This document shows positions 1 to 64,000 of a DNA stretch of 64,000 bases, in pieces. The position numbers and the translations under genes were made by a program. Source of the DNA: Streptomyces sp. NBC_00457 (lineage in GTDB: Bacteria; Actinomycetota; Actinomycetes; Streptomycetales; Streptomycetaceae); the NCBI RefSeq assembly GCF_036014015.1, contig NZ_CP107905.1:9672001-9736000 (forward strand). Direction: 5' to 3'. Each line of letters opens with the position of its first letter. Within the stretch, counting starts at the first letter, position 1. The notes under the pieces were generated by a model. It had not been told where the DNA came from and made no database searches. It worked only from the letters and a program-made list of their open reading frames with translations.

Positions 1-101
1 ACATCGACAGCGTGCGCCTGGACCGCGTGGCCGGAAACAGCGGTACCCCAAAGGGCTTCAACGACGCTCTGGCCCAGATCAAGGCCGAAGCATCCAGCTG
101 A
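1..101 (+). CDS. FMN-binding domain protein, C-terminal end only
   Basis: The window opens inside this gene, reading in frame from base 3 to the TGA at 99-101. Only about 32 residues are visible. They match the C-terminus of the FMN-binding protein at 35819-36301 almost residue for residue: IDSVRLDRVAGNSGTPKGF followed by NDALAQIKAE here, against IDEVRVSRLAGSSGTPDGF and NDALDQIRAQ there. In FMN_bind proteins this stretch holds the SGAT-type site to which ApbE attaches FMN; here it is the variant AGNSGTP. Assignment rests on the paralogue. The N-terminus and any ApbE partner lie outside the window. Confidence 0.75.
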   Translation, partial: IDSVRLDRVAGNSGTPKGFNDALAQIKAEASS

Positions 102-119
102 CCGGCGGCCGTTGGTCAT

Positions 120-1571
120 GTGACAGGTCCGGTCACAGACAGCCGGGGACGCATCCGCCCCCCGGACACCACAAGGGAAGGGCTGCGCAGAGTCGTGGTC
201 ATCGTCGTATCCGTCTTCGTCCTGGCGTTGTTCGGCGCACTCCACTGGTACGTGTGGCGCCGCCTCATACGGGACACCACACCCAAGGGGGCGTTCCTCC
301 GACGAGCCGGAAGCATCGTCTTCGTGGCCGGGCCCCTGCTGTCGATGGCGGCCATGACAGCGGAGGGCGACGGTGTCCCTTTCCTTCTGCAGCGGATCCT
401 GGCCTGGCCCGGGTATCTGTGGCTGGCGCTGTTCCTGTACCTGCTGCTCGCGTTGCTGGTTGGTGAGGCCATGCGGCCTGTGCTGCGGCGGTGGCTCGCG
501 CATCGTGGCGCCGGGGCAGACGCGCGACAGCGGATTCTCCCGACGGCGCAGTCCGCGGAAGTGGCGGAAGTGCAAGCGACCGACTCCGACGCGGAGGAAC
601 TCGTTTCGGCCGACGAGCCGCTGACCGCGACGGCGCATCGCGGCGATTCCGATGCCTCTGCCTCACGAGGCACCGCGCCCGTCACCGTGCTGGACCCTCC
701 GCACGTATCGGAGCCGACGTTGTCGGCCGGCACCGCCCCCACCGGCCCGTCGCGCCGTCTCTTCGTCTCCCGCGTCGTGGGCGGGGCCGCCGCGGCCGTC
801 GCCGTCGGCACCGTCGGCTACGGCACGTACGGTGTCCTCCGCGGGCCCAAGGTGAAGCGCCTCACGGTTCCGCTGGCCAAACTGCCGCGCAGTGCGCACG
901 GGTTCCGGATCGCCGTCGTCAGCGACATCCACGTCGGTCCCATCCTGGGCCGTGGCTTCGCCCAGCGGGTCGTCGACACCATCAACGCGACCCAGCCAGA
1001 CCTGATCGCGGTCGTCGGCGACCTGGTGGACGGCAGCGTCGAGAACCTCACTCCGGCCGTCGAACCACTCGCCGGGCTCCGGGCACAGCACGGCGCGTAC
1101 TTCGTCACGGGCAACCATGAGTACATCTCCGGTGCCGAGCCGTGGATCGAGAAGGTACGGGAGCTGGGACTGCGCCCGCTGGAGAACGCCCGCACCGAGC
1201 TGCCCGGCTTCGACCTGGCGGGCGTCAACGACGTCCGCGGTGAAGAGGAGGGCCAAGGCCCCGACTTCGGCAGAGCACTTGGCGACCGCGACCGTTCCCG
1301 CACGGCCGTCCTCCTCGCCCACCAACCCGTCGTCATCGACGAGGCCGTACGTCACGGTGTCGACCTCCAGCTCTCCGGCCACACCCACGGCGGTCAACTC
1401 TGGCCGGGCAATCTCCTCGCCAAACTGGCCAACCCCACGGTCGCCGGACTGGAGCGCTACGGCGACACCCAGCTGTACGTGAGCCGCGGTGCCGGCGCCT
1501 GGGGCCCGCCGGTGCGTGTGGGCGCTCCGTCCGACATCACCGTCGTCGAACTCGCCTCGATGCAGGCGTAG
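120..1571 (+). CDS. Membrane-anchored metallophosphoesterase (YkuE/YaeI type)
   Basis: This is a calcineurin-like phosphoesterase of 483 residues. Hydrophobic segments lie at about residues 25-46, 60-80, 94-118 and 212-240; the last follows an RRLFVSR stretch. The catalytic domain is extracytoplasmic by analogy with the family. The metal-binding motifs are complete and in order: SDIHVG (residues 268-273), GDLVDG (300-305), GNHEY (331-335) and HTHGGQ (421-426). YkuE-like enzymes are bimetallic phosphohydrolases, but the substrate cannot be read from sequence. The GTG at 120 gives the longest frame, and a start nearer the first membrane segment is possible. The linker at 120-210 is acidic and alanine-rich. 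The gene follows the FMN-binding gene by 18 bases, so co-transcription is possible. Confidence 0.85.
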   Translation: MTGPVTDSRGRIRPPDTTREGLRRVVVIVVSVFVLALFGALHWYVWRRLIRDTTPKGAFLRRAGSIVFVAGPLLSMAAMTAEGDGVPFLLQRILAWPGYLWLALFLYLLLALLVGEAMRPVLRRWLAHRGAGADARQRILPTAQSAEVAEVQATDSDAEELVSADEPLTATAHRGDSDASASRGTAPVTVLDPPHVSEPTLSAGTAPTGPSRRLFVSRVVGGAAAAVAVGTVGYGTYGVLRGPKVKRLTVPLAKLPRSAHGFRIAVVSDIHVGPILGRGFAQRVVDTINATQPDLIAVVGDLVDGSVENLTPAVEPLAGLRAQHGAYFVTGNHEYISGAEPWIEKVRELGLRPLENARTELPGFDLAGVNDVRGEEEGQGPDFGRALGDRDRSRTAVLLAHQPVVIDEAVRHGVDLQLSGHTHGGQLWPGNLLAKLANPTVAGLERYGDTQLYVSRGAGAWGPPVRVGAPSDITVVELASMQA

Positions 1572-1682
1572 TTGTGTTGCGTCGACGCATCGCCGACCTC
1601 GCCTGGGGCGATGCGGTGTCGTCGGCGGACTCCTCGCACTTGCCCATGCGGCTGATTCTGCCGACCGATGGCACGAAGATGT

Positions 1683-2747
1683 TCAGGCCAGGTCCGCGAC
1701 CATCCGCGGCAGGTCGAGGGTGGTCCTGATGCCGGGCGGTGCCTCGCAGACCAAAGGCACGGCGTTGACGACGATGTGGGCGCTGTAGCCGGGCGAGACG
1801 GCAGCGTAGTTCTCGGACGTGACACGGATGTCGATGTCGAGGGGCGCGTCACCCTCGACGACGACGTGCCAGCCGGTGTCGCGCACCTGCCCTTTCCAGT
1901 CCTGTTCGAGATCTTGGGTGAGGTACCAGGTGGGCCGGACCACCATGAACGGCTTGCCGTCTCGCCAGCCGGTGACCTCGAACCGCCATGCGGCGACCGT
2001 GCCGGCCTCGACGGTCGTGGTGGCAACCTTCACCGGTTTCGCCGCCGTGCCCACCGTTCCTGTCGCGGTGACCTCGTCGAGAGGTACCGAAAGGCCGTCG
2101 GCGAGTTGGCGCAGCGAGGTGCCGAAATCTTCGCCCAGGCTGGCGGCCACCCGCGTGAGGTCCATCGCCGCGGGGTCTCCGCCGAACATCTGGGAGAGCA
2201 GCTCCGGTGAGTTGCGCGTCGTCATGTCGGCGAACTCCTCGATCGTCAGGCGATCGAGCCGGCGCTGGAGGGCGGTCACCGCGAGCGGGAAGACCTCGGT
2301 GATCCAGCCCGGGCTCGAGCCCGTGGCGTGCAGCGATGTACAGCCGCGCTGGCACGCGGCCTGGATCCGCTGCCGTACATCGGGGTCGAGGCCCTCCGGG
2401 TAGTGGAAGTCGGTGACGCTCGTGACGACGTTGGCGCCTGACTCGAGGAGTTGGCAGATCTCGTCGGTCCTGACCGCCTCGAGCACCGGCATGTACAACA
2501 CACAGTCGGGACTGGCGGCGAGAATGTCGTCGATGCTGCCGGTGGCACGGACGCCGGTCGGCTCCATGCCGCACAGTTCACCGGCGTCGCGGCCGACCTT
2601 CGCGTCGGCGTACACGTACACGCCGACCAGGTCGTACCGCGGGTGCTCGATGACGCATCGCAGGGCGTGTGCCCCGGTGTGACCGGTCGCCCATTGAGCG
2701 ACTCGGTAGCGTCCGGGCGGTGTCCTGCCGGGCTGGTGATCAGACAC
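1683..2747 (-). CDS. Dihydrodipicolinate-reductase-like NAD(P)-binding protein
   Basis: The 354-residue protein begins with a Rossmann segment (YRVAQWATGHTGAHALR, near residues 12-28) followed by HPRYDLVGVYVYADAKVG. This is the layout of the DapB-like N-terminal family that includes 2,4-diaminopentanoate dehydrogenase-type and other amine or imine oxidoreductases. The middle contains TSVTDFHYPEGLD and HATGSSPGWITEVFP, typical of that group. It is not the lysine-pathway DapB, because length and substrate region differ. The GTG at 2747 is chosen because AAGAGGGAGAA lies directly upstream; an open frame continues to 2861 without a better signal. It may be transcribed separately from the LLM gene behind it (147-base gap). 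Substrate unknown. Confidence 0.75.
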   Translation of the reverse strand: MSDHQPGRTPPGRYRVAQWATGHTGAHALRCVIEHPRYDLVGVYVYADAKVGRDAGELCGMEPTGVRATGSIDDILAASPDCVLYMPVLEAVRTDEICQLLESGANVVTSVTDFHYPEGLDPDVRQRIQAACQRGCTSLHATGSSPGWITEVFPLAVTALQRRLDRLTIEEFADMTTRNSPELLSQMFGGDPAAMDLTRVAASLGEDFGTSLRQLADGLSVPLDEVTATGTVGTAAKPVKVATTTVEAGTVAAWRFEVTGWRDGKPFMVVRPTWYLTQDLEQDWKGQVRDTGWHVVVEGDAPLDIDIRVTSENYAAVSPGYSAHIVVNAVPLVCEAPPGIRTTLDLPRMVADLA

Positions 2748-2894
2748 TTCTCTCCCTCTTGTGAGTCGTGCGGCGGGCAGGCACCGAGCCGGCAGGCTTC
2801 CAGGCGCGCTGTCCACCGGGGCCGAGGCCGAGGCACGGGCTGCTTGGTTCGCCATGACCATGGGTGGGCCTCGACCGGTCGGACACGGCTCTCG

Positions 2895-3788
2895 TCAGCC
2901 GAGTTCGGCCAGCCGTCGTGCCGCCGGGGCGGCGCGTTCCTCGATCCAGCGGGCGGCTCCGGCGAGCGGAACGGACGCGATCACGGTCTCGATGCCGAGC
3001 TCGGCGTAGCCGGTCATCGCCTTGGTGAAGCCGTCGAGGTCGCCGTCACGGAGCGCGTCCCCGGAGTACATGGCCGTTTTGCGGATCCGCCCGTAGTCCC
3101 GGCCCAGATCGTCGCAGTGGCGGCGCAGCACCTCCAGCTTGTGCGCGACCTCGGCGTGGGTGAAGGCGGTGAGGTTGCAGGCGTCCGCGTACTGGGCCAC
3201 CAGCCTCAGGGTCTTCTTCTCGCCGCCTCCGCCGATCATGATCTCCGGGTGCGGAGCACTCACCGGCGGTGGCACGCACATGGTCTCGGCCAGCTGGTAG
3301 TGCCTGCCCTCGAACGGCCCGTTGTCCCGCGGGTCCCACATCTGCAGGCAGATCCGCAGGGTCTCCTCCAGTCGTTCGAACCGCTCGGCCGTCGGCGGGA
3401 AGGGCACGCCCAGGCCGAGATGTTCGCGCTCGTACCAGGCCGCCCCGACGCCGAGGGTGGCGCGGCCGCCGGAGAGGTGGTCGAGCGTGGTGACGATCTT
3501 GGCCAGCAGGCCGGGATGACGGTACGTCACCCCGGTCACCAGCGCCCCGAGTTGCATGGTGGAGGTGTGCGCCGCGAGGTGGCCGAGCGTGGTGTAGCAC
3601 TCCAGCATGGCGCTCTCGGCGCCGCCCAGTACGTCCATCTGGAAGTAGTGGTCCATCACCGACAGCCGGCCCACCCCCGCCGCCTCGGCGGCGGCTCCGA
3701 CCGCAGCCAGCTCAGGCCCCAGCCCACCGTGCCTCTTCAAGTCACCTGCGGGGTCGTCGAATCCCACGATGTTGATGCCCAGTCGCAT
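2895..3788 (-). CDS. LLM-class F420-dependent oxidoreductase
   Basis: A 297-residue luciferase-like (bacterial luciferase fold) flavin/F420 oxidoreductase. The TIM-barrel start MRLGINIVGFDD, the VGRLSVMDHYFQM segment, TGVTYRHPGLLAKIVTTLDHLSGGRATLGVGAAWYE (read in pieces) and PEIMIGGGGEKKTLRLVAQYAD are the standard landmarks. Members reduce or oxidise diverse substrates with reduced F420; a substrate cannot be assigned. GGGAGG sits seven bases upstream of the ATG. It lies 40 bases downstream of an F420-reductase-like gene on the same strand, which supports F420 use and co-transcription. Confidence 0.85.
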   Translation of the reverse strand: MRLGINIVGFDDPAGDLKRHGGLGPELAAVGAAAEAAGVGRLSVMDHYFQMDVLGGAESAMLECYTTLGHLAAHTSTMQLGALVTGVTYRHPGLLAKIVTTLDHLSGGRATLGVGAAWYEREHLGLGVPFPPTAERFERLEETLRICLQMWDPRDNGPFEGRHYQLAETMCVPPPVSAPHPEIMIGGGGEKKTLRLVAQYADACNLTAFTHAEVAHKLEVLRRHCDDLGRDYGRIRKTAMYSGDALRDGDLDGFTKAMTGYAELGIETVIASVPLAGAARWIEERAAPAARRLAELG

Positions 3789-3828
3789 GTCGGCCTCCCG
3801 CCGCAGTCCCTGCTCCGCGCTTCCTGGT

Positions 3829-4581
3829 TCAGTCCCGGCTGAGGGTCTGGCGGGCGTCGGCCGCGGAGCGCCGGACGGCGGTGTCGGTCAGTTCCTTCAC
3901 CTTGTCGGCAGGCACCGGGACGCTCGGGGCTTCGAAGAACCAGCGCCCCATCTCCTCCTGGGTCAGTCCTTCGGGCTGTGCCGGCAGATAGGGCTGGACG
4001 TAGACCGGGGTGCCCGGCTCGCTGCGCCAGCTGTCGGCGAGGGGGCCGATGTCCACGGCGTCGTAGCCCAGCGCGTCCAACAGTTCGGCGACCTGCGCTT
4101 TGGCGGCCGTGTCGTCGCCGGCGATGGGCAGGGCACTGCGGTCGTCGGCGCCGGCGGGCCGGGCTGCGGTGAACAGGCGCACGAAGTCGATGCTGTTGAA
4201 CGCCTTGACCACCCGGGAGTCGGCCAGGTGCCGCTGCACCAGGGCGCTGGAGGTCTGCTCGCCCGCGTCCAGCTCGGCGATCCGGTCGTCGCGCTCGGGG
4301 TAGTAGTTCATGGTGTCGATGACGGTCTTGCCCGCCAGGGCGGCGGCCGGAAGCTGCTCGTACTTGCTCAGGGGGACCGTCGCCACTACCAGGTCACCGG
4401 CCTGCGCTGCCTCGGCGGGTGTGGCCGCGCGCGCCTGCTCGCCGAGTTCGGCGACGAGGTCGGCGAGGGTCTCGGGGCCGCGGGAGTTGCTCAGCACGAC
4501 GTTCAGGCCGGCGGCGACGGCGAGACGGGCCAGTGCGCTGCCGATGTTGCCGCTGCCGATGAGTGCGAGGGTCTTGGTCAT
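3829..4581 (-). CDS. NADPH:F420-reductase-like NAD(P)-binding protein
   Basis: The 250-residue protein starts with a dinucleotide-binding motif, LALIGSGNIGSALARLAVAAG, split here as LALIGSGNIG and SALARLAVAAG. It continues with VVLSNSRGPETLADLV, the arrangement of the F420-dependent NADP oxidoreductase (NADP_oxidored_F420) family. Later landmarks are AGDLVVATVPL, KTVIDTMNYYPERD and RVVKAFNSIDF. The last two are typical of the family, which moves hydride between NADP and F420 or acts on small substrates. GGAG lies upstream of the ATG. It sits between the LLM gene and an SDR on the same strand, and with the LLM enzyme it could form an F420 redox pair. Confidence 0.8.
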   Translation of the reverse strand: MTKTLALIGSGNIGSALARLAVAAGLNVVLSNSRGPETLADLVAELGEQARAATPAEAAQAGDLVVATVPLSKYEQLPAAALAGKTVIDTMNYYPERDDRIAELDAGEQTSSALVQRHLADSRVVKAFNSIDFVRLFTAARPAGADDRSALPIAGDDTAAKAQVAELLDALGYDAVDIGPLADSWRSEPGTPVYVQPYLPAQPEGLTQEEMGRWFFEAPSVPVPADKVKELTDTAVRRSAADARQTLSRD

Positions 4582-4666
4582 GGGTCACGTCTCCAGTTCA
4601 GTGGACAGATAGGGGTGGTGCAGGGGTCTCGAATCGAGGAGCGGGTGCTGTGAGTTGCGCCCGTCC

Positions 4667-5437
4667 TCAGCCGCGCAGGCTCATGCCGCCGTCGATCGAC
4701 CAGGCCTGGCCGCTGATCCAGGCCGCGTCGTCGGAGAAGAGGAAGGCGACGGCGCCGGCCAGGTCGGCGGGCTCACCGAGGCGCGGGCTGCGGGCGTACT
4801 CCAACGCCATGGCCTGCAACTGCTGGTCGTCCTGCGCCTGCTGGGTCTCGCCCATGACCAGGCCAGGGGCGACGACATTGCAGCGGATGCCCTCCTTGCC
4901 CCAGCGGGAGGCGATGTGGCGGGTCAGCGCATTGACCCCGGCCTTGGAGGCGGCGTACGCGGGCCGCGTGGGCTCGCCGCCCCAGGCCGCGCCGGAGGAG
5001 GTGTTGACGATGACGCCGCCGCCCTGGCCCAGCAGGTGCGGGAGGACCGCCCGGCAGGTCAGGGCGTAGCCGAGCAGGTTCACGTCGTGGGTGCGGCGCC
5101 ACACGGCCGGGTCCATCTCCAACAGGTCGACGTCACGGCCCAGAGTGGCCGGCGAGAGGTCGGCGCCGACGTTGAAGAGCCCGTCAACCCCGCCGAACTC
5201 GGCGACGGTCCGGTAGACCAGCGCTTGAATCGTGGCCTCGTCACCGAGGTCGAACTCAACGGCGATCGCGGTGCCACCCGCCTCGGTGATGCCCTTGGCA
5301 GTGGCTTCGGCTCCAGCGAGATTGATGTCGCCGACGACGACCGAGGCCCCGTCCTCGGCGAGCCGTTCGGCCGTGGCCGCGCCGATGCCGGTCGCGCCCC
5401 CGGCAATGACGATCCTCTTGCCCTGCAGACCCCTCAT
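4667..5437 (-). CDS. SDR family oxidoreductase (classical)
   Basis: A 256-residue classical short-chain dehydrogenase. It has the cofactor motif GGATGIGAAT near residues 11-20, DINLAG as the acidic residue after beta-2, the active-site Ser region VNTSSGAAWGG, catalytic YAASK, and the C-terminal WSIDGGMSLRG. The acidic residue after beta-2 suggests NAD(H). The start is set at the ATG at 5437, preceded by AAGGGAGAG; the open frame runs on to 5479 but lacks a better site. It is divergent from the TetR gene at 5565 with a perfect palindrome between them, so it is the likely target of that regulator and heads the minus-strand redox run to 2895. Confidence 0.88.
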   Translation of the reverse strand: MRGLQGKRIVIAGGATGIGAATAERLAEDGASVVVGDINLAGAEATAKGITEAGGTAIAVEFDLGDEATIQALVYRTVAEFGGVDGLFNVGADLSPATLGRDVDLLEMDPAVWRRTHDVNLLGYALTCRAVLPHLLGQGGGVIVNTSSGAAWGGEPTRPAYAASKAGVNALTRHIASRWGKEGIRCNVVAPGLVMGETQQAQDDQQLQAMALEYARSPRLGEPADLAGAVAFLFSDDAAWISGQAWSIDGGMSLRG

Positions 5438-5485
5438 GACTCTCTCCCTTGCTGAGCTGAAGCGCCACACTTGCGTCAATCGCTA

Positions 5486-5510
5486 CACTCTGACACTCGG
5501 TGTCAGAGTG
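5486..5510. promoter_or_regulatory. 25-bp palindromic operator between SDR and TetR genes
   Basis: The arms CACTCTGACAC (5486-5496) and GTGTCAGAGTG (5500-5510) are perfect inverted repeats around a TCG spacer. The palindrome is in the middle of the 127-base divergent intergenic region. Position, length and symmetry fit a TetR dimer-of-dimers operator controlling both genes. Binding is inferred, not shown. Confidence 0.75.
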
Positions 5511-5564
5511 GGAACTGTAGCTCATCGTTGCGAGCCGAGGTCAAGGGAGAGGTAGGATCGAGAA

Positions 5565-6158
5565 GTGAGTGGAGCAGTACGTACGAACACGAGAGACATC
5601 GCGCGGGCCGCCATCCGGTTCGAGTTGGCCCAGGTGGCCTTCGACCTGTTCCGCCGTGAGGGCTTCGACAACGTCACCGTCAATGACCTGGCCGCGGCTG
5701 CGGGAGTGTCCCGCAGTACCTTCCTGCGCTATTTCGGCAGCAAGGAGGACGCCGTCCTCGGCGCCGTCGACGCCCAGGGCGAACAGGTCGCCGATGCGCT
5801 ACGCGCCCGGCCTGCCGACGAGGGCGACTGGACGGCACTGCGGCGCGCGATGGACACCGTCACCGAAGTCCATCGCCGGGACCCGGACGGCGCACTCGCG
5901 ATGTCCCAGCTGATCATGCGGACGCCCGCGCTGGGCGCCCGCACGCTGGAGAAGCAGAACGGCTGGCGCCCCGCCATCGCCCAGGCCCTCGCCGAGCGTG
6001 CCGACCCCTCTTGGCCCTCGCTCCTGGTTCCGTCGGTACGCGCCGCCGCCGCGGTGGACTGCTTGAACGTCGCCGTCGAACACTGGACCGCCTCTGACGG
6101 CCGCCTCGACCTCGATGCCCTGCTCGACGAGGCCTTCGCCGCATTCGCATTTCGGTAG
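5565..6158 (+). CDS. TetR family transcriptional regulator
   Basis: A 197-residue TetR regulator. The helix-turn-helix spans about residues 13-62: VAFDLFRREGFDNVTVNDLA, then AAAGVSRSTFLRYFGSKEDAV, a clear TetR DNA-binding signature. The C-terminal ligand domain resembles the MftR/TetR_C_17-like all-helical type and gives no ligand. The GTG at 5565 has AGGGAGAGG upstream. It is divergent from the SDR at 4667-5437 across a perfect palindrome. Local repression of the SDR/F420 gene run and autoregulation are the simplest reading. Confidence 0.88.
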   Translation: MSGAVRTNTRDIARAAIRFELAQVAFDLFRREGFDNVTVNDLAAAAGVSRSTFLRYFGSKEDAVLGAVDAQGEQVADALRARPADEGDWTALRRAMDTVTEVHRRDPDGALAMSQLIMRTPALGARTLEKQNGWRPAIAQALAERADPSWPSLLVPSVRAAAAVDCLNVAVEHWTASDGRLDLDALLDEAFAAFAFR

Positions 6159-6245
6159 GAGCGCCCGCTTCGTGAAACCGGGCGTCATGTCGGCATCTCG
6201 AAGACAATGCTGAGACCAAGGTCGGAGTACGGGATGGGGGCGCGG

Positions 6246-6517
6246 GTGGAAGTGGCAACGGGGCACGCGAAGACCCGTGACATCGCCCGGGCCGCCATCG
6301 CGTGAACTCGGTCGCCCCCGGCCCTGTCCTGTCCGGAGAGATTCAGGTCGCGGCCGCCGGTAATCCCCGGACCGCTGCTGCCGCTGCCCATCTTCCCGCT
6401 CGCCGTTTCGGCCTGCCGTGCGAGATCGCCGAAGCCGTCGCATACCTCGCCTCCGAGGACGCTGCCTTCGTTCATGGCGCGTTCCTGAGTGTCGACGGAG
6501 GCGCAAGCCTCGTCTGA
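6246..6517 (+). pseudogene. Chimeric remnant: TetR-like N-terminus joined to SDR C-terminus
   Basis: The stretch 6246-6305 reads VEVATGHAKTRDIARAAIA then stop, closely resembling the start of the TetR gene at 5565 (TRDIARAAIR). Immediately after, from about 6300 in another frame, it reads RVNSVAPGPVLSGE and later PCEIAEAVAYLASEDAAFVHG and DGGASLV, the unmistakable last 70 residues of an SDR. The SDR part lacks the cofactor motif and YxxxK. It looks like a deletion scar that removed most of a second TetR/SDR pair. A small peptide of 71 residues is formally open from 6302 but is unlikely to be an enzyme. Confidence 0.65.
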
Positions 6518-6559
6518 ATCGGCGCCGGGCGACCTGCGTTGCCCCGCTCGCATCTGGCT

Positions 6560-6596
6560 GCCGGCACCCGCAGCAGATAATGCTGCGGGTGCCGGC
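6560..6596. terminator. Strong stem-loop terminator
   Basis: A perfect inverted repeat with 16-base arms (GCCGGCACCCGCAGCA and its complement) encloses the 5-base loop GATAA. It begins ten bases beyond the stop codon of the beta-propeller gene on the minus strand and also follows the SDR remnant on the plus strand, so it may act in both directions. There is no long T tract, as is usual in Streptomyces. Confidence 0.75.
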
Positions 6597-6605
6597 TTCG
6601 CCAGT

Positions 6606-7640
6606 TCAGGAGGTCCGGTCGCAGTTCAGCGCGGCGGGGTCGATCGTTCCGCGCTGCACCTTCGCGTCGTGAGGCTCGGCGAGACCGGCGTTGGTGACGT
6701 AGAGCCGGTTTCCGCGCACAGCGGTGGAGGTGGGGGAAGCGAGGCCGTCCTTGGACGTCAGGACGGTCTCGGTGGTCCCGTCGGGGTGGACGAGCGCGAC
6801 CTGGTTGAGGCCGTTCTGCGCGGCGAACACCACGTCGGAGCGGTCGTTGAGGAAGTTGAAGTCGTCAACGCCGGTGAGGCTGCTGGTCACGGTGCGGATC
6901 CGGCCGGGGGCGCCGGTGGCGGTGACCGGGATCCGCAACAGGGTGCCCTTCGCGAGGTTGGAGACCCAGACGGCGCCCTTGTGCAAGCGGAGCCCGTTCG
7001 CGCCGAGGGGTACGGACGGGTCTCCCGCGAGGGCGGGGTCGGTCAGCCAGGCGGTCGCCGTTCCACCGGAGACTGGGACGCTCCATACGGTGGCCTTGTT
7101 GCTGTCGGCCGCGTACAGGGTGCGCCCCGCCGGGTCGAGGGCCAGGCCGTTGGGGAGTCCGTCGGTGGGCAGGGCGGCGATGCGGCGAGGGGTGCCGCCG
7201 GGGGGCAGCTTCCACACGCCGGCCCGGGCGGAGTTGGAGGAGGCCACGTTGTAGTAGATGGTGCCGTTGCGGTCGCGCGTGTTGCCGGTGAATGTGTCGC
7301 CCGGCTGCCCGGCGACGATCACCTGGCTGCGCCCGGACGGGGCGATCCGCACGAGTGCCGGACGCTTGCCCGCCACGCTGCCCAGCATGGAGACGGTCAG
7401 TGAGTTGTCCGGGTTGACGGTGACGTTCTCCGGGGAGTCGCCGGCCGCGAAGTCGAAGGTGGCGAGGGTCTTCACGTCGGTGACGACCGGCTTCGGGGAT
7501 GTCTCCGTTGCCGTGGATGCGGACGCGGACGGCGTCGAGACGAGAACGGCCGCCGTCGCGGCGATCGCCGCCGCGAGTCTGAACCGCTTGTTCAGGCGGG
7601 TGGCGGTGGGGACTGCTGTGGAGGTTTCCATGGGGTGCAT
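6606..7640 (-). CDS. Secreted SMP-30/gluconolactonase-like beta-propeller protein
   Basis: A 344-residue protein with a Sec signal peptide (KRFRLAAAIAATAAVLVS, then TPSASA, cleavage near residue 42). It is followed by repeating propeller strands such as DSPENVTVNPDNSLTVSML, DGLPNGLALDPAGRTLYAAD and SPTSTAVRGNRLYVTNAGL. This is the SMP-30/gluconolaconase/LRE or ScyD/ScyE-like six-bladed fold. Known relatives are lactonases or strictosidine-synthase-like proteins, but no active-site metal ligands could be assigned confidently. Two ATGs (7640 and 7631) are possible starts. The gene is followed directly by a strong stem-loop. No neighbour defines its role. Confidence 0.75.
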   Translation of the reverse strand: MHPMETSTAVPTATRLNKRFRLAAAIAATAAVLVSTPSASASTATETSPKPVVTDVKTLATFDFAAGDSPENVTVNPDNSLTVSMLGSVAGKRPALVRIAPSGRSQVIVAGQPGDTFTGNTRDRNGTIYYNVASSNSARAGVWKLPPGGTPRRIAALPTDGLPNGLALDPAGRTLYAADSNKATVWSVPVSGGTATAWLTDPALAGDPSVPLGANGLRLHKGAVWVSNLAKGTLLRIPVTATGAPGRIRTVTSSLTGVDDFNFLNDRSDVVFAAQNGLNQVALVHPDGTTETVLTSKDGLASPTSTAVRGNRLYVTNAGLAEPHDAKVQRGTIDPAALNCDRTS

Positions 7641-7707
7641 CGCACTTTTCTCGAAGGACGCAACTGTGGTTGCGCGTGGCGGTGTGGCAGGAAAGGTTGG
7701 GGGCGCG

Positions 7708-9291
7708 TCAGTCGCTCAACTCGGCCCCGGACAGGCGTACTTCCTCGATGTCGAGGTAGGCCTGTACCTGGCGCAGCACGGTGTCGTCGATGTGGTTCTC
7801 GTCGCGGAGTCTGACGACGGTGGCGCGTTTGTGGGCGAGGAGGGCGAGGCTCAGCGCGGTGTAGTCCTCTTTGTGGCGCAGGACCACGGCGTCGTCGGCA
7901 TCGTCGTCGGCGCGTACGACGCGTAGGTGGGTCTCGTACTCGTGGCGCGTCCAGTCGGCGACCTCAGGGGCGGTGCCGAGACCGGCGGCCACCTCCGGCA
8001 GCGCCTTGAGGGCTTCCTCGGCGGCGGTCGTATCGGCGAGGGAACGCTCCTCCTCGGCCGAGGTGTCGCGGGGAAGTCGGGCCCAGCGGACGACGCGCGG
8101 CAGGAGCAGGCCCTGCACCACCAGGGTCAGCATGATGACCCCGGAGGTGACGAAGACGATCACATCGCGATCGGGGAAGGGGGCGCCCGAGTCGAGGGTC
8201 TCCGGTACCGACAGCGCCACGGCCAGTGACACCGCGCCCCGGAACCCGGTGACTCCGCCGACCACCCGGGCCCGGTGGCTCATCCGGCGCAGCCGCTGCT
8301 GCGGACGGCGGTCCAGCAGGCGGATCAGGTACACGGCGGCGAACTGGAAGGCGAAACGCACGGTGACGAGCACCACGGACACGACCCCGACGGTGATCAG
8401 GGCGTGGGTGAGGTCGTCGCTGGTCAGTTCACGGACGGCGGACTGTGCCTCCAGGCCGACGAGGACGAACAGGGAGGCGTTGAGCAGGAACGTGGACAGC
8501 GACCAGAACGCCTGCCCCTGCCGCCGCGCCGCCGCCCCGATCAGACGCGGGCCGACCTGGCTCATGATCAGCCCGGCCACCACGACGGCCAGGACGCCGG
8601 AGGCCTCGATCTCCTCCGCGAGGAGGAACGCGGTGAAGGGCGTACCAATCGTGACCACGTTCCCCAGCAGGGGATCGTCCAGGCGGCGGCGCAGCTGGAT
8701 GCCGAGCCAGGCGGTCACGGCTCCGGCTGCGGCTCCGCCGACGTAGGCGAGAAGGAAGAGCCATCCGACGTGCGGCACGCTGAAGTGCTCCTCGCCGACG
8801 GTGATGCCGACGGCGAGTCCGTAGACGACCAGGGCCGTGCCGTCGTTGATCAGGCTTTCGGCGCGCAGCAGGGTGATGCTGCGGCGGGGCAGCAGGCGGG
8901 CGAAGACGCCGACCGTCGTCGCGTCGGTGGGTGCGACGGCCGCACCGAGTACCCAGGCCGGCCCCCAGGGAAGCCCCAGGGCGTGCGCGACCGCCGCTAC
9001 GGCCCAGGCGGTGAGGATGACCAGCGCGGTGCTCATCAGCATGATCCCGCGCAGGTCCTGCCGGATTCCGCGCAGCGAGGTGGTCAGGCTCTCCCAGTAC
9101 AGGAGGGCCGGGAGGAACAGCAGCAGCATCGCCTCCGGCGGCAGGTGCACTTCGCGCAGTGCCGGGACGAATCCCAGCAGCGCCCCCGCGGCCAGCAGCA
9201 GGACGGGCGGCGCGATACGGAGCCGGTCTCCTGCGACCTGGCACACGAGCACGGTCGCGCACAGGACCACGACGAGTTCGAGACCGAGCAC
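7708..9291 (-). CDS. Na+/H+ antiporter, CPA1 family (copy 1)
   Basis: A 527-residue membrane antiporter with about 12 hydrophobic segments in residues 1-410 and a soluble charged tail. The CPA1 signatures are present: APTDATTVGVFARLLPRR and the ion-binding ND in AESLINDGTALVVYG. It exchanges monovalent cations for protons at the plasma membrane. GTG start at 9291 with AGGAG upstream. A close paralogue lies at 34223-35809, and both sit near a DUF2255 gene (9410-9787 and 31912-32310). The DUF2255 gene is 118 bases upstream on the same strand, so one transcript from the promoter at about 10.0 kb is plausible. Confidence 0.9.
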   Translation of the reverse strand: MLGLELVVVLCATVLVCQVAGDRLRIAPPVLLLAAGALLGFVPALREVHLPPEAMLLLFLPALLYWESLTTSLRGIRQDLRGIMLMSTALVILTAWAVAAVAHALGLPWGPAWVLGAAVAPTDATTVGVFARLLPRRSITLLRAESLINDGTALVVYGLAVGITVGEEHFSVPHVGWLFLLAYVGGAAAGAVTAWLGIQLRRRLDDPLLGNVVTIGTPFTAFLLAEEIEASGVLAVVVAGLIMSQVGPRLIGAAARRQGQAFWSLSTFLLNASLFVLVGLEAQSAVRELTSDDLTHALITVGVVSVVLVTVRFAFQFAAVYLIRLLDRRPQQRLRRMSHRARVVGGVTGFRGAVSLAVALSVPETLDSGAPFPDRDVIVFVTSGVIMLTLVVQGLLLPRVVRWARLPRDTSAEEERSLADTTAAEEALKALPEVAAGLGTAPEVADWTRHEYETHLRVVRADDDADDAVVLRHKEDYTALSLALLAHKRATVVRLRDENHIDDTVLRQVQAYLDIEEVRLSGAELSD

Positions 9292-9409
9292 GTTTCATCT
9301 CCTGGACAGGTGGTGCGAGTGCGGCGGGAGGCCGCAGGAGGCCCCGGCGCGGTGCGCGGGACGGTTCTCGGGTCGGGGTGTCGGGTGCGGCTCTTTTCGG
9401 AAGCCGGGC

Positions 9410-9787
9410 TTAGCGCGGCACGAGCTGCATCGTCGTGGTGGACGCCTTGGGGCTCGTGATGGCCTCGATGATCTCCGCGGCGTAGTGCCCGTACTTGCTG
9501 CGGTAGGCGGCGTCCACCTGATCATTGATGTCGTGGTCGGCGTCGAGGAACGAGACGTCCTTGTCCACGCCGCCTGCCCGGATGTGACCCTCCTGACGCG
9601 AACGCGTGGTGCGGAACCAGTCGGAGGTGGGGCCGTACACCGAACGGACGTAGATCCCGTCATCCACGCGGACGACCCAGATGGTCCGCGGCTTGCTCAG
9701 CACACCGTTTCGGCGCACGGACGCGATCACCAGTTCCTCCGCCGACCCGACCCTGTCGAGTTCGTCGTTCGTCCATGCCGTCGCCAT
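9410..9787 (-). CDS. DUF2255 family protein (copy 1)
   Basis: A 125-residue protein beginning MATAWTNDELDRVGSAEEL. It has the DUF2255 features LRRNG-type strand, [19 protein letters not shown], the TTRSRQEGHIRAGGVDKDV segment and the C-terminal YRSKYGHYAAEII. The fold resembles the flavin-reductase/pyridoxamine-oxidase-like split barrel, but no function is established. The ATG at 9787 is chosen because AAGGAG precedes it; the longer open frame upstream is compositional. A paralogue is at 31912. It is divergent from MmyB-like regulator 1, with the conserved 46-bp element between them pointing toward this gene. Confidence 0.8.
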   Translation of the reverse strand: MATAWTNDELDRVGSAEELVIASVRRNGVLSKPRTIWVVRVDDGIYVRSVYGPTSDWFRTTRSRQEGHIRAGGVDKDVSFLDADHDINDQVDAAYRSKYGHYAAEIIEAITSPKASTTTMQLVPR

Positions 9788-9988
9788 CGGGGTCTCCTTC
9801 GTACGTACGGATGTGGTCCTCGCCGCAGGTGGGCGGCTGCCGAGGTCACGATGAGCAGCGCCGTCACGATCGGCAAGCGGGCGCGCAGGTCCTCGGGAAT
9901 CGTCACCCCGTTGGCCACTGGCCACGCCCGCACGCCGCGGACCTGGGAACATCCGCGTGCCCTCAGCTTGCCGCCCGCACGCGCCGGA

Positions 9989-10034
9989 TGGCAGGCCGGG
10001 TTGTGCCAGGCAGCCGTGTTCAGTGCTGTGACAG
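9989..10034 (-). promoter_or_regulatory. 46-bp redox-regulon element, copy A
   Basis: Read on the minus strand this is CTGTCACAGC, then ACTGAACACG, GCTGCCTGGC, ACAACCCGGC and CTGCCA. The half-sites CTGTCAC and CTGCCA begin 40 bp apart, as in copies B, C, D, E, F, G, H and I. It lies in the 307-base divergent region between the DUF2255 gene (start 9787) and regulator 1 (start 10095), and its CTGCCA end faces the DUF2255 gene. Nothing else recognisable was seen in that intergenic region. Confidence 0.78.
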
Positions 10035-10094
10035 GGCACCCTTCGCCGTCGTGTGCATCGGCACACGGGTCACGGGGCTGCCACACTGGAAGAC

Positions 10095-10994
10095 ATGGCA
10101 CGTGAGCAGCACAGTGGCGGTAGCGGCGGCACCGAACTGGGACGCTTCCTGCGAGCCCGCCGCAGCCGGGTGACGCCCGGTGACGTCGGCCTGCCGGCCT
10201 CCTCCGGATTGCGCCGCACCCCGGGGCTACGCCGTGAGGAACTGGCCACGCTCGCCGGCATCAGCATCGACTACTACGCACGCCTGGAGCGCGGGACCGA
10301 GACCCGTCCCAGCCCGTCCGTGATCGACGCCCTTGCCCGCGCGCTGCGCCTGGGGGAGGCCGAGCACAAGCACCTGCGAGAACTCGCGGCGAGCGCCGAC
10401 GGGAACGCGGCCGCGCCGACGACGGTGCCGAGCCGGTCCGTACCTCCGGGCACCGAGTTGATTCTGGAGAGCCTGCGGCCCAATCCCGCGTACGTCGTCG
10501 GCCGCACCTTCGAACTGCTCGCCGCCAACCCTGGCGGACTGCGCCTGTTCGCCGGGATCGAGGACTGGCAGGGGGAGCAGCGCAACCTCGCGCGCTACGT
10601 CTTCCTTCACCCCGCCGCCCGCACCCTGTTCGCCGACTGGGACGGCGCGGTCCGCAGCTGTGTCGCATGGCTGCGCGGGCTGGCCGGCATTGAGCCGGAC
10701 GCCCCCGACCTCGCGCTCATCGTCGACGAACTCCTGAGCAAGAGCCCGGAGTTCGCGCGTATGTGGGACCGCTACGACGTCAAGGGAAACACCAGCGGCC
10801 GCCATACGTACCACCATCCGGATGTCGGTGAACTCGCCCTCGGCTACCAGGGCTTGACGCTGAACGGCACCAACAGCCAGCACCTGGTCGTCTTCTACGC
10901 CGAACCCGACACGCCCGAGTACGACGCGATGGTCCTCCTCGACAAGGCCGCGCAGGAGAAGGCCTCAAAGCCGTCGACGTCGCCCGCGCAATAG
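10095..10994 (+). CDS. MmyB-like XRE-family transcriptional regulator 1
   Basis: A 299-residue regulator. The N-terminal helix-turn-helix (HTH_31 type, about residues 14-80) contains [20 protein letters not shown] and YYARLERG. From about residue 110 follows the MmyB-like (MltR_LBD) ligand domain, with PAYVVGRTFELLAANPGGLR and later NTSGRHTYHHPDVGELALGY. Family members carry a PAS-like pocket and are thought to sense a hydrophobic small ligand. Three close paralogues lie at 23437, 29406 and 50032 in this window. The ATG at 10095 begins the conserved MAREQHSGG. It is divergent from DUF2255/antiporter with element A between, so it probably controls both directions. Confidence 0.9.
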   Translation: MAREQHSGGSGGTELGRFLRARRSRVTPGDVGLPASSGLRRTPGLRREELATLAGISIDYYARLERGTETRPSPSVIDALARALRLGEAEHKHLRELAASADGNAAAPTTVPSRSVPPGTELILESLRPNPAYVVGRTFELLAANPGGLRLFAGIEDWQGEQRNLARYVFLHPAARTLFADWDGAVRSCVAWLRGLAGIEPDAPDLALIVDELLSKSPEFARMWDRYDVKGNTSGRHTYHHPDVGELALGYQGLTLNGTNSQHLVVFYAEPDTPEYDAMVLLDKAAQEKASKPSTSPAQ

Positions 10995-11389
10995 CGAACC
11001 GGCGAACCGCCGAACCCAGAACATCAAGCAAGCCATCGCCTCAGGCGTTGGCTTGAACTGACTGCTACTGCCGGACGTAGGCACGGGAGTCGTACGCAAA
11101 GTACTCCCTGGCGGCTCTCCGCCATTCGGCACAGGCTGGACCCTGCGCCGAGATCACAGCCGTAACCGCGGCCCTGTCCCGCATCTCGGCTCACTGCCGG
11201 AACGTAGAGGGCCACCCCACAACATGCTTTCGCGGAGGGCTTCCGGCGATGACCCACGTCCGCCGGGTACCGACGGACGGGCGCCTGCGCGCCTACCGCA
11301 CAGCGTTGCCGGACGGTCGTGGCGTACCAGCCCGAGACGGCCGATCTTCCGCCGCATCCGCCGCATCCCCCCAAAGCGAGAGAGTGCGT
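10995..11389. other. Intergenic region upstream of pao operon 1
   Basis: This 395-base stretch between regulator 1 and paoA holds no supported gene. A short inverted repeat, GGGAGT at 11085-11090 and ACTCCC at 11103-11108, may end the regulator transcript. At 11174-11221 a sequence starting CTGTCCCGCA and ending CCACA, with CGGCTCA inside, resembles a degenerate copy of the 46-bp element (compare CGGCTCA in copy E before the second pao operon). Its internal spacing is shifted by two bases, so it is recorded only as a candidate. Confidence 0.4.
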
Positions 11390-12028
11390 ATGACCACCGA
11401 ACTCCCGGACTCACCCATCGAACTGACCGAAGGACCCGCGCCGGTGCCCACCCGGCGCACCTTCATCGCGACGACAGCCGCCGTCGGTGGTGTGGTCGCG
11501 GCGGGTGGCCTGGTCGCGGGATCGGCGCTGACCGACCAGGACTCGCCGGCCGCCGAGGCCCCGCCCAGCGGTCGACTCTCGTTGACCGTCAACGGCGAGC
11601 GGCGCACGGTCACGATCGACAACCGGACCTCACTGCTGGACCTGCTGCGTGAGCACCTCGGGCTGACCGGTTCCAAGAAGGGCTGCAACGCGGGTGCCTG
11701 CGGGGCTTGCACGGTCCTGGTCGACGGACAGCGGGTCAACTCCTGTCTGACGCTGGCGGTGCGTCTGGAGGGCGCCGAGGTCACCACGATCGAGGGACTC
11801 GCCAACGGTGACCGGCTGCACCCGCTGCAGGCGGCGTTCGTCGAACAGGACGCTTTCCAGTGCGGGTTCTGCACACCCGGTCAGATCATGTCCGGCGTCG
11901 GCTGTATCGAGGAAGGCCACACGGACTCCGCTGAGGAGATCCGGGAGTGGATGAGCGGCAACATCTGCCGATGCGGCTGTTACGTCAAGATCGTCAAGGC
12001 GGTCGACCAGGCCGCCCACGGGAAATGA
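11390..12028 (+). CDS. paoA: Aldehyde oxidase 2Fe-2S subunit with Tat signal (PaoA-like, copy 1)
   Basis: A 212-residue iron-sulfur subunit of a xanthine-oxidase-family enzyme. A Tat signal ([20 protein letters not shown], residues 20-39) suggests folded export, as for E. coli PaoABC. Two 2Fe-2S clusters are visible: plant-type Cys99, Cys104, Cys107 and Cys119, and the C-terminal cluster Cys158, Cys161, Cys193 and Cys195. It passes electrons from the Mo site to the FAD subunit. The ATG at 11390 follows GAGAGTGCGT. It is first of an operon with paoB (12-base gap) and paoC. A second copy is at 38784. Confidence 0.92.
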   Translation: MTTELPDSPIELTEGPAPVPTRRTFIATTAAVGGVVAAGGLVAGSALTDQDSPAAEAPPSGRLSLTVNGERRTVTIDNRTSLLDLLREHLGLTGSKKGCNAGACGACTVLVDGQRVNSCLTLAVRLEGAEVTTIEGLANGDRLHPLQAAFVEQDAFQCGFCTPGQIMSGVGCIEEGHTDSAEEIREWMSGNICRCGCYVKIVKAVDQAAHGK

Positions 12029-12040
12029 GGCCCGGCCCCC

Positions 12041-13024
12041 ATGTACCCCTTCTCCTTCACCAAGGCCTCCGACACCCGTGAGGCACTCAACGCCGGGCGT
12101 CGCGGCGGGCGTTACATAGCAGGCGGCACCACCCTGGTCGACCTGATGCGTGAGACCGTCGAGCGCCCCGACACCTTGGTCGACATCAGTGACCTGCCGC
12201 TGCGGGACATTACCGTCACCGAGCGCGGCGGCCTGCGCATCGGCGCTCTCGTACGGATGACGGACGCCGCCGCCCACCCCAAGGTGCGCACCACCTACCC
12301 GGTCATCTCGCAGTCGCTGGAGCTGAGCGCCTCCGCACAGCTGCGCAACATGGCCACCATCGGCGGCAACATCATGCAGCGCACCCGGTGCACGTACTTC
12401 CGGGACGTGAGCGCCGACTGCAACAAGCGCGACCCTGGCTCTGGTTGCGCCGCGCGCGAAGGCTTCAACCGCACCCACGCAATCCTCGGCACCTCCGACG
12501 ACTGCGTGGCCACGCATCCCTCCGACGTTGCCGTGGCCTTCGCCGCGCTGGAGGCGCGCGTGCACCTCCTGGGCCCGGACGGAAGCGAGCGCACCGTCTC
12601 CTTCGCCGACTTCCTCCTGCGGCCCGGCAGTACCCCGAACCGCGAACAGGCCCTCCGGCAGGGCGAGTTGATCACCGCCGTCGAGATCCCAGCTCTTCCG
12701 CGTCCGCTCAGGTCCGGCTACCTGAAGGTCCGGGACCGGCAGTCGTACGAGTTCGCCCTCACCTCGGCCGCCGTCGCCCTGCACATCCGCGGTGGCGTGA
12801 TCCGCGAGGCGAAGGTGGCTGCCGGTGGCGTCGGCACCGTGCCCTGGAAGCTGCCCGCCGTCGAGCGCCGCCTCATCGGCGAGCGCCCCTCCAACACGCT
12901 GTGGGCCGAGGCAGCCGGGGAGGCGTCAGACGGGGCCCGGCCCCTTCAACACAACCGCTTCAAGGTCGAGTTGCTCCGGCGAACAGTCGAGCGCCAGCTG
13001 CGCATCGTAGGAGAGAGTGAATGA
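12041..13024 (+). CDS. paoB: Aldehyde oxidase FAD subunit (PaoB-like, copy 1)
   Basis: A 327-residue FAD-binding subunit (FAD_binding_5 plus CO_deh_flav_C). FAD contacts are in RYIAGGTTLVDLMRETV (residues 24-40) and ATIGGNIMQRTRC (105-117). An insertion carries four cysteines, Cys117, Cys127, Cys136 and Cys155; in E. coli PaoB the equivalent insertion binds an extra 4Fe-4S cluster, absent from classical xanthine dehydrogenase. The C-terminus GARPLQHNRFKVELLRRTVE recurs as an isolated fragment at 15411-15488. Its stop overlaps the paoC start (ATGA at 13021), implying translational coupling. Confidence 0.92.
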   Translation: MYPFSFTKASDTREALNAGRRGGRYIAGGTTLVDLMRETVERPDTLVDISDLPLRDITVTERGGLRIGALVRMTDAAAHPKVRTTYPVISQSLELSASAQLRNMATIGGNIMQRTRCTYFRDVSADCNKRDPGSGCAAREGFNRTHAILGTSDDCVATHPSDVAVAFAALEARVHLLGPDGSERTVSFADFLLRPGSTPNREQALRQGELITAVEIPALPRPLRSGYLKVRDRQSYEFALTSAAVALHIRGGVIREAKVAAGGVGTVPWKLPAVERRLIGERPSNTLWAEAAGEASDGARPLQHNRFKVELLRRTVERQLRIVGESE

Positions 13025-15219
13025 GCCCGCAGCCGCAGGCAGCCGTCGGCGCACCGCTGTCCCGGGTGGACGGGCGGCTCAAGGTCACCGGCAAGGCACA
13101 GTACGCCGCCGACTTCGACCCCGACGGCGTCGTGCACGCAGTCGTCGTCGACAGCACCGTCGCCCTGGGACGGATCACCGGCATCGACACCCGCGCCGCC
13201 CTCGCCCAGCCCGGCGTACTGACGGTGATCAGCCACCTCAACGCACCCACGCTTGAGTACCGCGACAACCCCGGGGGGTACAACCCGCCCGGCAGGCGGC
13301 TGCGCGCCTTCCAGGACGACCAGATCCTCTTTTACGGTCAGCCTGTCGCCGTGGTCGTAGCGACGACACTGGAGGTCGCGCAGCACGCCGCGAGCCTGGT
13401 GGAGGTCGAGTACGAGTCGCGGAAGCCCACGACTGGCATGAGCGGCAGTCCGGCCGGCGGCCAGCCCCAGAGCTACGCTCGGGGCGACGCGGAGGCGGCG
13501 CTGGACTCCGCGGCCGTACGCATGGACATGACCTACGGGCTCGCTCGCAATCACCACAACGCGATGGAGCCGCACGCCACCGTCGCCCGCTGGGACGGCG
13601 ACCGGCTCACCGTCTGGGACAAGACGCAGTGGGTGCAAGGCGCGCGGAACGAACTCGCCGCCGTGTTCGGCATCCCGCAGGACTCGGTGCGCGTGATCTC
13701 GCCGTTCGTCGGCGGCGCGTTCGGCAACGCGTCACGGGTCTGGCCGCAGACCACCATCGCGGCCGTCGCCGCTCGCGAGACGAAGCGTCCGGTGAAGCTC
13801 GCGCTGACCCGCGAGCAGCTCTACTTCCATGTGGGCTACCGGCCCACGTACGAGTACCGGGTACGGGTGGGCAGTGACCGGCGCGGACGGGTGACCGGGG
13901 TGATCCACGACCTGAGGTCGGAGACGTCCCGCTACGAGACGCACGGCGAGCCCATCCTGTCGCTCGGGCAGATGCTCTACGACACGCCCAACGTCCGCAT
14001 GACGCACCGGTCGGTGCCGTTGGACGTGAACACACCGACGTGGATGCGCGGCCCCGGCTACGCCACCGCCTCCTACGCCGTCGAGTCGGCGATGGACGAA
14101 CTCGCCTACGAGCTGGGCGTCGACCCGATCGAGCTGCGGCTGCGCAACGAACCGGAGGACGACCCGTCCGACGGGCTGCCGTTCTCCACCCGGCGGCTGC
14201 GCGAGTGCCTCGCCACCGGCGCCCGCGAGTTCGGCTGGAACCGCCGCAACCCCCGGCCGCGCTCCACCCGCGACGGCGACTGGCTGATCGGCACCGGCAT
14301 GGCTGCCGGCGCTTACCACACCCGGCGGGACCCGGCCGAGGCCTCGGTCCGGCTGGACGCCGACGGCACCGCGCTGGTGCAGTCCGCGGCCAGTGACATG
14401 GGGCCGGGTACCTACACCTCGATGACCCAGGTCGCCGCCGACGCCCTCGGCCTGACCATGCGCCAGGTGACCTTCCGTCTCGGCGATTCCCTCATGCCGC
14501 CGGCGCCGCTGCAGGGCGGTTCGAAGACCATGGCCAGTGTCGGGTCCGCCGTTCAGGACGGTTGCGACAAGCTGCGGCGGCAGGCGATCAGGCTGGCCGT
14601 CGCGGACGAGGGATCGCCGCTGTACGGCGTCGACGCCGCCGATGTCGTCGTACGGGGTGGTCGGCTGCACGTGAGGGACAACCCGGCGCGCGGCGAGACG
14701 TACCGGCAGCTCCTGGCCCGCAACAACCGCACGCGCCTCGAAGCGAACGGGTCCTACACGCCCGGCGAGGAAGTGGAACGGTTCTCCACCCACGCCTACG
14801 CGGCGACGTTCGCCGAGGTCGCCGTCGACGCCCGGCTGGGGCTCGTGCGAGTGCGGCGGATGCTCGGCGTGTACGACGCGGGCCGCATCATCAGCCCCAA
14901 GCTGGCCGACAGTCAGGCGCTCGGGGCCATGGTGGGCGGTATCGGCACGGCTCTCCTCGAGCACACGGTCACCGACCACCGCGACGGCCGGATCGTGAAC
15001 GCCAACCTCGCCGACTACCTCGTGCCCGTCAACGCCGACGTCCCCGACCTGCGGGCGATCTACCTCGAAGGGGAGGACACCGAGGCCGACCCCCTGGGCG
15101 TCAAGGGCCTCGGGGAGGTCGTGCAGGTCGGCGTGGCACCGGCCGTCGCCAACGCGGTGTTCCACGCCACCGGGTGCCGGATCCGCGAACTGCCCATCAC
15201 GGCCGAGGCGATGCTCTGA
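13021..15219 (+). CDS. paoC: Aldehyde oxidase molybdopterin subunit (PaoC-like, copy 1a)
   Basis: A 732-residue molybdenum cofactor-binding catalytic subunit. The N-terminal Ald_Xan_dh_C domain begins near SRVDGRLKVTGKAQYAADF, and the Mo-binding domain includes SPFVGGAFGNASRVWPQTT and MRGPGYATASYAVESAMDELA. The catalytic base glutamate is in GVKGLGE near residue 695. It oxidises aldehydes (aromatic ones in E. coli Pao) to acids, with water as oxygen source. Coupled to paoB by a 4-base overlap. A second, diverged full-length copy follows at 15499, giving an operon with two catalytic subunits for one A/B pair. Confidence 0.92.
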   Translation: MSPQPQAAVGAPLSRVDGRLKVTGKAQYAADFDPDGVVHAVVVDSTVALGRITGIDTRAALAQPGVLTVISHLNAPTLEYRDNPGGYNPPGRRLRAFQDDQILFYGQPVAVVVATTLEVAQHAASLVEVEYESRKPTTGMSGSPAGGQPQSYARGDAEAALDSAAVRMDMTYGLARNHHNAMEPHATVARWDGDRLTVWDKTQWVQGARNELAAVFGIPQDSVRVISPFVGGAFGNASRVWPQTTIAAVAARETKRPVKLALTREQLYFHVGYRPTYEYRVRVGSDRRGRVTGVIHDLRSETSRYETHGEPILSLGQMLYDTPNVRMTHRSVPLDVNTPTWMRGPGYATASYAVESAMDELAYELGVDPIELRLRNEPEDDPSDGLPFSTRRLRECLATGAREFGWNRRNPRPRSTRDGDWLIGTGMAAGAYHTRRDPAEASVRLDADGTALVQSAASDMGPGTYTSMTQVAADALGLTMRQVTFRLGDSLMPPAPLQGGSKTMASVGSAVQDGCDKLRRQAIRLAVADEGSPLYGVDAADVVVRGGRLHVRDNPARGETYRQLLARNNRTRLEANGSYTPGEEVERFSTHAYAATFAEVAVDARLGLVRVRRMLGVYDAGRIISPKLADSQALGAMVGGIGTALLEHTVTDHRDGRIVNANLADYLVPVNADVPDLRAIYLEGEDTEADPLGVKGLGEVVQVGVAPAVANAVFHATGCRIRELPITAEAML

Positions 15220-15397
15220 GCCGAGGCCGCGATACGAGCACCCCGGGCAGCCGGTTTCGTGGCGAGACGGCCGCCTGGGGTGCTCTCCGCAACCGTCCGG
15301 GCGGCGGCCACGCACCGCTGGCGGACACCAGGGCCGCTGCCGCGACCAACCGTTCCCCCACGGCGCGCGGCGGCGGCCCGTCCCATCTGTCGTCCCC
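15217..15397 (+). repeat. Post-paoC spacer, copy 1 of a tandem duplication
   Basis: From the paoC stop codon onward this spacer matches the sequence after the second paoC (17677-17870). Both contain a GAGCCCCGGGCRGCCGG block, GGACACCAGGGCCGC and a CACGGCGCG-type block ending CGTCGTCCC. Copy 1 breaks off near 15397, exactly where homology switches to the tail of paoB. It is the left side of the duplication junction. Confidence 0.75.
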
Positions 15398-15404
15398 TGC
15401 CGCC

Positions 15405-15488
15405 GAGTACGGGGCCCGTCCCCTCCAACACAACCGGTCCAAGGTCGAGTTGCTCCAGCGGACCGTCGAACCCCAGCTGCGCATCTAG
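15405..15488 (+). pseudogene. Duplicated tail of paoB
   Basis: The bases 15405-15488 encode GARPLQHNRSKVELLQRTVE then PQLRI and a stop, matching the last 27 residues of PaoB (GARPLQHNRFKVELLRRTVE then RQLRI). There is no upstream paoB here, so it is a scar from tandem duplication of a roughly 2.47-kb unit: paoB tail, paoC and spacer. The TAG stop together with the next bases creates AGGAGG, which now serves as ribosome site for the second paoC in place of the ATGA coupling used by the first. Confidence 0.85.
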
Positions 15489-15498
15489 GAGGTACCAA

Positions 15499-17679
15499 GT
15501 GAGCCCTCAGCCGCAGGCAGCCGTCGGCGCACCGCTCTCCCGCGTGGACGGACGACTGAAGGTGACCGGGCAGGCGAAGTACGCCGCTGACCACGACCCC
15601 GACGGGACCGCGCACGCGGTCGTCGTCGACAGCACTGTTGCCCTCGGACGGATCACCGGCATCGACACCCGTGCCGCCCTCGCCCAGCCCGGCGTACTGA
15701 CGGTGATCAGCCACCTCAACGCACCCGAGTTGCCGAACCTCGACACCCCGTTCGAGCAGCTGCTCGCCTTCCAGGACGAGCAGATCCTCTTCCACGGTCA
15801 GCCGGTCGCCGTCGTGGTGGCCACCACGCTGGAGTCCGCGCAGCATGCCGCGAGCCTGGTCGAGGTCACCTACGACGCCGAGCAGCCCTCCACCGACCTG
15901 ACCGAGGCTCCTCCGGCCGACGACCCCGAGACCTACGCGCGCGGCGACGCGGACGAGGCGTTGCGGTCCGCCGCCGTACGGCTGGAGATGACCTACCGGC
16001 TGGCCCGCAATCACCACAACGCCATGGAGCCCCATGCCACCGTCGCCCGCTGGGACGGCGACAAGCTCACGGTGTGGGACAAGACCCAATACGTGGTCGG
16101 CACCCAGAACCAACTCGCGGGCGCCTTCGGCATCTCGCGGGAGTCGGTGCGGGTCATCTCGCCGTTCGTCGGCGGCGCGTTCGGCAGTGCGTTGCGGACC
16201 TGGCCGCACGTCACCATCGCGGCTCTCGCCGCCCGTATGACGGACCGCCCGGTCAAACTCGTCCTGACCCGCAGGCAGCAGTACTTCGGCACGGGTTACC
16301 GGCCCGCGTACGAGTACTCGGTACGTCTGGGCAGTGATCGCCGCGGACACCTGACCGCCGTGATCCACGAACTGCGGTCGGAGACCTCCCGCTACGAAAC
16401 GCACATGGAGCCCGTCCTGGGCGTCGGGCAGATGCTCTACACGACGCCCAACGTCCGTCAGACGCACCGCTCTGTGCCGCTCGACGTGAACGCGGCCACC
16501 TGGATGCGCGGCCCCGGCTACGCCACCGCCGCCTTCCCCATGGAGTCGGCGCTGGACGAACTCGCCTACGAACTGGGCGTCGATCCCATTGAGTTGAGGC
16601 TGCGCAACGAACCGGAGGAGGACCCGTCCAGCGGGCTGCCGTTCTCCACCCGACGCCTGCGCGACTGCTACCGCGTCGGCGTCCGCGAGTTCGGCTGGAA
16701 CCGCCGCAACCCCGAGCCCCGCTCCACCCGCGACGGCGACTGGCTGATCGGCACCGGTGTGGCCACCGGCGTCTACGACGTCGTACGCAGCGCCGCCCAG
16801 GCTTCGGTCCGGCTCGACGCGAACGGCACTGCACTGATCGAGAGCTCGGCCAGCGACATGGGCCCCGGCACGTACACCTCCATGACCCAGGTCGCCGCGG
16901 ACGCCCTCGGCCTGACGATGCGCAACGTGACCTTCCGGCTCGGCGACTCCGTCATGCCGCCTGCCCCGGCACAGGGCGGCTCGCGGACCATGGCCAGCGT
17001 CGGCTCCGCCGTCCAGGACGGCTGCGACAGACTGCGGCAGCAGGCGATCCGCATCGCCGTCGAGGACGAGGACTCTCCGCTGTACGGTGCCGACGCCGCC
17101 GATGTCGTCGTACGAGGCGGCCGGCTGCACATGAAGGACAACCCGGCGCAGGGGGAGACCTACCAGCAACTCCTCACCCGCAATGACCGCGGCCACCTGG
17201 AGACGCTCGGGACCTTCACCCCGCCATCGGGACCGGCACGGTTCTCCATGTACGCCTACGGCGCGATGTTCGCCGAGGTCGCTGTCGACGCCCGTCTGGG
17301 GCTCGTGCGAGTGCGGCGGATGCTCGGCGTGTACGACGCGGGCCGGATCATCAGTCCGAAGCTCGCCGACAGCCAGGCACTCGGCGCGATGGTCGGCGGC
17401 ATTGGCGCTGCCCTGCTTGAGCACACGGTGACCGACCACCGCGACGGCCGGATCGTGAACGCCAACCTTGCCGACTACCTCCTCCCGGTCAACGCCGACA
17501 TCCCCGACCTGCGCGCGATCTACCTCGACGGCGAGGACCCCGAAGCCGACCCCATCGGCGTCAAGGGCCTCGGTGAGATCGTGCAGGTCGGGGTGGCGCC
17601 TGCCGTGGCCAACGCCGTGTTCCACGCCACCGGGCGACGGATCCGCGAACTGCCCATCACAGCGGAGGCGTTGCTCTGA
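15499..17679 (+). CDS. Aldehyde oxidase molybdopterin subunit (PaoC-like, copy 1b)
   Basis: A 726-residue catalytic subunit, a tandem duplicate of the gene at 13021-15219. All landmarks are kept: SRVDGRLKVTGQAKYAADH, SPFVGGAFGSALRTWPHVT, MRGPGYATAAFPMESALDELA and the catalytic GVKGLGE. Differences cluster in the substrate channel and middle regions (for example NLDTPFEQLLAFQDEQ for the longer loop in copy 1a), so a changed aldehyde range is possible. The GTG at 15499 is preceded by AGGAGG. The gene is intact and under coding constraint, so it is probably functional. It may replace copy 1a in the complex or form a mixed dimer of heterotrimers; this is inference. Confidence 0.9.
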   Translation: MSPQPQAAVGAPLSRVDGRLKVTGQAKYAADHDPDGTAHAVVVDSTVALGRITGIDTRAALAQPGVLTVISHLNAPELPNLDTPFEQLLAFQDEQILFHGQPVAVVVATTLESAQHAASLVEVTYDAEQPSTDLTEAPPADDPETYARGDADEALRSAAVRLEMTYRLARNHHNAMEPHATVARWDGDKLTVWDKTQYVVGTQNQLAGAFGISRESVRVISPFVGGAFGSALRTWPHVTIAALAARMTDRPVKLVLTRRQQYFGTGYRPAYEYSVRLGSDRRGHLTAVIHELRSETSRYETHMEPVLGVGQMLYTTPNVRQTHRSVPLDVNAATWMRGPGYATAAFPMESALDELAYELGVDPIELRLRNEPEEDPSSGLPFSTRRLRDCYRVGVREFGWNRRNPEPRSTRDGDWLIGTGVATGVYDVVRSAAQASVRLDANGTALIESSASDMGPGTYTSMTQVAADALGLTMRNVTFRLGDSVMPPAPAQGGSRTMASVGSAVQDGCDRLRQQAIRIAVEDEDSPLYGADAADVVVRGGRLHMKDNPAQGETYQQLLTRNDRGHLETLGTFTPPSGPARFSMYAYGAMFAEVAVDARLGLVRVRRMLGVYDAGRIISPKLADSQALGAMVGGIGAALLEHTVTDHRDGRIVNANLADYLLPVNADIPDLRAIYLDGEDPEADPIGVKGLGEIVQVGVAPAVANAVFHATGRRIRELPITAEALL

Positions 17680-17870
17680 GCCGCGACCTCAGACACGAGC
17701 CCCGGGCGGCCGGAATTGTCAAGTGCTGAGCCGGGCCCCCGTCGTGCTCCCCGATCTCCCCGATCCGTCCGGTGGCTGCCACGCACAGCCGCCGGACACC
17801 AGGGCCGCCGCCACGACCATCGTTCCCCCCCCACGGCGCGTGGCGGCGGCCCTCCCGATCCGTCGTCCCT
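17677..17870 (+). repeat. Post-paoC spacer, copy 2 of a tandem duplication
   Basis: Homologous to 15217-15397. Here the spacer runs through to the xdhC ribosome site (CGGAGACCCCC before the ATG at 17884), showing that this copy keeps the ancestral paoC-xdhC junction. No gene is seen in it. Confidence 0.72.
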
Positions 17871-17883
17871 CACGGAGACCCCC

Positions 17884-19023
17884 ATGCTGAACATCGCGGA
17901 CACGCTGTACGACTGGTGCCGCGAGGCGCGTCCCTTCGCCCTCGCCACCGTCGTCCAGGTCAGCGGCAGCGCACCCCTGCCGCCCGGCACCGCGCTCGCC
18001 GTGGACGCGGACGGCAATGCGGTCGGCAGCGTCTCCGGAGGCTGCGTGGAGGGAGCCGTCTACGAACTGTGCCGCGAGATCCTGGCCGACTCCGGCGCCC
18101 CTGCACGGGCCCGTTTCGGCTACTCCGACGACGACGCCTTCGCCATCGGCCTGACCTGCGGTGGCGAGATCGACGTGCTGGTGCAGCGGGTGGACCCGGT
18201 CGCTCAGCACCACCTCGCCGTCGCCCTCGACGAGGTACGGCGGGGTCGGCCCGCGGCCGTGGCGCAGGTGGTGGACGGGCCGGCCGAACTCCTCGGCCGC
18301 AGCCTGTGCGTTCTCGGCGACGGCAGCGCGTACGACGGAACCCTGGGCGGCGCGCGAGAGGACAGGGCGGTCGTGGCGCAGGCCCGCGCCCTGCTCCGGG
18401 CGGGACGCACCGGACTGGTCGAGGTGGGAGGGGACGCCGACACCTGCCCCGAACGGCTGTCCGTCCTCGTCCACACCCGCGCGCCCCGCCCCCGCATGCT
18501 GATCTTCGGCGCCGTCGATTTCGCCGCTGCCCTCAGCCAGGCCGGAGCCTTCCTCGGCTACCGGGTCACTGTCTGCGACGCCCGCCCCGTCTTCGCGACC
18601 CCCGGTCGCTTCCCGTACGCCGACGAGGTGGTCGTCGACTGGCCGCACCGTTACCTGGCCGGCACCGAGGTGGACGCCCGTACCGCCGTAAGCGTGCTCA
18701 CCCATGACGCCAAGTTCGACGTCCCGCTCCTGCGCCTGGCCCTGAGCCTGCCCGTGGGGTACGTGGGTGCGATGGGCTCACGGCGTACCCACGACCACCG
18801 CCTGGGCTTGCTGCGCGAGGCGGGCGTACCGGAGACGCACCTGGCCCGTCTCCGCTCGCCGATCGGCCTGGACCTCGGTGCCCGCACCCCCGAGGAGACG
18901 GCCGTCTCCATCACCGCGGAGATCATCGCCCATGCCCACACCGGCACCGGTCTGCCCCTCTCCCACGGCACCGGTCCCATCCACCAGCCCCTTGCCGCGA
19001 AGGGTGCCCTGGCAGGTCACTGA
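17884..19023 (+). CDS. XdhC/CoxI family molybdenum cofactor chaperone (PaoD-like)
   Basis: A 379-residue XdhC protein. The N-terminal XdhC_CoxI domain starts with YDWCREARPFALATVVQVSG and GSAPLPPGTALAV, and GSVSGGCVEGAVYE is the family hallmark. The C-terminal Rossmann domain contains RPRMLIFGAVDFAAALSQAG and VGYVGAMGSRRTHDHR. XdhC proteins bind Moco, protect it during sulfuration and insert it into the catalytic subunit. It is the only xdhC in the window and probably serves both pao operons. The start at 17884 is set by CGGAG upstream. Its last codons overlap element I. Confidence 0.9.
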   Translation: MLNIADTLYDWCREARPFALATVVQVSGSAPLPPGTALAVDADGNAVGSVSGGCVEGAVYELCREILADSGAPARARFGYSDDDAFAIGLTCGGEIDVLVQRVDPVAQHHLAVALDEVRRGRPAAVAQVVDGPAELLGRSLCVLGDGSAYDGTLGGAREDRAVVAQARALLRAGRTGLVEVGGDADTCPERLSVLVHTRAPRPRMLIFGAVDFAAALSQAGAFLGYRVTVCDARPVFATPGRFPYADEVVVDWPHRYLAGTEVDARTAVSVLTHDAKFDVPLLRLALSLPVGYVGAMGSRRTHDHRLGLLREAGVPETHLARLRSPIGLDLGARTPEETAVSITAEIIAHAHTGTGLPLSHGTGPIHQPLAAKGALAGH

Positions 19024-19054
19024 ACACCGCTACAGGGCACAGCCCGGTCTGCCA
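19009..19054 (+). promoter_or_regulatory. 46-bp redox-regulon element, copy I
   Basis: The sequence is CTGGCAGGTC, ACTGAACACC, GCTACAGGGC, ACAGCCCGGT then CTGCCA, with the half-sites 40 bp apart. It closely follows copy G (CTGAACA, CGGTCTGCCACAT). It begins inside the last five codons of xdhC and points toward the SDR starting at 19153. The first half-site is weaker (CTGGCAG). Confidence 0.65.
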
Positions 19055-19152
19055 CATCGCGGCGCCGCGAAGCAGGCTGAATGCTCGTAGGAGATCCCTT
19101 CCTCGACAAAGCCCCCTTATTGCCCCCTTTTTTTGATCACAGGAGACAGACG

Positions 19153-19998
19153 ATGGACAAGGACGTAGCGGTCATCATCGGCGCGGGCGGCATCGGTCTG
19201 GCGATCGCCCGTCGTGTGGGCATCGGCCGCATGGTGCTGCTCGCCGACTACAGCGAGAAGGCACTGGGCGTCGCCGCTGAGCAGCTGCGCGGCGCGGGCT
19301 ACGACGTGTCCACGCACGTCGTCGACGTGTCCCAGCCCGACGCGGTGGCTGCCCTCGCCGACACGGCCGCGGAGCTGGGCCCCGTCACTCAGGTCGTGCA
19401 CAGCGCCGGAGTCTCGCCCGTACAGGGCACCACAGAGCAGGTCCTGCACGTCGACCTGCTCGGCACCGCGCTGGTCCTCGACGAGTTCGCCCGCGTCATC
19501 GCGCCCGGCGGCGCCGGTGTCGTCATCTCCAGCATGGCCGGTCACATGGCGGGCGCCTACCCGTACGACACCGAGCACGCGCTGGCGAGCACCCCCGTCT
19601 CCGAGCTGCTCGCCCTGCCCTTCCTGGCCCCCGAGGAGGTGGGCGACTCCGGCGCCGCCTATGCCCTCTCCAAGCGCGGCAACGCATTGCGTGTGCAGGC
19701 CGCCGCCGTCGAGTGGGGCAAGCACGGCGCCCGCATCAACTGCATCAGCCCCGGCATCATCTCCACCCCCCTGGCCCAGGACGAGATGTCCGGCCCCGGC
19801 GCCGAGGGATACCGCCAGATGATCGAGACGTCGGCCGCCGGACGCATCGGCACCCCCGACGACGTCGCCGAGGCGGCGGCCTTCCTGCTCGGGCAGCAGG
19901 CCGGTTTCATCACCGGGTCCGACCTCCTGGCCGACGGCGGTGTGATCGCGGCGCTGCGGGCCGCGCAGGCGTGGCCGGTTGGCCGGGCGCAGAGCTGA
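19153..19998 (+). CDS. SDR family oxidoreductase (regulon type, copy 1)
   Basis: A 281-residue SDR with an unusual cofactor motif, VAVIIGAGGIGLAIARRVG near residues 4-22, and an acidic residue after beta-2 in LLADYS. Catalytic YALSKRGN is near residue 175, and the C-terminus FITGSDLLADGGVIAALR is intact. A close paralogue is at 22339-23178. The ATG at 19153 follows AGGAGACAG. Element I lies 98 bases upstream in the right orientation. Reaction not predictable; members of this type often sit beside MmyB-like regulators in actinomycetes. Confidence 0.88.
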   Translation: MDKDVAVIIGAGGIGLAIARRVGIGRMVLLADYSEKALGVAAEQLRGAGYDVSTHVVDVSQPDAVAALADTAAELGPVTQVVHSAGVSPVQGTTEQVLHVDLLGTALVLDEFARVIAPGGAGVVISSMAGHMAGAYPYDTEHALASTPVSELLALPFLAPEEVGDSGAAYALSKRGNALRVQAAAVEWGKHGARINCISPGIISTPLAQDEMSGPGAEGYRQMIETSAAGRIGTPDDVAEAAAFLLGQQAGFITGSDLLADGGVIAALRAAQAWPVGRAQS

Positions 19999-20046
19999 CG
20001 CCAAGGGCTCCGCCGGAAACGCGTGAGGGCCTGTCGATCGTCTGCG

Positions 20047-20100
20047 GCGCCGTCGTGGCCGGTCGCGCAGTTCCCCGCGCCCCTTTGGGCGCTACCGAAC
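20047..20100. repeat. Streptomyces-type interspersed GC-rich repeat
   Basis: CGTCGTGGCCGGTCGCGCAG followed by TTCCCCGCGCCCCTTTGGG is a sequence met many times between genes in Streptomyces chromosomes. GCGCCCC and GGGCGC can pair. It lies between the SDR and the sugar dehydrogenase genes and may act as a transcript end or 3' structure. Recognition is from memory of the genus. Confidence 0.55.
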
Positions 20101-20177
20101 CGTAGTCGGGAGGCAGCCCGCTGTCCCACCACCCCTGAACCCCGCCCCCCATCCGCGCCATCGAGAGGAACCCCGCC

Positions 20178-21314
20178 GTGCCCCGTCCCACTCCGAAAAC
20201 GCCCTGGGCCGCGGCCTGCGCCGCCGCCGTATTGATGCTCGCGGGCTGCACATCGGGGAGTTCGGGCGGCGAGGAGGAGCCCGCTTCGTCCGCCGGCACG
20301 GACAACGCGGGCTCGGGCTCCTCGCGCGTGCGAGTCCTGCGGACCGTGACGCAGCAACTGAACACCCCATGGGGCCTGGCCCCCTTGCCGGACGGCGACC
20401 TGCTGGTCTCCTCCCGAGACGACGGCACGATCACCCGTGTCGACGCGGACAACGGCCGGAAGACCGAGGCCGGCACCGTGCAGGGAGCGCAGGACCTGCC
20501 GGGCGAGGGCGGCCTCCTCGGGCTCGCCGTCTCCCCGGACTTCGCCTCCGACCGCCTGGTGTACGCCTACCTCACGACCGCCTCGGACAACCGCATCGTC
20601 CGCATGCGCTACGACACCTCGCGCCCACAAGGCGAGCAACTGGGCCGTCCGGAGACCGTGTTGGAGGGAATCCCCACCGGGACGTACCACAACGGCGGCC
20701 GGATCGCCTTCGGCCCGGACGGCATGCTCTACGCCAGCACCGGCGAGACGTGGGACCAGCCGATCGCCCAGGACCGGGACTCGCTCGGGGGCAAGATCCT
20801 GTGCATGACCCCCGAGGGCCGGCCCGCTCGCGGCAACCCCGAGCCCGACTCGCTCGTGTACTCCTCCGGCCACCGCAACCCGCAGGGCCTGGCCTTCGAC
20901 GACGACGGGCAGCTGTGGGCGTCGGAGTTCGGCCAGGACACCTGGGACGAGCTGAACCTGATCCGGCCCGGCCGCAACTACGGCTGGCCGGAGGTCGAGG
21001 GCAGAAGCGACCGGGCGGGCTTCACCAATCCAGTGGCGCAGTGGACTCCCGCCGAGGCCTCACCCAGCGGGATCGCCTACGCCGAGGACGCGATCTGGAT
21101 GGCAAGCCTGCGGGGTGAACGCCTGTGGCGCATCCCGCTGGACGGCTCCAAGGCCGCGGGCGAGCCGTCAGCCGCACTTGAGGGCTCGTACGGCAGGCTG
21201 CGCACGGTGGTTGCGGCGGGCGGCGACAGACTGTGGCTGGTCACCAGCAACACGGACGGCAAGGGCTCGCCGGAGGACAGTGACGACCGGATCCTGCTGC
21301 TCCGGGTGTCCTGA
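20178..21314 (+). CDS. PQQ-dependent sugar dehydrogenase-like lipoprotein
   Basis: A 378-residue secreted lipoprotein of the soluble glucose dehydrogenase/aldose sugar dehydrogenase (GSDH, YliI/Asd) family. The signal peptide ends in the lipobox LAGC (Cys near residue 23), followed by a Ser/Gly-rich linker. Propeller landmarks are NTPWGLAPLPDGDLLVSSRD, GEGGLLGLAVSPDF, YHNGGRIAFGPDGMLYASTG, SGHRNPQGLAFD and EFGQDTWDELNLIRPGRNYG. The enzyme would oxidise aldoses with PQQ outside the membrane. No PQQ synthesis genes are present in the window. GTG start at 20178 with GAGAGGA upstream. Confidence 0.88.
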   Translation: MPRPTPKTPWAAACAAAVLMLAGCTSGSSGGEEEPASSAGTDNAGSGSSRVRVLRTVTQQLNTPWGLAPLPDGDLLVSSRDDGTITRVDADNGRKTEAGTVQGAQDLPGEGGLLGLAVSPDFASDRLVYAYLTTASDNRIVRMRYDTSRPQGEQLGRPETVLEGIPTGTYHNGGRIAFGPDGMLYASTGETWDQPIAQDRDSLGGKILCMTPEGRPARGNPEPDSLVYSSGHRNPQGLAFDDDGQLWASEFGQDTWDELNLIRPGRNYGWPEVEGRSDRAGFTNPVAQWTPAEASPSGIAYAEDAIWMASLRGERLWRIPLDGSKAAGEPSAALEGSYGRLRTVVAAGGDRLWLVTSNTDGKGSPEDSDDRILLLRVS

Positions 21315-21437
21315 CGGCCCACCAGGGCGGGCACATCGGTGTCAGCCCCCCGTTCCGGCACGCCGAACAGCCTCTCTCACCGAGGAATCCCAGCGGTGCC
21401 AGGGGCTGAAGTTCTCGCTGTGCCCGGCAGCGGGCTC

Positions 21438-22229
21438 TCAGGCGCCGGCGAGTGCCCTGATGGCTTCGAGGTCATCGCGGACTCGCTGCGGCTCCTTCTC
21501 CAGCGGCATGTTGGCCTCGTCCCGGGCGGCGTCCAGAGCGCCGGGCGCGTCCTGGTCCAGTGCGGCGAACAGCGGGCCCATGTCGCTGGGGGCCGGGCCC
21601 TGTGCGGCGACCAGTTCGAAGGTGCGGCGCTCCGCCTCGGGGGCGGTGAGGGCCGCCACCAGGACCTGGGCGATCTGCGCGCGGGAGATGACGCCGTCGG
21701 CGGGACTGCTGGAGCGCCGCGCATCCCCCTGGAGGAATACGGGGCGGAGCTGGTCGGGGCCGTTCATGTCGAACCAGCCCGGCCGCACGATCGTGTACGG
21801 GAGGCCGCTGGCGCGGACCAGGCGCTCGGAGCGGCGCTTCCAGTCGAGCAGGTGGCCGTAGATGGGATTGCGTGAGGTGAGACCGATGGAGGTCATCAGC
21901 GCGATACGGGGCCGCTGCCCGTCCAGAGCCGCGAGGATGTTGCGGACTCCGGCGTAGTCGACGCTCTCGGGCGAGGAGTGGGCCGTGCCGTCGGATCCGA
22001 GGGTCAGCACGATGGCGTCGACCCCGGCGACGGCCTTGGACAGAGTCTCGGGCCGGGTGACGTCGGCGACGGCGATCTGTGCCTCGCCGGGGAGCTGCCG
22101 GCCGGCTTTGGCGGCGTCACGTACCAGTGCGCGGGTGGTGTACCCGCGGGCGATCGACTCGGCCACGACGAGCCGCCCGATGCTGCCCGTCGCGCCGACC
22201 ACCAGTACGGTCATGGGTGCGGTCGTCAT
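21438..22229 (-). CDS. Atypical SDR / NAD(P)-binding NmrA-like protein
   Basis: A 263-residue extended or atypical SDR. The cofactor motif is TVLVVGATGSIGRLVVAES, with Arg after beta-2 in TRALVRDAAK, suggesting NADP(H). Further features are GVDAIVLTLGSDG, RIALMTSIGLTSRNPIYGH and LPYTIVRPGWFDMNG, as in NAD(P)H-binding proteins of the NmrA/YwnB type. No classical YxxxK is visible; YGHLLDWKRRSE supplies a Tyr and Lys in roughly that place. GGAGGAATC precedes the ATG. It lies downstream of the SDR at 22339 on the same strand (109-base gap). Confidence 0.8.
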   Translation of the reverse strand: MTTAPMTVLVVGATGSIGRLVVAESIARGYTTRALVRDAAKAGRQLPGEAQIAVADVTRPETLSKAVAGVDAIVLTLGSDGTAHSSPESVDYAGVRNILAALDGQRPRIALMTSIGLTSRNPIYGHLLDWKRRSERLVRASGLPYTIVRPGWFDMNGPDQLRPVFLQGDARRSSSPADGVISRAQIAQVLVAALTAPEAERRTFELVAAQGPAPSDMGPLFAALDQDAPGALDAARDEANMPLEKEPQRVRDDLEAIRALAGA

Positions 22230-22338
22230 GATTCCTCCGCCTGCTGAGCTGATGATGTGTGTGGTGTGGGGTCCTCCGCGTCCTGCGCGGAGAGATGGGT
22301 GAGAGGAAGGAGCCCTTTCCGGGCTCCTGGTCCTCCGG

Positions 22339-23178
22339 TCAGGGGATCGTCAGTTCCCCGGCGCGCAGTGCGGCGGTCACGCCGCCGTCCATGAGGAGGT
22401 CCGCGCCGGTGATGAAGCCAGCCTGGCGGCCGAGGAGGAAGGCGGCTGCGTCGGCGACCTCGTCGGGGGTGCCGAAGCGTCCGGCCGCCGACACCTTGCG
22501 GACCTGTTCGAACCACTCGCCGCGGGGTCCGGACAGTTCGTCCAGCGCCAGTGGCGTGATGATGACGCCGGGGCTGACGGCGTTGACGCGAGCTCCGCGC
22601 TTGCCCCAGGCCACGGCGGCGGTCTGCACCCGCAGCGAGTTGGCCCGCTTGGAGAGCGCGTAGGCGTGGACGGTGGTACCCACCTGGTCGGGCTGGAGGA
22701 AAGGCAGCGCGAGCAGCTGTGAGGTCTCGGTGGTGGCCAGTGCGTGCTCGATCTCCGGCGCATAGGGGCTCTCCCGGTGCCCGGCCATGCTGGCGATCAT
22801 GAGGCCGGCGCCGCCGGGAGCGATGACCCGGGCGAACGCGTCCAGGACGAACGCGGTGCCCAGCAGGTCGACGTGCAGGATCCGCTCGATGGTGGCCTGG
22901 GTGGGTGAGACACCGGCGGTGTGCACCACCTGGGTCACCGGCCCGAGAGCGGCGGCCGCGTCGGCGAGCGCCTCGACCGCACCCTGCTCGAAGACATCGG
23001 TGACGCGGGTCGTCACGTTGTACCCCTCGCCGCTCAGTCGTTCGGCGGCGGCGGTGGCCGCCTGCTCACTGTGGTCGGCGAGCAGAACGGTCCGTCCGGC
23101 ACCGACACGGCGTGCGATCGCGAGGCCGATGCTGCCGGAGCCGATGACGACGACTACTTCTTGCGTATTCCTGCTCAT
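22339..23178 (-). CDS. SDR family oxidoreductase (regulon type, copy 2)
   Basis: A 279-residue paralogue of the SDR at 19153. It has the cofactor motif VVVVIGSGSIGLAIARRVGA, LLADHSEQA after beta-2, catalytic YALSKRAN and C-terminal FITGADLLMDGGVTAALR. The start at 23178 is preceded by GTGGAGTC; a longer open frame to 23343 has no support. Element H lies 169 bases upstream in the correct orientation. The two SDRs are alike enough to be regulon duplicates. Confidence 0.88.
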   Translation of the reverse strand: MSRNTQEVVVVIGSGSIGLAIARRVGAGRTVLLADHSEQAATAAAERLSGEGYNVTTRVTDVFEQGAVEALADAAAALGPVTQVVHTAGVSPTQATIERILHVDLLGTAFVLDAFARVIAPGGAGLMIASMAGHRESPYAPEIEHALATTETSQLLALPFLQPDQVGTTVHAYALSKRANSLRVQTAAVAWGKRGARVNAVSPGVIITPLALDELSGPRGEWFEQVRKVSAAGRFGTPDEVADAAAFLLGRQAGFITGADLLMDGGVTAALRAGELTIP

Positions 23179-23346
23179 GACTCCACGTTTCCCTTGAGCC
23201 TTCATGGCGGCTGACCGGCGCCGGAACCCTTGCCTGGCGCCGTTCCGGGTGAAGCCGCAGGCCACGCAGGTGGTGACAGGACCTCTGAGCCGTGCCAACC
23301 GCTCCTGCGGCACCTGAGTCCAGCCTGCGGAAGGGCGGACCAAGAT

Positions 23347-23392
23347 GGCAGGCCGCGCTGTGCCGTGGAGCGCCGTTCGGGGGAGCGACAGG
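23347..23392 (-). promoter_or_regulatory. 46-bp redox-regulon element, copy H
   Basis: On the minus strand: CTGTCGCTCC, CCCGAACGGC, GCTCCACGGC, ACAGCGCGGC then CTGCCA, half-sites 40 bp apart. It lies in the 258-base gap between regulator 2 (ends 23437) and the SDR (starts 23178) and points to the SDR. The gap otherwise shows no gene. Confidence 0.75.
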
Positions 23393-23436
23393 GCCCCCCA
23401 CAGTGATCGCCGGCGCCCTCCCTCACAGCGTTTCTC

Positions 23437-24369
23437 TCAGGACGCATGGGAGGCGGCGTCCGAGGAGGTGTCGCGTGGTGCCGTGCGGGTGGCCGGCTCC
23501 TGGCCGAGCAGGTCCAACAGGGCCATGGCGTCGTGCTCCGGGGTGGCGGGTTCGGCGTAATAGGCGATCAGACGGTGGCCGGGTGTGCCTTCCAGGAGGA
23601 GGGACTGATAGCCGAGGGTGAGGTCGCCGACCTCGGGGTGGTGGAAGGTCTTGCGGCCCTGGGCGCGGCTCTTGACGTCGTAGCGCTCCCACAGGCGCGC
23701 GAAGTCCGGGCTCTTGAGCAGGAGTTCGCCCACGAGCTGGGCCAGGTCGGGGGCGTCGGGGTCGGTGCCGGCCAGTGCCCGCAGGCGCGCCACGCAGCCG
23801 CGGACCTGGTGGTGCCAGTCCTCGAACAGGTCGCGCGCGGCGGGGTGCAGGAAGACGTAGCGCGCGATGTTGCGTTGCTTCGCCGGCCACTCCTCGATCC
23901 CCGCCAGCAGCCGAAGCCCCGCGGGGTTGGTTGCCAGGATGTCGTTGCTGCGGCTGACCACGTAGGCCGGGCCGGGGCGCAGGTTCTCCAGCAGGAGCTT
24001 CAAGCCGGGCCGCACTGTACGGCTGGGCGCGGCTGGGGGTGCCCCCTCGCTCGAGCGAAGCCGAGAGTGGGGGAGTGCGGCTACGGTCGCGAGACTGCGC
24101 AGGTGCTCGTGCTCCTCCTCTCCCAGCTGCAGGGCACGGGCCAGCGCGTCCACGACGGACGGGCTCGGCCGGGTTTCCTTGCCGCGCTCCAGACGGCTGT
24201 AGTAATCGATGCTGATACCGGCCAGGGTGGCCAGCTCCTCACGGCGCAGCCCAGGCGTACGACGCACCCCGGAGCCCGCTGCCAGGCCGACGTCCTCGGG
24301 CGTCACCCGGGCCCGGTGGGCACGCAGGAAGCGTCCCAGCTCGGTGCCGTTGTGCTGCTCACTCTTCAT
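23437..24369 (-). CDS. MmyB-like XRE-family transcriptional regulator 2
   Basis: A 310-residue paralogue of the regulators at 10095, 29406 and 50032. The helix-turn-helix contains [20 protein letters not shown] and [17 protein letters not shown]. The ligand domain has PAYVVSRSNDILATNPAGLR and [19 protein letters not shown]. The linker between domains carries PHSRLRSSEGAPPA, encoded by an inserted palindromic repeat at 24035-24075, and is longer than in the paralogues. It is divergent from the AKR operon at 24573 with element B between. SDR copy 2 follows on the same strand but has its own element H. Confidence 0.9.
   Translation of the reverse strand: MKSEQHNGTELGRFLRAHRARVTPEDVGLAAGSGVRRTPGLRREELATLAGISIDYYSRLERGKETRPSPSVVDALARALQLGEEEHEHLRSLATVAALPHSRLRSSEGAPPAAPSRTVRPGLKLLLENLRPGPAYVVSRSNDILATNPAGLRLLAGIEEWPAKQRNIARYVFLHPAARDLFEDWHHQVRGCVARLRALAGTDPDAPDLAQLVGELLLKSPDFARLWERYDVKSRAQGRKTFHHPEVGDLTLGYQSLLLEGTPGHRLIAYYAEPATPEHDAMALLDLLGQEPATRTAPRDTSSDAASHAS
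24035..24075. repeat. Palindromic interspersed repeat inside a coding sequence
   Basis: GGGGGTGCCCCCTCGCTCGA followed by GCGAAGCCGAGAGTGGGGGAG resembles the small palindromic element scattered between genes in Streptomyces. CCCCCTC pairs with GAGTGGGGG-type bases, and TCGCTCGAGCGA is self-complementary. Here it lies in frame in the linker of regulator 2 and adds about nine residues relative to the paralogues. Confidence 0.65.
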
Positions 24370-24420
24370 ACCGTTCAGTCTGCTGGCCCCATGGCCGCTA
24401 TGGCATATGCGTGGGGGGCC

Positions 24421-24466
24421 CTGTCACACCCCGGAACGCCACTCCCCGGCACAGCGCGGCCTGCCA
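24421..24466 (+). promoter_or_regulatory. 46-bp redox-regulon element, copy B
   Basis: CTGTCACACC, CCGGAACGCC, ACTCCCCGGC, ACAGCGCGGC then CTGCCA, preceded by GGGGGGCC. This is one of the copies closest to consensus. It lies between regulator 2 (start 24369) and the AKR operon (start 24573) and points to the AKR. Confidence 0.82.
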
Positions 24467-24572
24467 CCGGGCGCCCGTGACCGTCACTCTGGAGGAAGTT
24501 GAAGATCCATTTCCTGTGATCTCCCGTACCGGCGAGACCGACCCGGCGGGCACCCGCCACACGGAGCACACC

Positions 24573-25934
<1,362 letters not shown>

Positions 25935-25974
25935 CGGAATGACCGACTGACGGACGGCAGCAAGGAACAGCACC

Positions 25975-26388
25975 GTGGAGATCCTCAAGCGACAGCCCAC
26001 CAGCAAGGCCCCGGCCGACTGGTTCACCGGCGACGTGTGGTGGGACGTCGTCTACGCCGGCCAGGAGCCCTCCCGGGCCCGGCTCAACCTGGTCCGGTTC
26101 GCGCCCTGCGCCCGTACCGACTGGCACTCCCACACCCTCGGCCAGACCCTGCACATTGTCTCCGGCATCGCCCTGATCGGTGCCCGCGACGGCACCGTCA
26201 TCGAGGCCCGCCCCGGCGACACCGTCTACACCCCGCCCGGCGAGGAGCACTGGCACGGCGCCGCACCGGACACCTTCATGGAACACCTCGCGCTGTGGGA
26301 GGGCCGCGGCGACGGCACACCGGAGACGACCTGGCTGGAGAAGGTCAGCGACGCCGAATACACCCAGCCGCGCAGCAGCACCCGCTGA
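25975..26388 (+). CDS. Cupin domain protein
   Basis: A 137-residue single cupin. Motif 1 is DWHSHTLGQTLHIVSGIALI (HxH, with Gln in the usual Glu position). Motif 2 is PGDTVYTPPGEEHWHGAAPD, giving His as a further ligand. Members bind a metal and act as isomerases, dioxygenases or lyases on small compounds, often beside CMD proteins. GTG start at 25975 with AAGGAACAG upstream. Same operon as the flanking AKR genes. Confidence 0.85.
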   Translation: MEILKRQPTSKAPADWFTGDVWWDVVYAGQEPSRARLNLVRFAPCARTDWHSHTLGQTLHIVSGIALIGARDGTVIEARPGDTVYTPPGEEHWHGAAPDTFMEHLALWEGRGDGTPETTWLEKVSDAEYTQPRSSTR

Positions 26389-26422
26389 ACTCCCCACTGA
26401 TCTCCCCAGGAGGAAAGGACAC

Positions 26423-27391
26423 ATGCGCACCACCACGCTCGGCAGCAAGGGACCCGAGGTCGGTGTCGTCGGCCTGGGCTGCATGGGCATGTCGTACGGC
26501 TACGACATGAGCAGCGGACGGGACGAGGACGCGTCCGTCGCGGTGATCCACCAGGCCCTCGATCTCGGGGTGACGTTCCTCGACACGGCCGACGTGTACG
26601 GGCCGTACACCAACGAGGAGCTGGTCGGCCGCGCCCTGGCCGGCGGCCGTCGTGAGCGGGCGGTGCTGGCCACCAAGGTCGGCATGGTCCACCAGGGCAC
26701 GGCGGGTTCCCCGCGTTCGACGCCGAACGGCGACCCCGACCACATCCGCCGTTCCATCGACGACAGCCTGCGCCGCCTGGGCACCGACCACGTCGACCTG
26801 TACTACCTGCACCGCGTCGACCCCGAGGTGCCGATCGAGGAGAGCGTCGGCGCGCTGGCGCAGGCGGTGGAGGCGGGCAAGGCCCGCGCGATCGGCCTGT
26901 CCGAGGTGAGTGTCGAGCAGATCAGGCGGGCCCAGTCCGTCCACCCGGTCACGGCGGTGCAGTCCGAGCTGTCGCTGTGGACGCGGGACTGGATGGAGGA
27001 GGTGCTGCCGTACTGCAAGGAACAGGACATCGCCTTCGTGCCGTACTCACCCCTCGGCAAAGGCTTCCTCACCGGCCGGTTCACCTCGTACGACGACCTG
27101 CCCAAGGACGACTTCCGCCGTGACCTGGCCCGCTTCCAGCAGGACGCCCTCGATCAGAACCTCGCCATCGCCGACACGGTCAAGCAGATCGCCGGGCGCC
27201 TCGGTGCGACTCCGGCGCAGGTCGCGCTGGCCTGGGTGATCGCCCAGGGCGAGTACGTCATCCCCATCCCCGGCACCAAGACCCCGAAGTACCTGCTCGA
27301 CAACGCCGGCGCGGCGGACGTCGAGCTGACCGCGGCCGACCTCGCCGAGCTGGACGCCCTGCCCGTGCCGACGGGCGGCCGCTACTTCTGA
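26423..27391 (+). CDS. Aldo/keto reductase (YhdN/IolS type)
   Basis: A 322-residue AKR starting [20 protein letters not shown]. Catalytic residues are Asp and Tyr in [17 protein letters not shown], Lys in LATKVGM and His in YLHRVDPEVPIEES. The cofactor end is VIPIPGTKTPKYLLDNAGA. AGGAGGAAAGG precedes the ATG. It is very similar to the frameshifted AKR at 48993-49951. Fourth gene of the operon. Confidence 0.92.
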   Translation: MRTTTLGSKGPEVGVVGLGCMGMSYGYDMSSGRDEDASVAVIHQALDLGVTFLDTADVYGPYTNEELVGRALAGGRRERAVLATKVGMVHQGTAGSPRSTPNGDPDHIRRSIDDSLRRLGTDHVDLYYLHRVDPEVPIEESVGALAQAVEAGKARAIGLSEVSVEQIRRAQSVHPVTAVQSELSLWTRDWMEEVLPYCKEQDIAFVPYSPLGKGFLTGRFTSYDDLPKDDFRRDLARFQQDALDQNLAIADTVKQIAGRLGATPAQVALAWVIAQGEYVIPIPGTKTPKYLLDNAGAADVELTAADLAELDALPVPTGGRYF

Positions 27392-27440
27392 CCCCATCCA
27401 CCTGATACGCCGTCAACTCGCCATTTGAAGAGGAAAGATC

Positions 27441-28475
27441 ATGCGAGCAGCAGTGATGTACGGCGCCGGTGACGTCCGCGTGGAGAACGTCCCCGACCCC
27501 AAGATCCAGAACCCGACCGACGCCGTGGTCCGCGTCGTCCGCTCTTGCGTCTGCGGCAGCGACCTGTGGCCGTACGCCCAGATGGAACCCTCCGAGGAGG
27601 GCACGCGGATGGGTCACGAGTTCCTCGGCGTGGTCGAGGACATCGGCTCGGAGGTGTCCGGCCTCAAGCGCGGTGATCTGGTGGTCGCCCCCTTCGTCTG
27701 GTCGGACAACACCTGCGACTTCTGCCGCGAGGGCCTGCCGACCTCCTGCCGCAACGGCGGCTTCTACGCCATGAATGGCGTGGACGGCGGTCAGGGCGAA
27801 GCCATGCGCGTCCCGCAGGCCGACGGCACGCTGGTCAAGCTGCCCGTCGGCGAGGACTCCGCGCTCCTGCCCTCCCTGCTCACCCTGTCCGACGTGTACT
27901 GCACCGGCCACCACGGCGTGGTCACCTCCCGGGTCGGCCCCGGCAAGTCCGTCACCGTGATCGGTGACGGCGCGGTCGGGCTGTGCGCGGTGCTGGCCGC
28001 CAAGCGGCTCGGCGCCGAGCAGATCATCCTCATGGGCCGCCACAAGGACCGCACCGACCTCGGCCGGGACTTCGGCGCCACCGATGTCGTCCCCGAGCGC
28101 GGCGAAGAGGGCGTCGAGCGCGTGAGGGAGCTGACCGGCGGCGACGGCACCCACGCGGTCGTCGAGGCTGTCGGCACGGAACAAACCATGGCCAACGCGC
28201 TCGGCATCGTCCGCCACGGCGGCGTCGTCAGCCGCCTCGGCGTCGCCCAGTACACCTCCATCCCGCTGGGCTTCGACGCCATGATGGGCAACATCACCGT
28301 CACCGGCGGCGCCGCCCCCGCCCGCGCCTACATCGAGGAACTGCTGCCCGACATCCTCGACGGCTCGATCGAGCCGGGCCGGGTCTTCAACCACACCGTC
28401 AGCATCGACGGCATCCCCGACGGCTACCGCGCGATGGCCGACCGCACAGCGCTGAAGGTCCTCGTCCAGCCGTGA
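27441..28475 (+). CDS. Zinc-dependent alcohol dehydrogenase (MDR)
   Basis: A 344-residue medium-chain dehydrogenase. Catalytic zinc ligands are Cys in SCVCGSDLWPY and His-Glu in MGHEFLGVVEDIG. The cofactor motif is VIGDGAVGLCAVLAAKRLGA. In the structural zinc lobe only three cysteines are present (NTCDFCREGLPTSC); an Asp stands where the first is expected, so structural zinc binding may be altered. Likely an alcohol or aldehyde oxidoreductase using NAD(P). AAGAGGAAAG upstream. Fifth gene of the operon. Confidence 0.9.
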   Translation: MRAAVMYGAGDVRVENVPDPKIQNPTDAVVRVVRSCVCGSDLWPYAQMEPSEEGTRMGHEFLGVVEDIGSEVSGLKRGDLVVAPFVWSDNTCDFCREGLPTSCRNGGFYAMNGVDGGQGEAMRVPQADGTLVKLPVGEDSALLPSLLTLSDVYCTGHHGVVTSRVGPGKSVTVIGDGAVGLCAVLAAKRLGAEQIILMGRHKDRTDLGRDFGATDVVPERGEEGVERVRELTGGDGTHAVVEAVGTEQTMANALGIVRHGGVVSRLGVAQYTSIPLGFDAMMGNITVTGGAAPARAYIEELLPDILDGSIEPGRVFNHTVSIDGIPDGYRAMADRTALKVLVQP

Positions 28476-28500
28476 ACCACCCCCGCACCGAAGGAACATC

Positions 28501-29394
28501 ATGACCACACCCGCACCCCTGCTGAAGCTCAACAACGGCGTCGAGATGCCCGCCCTCGGCCTCGGCGTCTACCAGAGCCCGCCGGAGCAGACCGTCCCGG
28601 CCGTCGAAGCCGCTCTAAAGGACGGCTACCGTCTGATCGACACCGCCGCCGCCTACGGCAACGAGAAGGAGGTCGGCGAGGGCATGCGCCGCTCCGGCGT
28701 CGACCGCGACGACGTCTTCGTCACCACCAAGCTGTGGCTGGACGACTACGGCTACGACTCCGCCCTGCGCGCCTTCGACACCAGCCTCGCCAACCTCGGC
28801 CTGGAGTACCTGGACCTGTACCTTCTGCACCAGCCGGTCCCGCTGGAGCCGGAGCCGTGGGTGGCCGCGTACAAGGCCGCTGAGAAGCTGCTGGCCGACG
28901 GACGGGTGCGGGCGATCGGCGTCTCCAACCACACACCCGGGCTGCTGCGCACGCTCATGGACAGCACCGAGGTGGTGCCCGCCGTCAACCAGGTCGAGCT
29001 GCACCCCTACTTCATCCAGCGCGAACTGCGCGAGGTGCACGAGAAGTTGGGCATCACCACCCAGGCGTGGTCGCCGATCGGCGGCATCACCCGCTACTGG
29101 CAACACGCCCCGAACGGCGGCCGAAGCGCCCTGGAGGAGCCGGTCGTCACCGATCTCGCCGCCAAGTACGGCAAGACGGCGGCCCAGGTGGTGCTGCGCT
29201 GGCACATCGAGCACGGCCTGTGCGCGATCCCGAAGTCGGTCAAGGCCCACCGCATCGCGGAGAACTTCGACGTCTTCGACTTCTCCCTCACCCCGGAAGA
29301 GGTCACCGCGATCGACGCCCTCGACACCGGACTGCGCAGCGGCCCCGACCCGGAGAACATCCGGCTCGACACCTTCGGCCGCCGCACTCGCTGA
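28501..29394 (+). CDS. Aldo/keto reductase (2,5-diketo-gluconate reductase type)
   Basis: A 297-residue AKR of the AKR5-like group. It has LNNGVEMPALGLGVYQSPPE, catalytic Asp and Tyr in RLIDTAAAYGNEKEVGEG, Lys in VTTKLWLDDYGYD, His in YLLHQPVP, and the cofactor motif IPKSVKAHRIAENFDVFDF. It would reduce small carbonyl compounds with NADPH. AAGGAACATC precedes the ATG. Last gene of the operon; the convergent regulator 3 ends 12 bases later with no obvious stem-loop between. Confidence 0.92.
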   Translation: MTTPAPLLKLNNGVEMPALGLGVYQSPPEQTVPAVEAALKDGYRLIDTAAAYGNEKEVGEGMRRSGVDRDDVFVTTKLWLDDYGYDSALRAFDTSLANLGLEYLDLYLLHQPVPLEPEPWVAAYKAAEKLLADGRVRAIGVSNHTPGLLRTLMDSTEVVPAVNQVELHPYFIQRELREVHEKLGITTQAWSPIGGITRYWQHAPNGGRSALEEPVVTDLAAKYGKTAAQVVLRWHIEHGLCAIPKSVKAHRIAENFDVFDFSLTPEEVTAIDALDTGLRSGPDPENIRLDTFGRRTR

Positions 29395-29405
29395 ACACGG
29401 GCCCG

Positions 29406-30290
29406 CTACGAGGACGTCGGCGACTTCTCGGCCACGGCCATGTCGAGCAGGACCAGCCTGTCGTGGTCAGGGGTGCCCGGTTCGGCGAAGTAGGCGATGA
29501 ACCGCTGGCCGGGCGTCCCCTCGAGCTGCATCGACTGGTAGCCGGGCGTGATGTCACCGACTTCGGGGTGGTGGAAGGTCTTGCTGCCGTGGGTGTGCCA
29601 GCGCACGTCGTAGCGCTCCCACAGATCGGTGAACTCCTCGCTCTTGGAGTGCAGTTCACCGACCAGCTCGGCCAGGTCCGGCGCGTCCGGCTCGACGCCG
29701 GCCAGGGCGCGCAGGCGGCCCACACAGGCGCGGATCTGCTCGTCCCAGTCACTGAAGAGTGTCTGCGCCTGCGGATGGAGGAAGACGTAGCGCACCACAT
29801 TCCGCCGGCTCTCGGGCCAGTCGCCCATGCCCGCGAACAGCCGCAGCCCGCTCGGGTTGCAGGCGATGATGTCCATCGTCCGGCTGACCACGTACGCCGG
29901 GCAGGGCCGCAGGTTGTCCAGGAGCAAGTGCACACCGGAGCGTACGGACCGGCCCGCCTCGCCCGGGGGCTCCGCCACGGTGCTGCGCGCGGCGCAGGCG
30001 ACGAGGTCGCGCAGGTGCTCGTGCTCGGCCTTGTCCAGTCGCAGGGCACGGGCGAGGGCGTCGACGACGGAAGGGCTGGGGTTGGTCTCCTTGCCGCGTT
30101 CCAGGCGCGAGTAGTAGTCGATGCTGACTCCCGCCAGGGTGGCCAGCTCCTCGCGGCGCAGGCCGGGGGTGCGGCGCAGGCCGGGCCCGATCGGCACCCC
30201 CGCTTCCTCCGGGGTCACCCGGGTGCGGTGGGCGCGCAGGAAGCGTCCCAGTTCACTGCCGTCGCTGCCGCCCTGCTGCTCACGTGCCAT
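29406..30290 (-). CDS. MmyB-like XRE-family transcriptional regulator 3
   Basis: A 294-residue regulator of the same type as those at 10095, 23437 and 50032. The helix-turn-helix contains [20 protein letters not shown] and [17 protein letters not shown]. The ligand domain has PAYVVSRTMDIIACNPSGLR and SKTFHHPEVGDITPGYQSM. The start at 30290 begins the conserved MAREQQGG; the open frame upstream to 30446 crosses element C. Divergent from the MFS transporter at 30477. Confidence 0.9.
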   Translation of the reverse strand: MAREQQGGSDGSELGRFLRAHRTRVTPEEAGVPIGPGLRRTPGLRREELATLAGVSIDYYSRLERGKETNPSPSVVDALARALRLDKAEHEHLRDLVACAARSTVAEPPGEAGRSVRSGVHLLLDNLRPCPAYVVSRTMDIIACNPSGLRLFAGMGDWPESRRNVVRYVFLHPQAQTLFSDWDEQIRACVGRLRALAGVEPDAPDLAELVGELHSKSEEFTDLWERYDVRWHTHGSKTFHHPEVGDITPGYQSMQLEGTPGQRFIAYFAEPGTPDHDRLVLLDMAVAEKSPTSS

Positions 30291-30354
30291 GCGCCCAGTG
30301 TGGCAGGCCACCTGTTGCAAGTCTGTGCCCAGGACGAGCAGAACGTGGGGGGCC

Positions 30355-30400
30355 CTGTCACACCCCGGAACACCGCTCCCCGGCACAACACGGCCTGCCG
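30355..30400 (+). promoter_or_regulatory. 46-bp redox-regulon element, copy C
   Basis: CTGTCACACC, CCGGAACACC, GCTCCCCGGC, ACAACACGGC then CTGCCG, preceded by GGGGGGCC. It differs from copy B at only a few bases. It lies between regulator 3 (start 30290) and the MFS gene (start 30477) and points to the MFS gene. Confidence 0.82.
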
Positions 30401-30476
30401 CCGCTCGCGCGGGCCGAGCAGGCTGGACCCCGCCGGGGAAAACCATCTGTCCACCTCGCTCACAGGAGAGACATCC

Positions 30477-31877
30477 GTGTCCAGTTCCGTCGCGTCCACC
30501 CGGTCATCGGCCGGCACCGAGAACAGCCGCGCAGACGGTACCGGTGCCCGCTGGGCGCTGACGGCCGCGCTGCTCGGCTTCTTCGTGATGACGCTCGACG
30601 CCCTGATCGTCAACGTCGCGCTGCCCGAGATCGGCCGCGACTTCGACAGCGGCATCACCGGACTGCAGTGGGTGGTCGACGGCTACACGCTGTTGTTCGC
30701 CGCACTGCTCCTGTCGGCGGGGTCCGTGACCGACCGGATCGGCGCGCGACAGGCGTTCGGGGCGGGGCTCCTGGTGTTCACCGCCGCCTCGGCGGCCTGC
30801 GGCTTCGCACCGAACCTGGGTGTGCTGGTCGTGGCCCGGCTGGTGCAGGGTGCGGGCGCCGCGGTGATCGTGCCGGCCTCGCTGGCGCTGATCCGCGAGG
30901 CGTTCCCCGACTCCGCGCAGCGGGCGCGGGCGATCTCGGTGTGGGCGATGGGCGGCTCGGTGGGTGCCGCGGCGGGCCCGGTACTGGGCGGCGTGCTCAG
31001 TGAGATCAGCTGGCGGATGATCTTCTTCGTCAACCTGCCGGTGGGCGTGCTGGCCCTGTTTCTGCTGGCCCACACTCTCCGCTCTCCGCGCCGCGCGGAC
31101 ACCCCGTTCGACTGGACCGGCCAGCTCACCGCGGTGGCGGCCATGGGCGGTCTGACGTACGCCGCGATCGAGGCCGGCGCGGTCGGGCTGACCGCTCCCC
31201 GGGTCCTGGTGGCATCGCTGGTCGCCGTGGTCGCGGGTGCGGCCTTCCTCATGGCGCAGGCCCGTGGCCGGAACCCGATGGTGCCGCTGCCACTGCTCCG
31301 CGAGCGCACGATGGCGATCTCAGCGTCGATCGGCTTCGCCCTCAACGTCGGCTTCTACGGCATGATCTTCCTGCTCAGCCTGTACCTCCAGCAGGAGCAC
31401 GGCCTGTCGCCGCTGGCCACTGGGCTGGCCTTCCTGCCGATGACCCTGCTGACCGCCTTCGTCAGCCCCACGGCCGCCTGGTGCGCCCGGAAGTTCGGCC
31501 CGCGCATGCCCATCATCACCGGGCAGCTCGCCATGACGGCGGGCCTCGTACTGCTCTGTGTCCCGCAGGCGTCGGCGCCCACCTGGCTGATGGTGCTGCT
31601 GATGATCCCGGTCGGCACGGGCGGCGGCCTCGCCGTACCGGCCGTGACCTCACTTCTCCTCGACCGCGTCCCGGCCGAGCGCGCCGGCACCGCCAGCGGC
31701 GTCCTGAACACCGCCCGCCAGATCGGCGGCGCCCTGGCCGTGGCCGTGTTCGGCGCCCTGGTGGCCCAGCACGCGACCTTCTCCCACGGCCTGCGCACCA
31801 GCCTGCTGACCGCCGCCGGCCTGGTCCTCCTCACCACCGCGGCCAGCCTGCTGCTCAGGCCCGCCCCGCAGCGGTGA
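30477..31877 (+). CDS. MFS transporter, DHA2 (14-TM) drug exporter type
   Basis: A 466-residue transporter with about 14 hydrophobic segments. MTLDALIVNVALPEIGRDF is the DHA2 motif of TM1, LVQGAGAAVIVPASLALIRE is TM4, and the GPVLGGVLSEISWRMIFFVN antiporter motif is present. It probably exports drugs or toxic metabolites by proton antiport. The GTG at 30477 follows ACAGGAGAG; the much longer open frame upstream crosses genes on the other strand. First of a probable run MFS-DUF2255-ADH. Confidence 0.9.
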   Translation: MSSSVASTRSSAGTENSRADGTGARWALTAALLGFFVMTLDALIVNVALPEIGRDFDSGITGLQWVVDGYTLLFAALLLSAGSVTDRIGARQAFGAGLLVFTAASAACGFAPNLGVLVVARLVQGAGAAVIVPASLALIREAFPDSAQRARAISVWAMGGSVGAAAGPVLGGVLSEISWRMIFFVNLPVGVLALFLLAHTLRSPRRADTPFDWTGQLTAVAAMGGLTYAAIEAGAVGLTAPRVLVASLVAVVAGAAFLMAQARGRNPMVPLPLLRERTMAISASIGFALNVGFYGMIFLLSLYLQQEHGLSPLATGLAFLPMTLLTAFVSPTAAWCARKFGPRMPIITGQLAMTAGLVLLCVPQASAPTWLMVLLMIPVGTGGGLAVPAVTSLLLDRVPAERAGTASGVLNTARQIGGALAVAVFGALVAQHATFSHGLRTSLLTAAGLVLLTTAASLLLRPAPQR

Positions 31878-31911
31878 CCACCCGCTGAACATCACGCAAG
31901 GAGCATCACCC

Positions 31912-32310
31912 ATGACCACCACCACGACCTGGACGGACGACGAACTCGACCGCATCGAGCACGCCGAGGAACTGGACATCGCGTCCCTGCGCTCCAGCGG
32001 CACGCTGAGCAGTTGGCGCACCATCTGGGTGGTCCGCGTCGGCGACGAGATCTACGTCCGGTCCGTCTACGGGCCCGGCTCCGACTGGTACCGCGGCACG
32101 CGCGGCCGCCACGAGGGTTGCATCGAGGCCGGGGGTGTCACCAAGGACGTCGCCTTCCTCGACCTCGCCGACGAGACCGACGCAGACGAGATCAACGAAG
32201 CCGTCGACGCCGCCTACCGCCGCAAGTACGGGCACTACGCCCCGTCCATCATCCAGGCCATCACCAGCGACACGGCGAGCTCCACGACCATGCGGCTCGA
32301 CCCCCGCTGA
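31912..32310 (+). CDS. DUF2255 family protein (copy 2)
   Basis: A 132-residue paralogue of the protein at 9410-9787. It has [40 protein letters not shown] and [18 protein letters not shown]. Family function unknown. AAGGAGCATCACCC precedes the ATG. The MFS gene ends 34 bases upstream, so co-transcription from the element C promoter is likely. Both DUF2255 copies are thus linked to a regulon element. Confidence 0.8.
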
Positions 32311-32393
32311 ATCAACGGCCTCCCGCAGACTCCGGCGACCGGCTCCGGCCGCGCCGCCGGTCATCAAGAAAACCCAACCCCCACAGGAGAACT

Positions 32394-33440
32394 GTGCTTA
32401 CCGCAAACGCGTACGCCGCCACGTCCGCGACCGAATCGCTCTCCCCGATGATGATCGAGCGGCGCGAGGTCGGCCCGCATGACGTCCTTATCGACATCAA
32501 GTACTGCGGCATCTGCCACTCCGACATCCACCACGCCCGCAGTGAGTGGGGCGAGCAGGTCTACCCGGTCGTGCCCGGCCACGAGATCGCCGGTGTGGTC
32601 GCCGAGATCGGCTCCGAAGTCACCAAGTACGCCGTCGGAGACAAGGTCGGCGTCGGCTGCCTGGTCGACTCCTGCCGCGAGTGTGACTACTGCCAGGCTG
32701 GGCGCGAGCAGTTCTGCGTCAAGGATGGCGGCACCCTCACCTTCGGCGACACCGACAAGTACGGTCAGTTCACGCAGGGCGGCTACTCCACGCGCATGAC
32801 GGTGGACCAGGACTTCGTCCTGAGGCTGCCCGACAGCGTGGACCTGGCCAACGCGGCCCCGCTGCTGTGCGCCGGCATCACCACCTACTCGCCGCTCAAG
32901 CGCTTCGGCGCCGGTCCCGGCAAGAAGGTCGCCGTCATCGGCTTCGGCGGGCTCGGCCATATGGCCGTCAAGTTCGCCAACGCCCTGGGCGCGGAGGTCA
33001 CCGTGCTCTCGCAGTCGCTCAAGAAGCAGGATGACGGCAAGAAGCTCGGCGCCGACCACTACTACGCCACGAGCGACCCGGAGACCTTCGAGAAGCTGGC
33101 CGGCACGTTCGACCTCATCATCAACACGGTCAGCGCCAAACTGGACCTGGACGCCTTCCTCGGTCTGCTGGCCGTCGACGGTGCTCTGGTCAACGTCGGC
33201 GCACCGGCCGAGCCGCTGTCGGTCAACGTCTTCTCCCTGCTGATGAAGGGCCGCACCTTCGCTGGCTCCCTCATCGGCGGGCTGCCGGAGACCCAGGAGA
33301 TGCTCGACTTCGCCGACGAGCACGGCATCGGCGCCGAGGTCGAGGTCATACCCGCCGAGCAGATCAACGAGGCGTACGACCGCGTCCTCGCCTCCGACGT
33401 CCGCTACCGCTTCGTCATCGACACCACGACGCTGGCCTGA
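32394..33440 (+). CDS. NAD(P)-dependent alcohol dehydrogenase (AdhC/YahK type)
   Basis: A 348-residue zinc MDR of the cinnamyl-alcohol/YahK group. Catalytic zinc ligands are Cys in [17 protein letters not shown] and His-Glu in [13 protein letters not shown]. The structural zinc lobe [16 protein letters not shown] has all four cysteines. Cofactor motif [20 protein letters not shown]. It reduces aldehydes to alcohols, usually with NADPH. GTG start at 32394 after CAGGAGAAC. A perfect inverted repeat follows the gene. Confidence 0.92.
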
Positions 33441-33462
33441 ACCACGGCCCGCGCCTGAAAAC

Positions 33463-33506
33463 GCCCCGTACGGGGGCTGTTCCCCCCCGACGCCCCCGTA
33501 CGGGGC
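33463..33506. terminator. Perfect inverted repeat, probable terminator
   Basis: GCCCCGTACGGGGGC (33463-33477) and its exact complement (33492-33506) flank a 14-base loop. Each arm is itself nearly palindromic around GTAC, so alternative cruciform structures are possible. It lies between the ADH stop (33440) and the SDR start (33529) and probably ends or attenuates the MFS-DUF2255-ADH transcript. Confidence 0.7.
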
Positions 33507-33528
33507 CACTCCCGGACACGGACACTCC

Positions 33529-34194
33529 ATGACCACCATCGCCATCGTCGGAGCCGGACCTGGCCTCGGCGCCGCCGTCGCCCGCCGCTTCGGCCGCGAG
33601 GGCCACGAGGTCGCGCTCGTCGCCCGCGACCAGGCCCGGCTCGACGCCCTCGCCGCCGACATGGCCGACGAAGGCGTCACGGCGCGCGGTTTCTCCGCCG
33701 ACGTGCACGACACCAAGTCCCTCCAGGCCGCGCTGGACGCGGCGCACACCGCGCTCGGACCGATCGAGATCCTGCAGTACAGCCCCGTTCCCCGGGCCGA
33801 CTTCATGCGCCCGGTGCTTCGGACGACAGCGGCGGACCTCACCGGGCCCGTCGAGTTCTCCGTCTACGGGCCGGTCGCCGCCGTACAGCAGGTGCTGCCC
33901 GACATGCGCGCCCTCGGCCGCGGCACGATCCTGCTCGTCAACGGCGGCACAGCGGCGATCCCGCACCCCGACCGGGCGGGCACGTCCATCGCGTTCGCCG
34001 CCGAGAGCGCCTACGGCCATCTGTTGCACGACACGCTCGCCGCCGAGGGCATCCACGTCGGCCAGCTGATCATTCCCGGTGCGATCATCCCCGGGCACCA
34101 CCGGAAGGACCCGGCCGTGCTGGCCGACACGTTGTGGTCCCTGCACGTCGACCGCCACGGCTTCCGTCGCTACGCCGACGACCTCGATTCCTGA
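33529..34194 (+). CDS. SDR-family protein lacking the catalytic YxxxK
   Basis: A 221-residue SDR-fold protein with cofactor motif IAIVGAGPGLGAAVARRFGR and ALVARDQARLDALAADMADE after beta-2. The usual active-site block is replaced: after LLVNGGTAAIPHPDRAGTS comes IAFAAESAYGHLLHDTLAAE, which has no Tyr-x-x-x-Lys pair. It may bind NADP without classical catalysis or use other residues. It is shorter than ordinary SDRs. Followed after 28 bases by the antiporter. A related fragment lies at 51105-51200. Confidence 0.78.
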   Translation: MTTIAIVGAGPGLGAAVARRFGREGHEVALVARDQARLDALAADMADEGVTARGFSADVHDTKSLQAALDAAHTALGPIEILQYSPVPRADFMRPVLRTTAADLTGPVEFSVYGPVAAVQQVLPDMRALGRGTILLVNGGTAAIPHPDRAGTSIAFAAESAYGHLLHDTLAAEGIHVGQLIIPGAIIPGHHRKDPAVLADTLWSLHVDRHGFRRYADDLDS

Positions 34195-34222
34195 ACATCC
34201 CTGAACCGACGGGAGAGACACC

Positions 34223-35809
34223 GTGCTTGGCCTCGAACTCATCGTGGTCCTGGGCCTTGCCCTCCTGCTCGGCGAAGGCATCGGCCACCGACTGCGCATC
34301 GCACCGCCCGTGCTGCTGCTCGTCATCGGCGCGCTGCTGGGCTTCGTCCCGGCGCTGCGTGAGGTCCACATGCCGCCTGAGGCCGTGCTGCTGCTGTTCC
34401 TGCCGGCGCTGCTGTACTGGGAGAGCCTGACGACCTCGCTCCGCCAGATCCGCAGCGACCTGCGCGGCATCGTCCTGATGGGCACCACCCTGGTGATCGT
34501 CACTGCGGGTGCCGTCGCTGTCGTAGCCAATGCGCTGGGGTTGGACTGGGGCCCGGCCTGGGTGCTGGGCGCCGCGGTCGCCCCTACTGACGCCACCGCC
34601 GTCGGTGTTCTCGCCAAGTCCCTGCCTCGCCGCAACGTCACCCTGCTGCGTGCCGAGAGCCTGATCAACGACGGCACCGCGCTCGTGGTCTACGGCCTCG
34701 CGGTGGGCATCACGGTCGGCGAGGAACATCTGACGTTCCCCCACGTCACGTGGCTGTTCCTGGTCTCCTACATCGGCGGTGCCGCCGCCGGCGCGCTCAC
34801 GGCCTGGCTGGGCATCCAGGTGCGCCGCCGTTTCCACGATCCGCTGATGGGCAACGTGGCGGTCGTCATCACACCGTTCACGGCGTTCCTCCTGGCCGAG
34901 CTGATCCATGCCTCGGGGGTCCTCGCCGTCGTCGTGGCCGGGCTGATCATGAGTCAGGCGTCCCCCCGGCTGGTCGGGGCTGCGACGCGTCGCCAGGGCG
35001 AGGAGTTCTGGACTCTGTCGACCTTCGTCCTCAACGGCGCCCTGTTCGTCCTGGTCGGTCTTGAGGCGCAGTCAGCCGTGCGCGGTCTGCACGGGAACGA
35101 CCTAACCCATGCGCTGATCGCGGTCGGAGCCGTCTCGGCCGTGCTCGTGGGAGCACGGTTCGCCTTCCTGTTCACGGCGGTCCATCTGATCCGCCTGGTC
35201 GACCGCCGCCCGCAGCAGCGGCTGCGCCGGATGAACTATCGCGCCCGTGTGGTCAGTTCCCTGTCCGGTTTCCGCGGTGCCGTGTCCCTGGCGGTGGCAC
35301 TGTCTGTGCCGACCGCGCTGGACTCGGGCGCGCCGTTCCCGGACCGCGACACGATCGTCTTCGTCACCTCGGGCGTCATCGTTACCACGCTGGTGGTGCA
35401 GGGCCTGCTGCTTCCCGTGGTGGTCCGCTGGGCCCGCCTGCCCCGCGACACCTCGGTCGACGAGGAGCTGTACCTCGCGGAGACCTCCGCTACGGAGGAG
35501 GCCCTCAAGTCGCTTCCCCAGGTGGCCGAGGAACTCGGCACCGACGCGGCCGTCACGGAGCGCATGCGCCACGAGTACGAGACCCACCTGCAGGTTCTGC
35601 GAGCGAGCGGCGGAGAGGCCGACGACGAGGAGGCGCTGCGCCACGACCGGCACTACACCGCGCTGCGCCTCGAACTCCTCGCCCACAAACGCGCCACCGT
35701 CCTGCGGCTGCGCGACGAGCACGAGATCGACGACACCGTGCTGCGCCAGGTCCAGCGGCGCCTCGACATCGAGGAGGTACGCCTGTCCCGGCAGCAGTCG
35801 GCCGAGTGA
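34223..35809 (+). CDS. Na+/H+ antiporter, CPA1 family (copy 2)
   Basis: A 528-residue paralogue of the antiporter at 7708-9291, similar along the full length. The CPA1 landmarks APTDATAVGVLAKSLPRRNV and AESLINDGTALVVYG are intact. About 12 membrane segments are followed by a charged cytoplasmic tail ending RRLDIEEVRLSRQ. GTG start at 34223 after GGGAGAG. It follows the SDR by 28 bases and converges on the FMN-binding gene. Confidence 0.9.
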   Translation: MLGLELIVVLGLALLLGEGIGHRLRIAPPVLLLVIGALLGFVPALREVHMPPEAVLLLFLPALLYWESLTTSLRQIRSDLRGIVLMGTTLVIVTAGAVAVVANALGLDWGPAWVLGAAVAPTDATAVGVLAKSLPRRNVTLLRAESLINDGTALVVYGLAVGITVGEEHLTFPHVTWLFLVSYIGGAAAGALTAWLGIQVRRRFHDPLMGNVAVVITPFTAFLLAELIHASGVLAVVVAGLIMSQASPRLVGAATRRQGEEFWTLSTFVLNGALFVLVGLEAQSAVRGLHGNDLTHALIAVGAVSAVLVGARFAFLFTAVHLIRLVDRRPQQRLRRMNYRARVVSSLSGFRGAVSLAVALSVPTALDSGAPFPDRDTIVFVTSGVIVTTLVVQGLLLPVVVRWARLPRDTSVDEELYLAETSATEEALKSLPQVAEELGTDAAVTERMRHEYETHLQVLRASGGEADDEEALRHDRHYTALRLELLAHKRATVLRLRDEHEIDDTVLRQVQRRLDIEEVRLSRQQSAE

Positions 35810-35818
35810 CCCTCCCGG

Positions 35819-36301
35819 TCACCGTGCCGCCTGGGCCCTGATCTGGTCGAGGGCGTCGTTGAACCCGTCCGGCGTGCCGCTGGAGCCCGCCAGCCGGGAG
35901 ACGCGCACCTCGTCGATGTTCCGGCCGACGACGACGTCCGGGACGGCCTCGGCGAAACGTTCCTGGTAGTCGAGCGAGGTGGGGATCGTGGCGTTCGGGG
36001 TCACCTCGGCATCGGTGATGACACCGTCGTCGAGGGTGACCGTCACGTCGATGCTGGAGGGCAGGCCCCCATACCACCCCGTCGCACGGTACGTGCCGTC
36101 GGCGTAGCCGGAGTTCCGGGCGGACACCGACGGGGACGAGGAGGCCGTGGCCCGCCGCGTGCCCGCCCCGTCCTGCTCGTCGTCCGCGGCGGAGCAGCCG
36201 GCGACGGCCGCGGAGACGGAGGCTCCGAGCAGCGTCGCGGTCGCGATCTTCCTGTGCAGGGCTGACATGGGTCGTCGTGCTCCTTTGATTGCGCTGGTCA
36301 T
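35819..36301 (-). CDS. FMN-binding domain lipoprotein
   Basis: A 160-residue exported protein. A lipobox-like GCSA follows the hydrophobic stretch ATLLGASVSAAVA (Cys near residue 35), and a single FMN_bind domain lies at about residues 65-155. The flavinylation region reads RLAGSSGTPDGFNDAL, where AGSS aligns with the usual SGAT, so Ser would be the acceptor if it is flavinylated. Its ATG overlaps the ApbE stop (ATGA), a strong sign that ApbE modifies it. It probably carries electrons outside the membrane. The window opens with the end of a close paralogue. Confidence 0.85.
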   Translation of the reverse strand: MTSAIKGARRPMSALHRKIATATLLGASVSAAVAGCSAADDEQDGAGTRRATASSSPSVSARNSGYADGTYRATGWYGGLPSSIDVTVTLDDGVITDAEVTPNATIPTSLDYQERFAEAVPDVVVGRNIDEVRVSRLAGSSGTPDGFNDALDQIRAQAAR

Positions 36302-37215
36302 GCTGTCTGCTGCTGCGCCCGACGGCCCGTGAACACTTCACCGGGGAAGTCCCGCGACACCTCGACATGCCCGTCGGCGTGCATCCGCACATACGCGAAG
36401 GGGAAGTCGTGGGCGAGCGTGGGTCCTTCGGTGAAGAACAGCGCGGTCGCCAGTCCGTCGGCGACCGCGGCCTCGTCGGCGACGGCCCACGTGGCGACGA
36501 CGCCCCTGACCGGCCGACCCGTGCGGGCATCGACCACGTGATGCAGCCCTTCGCCCCAGGCGCGCCGGTTGACCGCCGACGCGCACAGCGCCCGGCCCTT
36601 CAGATCCGCCACTCCGATGACGAGCCGCGGATCGAATGGGTGCTCAAGACCGACCCGGATGGTCGGCCCGCCCTCGTGCCGTAGATCGCCGCCGCCGTCC
36701 ACGACGAACCGCTCAATGCCGGCGCCTCGCAGGACGTCCGCGACCAGATCGACGAGGTAGCCCTTCCCGGCCGCGCCGACGTCGATCACGAGCGGACGCC
36801 GGGTGACGACGAGCGCGCCGTCCCGGACGACATCGGCAGCCCAGGTCACCCGGCCCCGGGCGCTCTCCTGGGCCCGGATCGCCGCCGGAGCGGGCGTGAG
36901 CGAGTAAGCGGGGTCGTATCCGAGCAGCTCCAGATCGCGGCCCACGAGGGGATCGACGGCGCCCGAAGTGGCCGCGGCAAGACGGTCGTACAGGTCGAAC
37001 AGGGCCAGGGCATCGTCCGGGAACTCGAACCGGCCGCCGTGCGGTGCGGCGGCGATCCGGGAGACCAGTGAGTCCGGCCGGAATCGGGAGTACGTGGCGT
37101 CGAACCGGCGTATCCGCTCCAGGACGTCCGCGCGCACGCCCTCGGCGAGGGGCTCGTCCGTCTCGATGCTCCACCGGGTGCCGATGGCGTCGAAGGCGAC
37201 GCGTTGCACAGCCAC
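36298..37215 (-). CDS. apbE: FAD:protein FMN transferase (ApbE family)
   Basis: A 305-residue flavin transferase that attaches FMN through phosphoester bonds to FMN_bind proteins. Landmarks are FDAIGTRWSIETDEPLAEGV at the N-terminus, RRFDATYSRFRPDSLVSRI, DVGAAGKGYLVDLVADVLR (the KGY motif) and VVDGGGDLRHEGG. GTG start at 37215 with GAGAGG upstream. It overlaps the FMN-binding gene by four bases. Element D lies 74 bases upstream, pointing to it. No signal peptide is obvious, so modification may be cytoplasmic before export. Confidence 0.92.
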   Translation of the reverse strand: MAVQRVAFDAIGTRWSIETDEPLAEGVRADVLERIRRFDATYSRFRPDSLVSRIAAAPHGGRFEFPDDALALFDLYDRLAAATSGAVDPLVGRDLELLGYDPAYSLTPAPAAIRAQESARGRVTWAADVVRDGALVVTRRPLVIDVGAAGKGYLVDLVADVLRGAGIERFVVDGGGDLRHEGGPTIRVGLEHPFDPRLVIGVADLKGRALCASAVNRRAWGEGLHHVVDARTGRPVRGVVATWAVADEAAVADGLATALFFTEGPTLAHDFPFAYVRMHADGHVEVSRDFPGEVFTGRRAQQQTA

Positions 37216-37288
37216 TGTCCGTACCTCTCACCCGTCGAAGGCCGGGCTCGGGCCTTTGGCGTCCACGGTGCCGTGCGCGACCGATGCG

Positions 37289-37334
37289 AGGGAGACCGTG
37301 TGGTGCCGGGGAGCGCCGTTCCAGGGTGTGACAG
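37289..37334 (-). promoter_or_regulatory. 46-bp redox-regulon element, copy D
   Basis: On the minus strand: CTGTCACACC, CTGGAACGGC, GCTCCCCGGC, ACCACACGGT then CTCCCT. The second half-site (CTCCC) is weaker. It lies between ApbE (start 37215) and LtrA and points to ApbE. Confidence 0.75.
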
Positions 37335-37410
37335 GGCCTGCCTCACGCCGCTCATCTGCGCTATCCATCAGACTGTGCTCGCGACGGGCATGGGAGAAAG
37401 GGCACGGCCA

Positions 37411-38637
37411 GTGAGGAACACAGGCAGTGCGGAGCACGCTCCACAGGCCGGGGCACGCCCCGTACTGGTCGGCAGTCGGGTGACCACGTTCGAGCTCTTC
37501 TTCGACCTTGTGTACGTCATCACCCTCACCCGCGTCACCCAGTACATGGCCCAGGAGCACAGCGGTCTCGGTGTGCTCCACGGCGTGCTGCTTCTGGCTC
37601 TGGTCTGGTTCTCGTGGTCGGCGTACGCCTGGCTGGGCAACCAGGCCCGGGCCGACCTGGGCGTCGTACGGCTGGGGATGACACTCGCCATGGCCGGGGT
37701 CTTCGTGATCGCGTTGACCGTCCCGGAGGCGTGGGACGACTCCCCAGGTGGGCTGTACGGGCCGCTGGTGCTGCCCTGTGCCTACCTGCTCGTGCGCAGC
37801 GTGCACCTCGTCATCTACGCGCACCTGGCGCGCGGCGACCGGGGGCTGCTGCGGCAGATCGCCGTGTCGTGGCCGCCGGTGCTGACCGGCTCCGCCCTTC
37901 TCATCGTCGGCGCAGCGATCGGCGGCCGATGGCAGACGACGCTGTATGCGGCGGCGATCGCGGTGGACTGGGGCGGCGTCTACCTCACGTCGCGGCGGGG
38001 CAGTTGGCGCATCCACAGCGCGCCGTACTTCACCGAGCGGCATCAGCTGTTCGTCATCATCGCGATCGGCGAGTCACTCATCGCCATGGCCGCCGGCGCC
38101 ACGGACCGTCCGATCGGCGTGCCTCTGCTGGCAGCCGGCGTTCTGGGCGTGGCGGCGGCAGCGGGCCTGTGGTGGCTGTACTTCGACGTGGTGAGCCTGC
38201 TGGTGGAGCACCGGCTGGCCGAGACACGGGGGCGGGCCCGCCTCAGCCTGGCGGTCAACGCCTACGGCTACGCCCACTTCCCCATCGCGGCGGGCATCGT
38301 GCTGACCGCGCTCGGCGTCGAGGGCGTCGTGGCCTACGCCGACAGCGGCAAGGGACTGGGCGGCTTCTACGCCGGCGTACTGTGCGGCGGAGCCGCCACG
38401 TATCTCGCCGGTCTGCTGCTCTTCGGCCGTATCTCCGCCGGGGTGTGGGGCCCGTTCCGCCTGGCCGCTGTGTGCCTGCTGCTCGCCTGGCTCCCGGCGG
38501 CGGTCGTGCTGCCGCCGCTGGCCGGGCTGTCCGGCGTCGTGGTGCTGCTGGCCGCAGTGGCCGCCTGCGAGACCTGGTGGTACGCGGAACTGCGCCGGAG
38601 CGTGCGCCCGGAACAGGGGTCAAATGACCCAGTCTGA
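37411..38637 (+). CDS. Low temperature requirement protein A (LtrA) family membrane protein
   Basis: A 408-residue integral membrane protein with about 11-12 hydrophobic segments. The family signature [20 protein letters not shown] is near the N-terminus, followed by [20 protein letters not shown] and later [13 protein letters not shown]. LtrA proteins are of unknown transport or structural function, first named in Listeria cold growth. The GTG at 37411 is preferred because GGAGAAAGGG lies just upstream; the ATG at 37390 is the alternative. Divergent from ApbE. Confidence 0.82.
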
Positions 38638-38674
38638 CAGTGCCGTGCCCCGTGGGACAGATGGGAGAGGGGCT

Positions 38675-38722
38675 CTGTCACACCCCGGCTCACCGCTCCC
38701 CGGCATGGCACGGCCTGTCACA
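38675..38722 (+). promoter_or_regulatory. 46-bp redox-regulon element, copy E
   Basis: CTGTCACACC, CCGGCTCACC, GCTCCCCGGC, ATGGCACGGC then CTGTCACA. Both half-sites read CTGTCACA, making the direct repeat with 40-bp period explicit. It lies directly upstream of paoA copy 2 (start 38784) and points to it. Confidence 0.8.
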
Positions 38723-38783
38723 TGTCCACCGGGCCCAGCATGCTGCAGCAAGACCGCAATCTCCCCCCATCGAGAGAGTGGGC

Positions 38784-39428
38784 ATGACTGCCGAGCCCTC
38801 CGCATCAGATGTGTTTCCCCCCACCCAGCCCCCGTCCGCACCGACTCGCCGGACCTTCATCGCGACGACCTCCGTGGCCGGCGGTGTCCTCGCGGCGGGC
38901 GGTCTGGCCGCAGGTACGTCGCTGCTCGGTGCCGAGGCGGCCGCGGCCGCCTCGGCACCACCCGGCAGCCGTGTCACCTTGACCGTCAACGGCCGTCGGC
39001 ACACCGTCACGGTGGACAACCGGACGTCGCTGCTCGACCTGTTACGCGAGCACCTGGGACTGACCGGCTCCAAGAAGGGCTGCAACGCCGGTGCCTGCGG
39101 GGCCTGCACGGTCCTGGTCGACGGACGCCGGGTCAACTCCTGTCTGACGCTGGCGATTCGCCTGAACGGCGCTGTGGTCACCACGATCGAGGGCCTGGCC
39201 GACGGCGACGAACTGCACCCGCTCCAGCAGGCGTTCATCGACCAGGACGCTTTCCAGTGCGGCTACTGCACCCCGGGCCAGATCATGTCCGGCGTCGGCT
39301 GCATCCAGGAGGGCCACACCGGATCTGAGGACGAGATCCGGGAGTGGATGAGCGGCAACATCTGCCGCTGCGGCTGTTACGTGAAAATCGTGCGCGCGGT
39401 CGAGCAGGCCGCCGCCGACGGGAAGTAA
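38784..39428 (+). CDS. paoA: Aldehyde oxidase 2Fe-2S subunit with Tat signal (PaoA-like, copy 2)
   Basis: A 214-residue paralogue of the subunit at 11390. The Tat signal is [20 protein letters not shown], ending in an Ala-rich stretch. The plant-type cluster is in [18 protein letters not shown] plus VNSC. The second cluster is in [14 protein letters not shown] plus [10 protein letters not shown]. The start at 38784 follows GAGAGAGTGGGC, the same leader as copy 1. First gene of a three-gene operon. Confidence 0.92.
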
Positions 39429-39441
39429 GGGGCCACCCGCC

Positions 39442-40422
39442 ATGTATCCCTTTACGTACACGAAGGCCACCGACACCCGCGAGGCACTCGACGCCGGGCA
39501 ACGCGGCGGACGCTACATCGCCGGCGGCACCACCCTGGTCGACCTCATGCGGGAGACCGTCGAGCGTCCCGGCTCGCTGGTCGACATCGGCGGACTGCCG
39601 TTGCACGAGGTGAGAGTCACCGAGGGCGGCGGCCTGCGCATCGGCGCGCTGGTGACGATGGCCGAAGCCGCCACGCACCCCAAGGTCCGCATCGCCTACC
39701 CCGTCGTCTCCCAGGCGCTGGAGCTGAGCGCCTCCGCCCAGCTGCGGAACATGGCGACGATCGGCGGCAACATCATGCAGCGCACCCGGTGCACGTACTT
39801 CCGCGACGTGACGGCCGACTGCAACAAGCGCGAGCCGGGCTCGGGGTGTGCGGCGCTCGAAGGCTTCAATCGCACCCACGCGATCCTCGGCACCTCCGAC
39901 TCCTGCGTGGCCACCCACCCCTCCGACGTCGCCGTGGCCTTCGCGGCACTGGAGGCGCGGGTGCACCTCCTCGGCCCGGACGGCGAGCGCACCGTCCTTT
40001 TCGCCGACTTCCTGCTCAAGCCGGGAAGCACCCCGAACCGCGAACAAGCGCTGCGGCAGGGCGAGTTGATCACCGCGGTGGAGATCCCGGCCCACGCGCG
40101 GCCGCTCGCGTCCGGCTACCTGAAGGTCCGGGACCGGCAGTCCTACGAGTTCGCGCTGACCTCGGCGGCCGTCGCACTGCACATCCGCCGCGGGGTGATC
40201 CGTGAGGCGAAGGTCGCCGCCGGAGGCGTGGGCACCGTGCCCTGGAAGCTGCCTGCCGTCGAGCAAGCCCTCATCGGTGAGCGGCCCTCGGGCCGGCTCT
40301 GGGCCGAGGCCGCCGGCCACGCGGCGGACGGCGCCCGCCCGCTCCAGCACAACCGCTTCAAGGTCGAGCTGCTCAAACGCACCGTCGAACGCCAGCTGCG
40401 CATCGTAGGAGACATCGCATGA
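39442..40422 (+). CDS. paoB: Aldehyde oxidase FAD subunit (PaoB-like, copy 2)
   Basis: A 326-residue paralogue of the protein at 12041. It keeps RYIAGGTTLVDLMRETVERP, ATIGGNIMQRTRCTYFRD and the four-cysteine insertion (TRC, ADC, GSGC and SDSC) expected to hold a 4Fe-4S cluster as in E. coli PaoB. The stop overlaps the paoC start by ATGA, as in copy 1. Confidence 0.92.
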   Translation: MYPFTYTKATDTREALDAGQRGGRYIAGGTTLVDLMRETVERPGSLVDIGGLPLHEVRVTEGGGLRIGALVTMAEAATHPKVRIAYPVVSQALELSASAQLRNMATIGGNIMQRTRCTYFRDVTADCNKREPGSGCAALEGFNRTHAILGTSDSCVATHPSDVAVAFAALEARVHLLGPDGERTVLFADFLLKPGSTPNREQALRQGELITAVEIPAHARPLASGYLKVRDRQSYEFALTSAAVALHIRRGVIREAKVAAGGVGTVPWKLPAVEQALIGERPSGRLWAEAAGHAADGARPLQHNRFKVELLKRTVERQLRIVGDIA

Positions 40423-42623
40423 GCCCCCAGCCGCAGGCAGCAGTCGGCGCGCCGCTCTCCCGCGTGGATGGGCGGCTGAAGGTGACCGGCCAGGCGAAGT
40501 ACGCCGCCGATCAGGAACCCGAGGGGCCCGAGGGAGTCGTGCACGCCGTCGTCGTCGACAGCAGCGTGGGCCGGGGCCGGATCACCGGCATCGACACCCG
40601 CGCCGCCGAGGCCCAGCCGGGCGTACTGAAAGTGATCCACCACCGTAACGCCCCCAAGCTGCCCTACAGGCCCAACCCGGGCTCGCTGAACCTTCCGGGT
40701 GAGCGGCTGCGCGTCTTTCAGGACGACCAGGTCCGCTTCCACGGCCAGCCGGTCGCCGTCGTCGTGGCCGCCACCCTGGAAGCCGCCCAGCACGCGGCGA
40801 GCCTGGTGAGCATCGACTACGACAGCGAGCGGCCCGCCACCGACCTCTCCGAAGCACCGGCGGCAGGCGAGCCCAGGACCTACGCGCGCGGCGACGCGGA
40901 GGCGGCCCTGCGATCCGCCCCCGTACGGCTGGAGATGACGTACCGGCCGGCCCGCAACCACCACAACGCGATGGAGCTCCACGCCACCGTCGCCCGCTGG
41001 GACGGCGACCGGCTCACGCTGTGGGACAAGACCCAGTGGGTGCGGAGCCCCCGTGACGAACTCGCCGCGAACTTCGGCATCCCGGCGGAGAACATCCGTG
41101 TCATCTCCCCCTTCGTCGGCGGCGCGTTCGGCAACGCCGCGCGGGCCTGGCCGCACATCACCATCGCGGCCCTCGCCGCCCGCGAGACGGGACACCCGGT
41201 CAAGCTCGTGCTGACCCGCAAGCAGCTCTACTTCGGGGTGGGCTACCGGCCGTCGTACGAGTACACGGTGCGCCTCGGCAGCGACCGCCGAGGCCGGCTC
41301 ACCGCCATGACCCACGACCTGCGCGCCGAGACGTCGAGGTACGAGACGTTCGCCGAGCGCGGCGTCATCGCTCCGGGCCAGATGCTGTACACCACGCCCA
41401 ACGTCAGCCAGACACACCGTACGGTGCCGCTGGACGTGAACACCCCGACCCCGATGCGCGGCCCCGGCTACACCACCGCCGCCTTCGCCGTCGAGAGCGC
41501 CATGGACGAGCTCGCCCACGAGCTGGGCATCGACCCCATCGAACTGCGGCTGCGCAACGAGCCCGACAACGACCAGTCCAACGGGCGGCCGTTCTCCACC
41601 CGGCGGCTGCGCGAGTGCTACACCATCGGCGCCCGCGAGTTCGGCTGGAGCCGTCGCGACCCCAGGCCCCGCTCGACCCGCGACGGCGACTGGCTGATCG
41701 GCACCGGCATGGCGACCGCCCTCTACGACACCCTACGGGGCTCGGGCCAGGCCCGGGTGCGGCTGGACGCCGACGGCACCGCCCTGATCGAGTCCGCGAC
41801 CAGCGACATGGGCCCCGGCACCTACACCTCCATGACCCAGGTCGCCGCCGACGCCCTCGGCCTCGCGGTCCGCAACGTGACCTTCCGGCTCGGCGACACC
41901 GCCATGCCCGAGGCCCCGATCCACGGCGGCTCGCAGACCATGGCCAGCGTCGGAACCATCGTCCAGGACGGTTGTGACAAGCTGCGCCGGCAGGCGGTCG
42001 AACTCGTCGTCCAGGACTCGCGATCACCGTTGTACGGCGTCGACGCGGAGGACGTGGTGGTGCGCGGCGGTCGGATGCATGTGCGGGACAACCCCGCCCG
42101 CGGGGAGACGTACCGGCAGCTGCTCACCCGCAACGACCGTGCTCACCTGGAGGCGATGGGGTCCTGGACCCCGGGGCAGTCCCGGTCCTCCATGTACGCC
42201 TACGGGGCGGTGTTCGCCGAGGTCGGCGTGGACGCCCGACTGGGCCTGGTGCGGGTACGGCGCATGCTCGGCGTCTTCGACGCGGGCCGCATCATCAGCC
42301 CCAAGCTCGCCGACAGCCAGGCCCTGGGCGCCATGGTCGGCGGCATCGGCACGGCCCTGCTGGAGCACACGGTCACCGACCACCGCGACGGCCGGATCGT
42401 CAACGCCAATCTCGCCGACTACCTGGTCCCGGTCAACGCCGACGTCCCCGACATGAAGGCGATCTACGTCGACGGGCGCGACGACGAGGCCGACCCCATC
42501 GGCGTCAAGGGCCTCGGCGAGGTCGTCCTGGTCGGCGTGGCGCCCGCCATCGCCAACGCCGTCTTCCACGCCACGGGCCGACGGGTGCGCGAACTGCCCA
42601 TCACCGCCGAGTCCCTCCTCTGA
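40419..42623 (+). CDS. paoC: Aldehyde oxidase molybdopterin subunit (PaoC-like, copy 2)
   Basis: A 734-residue catalytic subunit, similar throughout to the two copies at 13021 and 15499. It has SRVDGRLKVTGQAKYAADQE, SPFVGGAFGNAARAWPHIT, MRGPGYTTAAFAVESAMDEL and catalytic GVKGLGEVVLVG. MRGPGYTT follows NTPTP here, where the other copies have NTPTW or NAATW, a change near the active site. No xdhC follows, so maturation probably depends on the xdhC at 17884 or one outside the window. Confidence 0.92.
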   Translation: MSPQPQAAVGAPLSRVDGRLKVTGQAKYAADQEPEGPEGVVHAVVVDSSVGRGRITGIDTRAAEAQPGVLKVIHHRNAPKLPYRPNPGSLNLPGERLRVFQDDQVRFHGQPVAVVVAATLEAAQHAASLVSIDYDSERPATDLSEAPAAGEPRTYARGDAEAALRSAPVRLEMTYRPARNHHNAMELHATVARWDGDRLTLWDKTQWVRSPRDELAANFGIPAENIRVISPFVGGAFGNAARAWPHITIAALAARETGHPVKLVLTRKQLYFGVGYRPSYEYTVRLGSDRRGRLTAMTHDLRAETSRYETFAERGVIAPGQMLYTTPNVSQTHRTVPLDVNTPTPMRGPGYTTAAFAVESAMDELAHELGIDPIELRLRNEPDNDQSNGRPFSTRRLRECYTIGAREFGWSRRDPRPRSTRDGDWLIGTGMATALYDTLRGSGQARVRLDADGTALIESATSDMGPGTYTSMTQVAADALGLAVRNVTFRLGDTAMPEAPIHGGSQTMASVGTIVQDGCDKLRRQAVELVVQDSRSPLYGVDAEDVVVRGGRMHVRDNPARGETYRQLLTRNDRAHLEAMGSWTPGQSRSSMYAYGAVFAEVGVDARLGLVRVRRMLGVFDAGRIISPKLADSQALGAMVGGIGTALLEHTVTDHRDGRIVNANLADYLVPVNADVPDMKAIYVDGRDDEADPIGVKGLGEVVLVGVAPAIANAVFHATGRRVRELPITAESLL

Positions 42624-42739
42624 CCACCGTCAGGCGGCGGCTCCACGCACCGCCGGCCGCCTCCACGGCCTCCGTGCGCCAGCCGTGCACGACCATGCCG
42701 AGCCGGTCCACTGTCACATCCGCCTCCGGAAGGTCCCGG

Positions 42740-43270
42740 TCACCAGGTCGTGGCCACGGTGCGGACCGTGGCCCAGGTGTCGCCCTTGTGGGCGTAGTCG
42801 GTGGTGAGTTGCAGCCGCCAGTCGGCGCGGGTGCCGTACACGGTCGCGTCCGTGACGGTCCGGGCGACGAGGCGAGCCGTGTCGCCCTCGATGTCGAGTG
42901 TCGTCTTCTTCTCGTCGATCGTGTGGTAGACGAACCGGCCCTGCCGCATCTCGGCCAGCCATTCGGCTTTCGGCTGCACATAGCCGGTCATGTGGGTGAG
43001 GGTGAAGTCGTCGTCGAGCAGGTCGTCGAGCGCCGCGGTGTCTCCCTCGTCCATGGCGTCCAGATAGGCGCGGTGAGCGTCGAAGATATCCTCGCGGGCT
43101 CTCTGGTCGGCTGACGGCTGCACGGTGGCTCCTGACGTGGGTGCGGTCCTGTCGGCGGACGCGGACAGTGCGGGGGCTGATGTGGGTGTCGACGACGGCG
43201 TGCAGGAGACCGCCGACACAGCCAGGGCCGCCCCCGCCGCCAGACCTGTCCATCCCCAGGATCGCTTCAT
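42740..43270 (-). CDS. SnoaL/NTF2-like (DUF4440) lipoprotein
   Basis: A 176-residue exported protein. The signal GLAAGAALAVSAVSC gives a lipobox Cys near residue 23, then a Ser/Thr/Ala-rich linker. The NTF2-like domain follows: REDIFDAHRAYLDAMDEGDT, DFTLTHMTGYVQPKAEWLAE and VYGTRADWRLQLTTDY. Members range from cyclases to binding proteins with no catalytic function, so no reaction is assigned. The start at 43270 is the first codon of MKRSWGW. It is downstream of AKR and G6PDH-like remnants on the same strand. Confidence 0.75.
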   Translation of the reverse strand: MKRSWGWTGLAAGAALAVSAVSCTPSSTPTSAPALSASADRTAPTSGATVQPSADQRAREDIFDAHRAYLDAMDEGDTAALDDLLDDDFTLTHMTGYVQPKAEWLAEMRQGRFVYHTIDEKKTTLDIEGDTARLVARTVTDATVYGTRADWRLQLTTDYAHKGDTWATVRTVATTW

Positions 43271-43393
43271 CGGCCCGGCTCCGCGTTCTCCAGCGGCCAT
43301 CGGTGACCAGGCCGTCGGCCTCGGCACGACCCCAGCTTCCGGGCTCGTAGGCGACCGGCTTCCCGTCGGGGCCGAGCAGCTCCCTGACGATGC
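43271..43393 (-). pseudogene. Remnant resembling the C-terminus of glucose-6-phosphate dehydrogenase
   Basis: On the minus strand, after an in-frame stop at 43394, the reading is RIVRELLGPDGKPVAYEPGS followed by WGRAEADGLVTDGRWRTRSR. The pattern YEPGSWGxAEADxL...DGRxWR is like the last residues of glucose-6-phosphate dehydrogenase (Zwf). No other part of such a gene is present. It sits directly against the broken AKR, so two unrelated gene ends were joined by deletion. Identification is tentative. Confidence 0.45.
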
Positions 43394-43398
43394 GCTAG

Positions 43399-45134
<1,736 letters not shown>

Positions 45135-45475
45135 GCGTTACATCCCTCATGTTCGTCGGTTGAGAGCACCCTCGGTGCGTCACCGCATCACAGTCGGCGG
45201 CGAAGAAGCGGACCGCGCCGGAGACGAGCACCTGGGCACTTCGTCCGGCGGCATCGGCCCACCACGTCCGTGAATTCGGACGACGCCCCGGCTCGTCCGG
45301 TGAGGGGCGCGTCCTGTGGTGCCGATGTTGCCGGGCGGTCAGTAAAACTCAAGCAGAGCGCCCGCCGGGGTGGGAGGCCGTGCTGTTCCACGCCGTGCCA
45401 GTGCCCCCCAAAAACCGGGCAAAGATCCCTTTTGGCCGGGCTCGGCCCGGACCGCGGGACCGCAACTGGCGGGCG
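45135..45475. other. Intergenic region between Tat-AKR and flavodoxin genes
   Basis: These 341 bases contain no supported gene. Short open frames on both strands lack family similarity. The stretch holds element J at 45371-45401 and marks the boundary where base composition falls from high GC to the lower GC of the flavodoxin segment. Confidence 0.6.
45371..45401 (-). promoter_or_regulatory. Shortened redox-regulon element, copy J (15-bp internal deletion)
   Basis: On the minus strand: CTGGCACGGC, GTGGAACAGC, ACGGC then CTCCCA, preceded by GGGGGGCA. It follows copy G for the first 22 bases and then jumps exactly 15 bases to the CGGCCT end. The half-site spacing is therefore 25 instead of 40. 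It points to the Tat-AKR gene. Confidence 0.6.
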
Positions 45476-46174
45476 TCATGAAATCCCGAGACTGTCGAGC
45501 CAATCGCCCACCTCCGCCTCGGCATTGTCCATATCGTCTCGTGAGATCGTGAACGCATTACTGATCACAGTGGAATCAGCAAGCTTTTCGGTGACGATTT
45601 CAACAGTTCCCGACAGGCGGCTTCCGCCATGAGTGGTGAATAGAATGATGTTCTTTTTGCTGAAATCGTGCTGTTCAAGGAACGTGTGCACCGGCATCGG
45701 CAGGCTGTACCACCAGATCGGATAGCCGATGAATACGGTGCCATATTCTTCAAGGTTCGGTATCAGGGCTTTGAGTTTCGGCCTTTCGTCGTCTTCTTGC
45801 TGTTTTAGTGCGAGATCTGACAGTGTTTTGTGATCGAGGGGCAACTCTTCCGCTGTCTCGATACGGAATACCTCGGCGCCCGTGCTCTCCACGATGATTT
45901 GAGCGACGTGTTGGGTGTTCCCGAGAACCTTTCTATCAACGACATGAGTGCTGTTCTGCTCGTTCTCCGTCATATTGTTCGGGTCATCGGTTTCCGGCAT
46001 CGAAAAGTAGGCGACCAAAGTGCGTGAATTATCCAATGGCGGGACGGTTTTCGAGGCTTCGGAACCGCCGAGTGCCTCGCCTGCCCCTCTTATTATTGAA
46101 CAGCCCGCGGTTCCGGCTCCCGCCAGTGCGACGGTGGTCAGTGCAAGAAATTTTCGGCGCGTGGTGCTTGTCAT
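45476..46174 (-). CDS. Exported flavodoxin (Tat/lipoprotein signal)
   Basis: A 232-residue flavodoxin. The N-terminus STTRRKFLALTTVALAGAGT then AGC combines a twin-arginine motif with a lipobox (Cys25). The flavodoxin fold starts at RTLVAYFSMPETDD, with the FMN phosphate loop in that segment. VFIGYPIWWYSLPMPVHTFL (isoalloxazine loop with Trp-Trp) and ILFTTHGGSRLSGTVEIV follow. Similar proteins are annotated flavodoxin_4. Placement outside the membrane beside a ferric-reductase-like protein suggests an electron carrier across or at the membrane. The segment is less GC-rich than its neighbours. ATG at 46174 after ACGGAG. Confidence 0.85.
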   Translation of the reverse strand: MTSTTRRKFLALTTVALAGAGTAGCSIIRGAGEALGGSEASKTVPPLDNSRTLVAYFSMPETDDPNNMTENEQNSTHVVDRKVLGNTQHVAQIIVESTGAEVFRIETAEELPLDHKTLSDLALKQQEDDERPKLKALIPNLEEYGTVFIGYPIWWYSLPMPVHTFLEQHDFSKKNIILFTTHGGSRLSGTVEIVTEKLADSTVISNAFTISRDDMDNAEAEVGDWLDSLGIS

Positions 46175-46241
46175 CTCAGTGAACTCCGTTTCGTCGGCAT
46201 GGGCGATTTCCTGGGGCCACGTGGAACTGGGGTCGCATCGA

Positions 46242-47516
46242 CTACATGGTGAGGCGTTCCTGGTGTATTCGCCGTCCTGAGACGCCGATGCGCCGCAGTA
46301 GGCGTTGGTTCGCCAACACGGCGGGGTTCGGACCCACAATGAAGAACGCGCCCTTCGCGACTGCCTCTGCAGACAGCGTGCTGGCGAGATCTTCACGGCG
46401 GAACCGGCCGACACTGATGGTGACCTGCATACGGCTACCGGACGCGGCCTGGTACTCCTCGAGCACGTCGCGGTAATAGGCATCTTCTGCGCTACGTACG
46501 GCCCACAGCAGATGAATCCTCCGCGTGGTGTGGTGAGCTGCTGCCAGGCTGAGCAGCGGCGCCACGCCCGCGCCCATCCCGACGAGCACGAGCGGAGCTT
46601 CGCGGTCCCGTCCCTGGATGATCGATTCGAAGCGGCCGAACGGCCCCTCCAGGCGGACGCGGGTTCCCACTTCGACATTGTCGAGACGCCGGGTGAAGTC
46701 TCCGTGCTGCCGAATCGTGAAGGCCAGGGTCTTCTGGTTGTCGTCGGTCACCGAGAAGGGGTGCCATTCCCTACTCGCAGAAGAAAACCCCTCGAAGCTG
46801 AGGAAGAAGAAGTCGCCCGGCCGCAGGGTCGCCGCTTTGCTGTCGAGGCCCACCGACACCCTGCGGGTCGCCCCACCGCGCGTTTCGTTGCTGGTGAGGG
46901 TCCCCATCAGATACGTGTCGGGCGCGATCCATTTCTTCCAGACATAGATGCCGAGCGCCGTCACTGTGTACAGATCGAAAAGCACCATGAACGCGAAGTA
47001 CTGATTCACTCTCACGAGCAGGTGGGCGTGCAGCCAGATCATCGCCACGATCACCAGGTTGAGTCGATGAATCCACACGGAGAGCTGGCGGCGGAGGACG
47101 GTCTCCAGAAGTCCCTTGACCTTAAGCAGCAGTCTCGACCTGTCGACGAACCACCCACTCATAAAGAACATCGAGTAGCACAGCACTGCGAGCGCTCCAT
47201 AGAACCCCCAATCCCCCAGAATTCGAGCCAGGTGGCTCGGGGAGTAGGAGTTGTCACTGTGCACATATACTGCGGCGATTGCCAGTACGCCGAGTGCTCC
47301 ATGCAGGCCGTAGATGGCCGGAAGTCCCACGAAACGGTGCAGCCAGGCCGGTCTCACGCTGAGCACGATGGACAACAGCCACCATGTATAGGCAATCAGG
47401 CCGAGGAATACATAGAACTTCAGGAGGTCGGGTTCAGTGGCCACGAACTCGTAGGTGAGAATCAGCGGGAGCGGAAACACCACCGCGAAGCTCCAGAACA
47501 GCAGCTTACGTAGCAT
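46242..47516 (-). CDS. Ferric-reductase-like transmembrane oxidoreductase (FAD/NAD)
   Basis: A 424-residue membrane flavoprotein. About six hydrophobic segments fill residues 5-205, with heme-ligand-type histidines in AIYGLHGALGVLAIAAVYVH and VAMIWLHAHLLVRVNQYFAF. The FAD-binding domain has ASREWHPFSVTDD and GPFGRFES, and the NAD-binding domain has APLVLVGMGAGVAPLLSLAA and the C-terminal FFIVGPNPAVL. It would move electrons from cytoplasmic NAD(P)H across the membrane through heme. It lies 67 bases upstream of the exported flavodoxin on the same strand, making that protein a probable partner. GTGGAG precedes the ATG. Confidence 0.85.
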   Translation of the reverse strand: MLRKLLFWSFAVVFPLPLILTYEFVATEPDLLKFYVFLGLIAYTWWLLSIVLSVRPAWLHRFVGLPAIYGLHGALGVLAIAAVYVHSDNSYSPSHLARILGDWGFYGALAVLCYSMFFMSGWFVDRSRLLLKVKGLLETVLRRQLSVWIHRLNLVIVAMIWLHAHLLVRVNQYFAFMVLFDLYTVTALGIYVWKKWIAPDTYLMGTLTSNETRGGATRRVSVGLDSKAATLRPGDFFFLSFEGFSSASREWHPFSVTDDNQKTLAFTIRQHGDFTRRLDNVEVGTRVRLEGPFGRFESIIQGRDREAPLVLVGMGAGVAPLLSLAAAHHTTRRIHLLWAVRSAEDAYYRDVLEEYQAASGSRMQVTISVGRFRREDLASTLSAEAVAKGAFFIVGPNPAVLANQRLLRRIGVSGRRIHQERLTM

Positions 47517-47518
47517 CG

Positions 47519-47710
47519 TCAGGACTCCACCTGAGCTGTCCGGTTCGGCTCGCTCGACCGTTGTCCGACCTCAGGCGTTCCGACATCACCCACAAGGGAA
47601 AAACCTTGCCTGCCCGTGTCTCGCACATTTTGCAGGTTGACGTAAATGAGTGTTGCCATAGTCAGGGCAGCAACAGCGATCAGGGCAATCGCTTTGTATT
47701 TCGGATTCAC
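47519..47710 (-). CDS. Small single-pass membrane protein
   Basis: A 63-residue protein with one membrane segment, YKAIALIAVAALTMATLIYV (residues 4-23), and a polar tail outside the membrane. It ends two bases before the ferric-reductase-like start, and its tail sequence contains that gene's ribosome site, so the two are probably co-translated. The GTG at 47710 has AAGGG seven bases upstream; a TTG at 47716 is the alternative. It resembles the N-terminal anchor of an FMN_bind protein but has no such domain. Function unknown. Confidence 0.6.
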   Translation of the reverse strand: MNPKYKAIALIAVAALTMATLIYVNLQNVRDTGRQGFSLVGDVGTPEVGQRSSEPNRTAQVES

Positions 47711-47918
47711 GTGCAAGCCCTTTTCGGCGAGGGCGACTTGGAGGTCTTACTCATCGAGTACTCTTCCTGTTTTCCTTGTGTGGATTGCCTGACCGCAGAC
47801 CCGTTGCGACGAGTGCGGGGGAGTGCGGTGCCGGCGGTCTCAGTGCGAGCGCAACGCGCACGCGGGCAGGGCGCGACGACCCCAGACCCGTGTCGGTACG
47901 TCGGCCCTTGCCGGCCGA

Positions 47919-48905
47919 TCAGGAGAAAAAGATGGGCAGGCGCGGAACATAGGGTGCTTCAAGAGCGTCGACCTCGTCGTCGGTCAGCTCGATGTCGAGC
48001 GCCGCGACGGCGTCGGCCAAGTGGTGCGGCTTGGTGGCGCCCACGATCGGGGCCGAGACCACCGGGTTCTTGAGCACCCAGGCCAGCGCGATCTGCGCCA
48101 TGGAGACCCCGCGCTCCTCGGCGATCTTCTGCACGGCGTCGACGATGGGCTTGTCGCTGTCGAGGAAGAGCGGCCGGCCGTTCATGTCGACCTGGCGGTC
48201 CTCCTCCGACCTGCGCGTCGTGCCCTGCTCGCCCCAGGGGCGGGTCACCCTTCCCCCGGCGAGCGGGCTCCACGGGATGCTGCCCACGCCCTGGTCTGCG
48301 AGCAGGCCGAACATCTCACGTTCCTCCTCGCGGTGGATCACGCTGTAGTGGTCCTGCATGGACACGAATCGCGTCCAGCCGTTCGCTTCCGCGGCGTGCT
48401 GCAGTTTCGCGAACTGCCACGCCCACATCGAGGAGGCGCCGATGTAGCGGGCCTTGCCTGCCTTGACCACGTCGTGCAGCGCTTCCATCGTCTCTTCGAC
48501 CGGTGTCTCGGGGTCGAAGCGGTGGATCTGGTACAGGTCGACGTAGTCGGTGTCCAGGCGCCGCAGCGAGGCGTCGATCTGCTCCATGACTGCCTTGCGC
48601 GAGAGCCCCGCGCCGCCCGGCCCCTGGTGCATGGGCTGGAACAGTTTCGTGGCGAGGACGATGTCGTCGCGCTGGGTGTACTTCCGCAGCGCGCGTCCGA
48701 CGATCTCCTCGGAGGTGCCCAGACCGTAGATGTTGGCGGTGTCCCAGAACGTGATGCCGAGTTCGACGGTCTGCCGGAAGATCGGCTCGGCCGCCGTGTC
48801 GTCGAGCACCCATGGCATCCGTTTCGCGGGGTCGCCGAAGCTCATGCAACCGAGCGCGATACGGCTGACTTTCAGGCCCGAGGTTCCGAGACGCGTGTGC
48901 TCCAT
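47919..48905 (-). CDS. Aldo/keto reductase (YajO-type)
   Basis: A 328-residue AKR starting MEHTRLGTSGLKVSRIALGC. Catalytic residues are Asp and Tyr in TFWDTANIYGLGTSEEIVG, Lys in LATKLFQPMHQGPGGAG and His in LYQIHRFDPETPVEET. It has YIGASSMWAWQFAKLQ and PIVGATKPHHLADAVAALDI for the cofactor. AGAGGAAG precedes the ATG at 48905. The protein is longer after the Lys than the other AKRs here, matching the YajO/AKR11-like group. The 208 bases between its end and the small membrane gene show no feature. Confidence 0.92.
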   Translation of the reverse strand: MEHTRLGTSGLKVSRIALGCMSFGDPAKRMPWVLDDTAAEPIFRQTVELGITFWDTANIYGLGTSEEIVGRALRKYTQRDDIVLATKLFQPMHQGPGGAGLSRKAVMEQIDASLRRLDTDYVDLYQIHRFDPETPVEETMEALHDVVKAGKARYIGASSMWAWQFAKLQHAAEANGWTRFVSMQDHYSVIHREEEREMFGLLADQGVGSIPWSPLAGGRVTRPWGEQGTTRRSEEDRQVDMNGRPLFLDSDKPIVDAVQKIAEERGVSMAQIALAWVLKNPVVSAPIVGATKPHHLADAVAALDIELTDDEVDALEAPYVPRLPIFFS

Positions 48906-48992
48906 GACCAACTTCCTCTGACTGATCTGTAGGGCTGTTTGTGGGGCAGATCTGTTGCGCTGATCTGTTGTGGTGCTTGGGCCGACGCCGGC

Positions 48993-49951
48993 TCAGTAGT
49001 AGCGGCCGCCCTGTGGGGTGGGCAGGGCATCGAGTTCGGCGAGATCGTCGGCGCTGAGCCGCACGTCGGCCGCGCCGGCGTTGTCCAGCAGGTACTTGGG
49101 GGTCTTGGTGCCGGGGATCGGGACGACGTACTCGCCCTGGGCCAGCACCCACGCCAACGCCACCTGCGCCGGTGTGACACCGATGCGCTCGGCGATCTCG
49201 CGGACCTTGTCGGCGATGGCGCGGTTGATCGCCAGGGCGTCGTCCTGGAAGCGGGCAAGGCCGCGCCGGAAGTCGTCCTTGGGCAGGTCGTCGTACGAGG
49301 TGAACCGGCCGGTGAGGAAGCCTTTGCCGAGGGGTGAGTACGGCACGAAGGCGATGTCCTGTTCCTTGCAGTACGGCAGCACCTCGGCCATCCAGTCCCG
49401 CGTCCACAGCGACAGCTCGGACTGCACCGCCGTGACCGGGTGGACGGACTGTGCCCGCCTGATCTGCTCGACACTCACCTCGGACAGGCCGATCGCGCGT
49501 GCCTTGCCTGCCGACACGGCCTCCGCCAGGGCGCCCACGCTCTCCTCGATGGGCACATCCGGGTCGACGCGGTGCAGGTAGTACAGGTCCACGTGGTCCG
49601 TGCCCAGACGCCGGAGGCTGTCGTCGATCGAACGACGAATGTGCTCCGGGCGGCCGTCGACGCCGGTGACCGCACCGTCCTTGCCCAGCACACCGACCTT
49701 GGTGGCCAGTACAGCGCGCTCGCGGTGGCCGTCCGCCAGGGCGGCCCGACCAACTGCTCGTTCGTGTAGGGGCCGTACACGTCGGAGGTGTCCAGCAGGG
49801 TCATCCCCAGGTCGAGGGACTGATGGATCACCGAAACCATCTCGGCCTCGTCACGCGGGGTCGCCTGGTCGTAGCTGAAGCTCATGCCCATGCAGCCCAG
49901 GCCGACGACGCCGACCTCGGGGCCGTCGGGGCCGAGGGTGGTGGTGCGCAT
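48993..49951 (-). pseudogene. Aldo/keto reductase disrupted by a one-base frameshift
   Basis: From the ATG at 49951 the frame reads [20 protein letters not shown] through [17 protein letters not shown], then fails. In the next frame the family sequence resumes ([36 protein letters not shown]) and runs cleanly to 48993. The break is near 49748 in the G/C run GTCGGGCCGCCCTGG, where one base appears to be missing. All catalytic residues are present across the two frames, and the rest is conserved with the AKR at 26423. It is either a recent pseudogene or a sequencing error. Confidence 0.85.
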
Positions 49952-50031
49952 GCTGTTGGTCCTTTCGGTCTTCGGTGGTTCGGACCGGGGTTCGGTGCGC
50001 GGGCGACGCACCGGCCGGGGTGAGTGCTGTG

Positions 50032-50937
50032 TCAGTCCGCGAACCCGGTACGCGATGCTCCGATCCGTGACGCGTGCGCCGAGTCGGACGCCGCCAGATC
50101 GAGCAGGACCATCGCGTCGTACTCGGTGCTGCCGGGCTCGGCGTGGTACACGACCAGCCGGTGGCCGGGGGTGCCTTCCAGCTGCATGGACTGGTAGCCG
50201 AGGGTGAGGTCGCCGACGTCCGGGTGGTGGAACGTCTTGCGGCCATAGGAGTGGCCGCGTACGTCGTAGCGTTCCCACAGGCGGGCGAACTCCGGGCTTT
50301 TGAGCAGGAGTTCACCGGCGAGCTGGGTGAGGTCGGGGGCATCCGGGTCGGTACCGGCCAGGGCCCGCAGGCGGGCTACGCAGCCGCGGACCTGGTTGCC
50401 CCAGTCGTCGAAGAGGTCGCGGGCGGTGGGGTGGAGGAAGACGTAGCGAGCGATGTTGCGCTGTCTCGCGGGCCAGTCCTCCATCCCGGCGAGGAGTCGC
50501 AGTCCGCCCGGGTTCCAGGCCAGTACGTCGCCCGTGCGGCTGACCACGTGCGCGGGCTGGGGCCGCATGGCCTCCAGCAGGAGCTTTACTCCGGGCCGTA
50601 CGGAGCGGGTGGGCGCGGTGGGCGGTTTTGGAGATGTACGCGCGGCATGCGCGGCCAGGCTGCGCAGGTGGTCGTGTTCCGGCTCCTCCAGCCGGAGGGC
50701 GCGGGCGAGGGAGTCGACGACGGACGGGCTGGGGTGGGTCTCCTTGCCGCGCTCCAGCCGGGTGAAGTAGTCGATGCTGATCCCGGCCAGGGTGGCCAGT
50801 TCCTCACGGCGCAGTCCAGGTGTGCGACGCGCGCCGGCACCGGGTGGTAGGCCGACCTCCTCGGGGGTCACCTGGGCCCGTCGGGCGCGTAGGTAGCGCC
50901 CCAGCTCGGTGCCGCCGCTGTGTTGCTCACGATCCAT
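50032..50937 (-). CDS. MmyB-like XRE-family transcriptional regulator 4
   Basis: A 301-residue regulator, paralogous to those at 10095, 23437 and 29406. The helix-turn-helix has [20 protein letters not shown] and [17 protein letters not shown]. The ligand domain has [20 protein letters not shown] and [19 protein letters not shown]. The ATG at 50937 starts MDREQHSGG, equivalent to the other starts; the open frame upstream crosses element G. Its divergent neighbour is now only an SDR fragment. Confidence 0.9.
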
Positions 50938-50989
50938 GTCTTCCGAGTGTGGGGACGACACGACTTGGGTGGAAGGCGGATGGGGTGCC

Positions 50990-51035
50990 CTGTCACGGCA
51001 CTGAACAGCACTCCGGGCTGCAACGCGGTCTGCCA
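50990..51035 (+). promoter_or_regulatory. 46-bp redox-regulon element, copy G
   Basis: CTGTCACGGC, ACTGAACAGC, ACTCCGGGCT, GCAACGCGGT then CTGCCA, half-sites 40 bp apart. It lies 53 bases from the start of regulator 4 and points to a broken SDR at 51105. Confidence 0.78.
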
Positions 51036-51104
51036 CATGGCGAGCCGGAGGTGCAGGCTTGACGTTCGTAGAACATCTCCGTTCCCGGCAGCCGCGCATC
51101 ACGA

Positions 51105-51200
51105 CGAATCCAGCTCGTGGCCGCGCTCGGCCGGGCAGTGGACGACCTCGGCGCGCCGGAGGTGCTCGTCTACACCGCTGACCACCGAGTGACGGCGCGC
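51105..51200 (+). pseudogene. SDR fragment next to regulator 4
   Basis: The plus-strand frame containing 51111 reads QLVAALGRAVDDLGAPEVLV then YTADHRVTA, matching the beta-4 region of SDRs (compare LQAALDAAHTALGPIEILQY in the SDR at 33529). The cofactor motif and the rest of the enzyme are absent. It occupies the place of the divergent target gene seen beside the other regulators. The remaining bases to 51298 hold no gene. Confidence 0.5.
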
Positions 51201-51298
51201 CCCACGACTTCGAGGTGGCGCGCCGTCCGCTCGCAGGCGGTTCGCGTGCTCCGCCCGGCCTCATCTCCCGCCAACGCGGCGCCTGTTCGGCGCGTCTG

Positions 51299-52378
51299 TC
51301 AGTCGTAGTCCTCGATCCGCCATTCGTCGTGCCAGTCCAGGAAGGCCATCTCTCCTTCGAAGCGCAGGGGCAGCCAGACGTAGTCCGCGATGGAAGTGTC
51401 GGGGTCGAGCAGTTCAGGGGGGAGGACGGCAGGGGTGTCGGAGGCGTCCTCCGTCGCGTCTCCGGAGAAGCGCCTGCGCATTTCTTCCTGGATCGGCTCG
51501 GCCAGCTCGGGTGCCAGGTGGGGCAGCCACCTGTCGGCCAGGGCGATGTAGAGGTCCTTCTTGTGCGGATGCTTGAACACCGAGCTGATCTGGGAGCGGT
51601 ACGACGTCCCGGAGGTGTCCTGGGGATGCGGGTCCCCCAGCACGGTCCACGGGCCGTGGAAGGTCCGTGCGACGGCCACCTCCGACGGGTTGGGGGCGTA
51701 GCCGGTGGTGCCCGAAGTGATCAAGTAGTGCAGTCCGCCCCGCGTGAAGTGGGCCGGTGCCTCACGGACGTACGGCGGGTGGGGGTGGGGGAACTGGGTC
51801 GAGTAGTAGCCGTTGACGTTCGTGTAGTCGTCGGTCAGGTCGGCGCAGATCAGCTCGCTGTGCACGCGCTCGAAGTAGTAGTACGCCTTGCCGTCGTCGG
51901 GATGTACGGCGAGGTCGAAGTCGCCGGCGTTCATGCCGAGCGGGCGCAGCCCCGTGCGGACGACGCGGTAAGGGCCGAGGAAGTCGTCGGCGACGAGGAC
52001 GGTGCTGGTCTGGGTATTCCCCTCGCCCATGATCTTGATCCAGCACACGTACTGCTTGGTGGCGGCGTTGAAGACGATGTGCGGGCGGTCGACCTGCTGG
52101 GCCGGGTGGAGAGGAGAGTTCGGGTCGCCCGGCTCGGGCGGGATGATCAGCCCGCGGTCCTCCCAGTTGTAGAAGTCGGTGGAGGAGTAGCAGCGGATCC
52201 CCCAGTGCCAGATTCCGCTGCCGGGCTTCGTCCGTTCCTTGTTCTCGCCGTACCAGTAGAACGTTCCGTCGAGGTACGTGATCGACCCGCCGTGCGCCTG
52301 GATGCGGTGGCCGGCCGTGTCGTACCAGACCTGGCCCGGGCGTATGGACGACTGGGGCGGTGGCGGTGTGGTCGTCAC
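51299..52378 (-). CDS. Glycoside hydrolase family 43-like five-bladed propeller protein
   Basis: A 359-residue protein with the GH43 propeller layout: AHGGSITYLDGTFYWYGENK, WGIRCYSSTDFYNWEDRG, RPHIVFNAATKQYVCWIKI, FDLAVHPDDGKAYYYFERV and GLHYLITSGTTGYAPNP. An acidic Asp in RPHIV- and DFDLAV-type positions fits the family, but the exact catalytic residues are not assigned. Relatives act on arabinan, xylan or beta-galactans. No signal peptide is seen. The GTG at 52378 overlaps the GH116 stop (GTGA), so the two genes are translationally coupled. Confidence 0.82.
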   Translation of the reverse strand: MTTTPPPPQSSIRPGQVWYDTAGHRIQAHGGSITYLDGTFYWYGENKERTKPGSGIWHWGIRCYSSTDFYNWEDRGLIIPPEPGDPNSPLHPAQQVDRPHIVFNAATKQYVCWIKIMGEGNTQTSTVLVADDFLGPYRVVRTGLRPLGMNAGDFDLAVHPDDGKAYYYFERVHSELICADLTDDYTNVNGYYSTQFPHPHPPYVREAPAHFTRGGLHYLITSGTTGYAPNPSEVAVARTFHGPWTVLGDPHPQDTSGTSYRSQISSVFKHPHKKDLYIALADRWLPHLAPELAEPIQEEMRRRFSGDATEDASDTPAVLPPELLDPDTSIADYVWLPLRFEGEMAFLDWHDEWRIEDYD

Positions 52379-55197
52379 TTCGAACTCCCCTGCACGGTGT
52401 CGAGTGCGTCGACGAGCTGCCAGACGGACCGGGCTCGGGCGTAGGCCGCGTAACGGGAGATGTTCGGGTTGGCCACGAACCAGGACTCCGGTGTGGCGAA
52501 GGCATGGCCCTTGGTCGTGGCGCCGCCGTCGTAGATCCGGTTCGCCACGGCTTCGCTCATCTGCAGGGCCTTGGCGATGAGTTTCCCGTCGCCGGTCTTG
52601 CGGCCGATGTGCACGGCGGCCGCTGTCGCCATCCAGGTCGTGCCGGGCCACACGTCGGCGATCTCCGGGACGAAACGGCCGGTGCCAGGCTGGGCGTAGT
52701 CCATCGGGTACGGCTTCAGGTTCTCGTCGAGAATGATCGGCGGGCCTACGGGAACGCCGTTGGCGTCCTTAGGCGCTAGGAAGGCGTCCAGGGTGTTGTG
52801 CCAGTGCTGGCGGGCACGTCGCAGGTCGATCAGATCCGGCAGGCCGAGCTGGGAGGCGACGCACTGGGCGTAGAACGCGTCCAGGAAGGCCGCGTCCTTC
52901 GGCAGTACCGGCTTCTTGGCGCCGAAGATGTCGCCGGTCCGCCCGTCTATGCCGCCGGTGCCGTCGCAGTAGCGGTAGCGCCCGGTCTTGGGGTTCCAGA
53001 AGATCTCCTCGAACTCCTCCTTCGCCGCCGCGAGTTCGGTGTCGAGCTCTTTCTGTATGGCGGGCGTGGCCTCGGGGACTCCCAGGGCTCTGGCCTCGGG
53101 GGTGAGCGTCGACAGGATCTGGAGCGAGAGCAGGTACAGCTGGCAGTTGTAGATGCCGTGCCCGTTGACCAGGAGCTGGTCGTAGGTGCTCGGCGGATTG
53201 TTCGACGGCGGGTCAGCCGGGAGGTGGGAGCCGGGCGGGCGGAAGAACTGTGAGTGCTTCAGCGTCCGCAGCATCTGGGGATACCCGTAGGTCAACAGGC
53301 TCTTGTCGCCGGTCTCCTGGTACAGCGCGTACACCCGGTAGATGAGCTTGTGGAAGCAGTCCCGGAACGCGTCGCCGCCCGCGGGATCGAAGAGCTTGCC
53401 GAGATCGTCGGTGCCCGGAGGCGGTGCGCCGAAGACGGGTTCGGACGTTGCCGAGGGGGCGCCTTGGTTGGCTCCGGTCGCGTTGATGAACGGACCCGTG
53501 TCGAACATGATCTGCTGGGGCACCCGCCCCCACCGGTCCTGCTTGGTCAGCTGCAACCAGGCGCGCAGGCGCCCGAGTTCGATGTTGGGGAACAGCTTCG
53601 TGTACAGCAGGTACCCGAAGCTGTCGACGTCCATCTCATTGGCCGGTGCGCCGCCGCTTCCGCCGTCGATCGTGTAGAAGAGGTGAGTGCCGGGGATCTC
53701 CGCGCCCAGGCGCGGTCCGCCGGGGGCGGGAGTGATGGTGTTGCTGACCAGGCCCGCCTCCCAGAACGAGGCGTTGAAGACCATGCCGAACAGCTCGTTC
53801 AGGGCTGCTTTCCGCAGCCACACCGGGTACTTCGGGTTCTCGGCGATCGGCTTCCACCACGCCTCGACAGCGGCGAGGGAGTCGTCGTGCCGTGACAGCT
53901 CGCGCTTGGCGATGGTGAAGGCCTGCTTGAAGGGATACGAGTTCGGGACGTAGTCGTTGGTGGCCGTCGAGGTGGCGCCGAGGAACTCGGTGTAGCGGCG
54001 CATCCAGACGGCCCGGCCGCTGGGTGCGGCGTCGTAGTACACCTGGGGGAAGTCCCAGGACAGGGCGTACCGGACGGTGGTCTTCTGGCCCGGCCGCAGC
54101 CGCACGGTCACGGCGACGGCGCCCGCCGAGTCCGAGTCGTCCAGGGCACTGTTCGGCAGCCTGCCCGTGGAGGAGAACGGCTCGTAGATGTCGCTCCCGT
54201 CGCCCGGCCCGTTCCAGGAGGTGACGTACGTCAGTTTCTGGCCGGTGGCCGGCAGGGCGGCGATGGTCCACTCCGACTTGTAGGAGTCGGGCGTGTTCGT
54301 CCGGTGGTCCGAGCCCAGCGTCACGCCGGCGACACCCGACCGGGCGTCGGTGTCGAAGCGGCTGTAGAGCCCGGTGCGCGTCGTGCCCGACGGATGCGGA
54401 GTGGCGTTCGGGAAGGTGAACATCACCGAGAGGTCGACGGCCTTCGTCGTGGGGTTGGCCAGTTCCACGTCGAAGAAGGCCACCGGCATGGAGGTGCGTT
54501 CGTCCTCTTCGGCCACGATCGGCGACCAGAACCGCATGGACACCTGTGACCGGAACACGTTGTAAGAGGTCCAGCCGAACGGGTACAGCGCGGCATAGGT
54601 GCCGTCGCCGGGGTTCAGCTGGTTCCACTGCGGAAGAACCCCGGCGAAATCCCGCTGCGGAGCGATGTGGTCGTGCCGCGTGGCGAGCGTCTTGACGGTC
54701 GGGCCGCCCGAGGCACCCGGGACCTGCTCACGGACGTGGAAGGCCGCCTGGGGCAGCGTGCGCATGTCCCACCAGTCCGAGGCCTGTGAACCGCCCATGC
54801 TCCACGGCCCGAAGGTTCCGAACAGGTTGTAGTGGAACGAGCCGGCGCCGACGCCGCCGAGCGGGATGCCCAGACCGGGCACGCTCATGCCGCCTGCGGA
54901 TCCGCGCAGGCCCGAGGGCTCGCCGGTGCGGCACTCCGGGTCGGCCCCCGCCTCGCAGGGGCCGTCCGGTGCGAGGCCCCAGGTGCGGATGTACGCCGCC
55001 TCCGGCCCCCTCGCCGCGTTGAGCGGTGACGCGTGGGCGGTCGGGGTCGAGGGAAGGGGCGGGAATCCACCGAACTCGCCTGCGGCGACGAGCCCGGCCA
55101 CGGAGAGCGCGCCCGCGCTCCCGCGCAGGAAAGCCCTGCGTGGGAAGCCTCCGCCCTCGCGTGTCGTGTTCGGTTCGGACCTGTCCTGCGGCTCCAT
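52375..55197 (-). CDS. GH116 family glucosidase/glucosylceramidase-like enzyme with Tat signal
   Basis: A 940-residue enzyme of the GBA2-like GH116 family. The Tat signal FPRRAFLRGSAGALSVAGLV is at residues 18-37. The N-terminal Glyco_hydr_116N domain contains GIPLGGVGAGSFHYNLFGTF and GPWSMGG. The C-terminal DUF608 (alpha/alpha)6 catalytic domain starts around ELFGMVFNASFWEAGLVSNT and includes LFYTIDGGSGGAPANEMDVD. GH116 enzymes are retaining beta-glucosidases, beta-xylosidases or related. GAAAGG precedes the ATG. It follows the ABC importer genes after 179 bases and is coupled to the GH43-like gene, so it probably acts outside the cell on the imported glycoside. Confidence 0.88.
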   Translation of the reverse strand: MEPQDRSEPNTTREGGGFPRRAFLRGSAGALSVAGLVAAGEFGGFPPLPSTPTAHASPLNAARGPEAAYIRTWGLAPDGPCEAGADPECRTGEPSGLRGSAGGMSVPGLGIPLGGVGAGSFHYNLFGTFGPWSMGGSQASDWWDMRTLPQAAFHVREQVPGASGGPTVKTLATRHDHIAPQRDFAGVLPQWNQLNPGDGTYAALYPFGWTSYNVFRSQVSMRFWSPIVAEEDERTSMPVAFFDVELANPTTKAVDLSVMFTFPNATPHPSGTTRTGLYSRFDTDARSGVAGVTLGSDHRTNTPDSYKSEWTIAALPATGQKLTYVTSWNGPGDGSDIYEPFSSTGRLPNSALDDSDSAGAVAVTVRLRPGQKTTVRYALSWDFPQVYYDAAPSGRAVWMRRYTEFLGATSTATNDYVPNSYPFKQAFTIAKRELSRHDDSLAAVEAWWKPIAENPKYPVWLRKAALNELFGMVFNASFWEAGLVSNTITPAPGGPRLGAEIPGTHLFYTIDGGSGGAPANEMDVDSFGYLLYTKLFPNIELGRLRAWLQLTKQDRWGRVPQQIMFDTGPFINATGANQGAPSATSEPVFGAPPPGTDDLGKLFDPAGGDAFRDCFHKLIYRVYALYQETGDKSLLTYGYPQMLRTLKHSQFFRPPGSHLPADPPSNNPPSTYDQLLVNGHGIYNCQLYLLSLQILSTLTPEARALGVPEATPAIQKELDTELAAAKEEFEEIFWNPKTGRYRYCDGTGGIDGRTGDIFGAKKPVLPKDAAFLDAFYAQCVASQLGLPDLIDLRRARQHWHNTLDAFLAPKDANGVPVGPPIILDENLKPYPMDYAQPGTGRFVPEIADVWPGTTWMATAAAVHIGRKTGDGKLIAKALQMSEAVANRIYDGGATTKGHAFATPESWFVANPNISRYAAYARARSVWQLVDALDTVQGSSK

Positions 55198-55376
55198 GGC
55201 AGTCCTTTCGGGGGTACTGGTGGGGGGAATGCGTCCAGGGGAGGGTGGTGCGTATAGGGGAGTGGGTGGTGCGTGTACTCAGACGGCCCGCGCGCCCAGG
55301 GCCGTGCGCGGACCGTCGGCAGACCGCGACTACGCCCTCGAGACGCAGTCGCCAATCACCCGCGCATCGCCGCCGC

Positions 55377-56297
55377 TCACGACCCGACCTTGGGAGCCGG
55401 AAGCTCCGCCGCCATCGTTTCCAGGCGCTTGGCCCGCCGCAGTCGCTGCTTCTTCGGATCCGCGACGGGAGCCGCCATCTGCAGCTTGCGTGTGTAGGGG
55501 TGCTCGGGAGCCGTCGCGACATCGGTCGCCTTGCCGATCTCGACAATGTGCCCCTGATGGAGGACGGCGATCCGGTCGCTCACCTCGTTGACGACGCCGA
55601 GGTCGTGGCTGATGAACAGGTACGCCACACCCGTCTCGCGCTGGATGTCCTTCAGCAGCGTGAGCACCTTGGCCTGGGTGGTCACGTCCAGCGCGCTGGT
55701 GGGTTCGTCGCAGATGATGACCGCGGGGTCCAGAGCGAGCGCGCGGGCGATGGCGATCCGCTGCCGCTGCCCTCCGGAGAACTCCCGTGGTGTGCGCCGT
55801 CCGCAGTCGGCGGGCAGACCGACGGCGTCTAGGAGTTCACGTACACGGGCCCGTTGTCCTGTTGCGGTGCGCCCGTCGCCGCCCTCGCCGGCGAGGAGCG
55901 GTTCGGCCAGGATGTCCTCGATCACCATGGACGGGTTCAGCGAGGAGTACGGGTCCTGGAACACGACCTGGATGTCCCGTGCGAGGACGCGCCGACGGGC
56001 CCGTGAGATGTTGCTGACGGTCTTCCCGCGGAACGTGACGGTGCCCGCCGTCACCGGGGCGAGCCCGAGGATCGCGCGCCCGATCGTGGTCTTCCCCGAC
56101 CCGGACTCGCCCACCAGACTCAGCGTCTCCCCGGCCCGCAGGTCGAAGGAGACACCGTTGATCACGGTGGCGCCGGTGGCCCGGCGTCCTCCGAAACGTA
56201 CGACGAGGTCTTCGACCTTCAGTACGGGCTCCGACTCCCCTGCGGGCTCCGATTCCCGTACGGTCTGCGCTTTCGGTACGGCCTCCGGCACGGTCAC
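55377..56297 (-). CDS. ABC transporter ATP-binding protein (OppF/DppF type)
   Basis: A 306-residue ATPase: Walker A GESGSGKTT, signature FSGGQRQRIAIARAL, Walker B AVIICDEPTSALD and the oligopeptide-family C-terminus HPYTRKLQMAAPVADPKKQR. It energises import with the second ATPase fused in the next gene. GTG start at 56297 overlaps the stop of the fused permease-ATPase gene (GTGA). Last gene of the importer operon. Confidence 0.92.
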   Translation of the reverse strand: MTVPEAVPKAQTVRESEPAGESEPVLKVEDLVVRFGGRRATGATVINGVSFDLRAGETLSLVGESGSGKTTIGRAILGLAPVTAGTVTFRGKTVSNISRARRRVLARDIQVVFQDPYSSLNPSMVIEDILAEPLLAGEGGDGRTATGQRARVRELLDAVGLPADCGRRTPREFSGGQRQRIAIARALALDPAVIICDEPTSALDVTTQAKVLTLLKDIQRETGVAYLFISHDLGVVNEVSDRIAVLHQGHIVEIGKATDVATAPEHPYTRKLQMAAPVADPKKQRLRRAKRLETMAAELPAPKVGS

Positions 56298-58069
56298 ACC
56301 TCCGCGATCTCGACACGGCGTGCCGAAGTGAGCAGTTCCATGGTGTAGTCCACAGCGGGATCCTCGAACAGCGAGTCCACGTCGCTGCGCTCCACGATGT
56401 GCCCGTCCCGCATCACGCTGACCGTGTCGCAGAGATCCGCGACGACGCCCAGGTTGTGGGTCACCAGGATCATCGCCAAGCCGCGCTCATCCCGCAGCTC
56501 CCGCAGCAGTTCGAGGACCTCGGCCTGCACCGTCACGTCCAGGGCGGTCGTCGGCTCGTCCGCAACGATCACGTCGGGGTCCGAGGCGACCGCGCCGCAG
56601 ATCAGGACGCGTTGGGCCATCCCGCCCGAGATCTCGTGCGGGTACTGCCGGAGGACGCGTTCCGGATCCTTGATGCCGACCCGGGCGAGCAGGGCGAGGA
56701 GTTCGCGCCGGGCGCCCTCCTTCGAGATCTCCTTGACCGCGCGCAGGCCGTGGATGAGCTGCGCGCCGATGGTGAAGCAGGGGTCCAGGTTCGACATTGG
56801 CTCCTGCGGGATGTACGCGATGCGCCGGCCGCGCGCCCGGCGCATGCGATCGTCGCTCGCCAGCAGGTCCTCGCCGTCGAGCAGGACCCGTCCGCCGAGC
56901 ACGATGGCCTCACCGGGAAGGATGCCCAGCGTCGCGAACGCGATCTGGGATTTGCCCGACCCGGACTCGCCCACCAGTCCGTGGATCTCGCCGCGCCGCA
57001 CCTCCAGGTCGATGCCGTGGACGACCTCCCGGATCTCCCTGTCGCCGTCTGGATACCCGATGCGTAGCCCCTGGATCGAGAGCACGGTGTCCGGGGCCGG
57101 GACTGCAGAGGCAGACGGCTCCACCCCCTCCCGAGCCTCGCGAATCATCTCCCTCAGCCGGCGCGGCGAGGGCGCCGTGCGGTGCGCCGAGGTCTGGAGG
57201 ACGTCGCGCAGGGCGTTGCCGAGCAGGACGAGCGCCAGGATCGACAGGCTGATCAGGAGGGCGGGCCAGGCGACGGCGGCCTTGCTGGTGTAGATGCTCG
57301 AGAAGGAGGTCTGGAGCACGGATCCCCAGGACGGCGTCGCGGGATCACCGAGGCCGAGGAAGCTCACCCCGGCCTCGACGCCGATGCCCCCGGCGAGCAC
57401 GAACGAGCTGTGGATCACCACCGGGGCACGCACCGCCCACAGCACGTGCCGGCCCACGATGCGCAGGTCGGACAGGCCGACCACGGTCGCGGCGTCAATG
57501 TACAGCTCGTTGCGTACGCCGACCACGACGGACCTGACCAGGCGGAAGTACGACGGTGCCACGAGCAGGCCGTACACGATCATCGCGACCGCGATATTGG
57601 GGCCGGTCCGTGCGTACAGCGCGAAGAGCAGCAGGACCGCGGGCATCGTCATGATGACATCGGAGACCCAGTCCGCGGCGGCTTCGACCCTGCCCCGGTA
57701 GAAGCCGGCGACGAGGCCGCCGACGACACCGAGCACGGACGAGACGGCCAGGAGCAGCAGACAGGCCAGCAGGGTCTGGCGGGTTCCCCACATGAGGCGG
57801 GAGAGGATGTCCCGGCCCGACGCGTCCGCGCCCAGGAAGTGACCGGGGGAGAAGGGCGGGGCGTTCACGGCGCTGAGTTCCGTGAAGTTGGGGCCGTATG
57901 GGGCCAGCCACGGACTGCTCAGGCCCAGGACGGCCACGACGGTGACGAAGGCCAGGCAGCCGGCCGCCATCGGGTCGGCGATGAGCCGCCGCAGGACGGA
58001 CCGGCCCTTTCCCGCCGACACCGGCTCTTGAGCCGGCCCGGAGGCCTGGAGATGCTCGGGCACACTCAT
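56294..58069 (-). CDS. Fused ABC permease and ATP-binding protein (DppC-DppD type)
   Basis: A 591-residue fusion. Residues 20-300 are an OppC/DppC permease with about six membrane segments and the SRLMWGTRQTLLACLLLLAV and EAGVSFLGLGDPATPSWGS signatures. Residues 325-591 are an OppD/DppD ATPase with Walker A GESGSGKSQ, signature SGGMAQRVLICGA and Walker B VIVADEPTTALD. The two are joined by a short charged linker (LREMIREAREGVEPS). The start overlaps the upstream permease stop by ATGA. These are usually separate proteins; fusion enforces one-to-one assembly. Confidence 0.92.
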   Translation of the reverse strand: MSVPEHLQASGPAQEPVSAGKGRSVLRRLIADPMAAGCLAFVTVVAVLGLSSPWLAPYGPNFTELSAVNAPPFSPGHFLGADASGRDILSRLMWGTRQTLLACLLLLAVSSVLGVVGGLVAGFYRGRVEAAADWVSDVIMTMPAVLLLFALYARTGPNIAVAMIVYGLLVAPSYFRLVRSVVVGVRNELYIDAATVVGLSDLRIVGRHVLWAVRAPVVIHSSFVLAGGIGVEAGVSFLGLGDPATPSWGSVLQTSFSSIYTSKAAVAWPALLISLSILALVLLGNALRDVLQTSAHRTAPSPRRLREMIREAREGVEPSASAVPAPDTVLSIQGLRIGYPDGDREIREVVHGIDLEVRRGEIHGLVGESGSGKSQIAFATLGILPGEAIVLGGRVLLDGEDLLASDDRMRRARGRRIAYIPQEPMSNLDPCFTIGAQLIHGLRAVKEISKEGARRELLALLARVGIKDPERVLRQYPHEISGGMAQRVLICGAVASDPDVIVADEPTTALDVTVQAEVLELLRELRDERGLAMILVTHNLGVVADLCDTVSVMRDGHIVERSDVDSLFEDPAVDYTMELLTSARRVEIAEV

Positions 58070-59007
58070 CGTGTCCTCGCCTTCGGGGTGAGCGCCGCGT
58101 TCGCGAGGTCGGCGAACAGGTTGACGACTAGGACGATGGCGATGGCCACGACGAGGATGCCCATGACCACGGGCACATCGCCCTGGAGCGAGGCCTCGAG
58201 CCCCGCCGAGCCCAGACCGGGGAGCGCGAAGATCTGCTCGATGAACACCGCCCCGCCCAGGAGGGTCATGACGCCCAGGTTGAGGGTCATGAGCCCGGGT
58301 CCGCCGGCGTTGCGCAGGACGTGGCGGAAGACGACCTCGCGCTCACTGATCCCTCGGGCCCGCAGCGTGCGGACGAAGTCCTGGGAGAGGGTGTCGATGA
58401 CCGCTCCCCGGAACTGCGCGGCTGCTCCGGCGACCGCCCCGATCAGCAACGCGAGCGTCGGGAGCGTGACAGAGGCGATCCACCCGCCGAAGCTCTGGTC
58501 CGGGGAGACATATCCGGTCGCGGGAAAGACTCGGACCGCGATGGCGAAGGTGAAGACGAGCCCGATCGCGATCACGAACGGCGGGACGGCCGCCCCCAGG
58601 ACCGACAGGAACTGGACCACCCGGTCGATCCAGCCCCCGCGCACGGCGGCGGTGACGCCGAGCAGGACGCTGAGGACGGCCATCATCACCAAGGTCAGGA
58701 AGACCAGGGCGAGCGTCACCGGCACCCGCGTCGCAAGCAGCGAGGTCACGGACTGTCCCGTGAACAGCGATTCGCCCAGGTCGCCCGTGAGTAGCCCCTG
58801 GAGCCAGTCGCCGTACTGCACGAGCAGCGGCCGGTCGAGGCCGAGCCGGGCCACTTCCCGCCGGATGTCCGCCTCCTGGGCCTCCCGCCCCAGGACGGCG
58901 CGTACGATCCCGGGCCCTTTGCCGTACATGAGGAGGTACGTGGTGAAGCTGACGACGAGGAGAATCGTCACGGCCCGGAGGAACTTTCTGAGAAGAACTC
59001 GGTACAC
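58066..59007 (-). CDS. ABC transporter permease (OppB/DppB type)
   Basis: A 313-residue permease with about six membrane segments. DppB landmarks are GLDRPLLVQYGDWLQGLLTG, DLGESLFTGQSVTSLLATRV, FVRTLRARGISEREVVFRHV and LGGAVFIEQIFALPGLG. GTG start at 59007, 30 bases after the substrate-binding protein gene. It forms the channel with the permease half of the next protein. Confidence 0.92.
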   Translation of the reverse strand: MYRVLLRKFLRAVTILLVVSFTTYLLMYGKGPGIVRAVLGREAQEADIRREVARLGLDRPLLVQYGDWLQGLLTGDLGESLFTGQSVTSLLATRVPVTLALVFLTLVMMAVLSVLLGVTAAVRGGWIDRVVQFLSVLGAAVPPFVIAIGLVFTFAIAVRVFPATGYVSPDQSFGGWIASVTLPTLALLIGAVAGAAAQFRGAVIDTLSQDFVRTLRARGISEREVVFRHVLRNAGGPGLMTLNLGVMTLLGGAVFIEQIFALPGLGSAGLEASLQGDVPVVMGILVVAIAIVLVVNLFADLANAALTPKARTR

Positions 59008-59037
59008 CTGTGGATCCGATCTCTCGTGCCGGCCCGC

Positions 59038-60564
59038 CTACTTGTAGTCCCACAGCCGGGGGTTGAGGGCGTTGGAGTCGGTCATCTCTGGGATCCGGAT
59101 CTTCGGGCTGTAGGCGTAGAAGCCCTCCGGGTACGCCAGCGGAACGTTCCACGCCTGCTCGATGGTGTAGCGGTTGAGTTCCTGCTGGATCTCCTTGGCC
59201 TCCTGGCCGGTACTGGTGAGGAACCTGTCCCAGAGCTTGGTCACCGTCGGGTCGGGCTGGTGCATCACGTTCCAGATGCCGTCGTCCAGCACGTAGTCCT
59301 TGATGTCCTGCTTCGAGTCGCCGTAGTTGCCCAGTGGCCAGAGGATCATCGGGTACTTACCGCTGAGCAGCTCCTCGACGGCGGTCGGCCCGGACAGGGT
59401 CTTCTGCTTCACCTTGATGTTGAGCTGGCTCAACTCCTGCGCCACCACGGGAATGAGCTCCTCCATCCCGAGGCCCCCGAACAGGGGGAACGTCACGGTG
59501 AACCCCTTCTCGTACCCCGCCTCCTTCATCAGCCTCTTGGCCTCGGCCGGGTCGTAGGGGTATGGATCCTTCAGATCGTCGATGTAGGCGTCCGATCCCG
59601 GGCGGAAGATCTGGTTCGCCGGAACGGCCCGTCCCTGGTAGAAGTCCTTCGCCAGGGACTTCTTGTCGAAGAGCATGTTCAGCGCGCGGCGGACCTTCAG
59701 TTCCCCCAGGGCCGGGATCTTTTCGCCCTTGTGGTCCATGAGCAGCAGCCGTGTGGTGTTACCGCGCATCCCCAGGACCCTGAGGTCGGAGGCGATGGCC
59801 TCCTTGTACATCGACTGCTGGATCAAGGTGCCGTCGATCTGTCCCGTCTTGAGGGCGTTGAGCGCGGCGGTCTGGTTCTTGAGCACCTTGACCACGAGCT
59901 TCTTGTACGGGAAGGTCTTGGCGTCCCAGAAGTCCTCGTTCTTGACGAAGGTGTACGTCGATCCCCTGGTCGTCTTCGCCGCGTCGAGCGTGTAGGGACC
60001 GGAGCCGACGGGCGCCTTGTTCAGATTGCCGGCCTTCAGGTACTTGGGACTCGCCACCTTGATGCCGCCCATGCCCACGATGCCCGGATCCGGCTTCGAC
60101 GAGGTGAGCTTCACGGTCATGGAGTCCGGGGTGGTGGCCTTGTAATCGCTGAGGCGGGCGGCCTGACCGCCGTGCGATGCCTGGTAATCGAAGCCGACCT
60201 TGATGGCCTCCGCATCGACCGGTTCGCCGTCGGAGAACTTCATGCCCTCGCGCAGGTGGAAGGTCACGGCGGTGTTGTCGGAGTTCACCTCCCACTTCGT
60301 GGCGGCGTCCGGCTGGGGCTTGCCCAGAGCGTCGAACCGGGTCAGGGTCTGGTACACGGCATCGGCCGGCCAGCCCTGGAAGGAGGGCTGGTTCGCCGGG
60401 TCCCAGCCCTGGATGTCCGCGGTCGAACCGAGAACAAGCGTGTCCTTCTTACCCCCGGGCGTAGACGCGGTGTTCGCGTCGGTGCAAGCGCTCAGCGCAG
60501 CCAGCGAGGTCAGGGCCGTCGTCATGGTCAGTAATACGCGAGCAAGTCTTTTGGTGCGCCGCAT
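59038..60564 (-). CDS. ABC transporter substrate-binding lipoprotein (family 5)
   Basis: A 508-residue family 5 solute-binding protein. The signal peptide ends in the lipobox LSAC (Cys near residue 27). Family features include QSFQGWPADAVYQTLTRFDA, VTFHLREGMKFSDGEPVDAE and KVRRALNMLFDKKSLAKDFY. Family 5 proteins bind peptides, nickel or oligosaccharides; the adjacent GH116, GH43-like and GH1 enzymes and LacI regulator favour a glycoside. AAGGAG precedes the ATG. First gene of the importer operon, with a LacI-type operator 107 bases upstream. Confidence 0.92.
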   Translation of the reverse strand: MRRTKRLARVLLTMTTALTSLAALSACTDANTASTPGGKKDTLVLGSTADIQGWDPANQPSFQGWPADAVYQTLTRFDALGKPQPDAATKWEVNSDNTAVTFHLREGMKFSDGEPVDAEAIKVGFDYQASHGGQAARLSDYKATTPDSMTVKLTSSKPDPGIVGMGGIKVASPKYLKAGNLNKAPVGSGPYTLDAAKTTRGSTYTFVKNEDFWDAKTFPYKKLVVKVLKNQTAALNALKTGQIDGTLIQQSMYKEAIASDLRVLGMRGNTTRLLLMDHKGEKIPALGELKVRRALNMLFDKKSLAKDFYQGRAVPANQIFRPGSDAYIDDLKDPYPYDPAEAKRLMKEAGYEKGFTVTFPLFGGLGMEELIPVVAQELSQLNIKVKQKTLSGPTAVEELLSGKYPMILWPLGNYGDSKQDIKDYVLDDGIWNVMHQPDPTVTKLWDRFLTSTGQEAKEIQQELNRYTIEQAWNVPLAYPEGFYAYSPKIRIPEMTDSNALNPRLWDYK

Positions 60565-60961
60565 GATCGGCTCCTTCGGACACGGGAAAGTTCGGCCGGA
60601 TATGGCCGCGAGTACTGGCGGAAACGTCTACGCCCGGGTGTACGTCAAAGGGGCGTACCGGCTGAAAATGCTCTATGGAACGTTTCAAGTGGAGGCTAGG
60701 TAGCAGGCGGAGGCCGGTCAAGAGAGTGCGTCGTGATTGCGCGGTAACGGTTCTGTAACGCGCTCATGCTGTGGGGGTCAAAACGGCAGGTCAAAGCATC
60801 TATGGCTTGGTTTGGTCAACAGTGGGCCTCTCATGTCGGCGCACTGGTGGACGCCGAGCCGCGCGAAACGGTATGCCCCCTCCCGTCACGCGCAGGTCGT
60901 GGACCGTTCTAATGGCAGTGGGGGCGTGTGGAGATGCGAACCGACCGGCTCGCTCTCCCTG
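60565..60961. other. Intergenic region between LacI regulator and ABC operon
   Basis: A 397-base non-coding region. It carries the ABC operon promoter, the operator candidate at 60671-60690, and two AAACGG/AACGGTT-type motifs near 60744 and 60867. No gene is supported in it. Confidence 0.6.
60671..60690. promoter_or_regulatory. LacI-family operator candidate before the ABC operon
   Basis: CTCTATGGAACGTTTCAAGT. GGAACGTTTC is an almost perfect palindrome centred on CG, the usual form for LacI/GalR operators. The same CTCTATGGAACG followed by CAA recurs before the GH1 gene at 62188-62205. It is 107 bases upstream of the substrate-binding gene start. Confidence 0.55.
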
Positions 60962-62113
60962 TCAGGGCAGCCGTCGGGCGGACTTTCGTACCGGGGCCGC
61001 GCTCGTGCCACGCGGCATCAGCCGAGGGGACACGACGTAGTGCACGGGCTGGGTCCGGCCGTTCAGCCGCTCCAGCAGGAGTCGCGCGCTCATCTGGCCC
61101 GTGAGGTGGCCCGACTGGTCGACCGTCGTGAGAGAGACCCGGCCGATGGTCGAGGCATAGATGTTGTCGTACCCGGCGACGGTGATGTCCTGAGGCACCC
61201 TCAGGCCACGCTCTTCCGCTGCCCGCAGCGCGCCGAGTGCGGCGATGTCCGCGCCGGCGAAGACGGCAGTCGGTGGCGTCGGCCTGGCCAGGGCTTCCAG
61301 GGCGGCCTGGTACCCGCCTGCTTCCGAGTAGGTGGTCTCGATGACGTCGGGCTCGAGGCCGTGTCGCTTCATGGCGTTGACATAGCCGTCACATCGCGCG
61401 GTGTGGGCCAGGACGAAGGGCCTCTTGAGGCGTCCCGCCGGATGACTGGTGTGCAGGATGCGCTTGTGGCCCAGGGCCACGAGGTGATCGACCATGAGAC
61501 GCGCGCCGCCCTGGTCGTCGTCCACGACGGTGTCGTACTGGGCGGAGCCGCCGTGCCGTGCGATCACCAGGGTGGGCAGTCCCGATCCCAGTTTCTCCAG
61601 CCACGAGGTGGCCATCGCCGGCGCGATGACGATGAGCCCGTCCACCTGCCTGTCGGCGAGGGCTTCGATGCTTCTTTGCTGGCGCTCGGGGGAGAGGCCT
61701 CCGGCGACGAAGATCTCCTGGTACGGACTCGGCTCCAGCTCGTCTGCGATCCCTTCCGCGATCTCTGTCTGGAAGGGGGCCGAGAACTCGGTGAGCATGA
61801 CGCCGATGGTGTAGGAGCGTCCTCGCATCGCACGGGCGCCGGCCTGGGGCCGGTAACCCAGTTTCTCGATCGCCGCAACGACCTTGGCCTTCATCTGGGG
61901 GCGGACACCGGGGGCATCGCGGATCACATTGGAGACGGTCGAAACCGAGACCCGCGCCTCCCGCGCCACGTCCTGAATCGTTGCACGGCGAACCCTGGAA
62001 GGCCGGGACCCGATGGTGCCATCGGCACGCACCGGCCTCGCCCGGCCACCACTGGAATCACGCAGGTCGTCCTGCGCACCAGGTTCAGCAGCGTCAGCTT
62101 CCACGGGCGCCAT
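60962..62113 (-). CDS. LacI family transcriptional regulator
   Basis: A 383-residue regulator. The helix-turn-helix and hinge are at about residues 43-100: ATIQDVAREARVSVSTVSNV then LGYRPQAGARAM. The periplasmic-binding-like ligand domain follows, with YTIGVMLTEFSAPFQTEIAE, DGLIVIAPAM and VFAGADIAALGALRAAEERG. The 40-residue extension before the helix-turn-helix is low complexity, so a later start is possible; the ATG at 62113 is the first good one. Divergent from the GH1 gene and adjacent to the ABC operon, it is expected to repress both until sugar binds. Confidence 0.9.
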   Translation of the reverse strand: MAPVEADAAEPGAQDDLRDSSGGRARPVRADGTIGSRPSRVRRATIQDVAREARVSVSTVSNVIRDAPGVRPQMKAKVVAAIEKLGYRPQAGARAMRGRSYTIGVMLTEFSAPFQTEIAEGIADELEPSPYQEIFVAGGLSPERQQRSIEALADRQVDGLIVIAPAMATSWLEKLGSGLPTLVIARHGGSAQYDTVVDDDQGGARLMVDHLVALGHKRILHTSHPAGRLKRPFVLAHTARCDGYVNAMKRHGLEPDVIETTYSEAGGYQAALEALARPTPPTAVFAGADIAALGALRAAEERGLRVPQDITVAGYDNIYASTIGRVSLTTVDQSGHLTGQMSARLLLERLNGRTQPVHYVVSPRLMPRGTSAAPVRKSARRLP

Positions 62114-62187
62114 GCTACAGCCGCAGTGACAGACCAAACTGCGCAGGTCGCGATCGAGCGGGGCACCGGCGCCTTCCTAAGCCGAAC

Positions 62188-62205
62188 TCTCTATGGAACG
62201 ATGCA
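62188..62205. promoter_or_regulatory. LacI-family operator candidate before the GH1 gene
   Basis: CTCTATGGAACGATGCAA shares CTCTATGGAACG and CAA with the site at 60671. It lies in the 208-base divergent region between the LacI gene (start 62113) and GH1 (start 62322). The palindrome TGGAACG...CAA is less perfect than in the other copy. Confidence 0.5.
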
Positions 62206-62321
62206 AAGACTTATGGTCATCGAAGCGACTCGGTCCAGCAGCGCGTCCCCACGACAACGCACACACCTGCCTCGGACCGTCCTCACCGGCGACTCCAGCA
62301 GTAACAAGAGGTAAGGACAGC

Positions 62322-63698
62322 ATGAGTGAATTACCCTCCCTTCCGCCCGACTTCGTGTTCGGTGCCGCCACCGCCTCGTACCAGATCGAGGGCGCGGTCC
62401 ACGAGGACGGCCGCGGGCCCTCCATCTGGGACACCTTCTCCCGCGAGCCGGGCCGGGTACTGCACGGCGCCACCGGGGACGTGGCCTGCGACCACTACCA
62501 CCGATACCCCGAAGACGTTGCGCTGCTACGCGAGTTGGGCGTCGGCTCATACCGGTTCTCCATCGCCTGGCCGCGCATCCAGCCGACCGGCTCGGGCCCG
62601 GTGAACCACAAGGGCCTGGACTTCTACTCCCGGCTGGTGGACGAACTGCTGGCCGCCGGCGTCGAACCGGCCGCGACTCTCTACCACTGGGACCTGCCGC
62701 AGACCCTGGAAGACCGTGGCGGCTGGCGGGTACGCGACACCGCGGAACGGTTCGGCGAGTACGCGGCCTTGGTCGCCGACGCCCTGGCCGACCGGATCCC
62801 CCGCTGGATCACCCTCAACGAGCCCGGGTGCAGCGCCTTTCTGGGGTATGCCGACGCCCATCACGCCCCCGGTGCGGCCGAAGGCACCCCAGCGCTGGCC
62901 GCCGCTCATCATTTGCTGATCGGTCACGGTCTGGCGATGCGGGCGCTGCGTACCGCCGGCGTCCGGGAGGCGGGCATCACGCTCAACCTCAGCCACGTGA
63001 CCGCGGCCTCCGACTCCGCCGCGGATCTCGCGGCCCTTGTCCGTGCTGAGACCATGCAGAAGCTGATGTGGACCGAGCCGCTGTTGCGCGGGCGCTATCC
63101 AGCCGCCGAAGAGGAGACGTGGGGTGAGCTGATCACCCGGCAGACCTTCCGACAAGAGGGCGACCTGGAGCTGATCTCCGCGCCGATGGACTTCCTCGGG
63201 ATCAACTACTACACCCCCACCGTGGTCCGTGACGCACCCCATCGCCGCCCCGACCCGGCCCTGCGCACCGCGACGGACTGCCGCATCGAGACGGTCGACA
63301 TCCCGGAGGTTCGGCGCACCGCGATGGGCTGGGCGGTGGTTCCCGACAGTCTGCGCGAGCTGCTCGTCTCACTGCGTCACGAGTACGCGGACGCCCTTTC
63401 GCCCATCTACATCACCGAAAACGGATCGGCGGAGGACGACGTGCTGTCCGCCGACGGCCAGATACACGATCCCGACCGGATCGAGTACCTCCGCGACCAC
63501 ATGGCCGCCGTCGCAAGGGCCGTCGCCGAAGGAGTGGACGTACGCGGCTACTACGTCTGGTCGCTGCTCGACAACTACGAGTGGGCCTTCGGCTACGACA
63601 GGCGTTTCGGGATCGTCCACGTCGACTACGACACCCTGCGGCGCACACCCAAGGACAGCTACCGCTGGTACCAGCGGTTGATCGCGGCCAATGCCTGA
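62322..63698 (+). CDS. GH1 family beta-glucosidase
   Basis: A 458-residue GH1 enzyme, normal length for the family, with a signature start PPDFVFGAATASYQIEGAVH. The acid/base Glu is in RWITLNEPGCSAFLGY and the nucleophile Glu in PIYITENGSAEDD. ALYHWDLP-type substrate residues are present as TLYHWDLPQTLEDRGGW, and the aglycone-site stretch is YYVWSLLDNYEWAFGYDRRF. No signal peptide, so it hydrolyses imported beta-glucosides in the cytoplasm. AAGAGGTAAGGA precedes the ATG at 62322. Confidence 0.94.
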   Translation: MSELPSLPPDFVFGAATASYQIEGAVHEDGRGPSIWDTFSREPGRVLHGATGDVACDHYHRYPEDVALLRELGVGSYRFSIAWPRIQPTGSGPVNHKGLDFYSRLVDELLAAGVEPAATLYHWDLPQTLEDRGGWRVRDTAERFGEYAALVADALADRIPRWITLNEPGCSAFLGYADAHHAPGAAEGTPALAAAHHLLIGHGLAMRALRTAGVREAGITLNLSHVTAASDSAADLAALVRAETMQKLMWTEPLLRGRYPAAEEETWGELITRQTFRQEGDLELISAPMDFLGINYYTPTVVRDAPHRRPDPALRTATDCRIETVDIPEVRRTAMGWAVVPDSLRELLVSLRHEYADALSPIYITENGSAEDDVLSADGQIHDPDRIEYLRDHMAAVARAVAEGVDVRGYYVWSLLDNYEWAFGYDRRFGIVHVDYDTLRRTPKDSYRWYQRLIAANA

Positions 63699-64000
63699 CC
63701 GCCTGACCGAGCGCTTCCCGTCGGGGCCGCACGCCTTTCGCTGTGGTGGCCCGAGCGACAGCACGGGCGGGCGGCACCACCTGACAAAAGAAGCGCCGGT
63801 CTCCATACATTCGGATGGCAGTACGTCACTCGCCTCACCGACCTCCTGAGCAGCGGCAACACCCACTGGGGAAAACACCTGTGGGGCTCTCTTCCCCCAA
63901 CCTCCGATCGCCGAGCCTGTGCGCACGGCGCCGATGGGAGTGTGCAATACCTTGACCAGCGAAATCCGGCGGGCCCTTGTCGTCCGTGGTGGTTGGGACG
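63699..64000. other. Unassigned right-hand end
   Basis: These 302 bases follow the GH1 stop. Short open frames exist on both strands (for example plus strand from about 63815), but none shows a ribosome site with family similarity. No clear terminator stem was found. Confidence 0.5.

Follow-up and report, generated by a model that had tools for sequence, protein, structure and literature searches.

Tandem half-sites and promoter of a repeated intergenic element in Streptomyces, a probable operator of MmyB/MltR-type regulators

What is a 46-bp sequence that recurs in front of one gene after another in a single Streptomyces cluster, and which protein might read it? The window analysed here, 64,000 nucleotides from Streptomyces sp. 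NBC_00457, holds nine full copies (A to I) and one shortened copy (J) of such an element, which a preliminary description took for a compound operator or promoter of one regulon. That description named no regulator; the likely one is an MmyB/MltR-type subfamily with XRE and MLTR_LBD domains, to judge from the genes that adjoin the element. Actinomycetes have many MmyB-type regulators (this genome has 27 PF17765 matches), and antibiotic genes are switched on by MmyB itself. No operator grammar for such regulators was found in the open-access literature searched, nor, among the matches listed, this element or a direct-repeat MmyB operator. The element supplies a defined predicted site, its promoter and a rule by which members of the regulon may be predicted in related genomes. 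Several paralogous regulators appear to share one operator sequence in the cluster, which would therefore offer a test of cross-regulation among sensor paralogues.

Copies of the element in the window and the genome

Direct reading located all nine full copies where they had been reported, except that H starts at 23346 and not at 23347. Each has a spacing of 40 bp between its outer half-sites. A, B, C and G stand beside a divergent mmyB gene. A (9989..10034, minus strand; −10 box at 9970-9965) faces a DUF2255 gene (9410-9787, minus), with mmyB1 divergent; B (24421..24466, plus; −10 at 24485-24490) faces an AKR gene (24573-25556, plus, start placed by eye) opposite mmyB2; C (30355..30400, plus; −10 at 30419-30424) faces an MFS gene (30477-31877, plus, start likewise by eye) opposite mmyB3. 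G (50990..51035, plus; −10 at 51054-51059) lies opposite mmyB4, and neither an intact gene nor a recognisable remnant was found downstream of it, contrary to the claim that every copy faces one or the other. The remaining full copies have no adjoining divergent mmyB: I (19009..19054, plus; −10 at 19073-19078) faces an SDR gene (19153-19998, plus), H (23346..23391, minus; −10 at 23327-23322) another SDR gene (22339-23178, minus), D (37289..37334, minus; −10 at 37270-37265) an ApbE gene (36298-37215, minus), E (38675..38720, plus; −10 at 38739-38744) a paoA gene (38784-39428, plus, start by eye) and F (43741..43786, minus; −10 at 43722-43717) a truncated AKR gene (43267-43635, minus). The shortened copy J (45371..45401, minus), upstream of an AKR gene (43917-45134, minus), is real and belongs to a short class with a spacing of 25 bp that also occurs in other species; no NANNNT was found at spacer 18 in it. 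The second CTG was said to follow the first by 40 bases in every full copy; the distance holds in 9 of 9, but the triplet is CTG in only seven and CTC in D and F. Likewise, the opening CTGTCAC fails for I (CTGGCAG) and H (CTGTCGC).

The copies are sharply set off from their surroundings. In leave-one-out matrix scoring, the nine reached 40.6-58.9 bits and any other place in the window at most 16.0; with the full matrix, the single non-copy above 8 bits was an antisense overlap of copy D (13.9 bits). One more full copy, the tenth, was found 4.4 kb upstream of the window (C1:9667585-9667671), and all copies in the 10.8-Mb genome fall within one 55-kb segment. A degenerate pattern with at most three mismatches hit ten places, all between C1:9667597 and 9723021, against two for the reversed control. 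Among the best 150 of 10,776 first-look candidates of a profile search, the ten full copies scored 58-77 bits and J 19.7 bits, with nothing further above 17.9 bits. The copies are confined to one cluster, promoter-proximal and oriented. A MITE- or REP-like mobile repeat was rejected on the same grounds, the copies being oriented and in one 55-kb segment, not dispersed. A structured RNA was also rejected (scanned with Rfam, the window gave no match at gathering scores; element upstream of the inferred transcription start), as was a tRNA or integration site (no tRNA found).

Half-sites, promoter and spacing classes

Counted from the C of the first CTG, the element consists of four tandem half-sites, approximately CC[CT]GNNACA, that start at −1, 9, 24 and 39. 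The outer direct repeats recognised earlier are the first and last of these four (both ends of copy E read CTGTCACA), and the last, CTGCCA, serves at the same time as the target promoter's −35 box. The best direct-repeat quadruple was 0/10/25/40 in the foreign set, in the foreign set without family f3 and in the own set, and was matched by 0 of 60 column shuffles in each; foreign copies were found by and aligned to the own nine-copy model, so the foreign profile is not fully independent. The only clear dyad belongs to the left module (its centre at about 4; most marked in family f3), and the whole element reads mainly as direct repeats. A single dyad spanning all of it was rejected, as the best dyad scores fall on the left module.

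Exactly 18 bp downstream of the −35 box, NANNNT is present in 61 of 65 copies; every other spacer in the range 13-23 has it in 0-3 of 65. The box is GC-rich, mostly [CG]A[GC]NNT, and lacks the first T of a strong −10 in 50 of the 51 boxes tallied. The arrangement is of sigma-70 type: the 18 bp between −35 and −10 fall within the 16-19 bp of such promoters, and the −10 is non-canonical at its first base. A stricter rule for the fourth half-site missed nine copies; the half-site was then placed with a weight table made by hand. The 65 copies are 74 model matches minus nine set aside: two antisense self-overlaps (window:37287 and L131:5112), five judged chance (window:58400, L152, L153, L125:8586 and L129), L128 (25.4 bits, model positions 29-81 only) and L123:3537 (22.3 bits, left half only, adjoining a subfamily mmyB).

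The outer spacing falls into two classes, 39-41 bp in 56 copies and 25-26 bp in nine (J included), with none between. The conserved stretch reaches left to a G-run and right to the −10 box at 65-70; among the nine window copies, conservation drops sharply beyond about −9..48, the −10 box excepted. Promoter-proximal, oriented, confined to one cluster and equipped with −35 and −10 boxes at a fixed spacing, the element fits the compound operator or promoter first suggested.

The mmyB genes here and in relatives

The four mmyB genes of the window all encode HTH_31 and MLTR_LBD domains: mmyB1 (10095..10994, plus; start inferred from a −10-like CACACT 7 nt before ATG), mmyB2 (23437..24369, minus; CAGACT 7 nt before ATG), mmyB3 (29406..30290, minus; start inferred from CACACT 6 nt before ATG) and mmyB4 (50032..50937, minus; CACACT 8 nt before ATG). 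An alternative start for mmyB3 is a GTG that follows CAGACT; the longer ORF, to 30446, would overrun element C. These genes and two more just upstream of the window match PF17765 and HTH_31 over curated cut-offs, giving the MmyB/MltR architecture of an N-terminal HTH_31/XRE and a C-terminal PF17765 domain. A PDB sequence search returned nothing at 1e-3; relaxed to E 10, it gave mainly short XRE HTH matches, 3pxp not among them. The mmyB-side box, a −10-like [CG]A[CG]ACT, lies mostly 6-8 nt before the start codon, and the mmyB message looks leaderless. Among 24 copies picked by hand (without family f3; one, L124:7009, has no adjoining mmyB), 20 have this box at the same fixed position. Opposite mmyB stand AKR, MFS and DUF2255 genes here, G having no intact partner, and AKR, ADH, MFS, DUF2255 and CMD genes in relatives.

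Element and regulator subfamily go together. In the own genome, the element stands immediately upstream of 5 of 5 subfamily mmyB genes. The remaining 22 PF17765 loci, searched with flanks of 1.5 kb on each side, gave no match above 7.1 bits except one of 17.2 bits, judged chance, about 0.5 kb from L068, the representative of a second comparison subfamily with one foreign relative only. For the HTH motif, three of the 22 gave no hit and count as misses. The matches listed from 149 relatives include 51 foreign elements that score 22 bits or more, and 39 of these stand immediately upstream of a subfamily mmyB gene (E at most 1e-75), all divergent; of the 55 foreign subfamily genes listed, 39 carry such an element. 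With three weaker elements (18.5, 18.8 and 21.3 bits), each divergent, the latter figure becomes 42 of 55. Of the 25 foreign genomes listed in which an element reaches 26 bits, 24 also have a subfamily mmyB match (in G081 with one internal stop), against 31 of 149 foreign genomes overall; in the remaining one, G039, a fragmentary mmyB match adjoins the element. On the plasmid records used (12 of 25 listed), a match of 10.8-37.4 bits stands just upstream of 8 of 9 subfamily genes, as opposed to 0 of 3 more distant genes. The searches of the relatives scored 29 (strict filters) and 15 first-look candidates per genome, so their counts are lower bounds; the foreign list keeps every match that reached 22 bits, part of those at 20-22 bits, and two at 18.5-18.8 bits retained for their adjoining mmyB.

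Twelve foreign elements stand elsewhere than immediately upstream of a listed subfamily mmyB: nine precede a homologue of a window gene, such as ApbE, paoA, SDR, AKR and MFS, and three precede nothing recognised (G014:C303, G099 at 363940 and G021). Conversely, the first scan gave no element at 13 of the 55 foreign subfamily genes. A relaxed search covered ten of these, all but G101, G097:C5 and G100:C12: it gave weak short-class matches in G052 and G067 and matches of 13-15 bits in G092 (at 8082658) and G051 (at 6603518), with none at G104:C476, G068 (at 6255341), G075, G099 (at 9834804) and G033 (at 30193) and none directly upstream at G014:C5. The element lies between divergent regulator and target and co-occurs with the regulator subfamily.

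Regulatory interpretation and comparison with known systems

Anatomy, spacing, orientation and co-occurrence are read directly from the DNA. Each element is probably the operator and core promoter of one local regulon run by the MmyB/MltR-type XRE subfamily. Bound to the tandem half-sites, on the −35 box and ahead of it, the regulators would bring RNA polymerase to a weak promoter, probably under ligand control through their PAS-like domain. The same intergenic region carries the divergent mmyB promoter, so the regulator is probably autoregulated. Copies I, H, D, E and F may be served in trans by the mmyB paralogues of the cluster. Several things sit less well with an operator plus promoter served by this subfamily: MltR/MmyB sites are described in excerpts of PMC3406030 as (pseudo)palindromes, and another subfamily, described below, has an inverted repeat, whereas the present element reads mainly as direct repeats; some foreign subfamily genes gave no element, and three foreign elements precede nothing recognised; no gene is visible for G to drive, and the one behind F is broken.

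Activation is suggested by the position of the sites and the weak −10 only. Within the same operator-plus-promoter reading, the MmyB array might instead block the −35 box and be released by a substrate or an acyl ligand, with mmyB negatively autoregulated. The fourth half-site does coincide with the −35 box, and the Corynebacterium glutamicum XRE regulator MsrR represses a divergent MFS gene and itself (PMC7532634, in part). Nonetheless, we regard repression as somewhat unlikely: three of four half-sites lie upstream of the core promoter, a −10 without its first T fits activator dependence, and MmyB itself switches on its own genes, according to excerpts of PMC3406030. Another regulator or a sigma factor might bind the element, with mmyB linked by conserved gene order alone; the link is a correlation, and sites elsewhere in the MmyB family are palindromic (PMC3406030, in part, and the inverted repeat of another subfamily described below). 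Yet orientation and closeness to a subfamily mmyB are kept across genomes whose target genes differ, and the co-occurrence at 26 bits or more is as strong as given above, which makes this improbable. It is hardly credible that the copies are a small mobile repeat or remains of duplicated intergenic DNA, with no regulatory role. In favour of this, paralogues are many in the cluster, neither G nor F faces an intact gene, and reversed mmyB-type −10 traces upstream of E and D (by eye) suggest descent from mmyB-target modules. Against it, conservation among the window copies is sharply lower outside the element, no spacing falls between the two classes, similar elements front homologous genes in other species, and the own genome has no convincing copy elsewhere (best 150 of 10,776 first-look candidates).

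If the element is an operator plus promoter, a more specific and tentative proposal is a modular operator of tandem direct half-sites spaced 10-15-15 bp, the last being the −35 box. A 15-bp module would be gained or lost (40 versus 25-26 bp) around a fixed 18-bp core, and the number of half-sites would tune the promoter. Five or more paralogous MmyB proteins, which probably differ in ligand, might share this operator within one cluster and pool their signals onto one redox regulon.

SARP-type operators of Streptomyces are tandem direct repeats at or near the −35 of an activated promoter, about 11 or 22 bp apart. The present element resembles them in its tandem repeats near −35 and differs in protein family and spacing (10, 15 and 15). 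Closer in protein family are the B-boxes of the methylenomycin cluster of Streptomyces coelicolor, which excerpts of PMC3406030 cite as proposed MmyB sites: like the present element, they would be sites of an XRE regulator with a PAS-like domain that controls nearby genes, but the B-boxes are described as pseudo-palindromic, as against four tandem direct half-sites with the last on the −35 box, a comparison made by description. The same excerpts describe MltR (Caur_2278, PDB 3pxp), divergent MmyB-SDR/MDR gene pairs of actinomycetes, and a fatty-acid or furan-type ligand for these regulators. MltR and the pairs share the Pfam architecture and the regulator divergent from an enzyme gene; the excerpts give no operator sequence for the pairs, whereas here there are a predicted operator, two promoters and apparent trans sites. 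Another MmyB subfamily, comprising the own-genome paralogue C1:9788273 and 12 loci (L168-L179), has an inverted repeat in contrast to the tandem direct half-sites of the present element. It is alike in an mmyB divergent from an apparent SDR gene (by eye), in CCTG half-sites near −35 regions and in a CACACT (CATACT in one) a few nucleotides before the mmyB start codon.

Copies, probable targets and probable regulators in the Streptomyces genome

The preliminary description had reported nine full copies (A to I) of an intergenic element in the window, and all nine lie where it put them, with H shifted by one base. Oriented from CTGTCAC, they align ungapped across 46 positions. The claimed 40-base step from the first CTG to the second holds in 9/9 copies, although the second triplet is CTG in seven and CTC in D and F. 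In a leave-one-out matrix, the copies scored 40.6-58.9 bits vs at most 16.0 for other window places. Across the genome (10,802,565 bases, one contig), a degenerate pattern occurred at 10 places, all within one 55-kb segment (reversed control, 2). R1, an 89-column profile built solely from the nine copy sequences, returned the same ten places at 58-77 bits; the short copy J scored 19.7 and the next matches at most 17.9 (150 of 10,776 candidates scored). The tenth full copy, outside the window, faces MFS, AKR and ApbE genes, and another mmyB diverges from it. Separately, weak R1 matches at C1:39540/10762992 and 100507/10702022 (C1, the chromosome contig) form mirror pairs whose members are equidistant from the two ends of the chromosome, a symmetry suggestive of terminal inverted repeats at least 100 kb long.

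Element A points to a DUF2255 gene, I and H each to an SDR, B to an AKR, C to an MFS, D to ApbE, E to paoA and F to a truncated AKR; no recognised gene lies downstream of G, and J is upstream of an AKR gene. Duplication seems to have enlarged the cluster, which has a DUF2255 pair (9410-9787 and 31912-32310, 68% identical) and two membrane proteins that resemble each other (7708-9291 and 34223-35809, antiporter-like by eye). Molybdenum hydroxylase genes of the paoABC type form two sets: one (11249-17679) contains the large subunit twice (13021-15219 and 15499-17679), and in the other (38640-42623) the large subunit was judged from its N-terminus only. By eye, the small subunits seem to bear TAT signals. 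Two aldo/keto reductase genes are apparently truncated (43267-43635 and 48993-49691).

Copies A, B, C, G and the tenth each adjoin a divergently oriented gene encoding an MmyB/MltR-family protein (HTH_31 + MLTR_LBD). Six of the genome's 27 PF17765 matches lie inside or just outside the element segment. The five element-adjoining regulators have one helix-turn-helix type in common, and the sixth gene (C1:9665546) has another type and no element. The element is directly upstream of 5/5 genes of this subfamily; in the flanks fetched for the remaining 22 genes, the single match above 7.1 bits was one of 17.2 bits, ∼0.5 kb from locus L068.

Co-occurrence in other genomes

R1 and the protein of the window gene mmyB2 (E 1e-75) were both searched in the same 150 genomes (149 foreign), and foreign counts are lower bounds from the matches listed. 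Among these matches, 39 of 55 foreign subfamily genes had an element scoring at least 22 bits immediately upstream (42/55 adding three weaker ones), and 39 of 51 foreign elements at that score sat directly upstream of a subfamily mmyB, always directed away from it. A relaxed search covered ten of the 13 genes lacking an element: it yielded weak short-class matches in G052 and G067 and matches of 13-15 bits in another two, and the remaining six had no match directly upstream. Of the foreign genomes whose element scored at least 26 bits, 24/25 had a listed subfamily match, vs 31/149 foreign genomes overall. One of the 24 (G081) contains a stop in its match, and the 25th, G039, has a fragmentary mmyB match adjoining the element (L125:5334-5669), apparently the remains of a subfamily gene. 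On plasmids (12 records taken of 25 listed), a match lay just upstream of 8/9 subfamily genes (10.8-37.4 bits, several weak) and 0/3 more distant paralogues.

Twelve foreign elements scoring 22 bits or more have no adjacent subfamily mmyB; a homologue of a window gene lies downstream in 9/12, and a recognised downstream gene is absent in 3/12. Downstream genes at these elements include ApbE in G055 (same contig as its mmyB element, 2 Mb apart), paoA in G040, SDR and LtrA in G033, MFS in G068 and G105, AKR in G059, DUF2255 in G039 and a hypothetical gene in G011. A trans-acting regulon would predict the 9/12 pattern, though common descent of modules would produce it too.

Anatomy of the element and its probable target promoter

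Self-comparison of the profile of aligned copies revealed direct repeats at 40, 25 and 15. A free search for four repeats gave offsets 0, 10, 25 and 40 in all three copy sets (54 foreign copies, 44 after removing family f3, and 11 own), which are not fully independent because the own profile served to find the foreign copies. This quadruple was equalled by 0/60 column shuffles in each set, and the best single repeat pair by 2/60 in one set. The four half-site units are CCCTGTCACA, CCCCGGAACA, CCCCGGCACA and GCCTGCCAC; the left unit is also part of a dyad centred near position 4, clearest in f3.

Because NA...T stands at spacer 18 past the fourth unit in 61/65 copies (51/54 foreign, 10/11 own), and at any other spacer of 13-23 in 0-3/65 each, this unit behaves, on sequence evidence, as the -35 box of a promoter. 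From triplet to triplet, 56 copies measure 39-41 and the other nine 25-26, and no copy falls between; in the short class, the -10 stays at 18 in 8/9, J being the exception. Two short-class (25-bp) elements in G033 (L124:5646-5714 and L124:7009-7075), 1.3 kb apart before SDR and LtrA, each apparently lack a different 15-bp module.

The element's position, spacing and weak -10 favour an activator, which would bind both over the -35 box and upstream of it; repression by MmyB is a possible alternative. From the PAS-like domain treated in passages of PMC3406030, we infer ligand control of these regulators. The same paper already describes the MmyB/MltR family, the SDR/MDR genes divergent from its members and B-boxes of pseudo-palindromic form; among the open-access papers that our searches listed, none described the element or an MmyB operator built of direct repeats.

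The probable divergent mmyB promoter and another MmyB subfamily

On the mmyB side, a NANANT box (mostly [CG]A[CG]ACT) occupies one fixed position in 20 of the 24 copies picked by hand (B and G among them) and lies farther out in A and C. The next ATG is 6-8 nt away in 19/20 and 2 nt in one. In the own genome, a box lies 5-9 nt before a start codon in 5/5 subfamily genes and 9/22 others, vs 8% in a shuffled control. The mmyB messages therefore look leaderless. At L119 and L149, a further inverted repeat, ACCTG-N5-CAGGT, was seen by eye in the stretch separating the G-run from the mmyB -10, with partial versions in several other copies; it is perhaps an autoregulatory site.

At 13 loci of another MmyB type, the genes diverge in a similar way, CACACT (CATACT in one) lies near the mmyB start codon, and the intergenic region has an inverted repeat with CCTG half-sites. 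The tandem array may therefore be specific to the element-bearing subfamily, and half-sites close to the two -35 regions a general feature.
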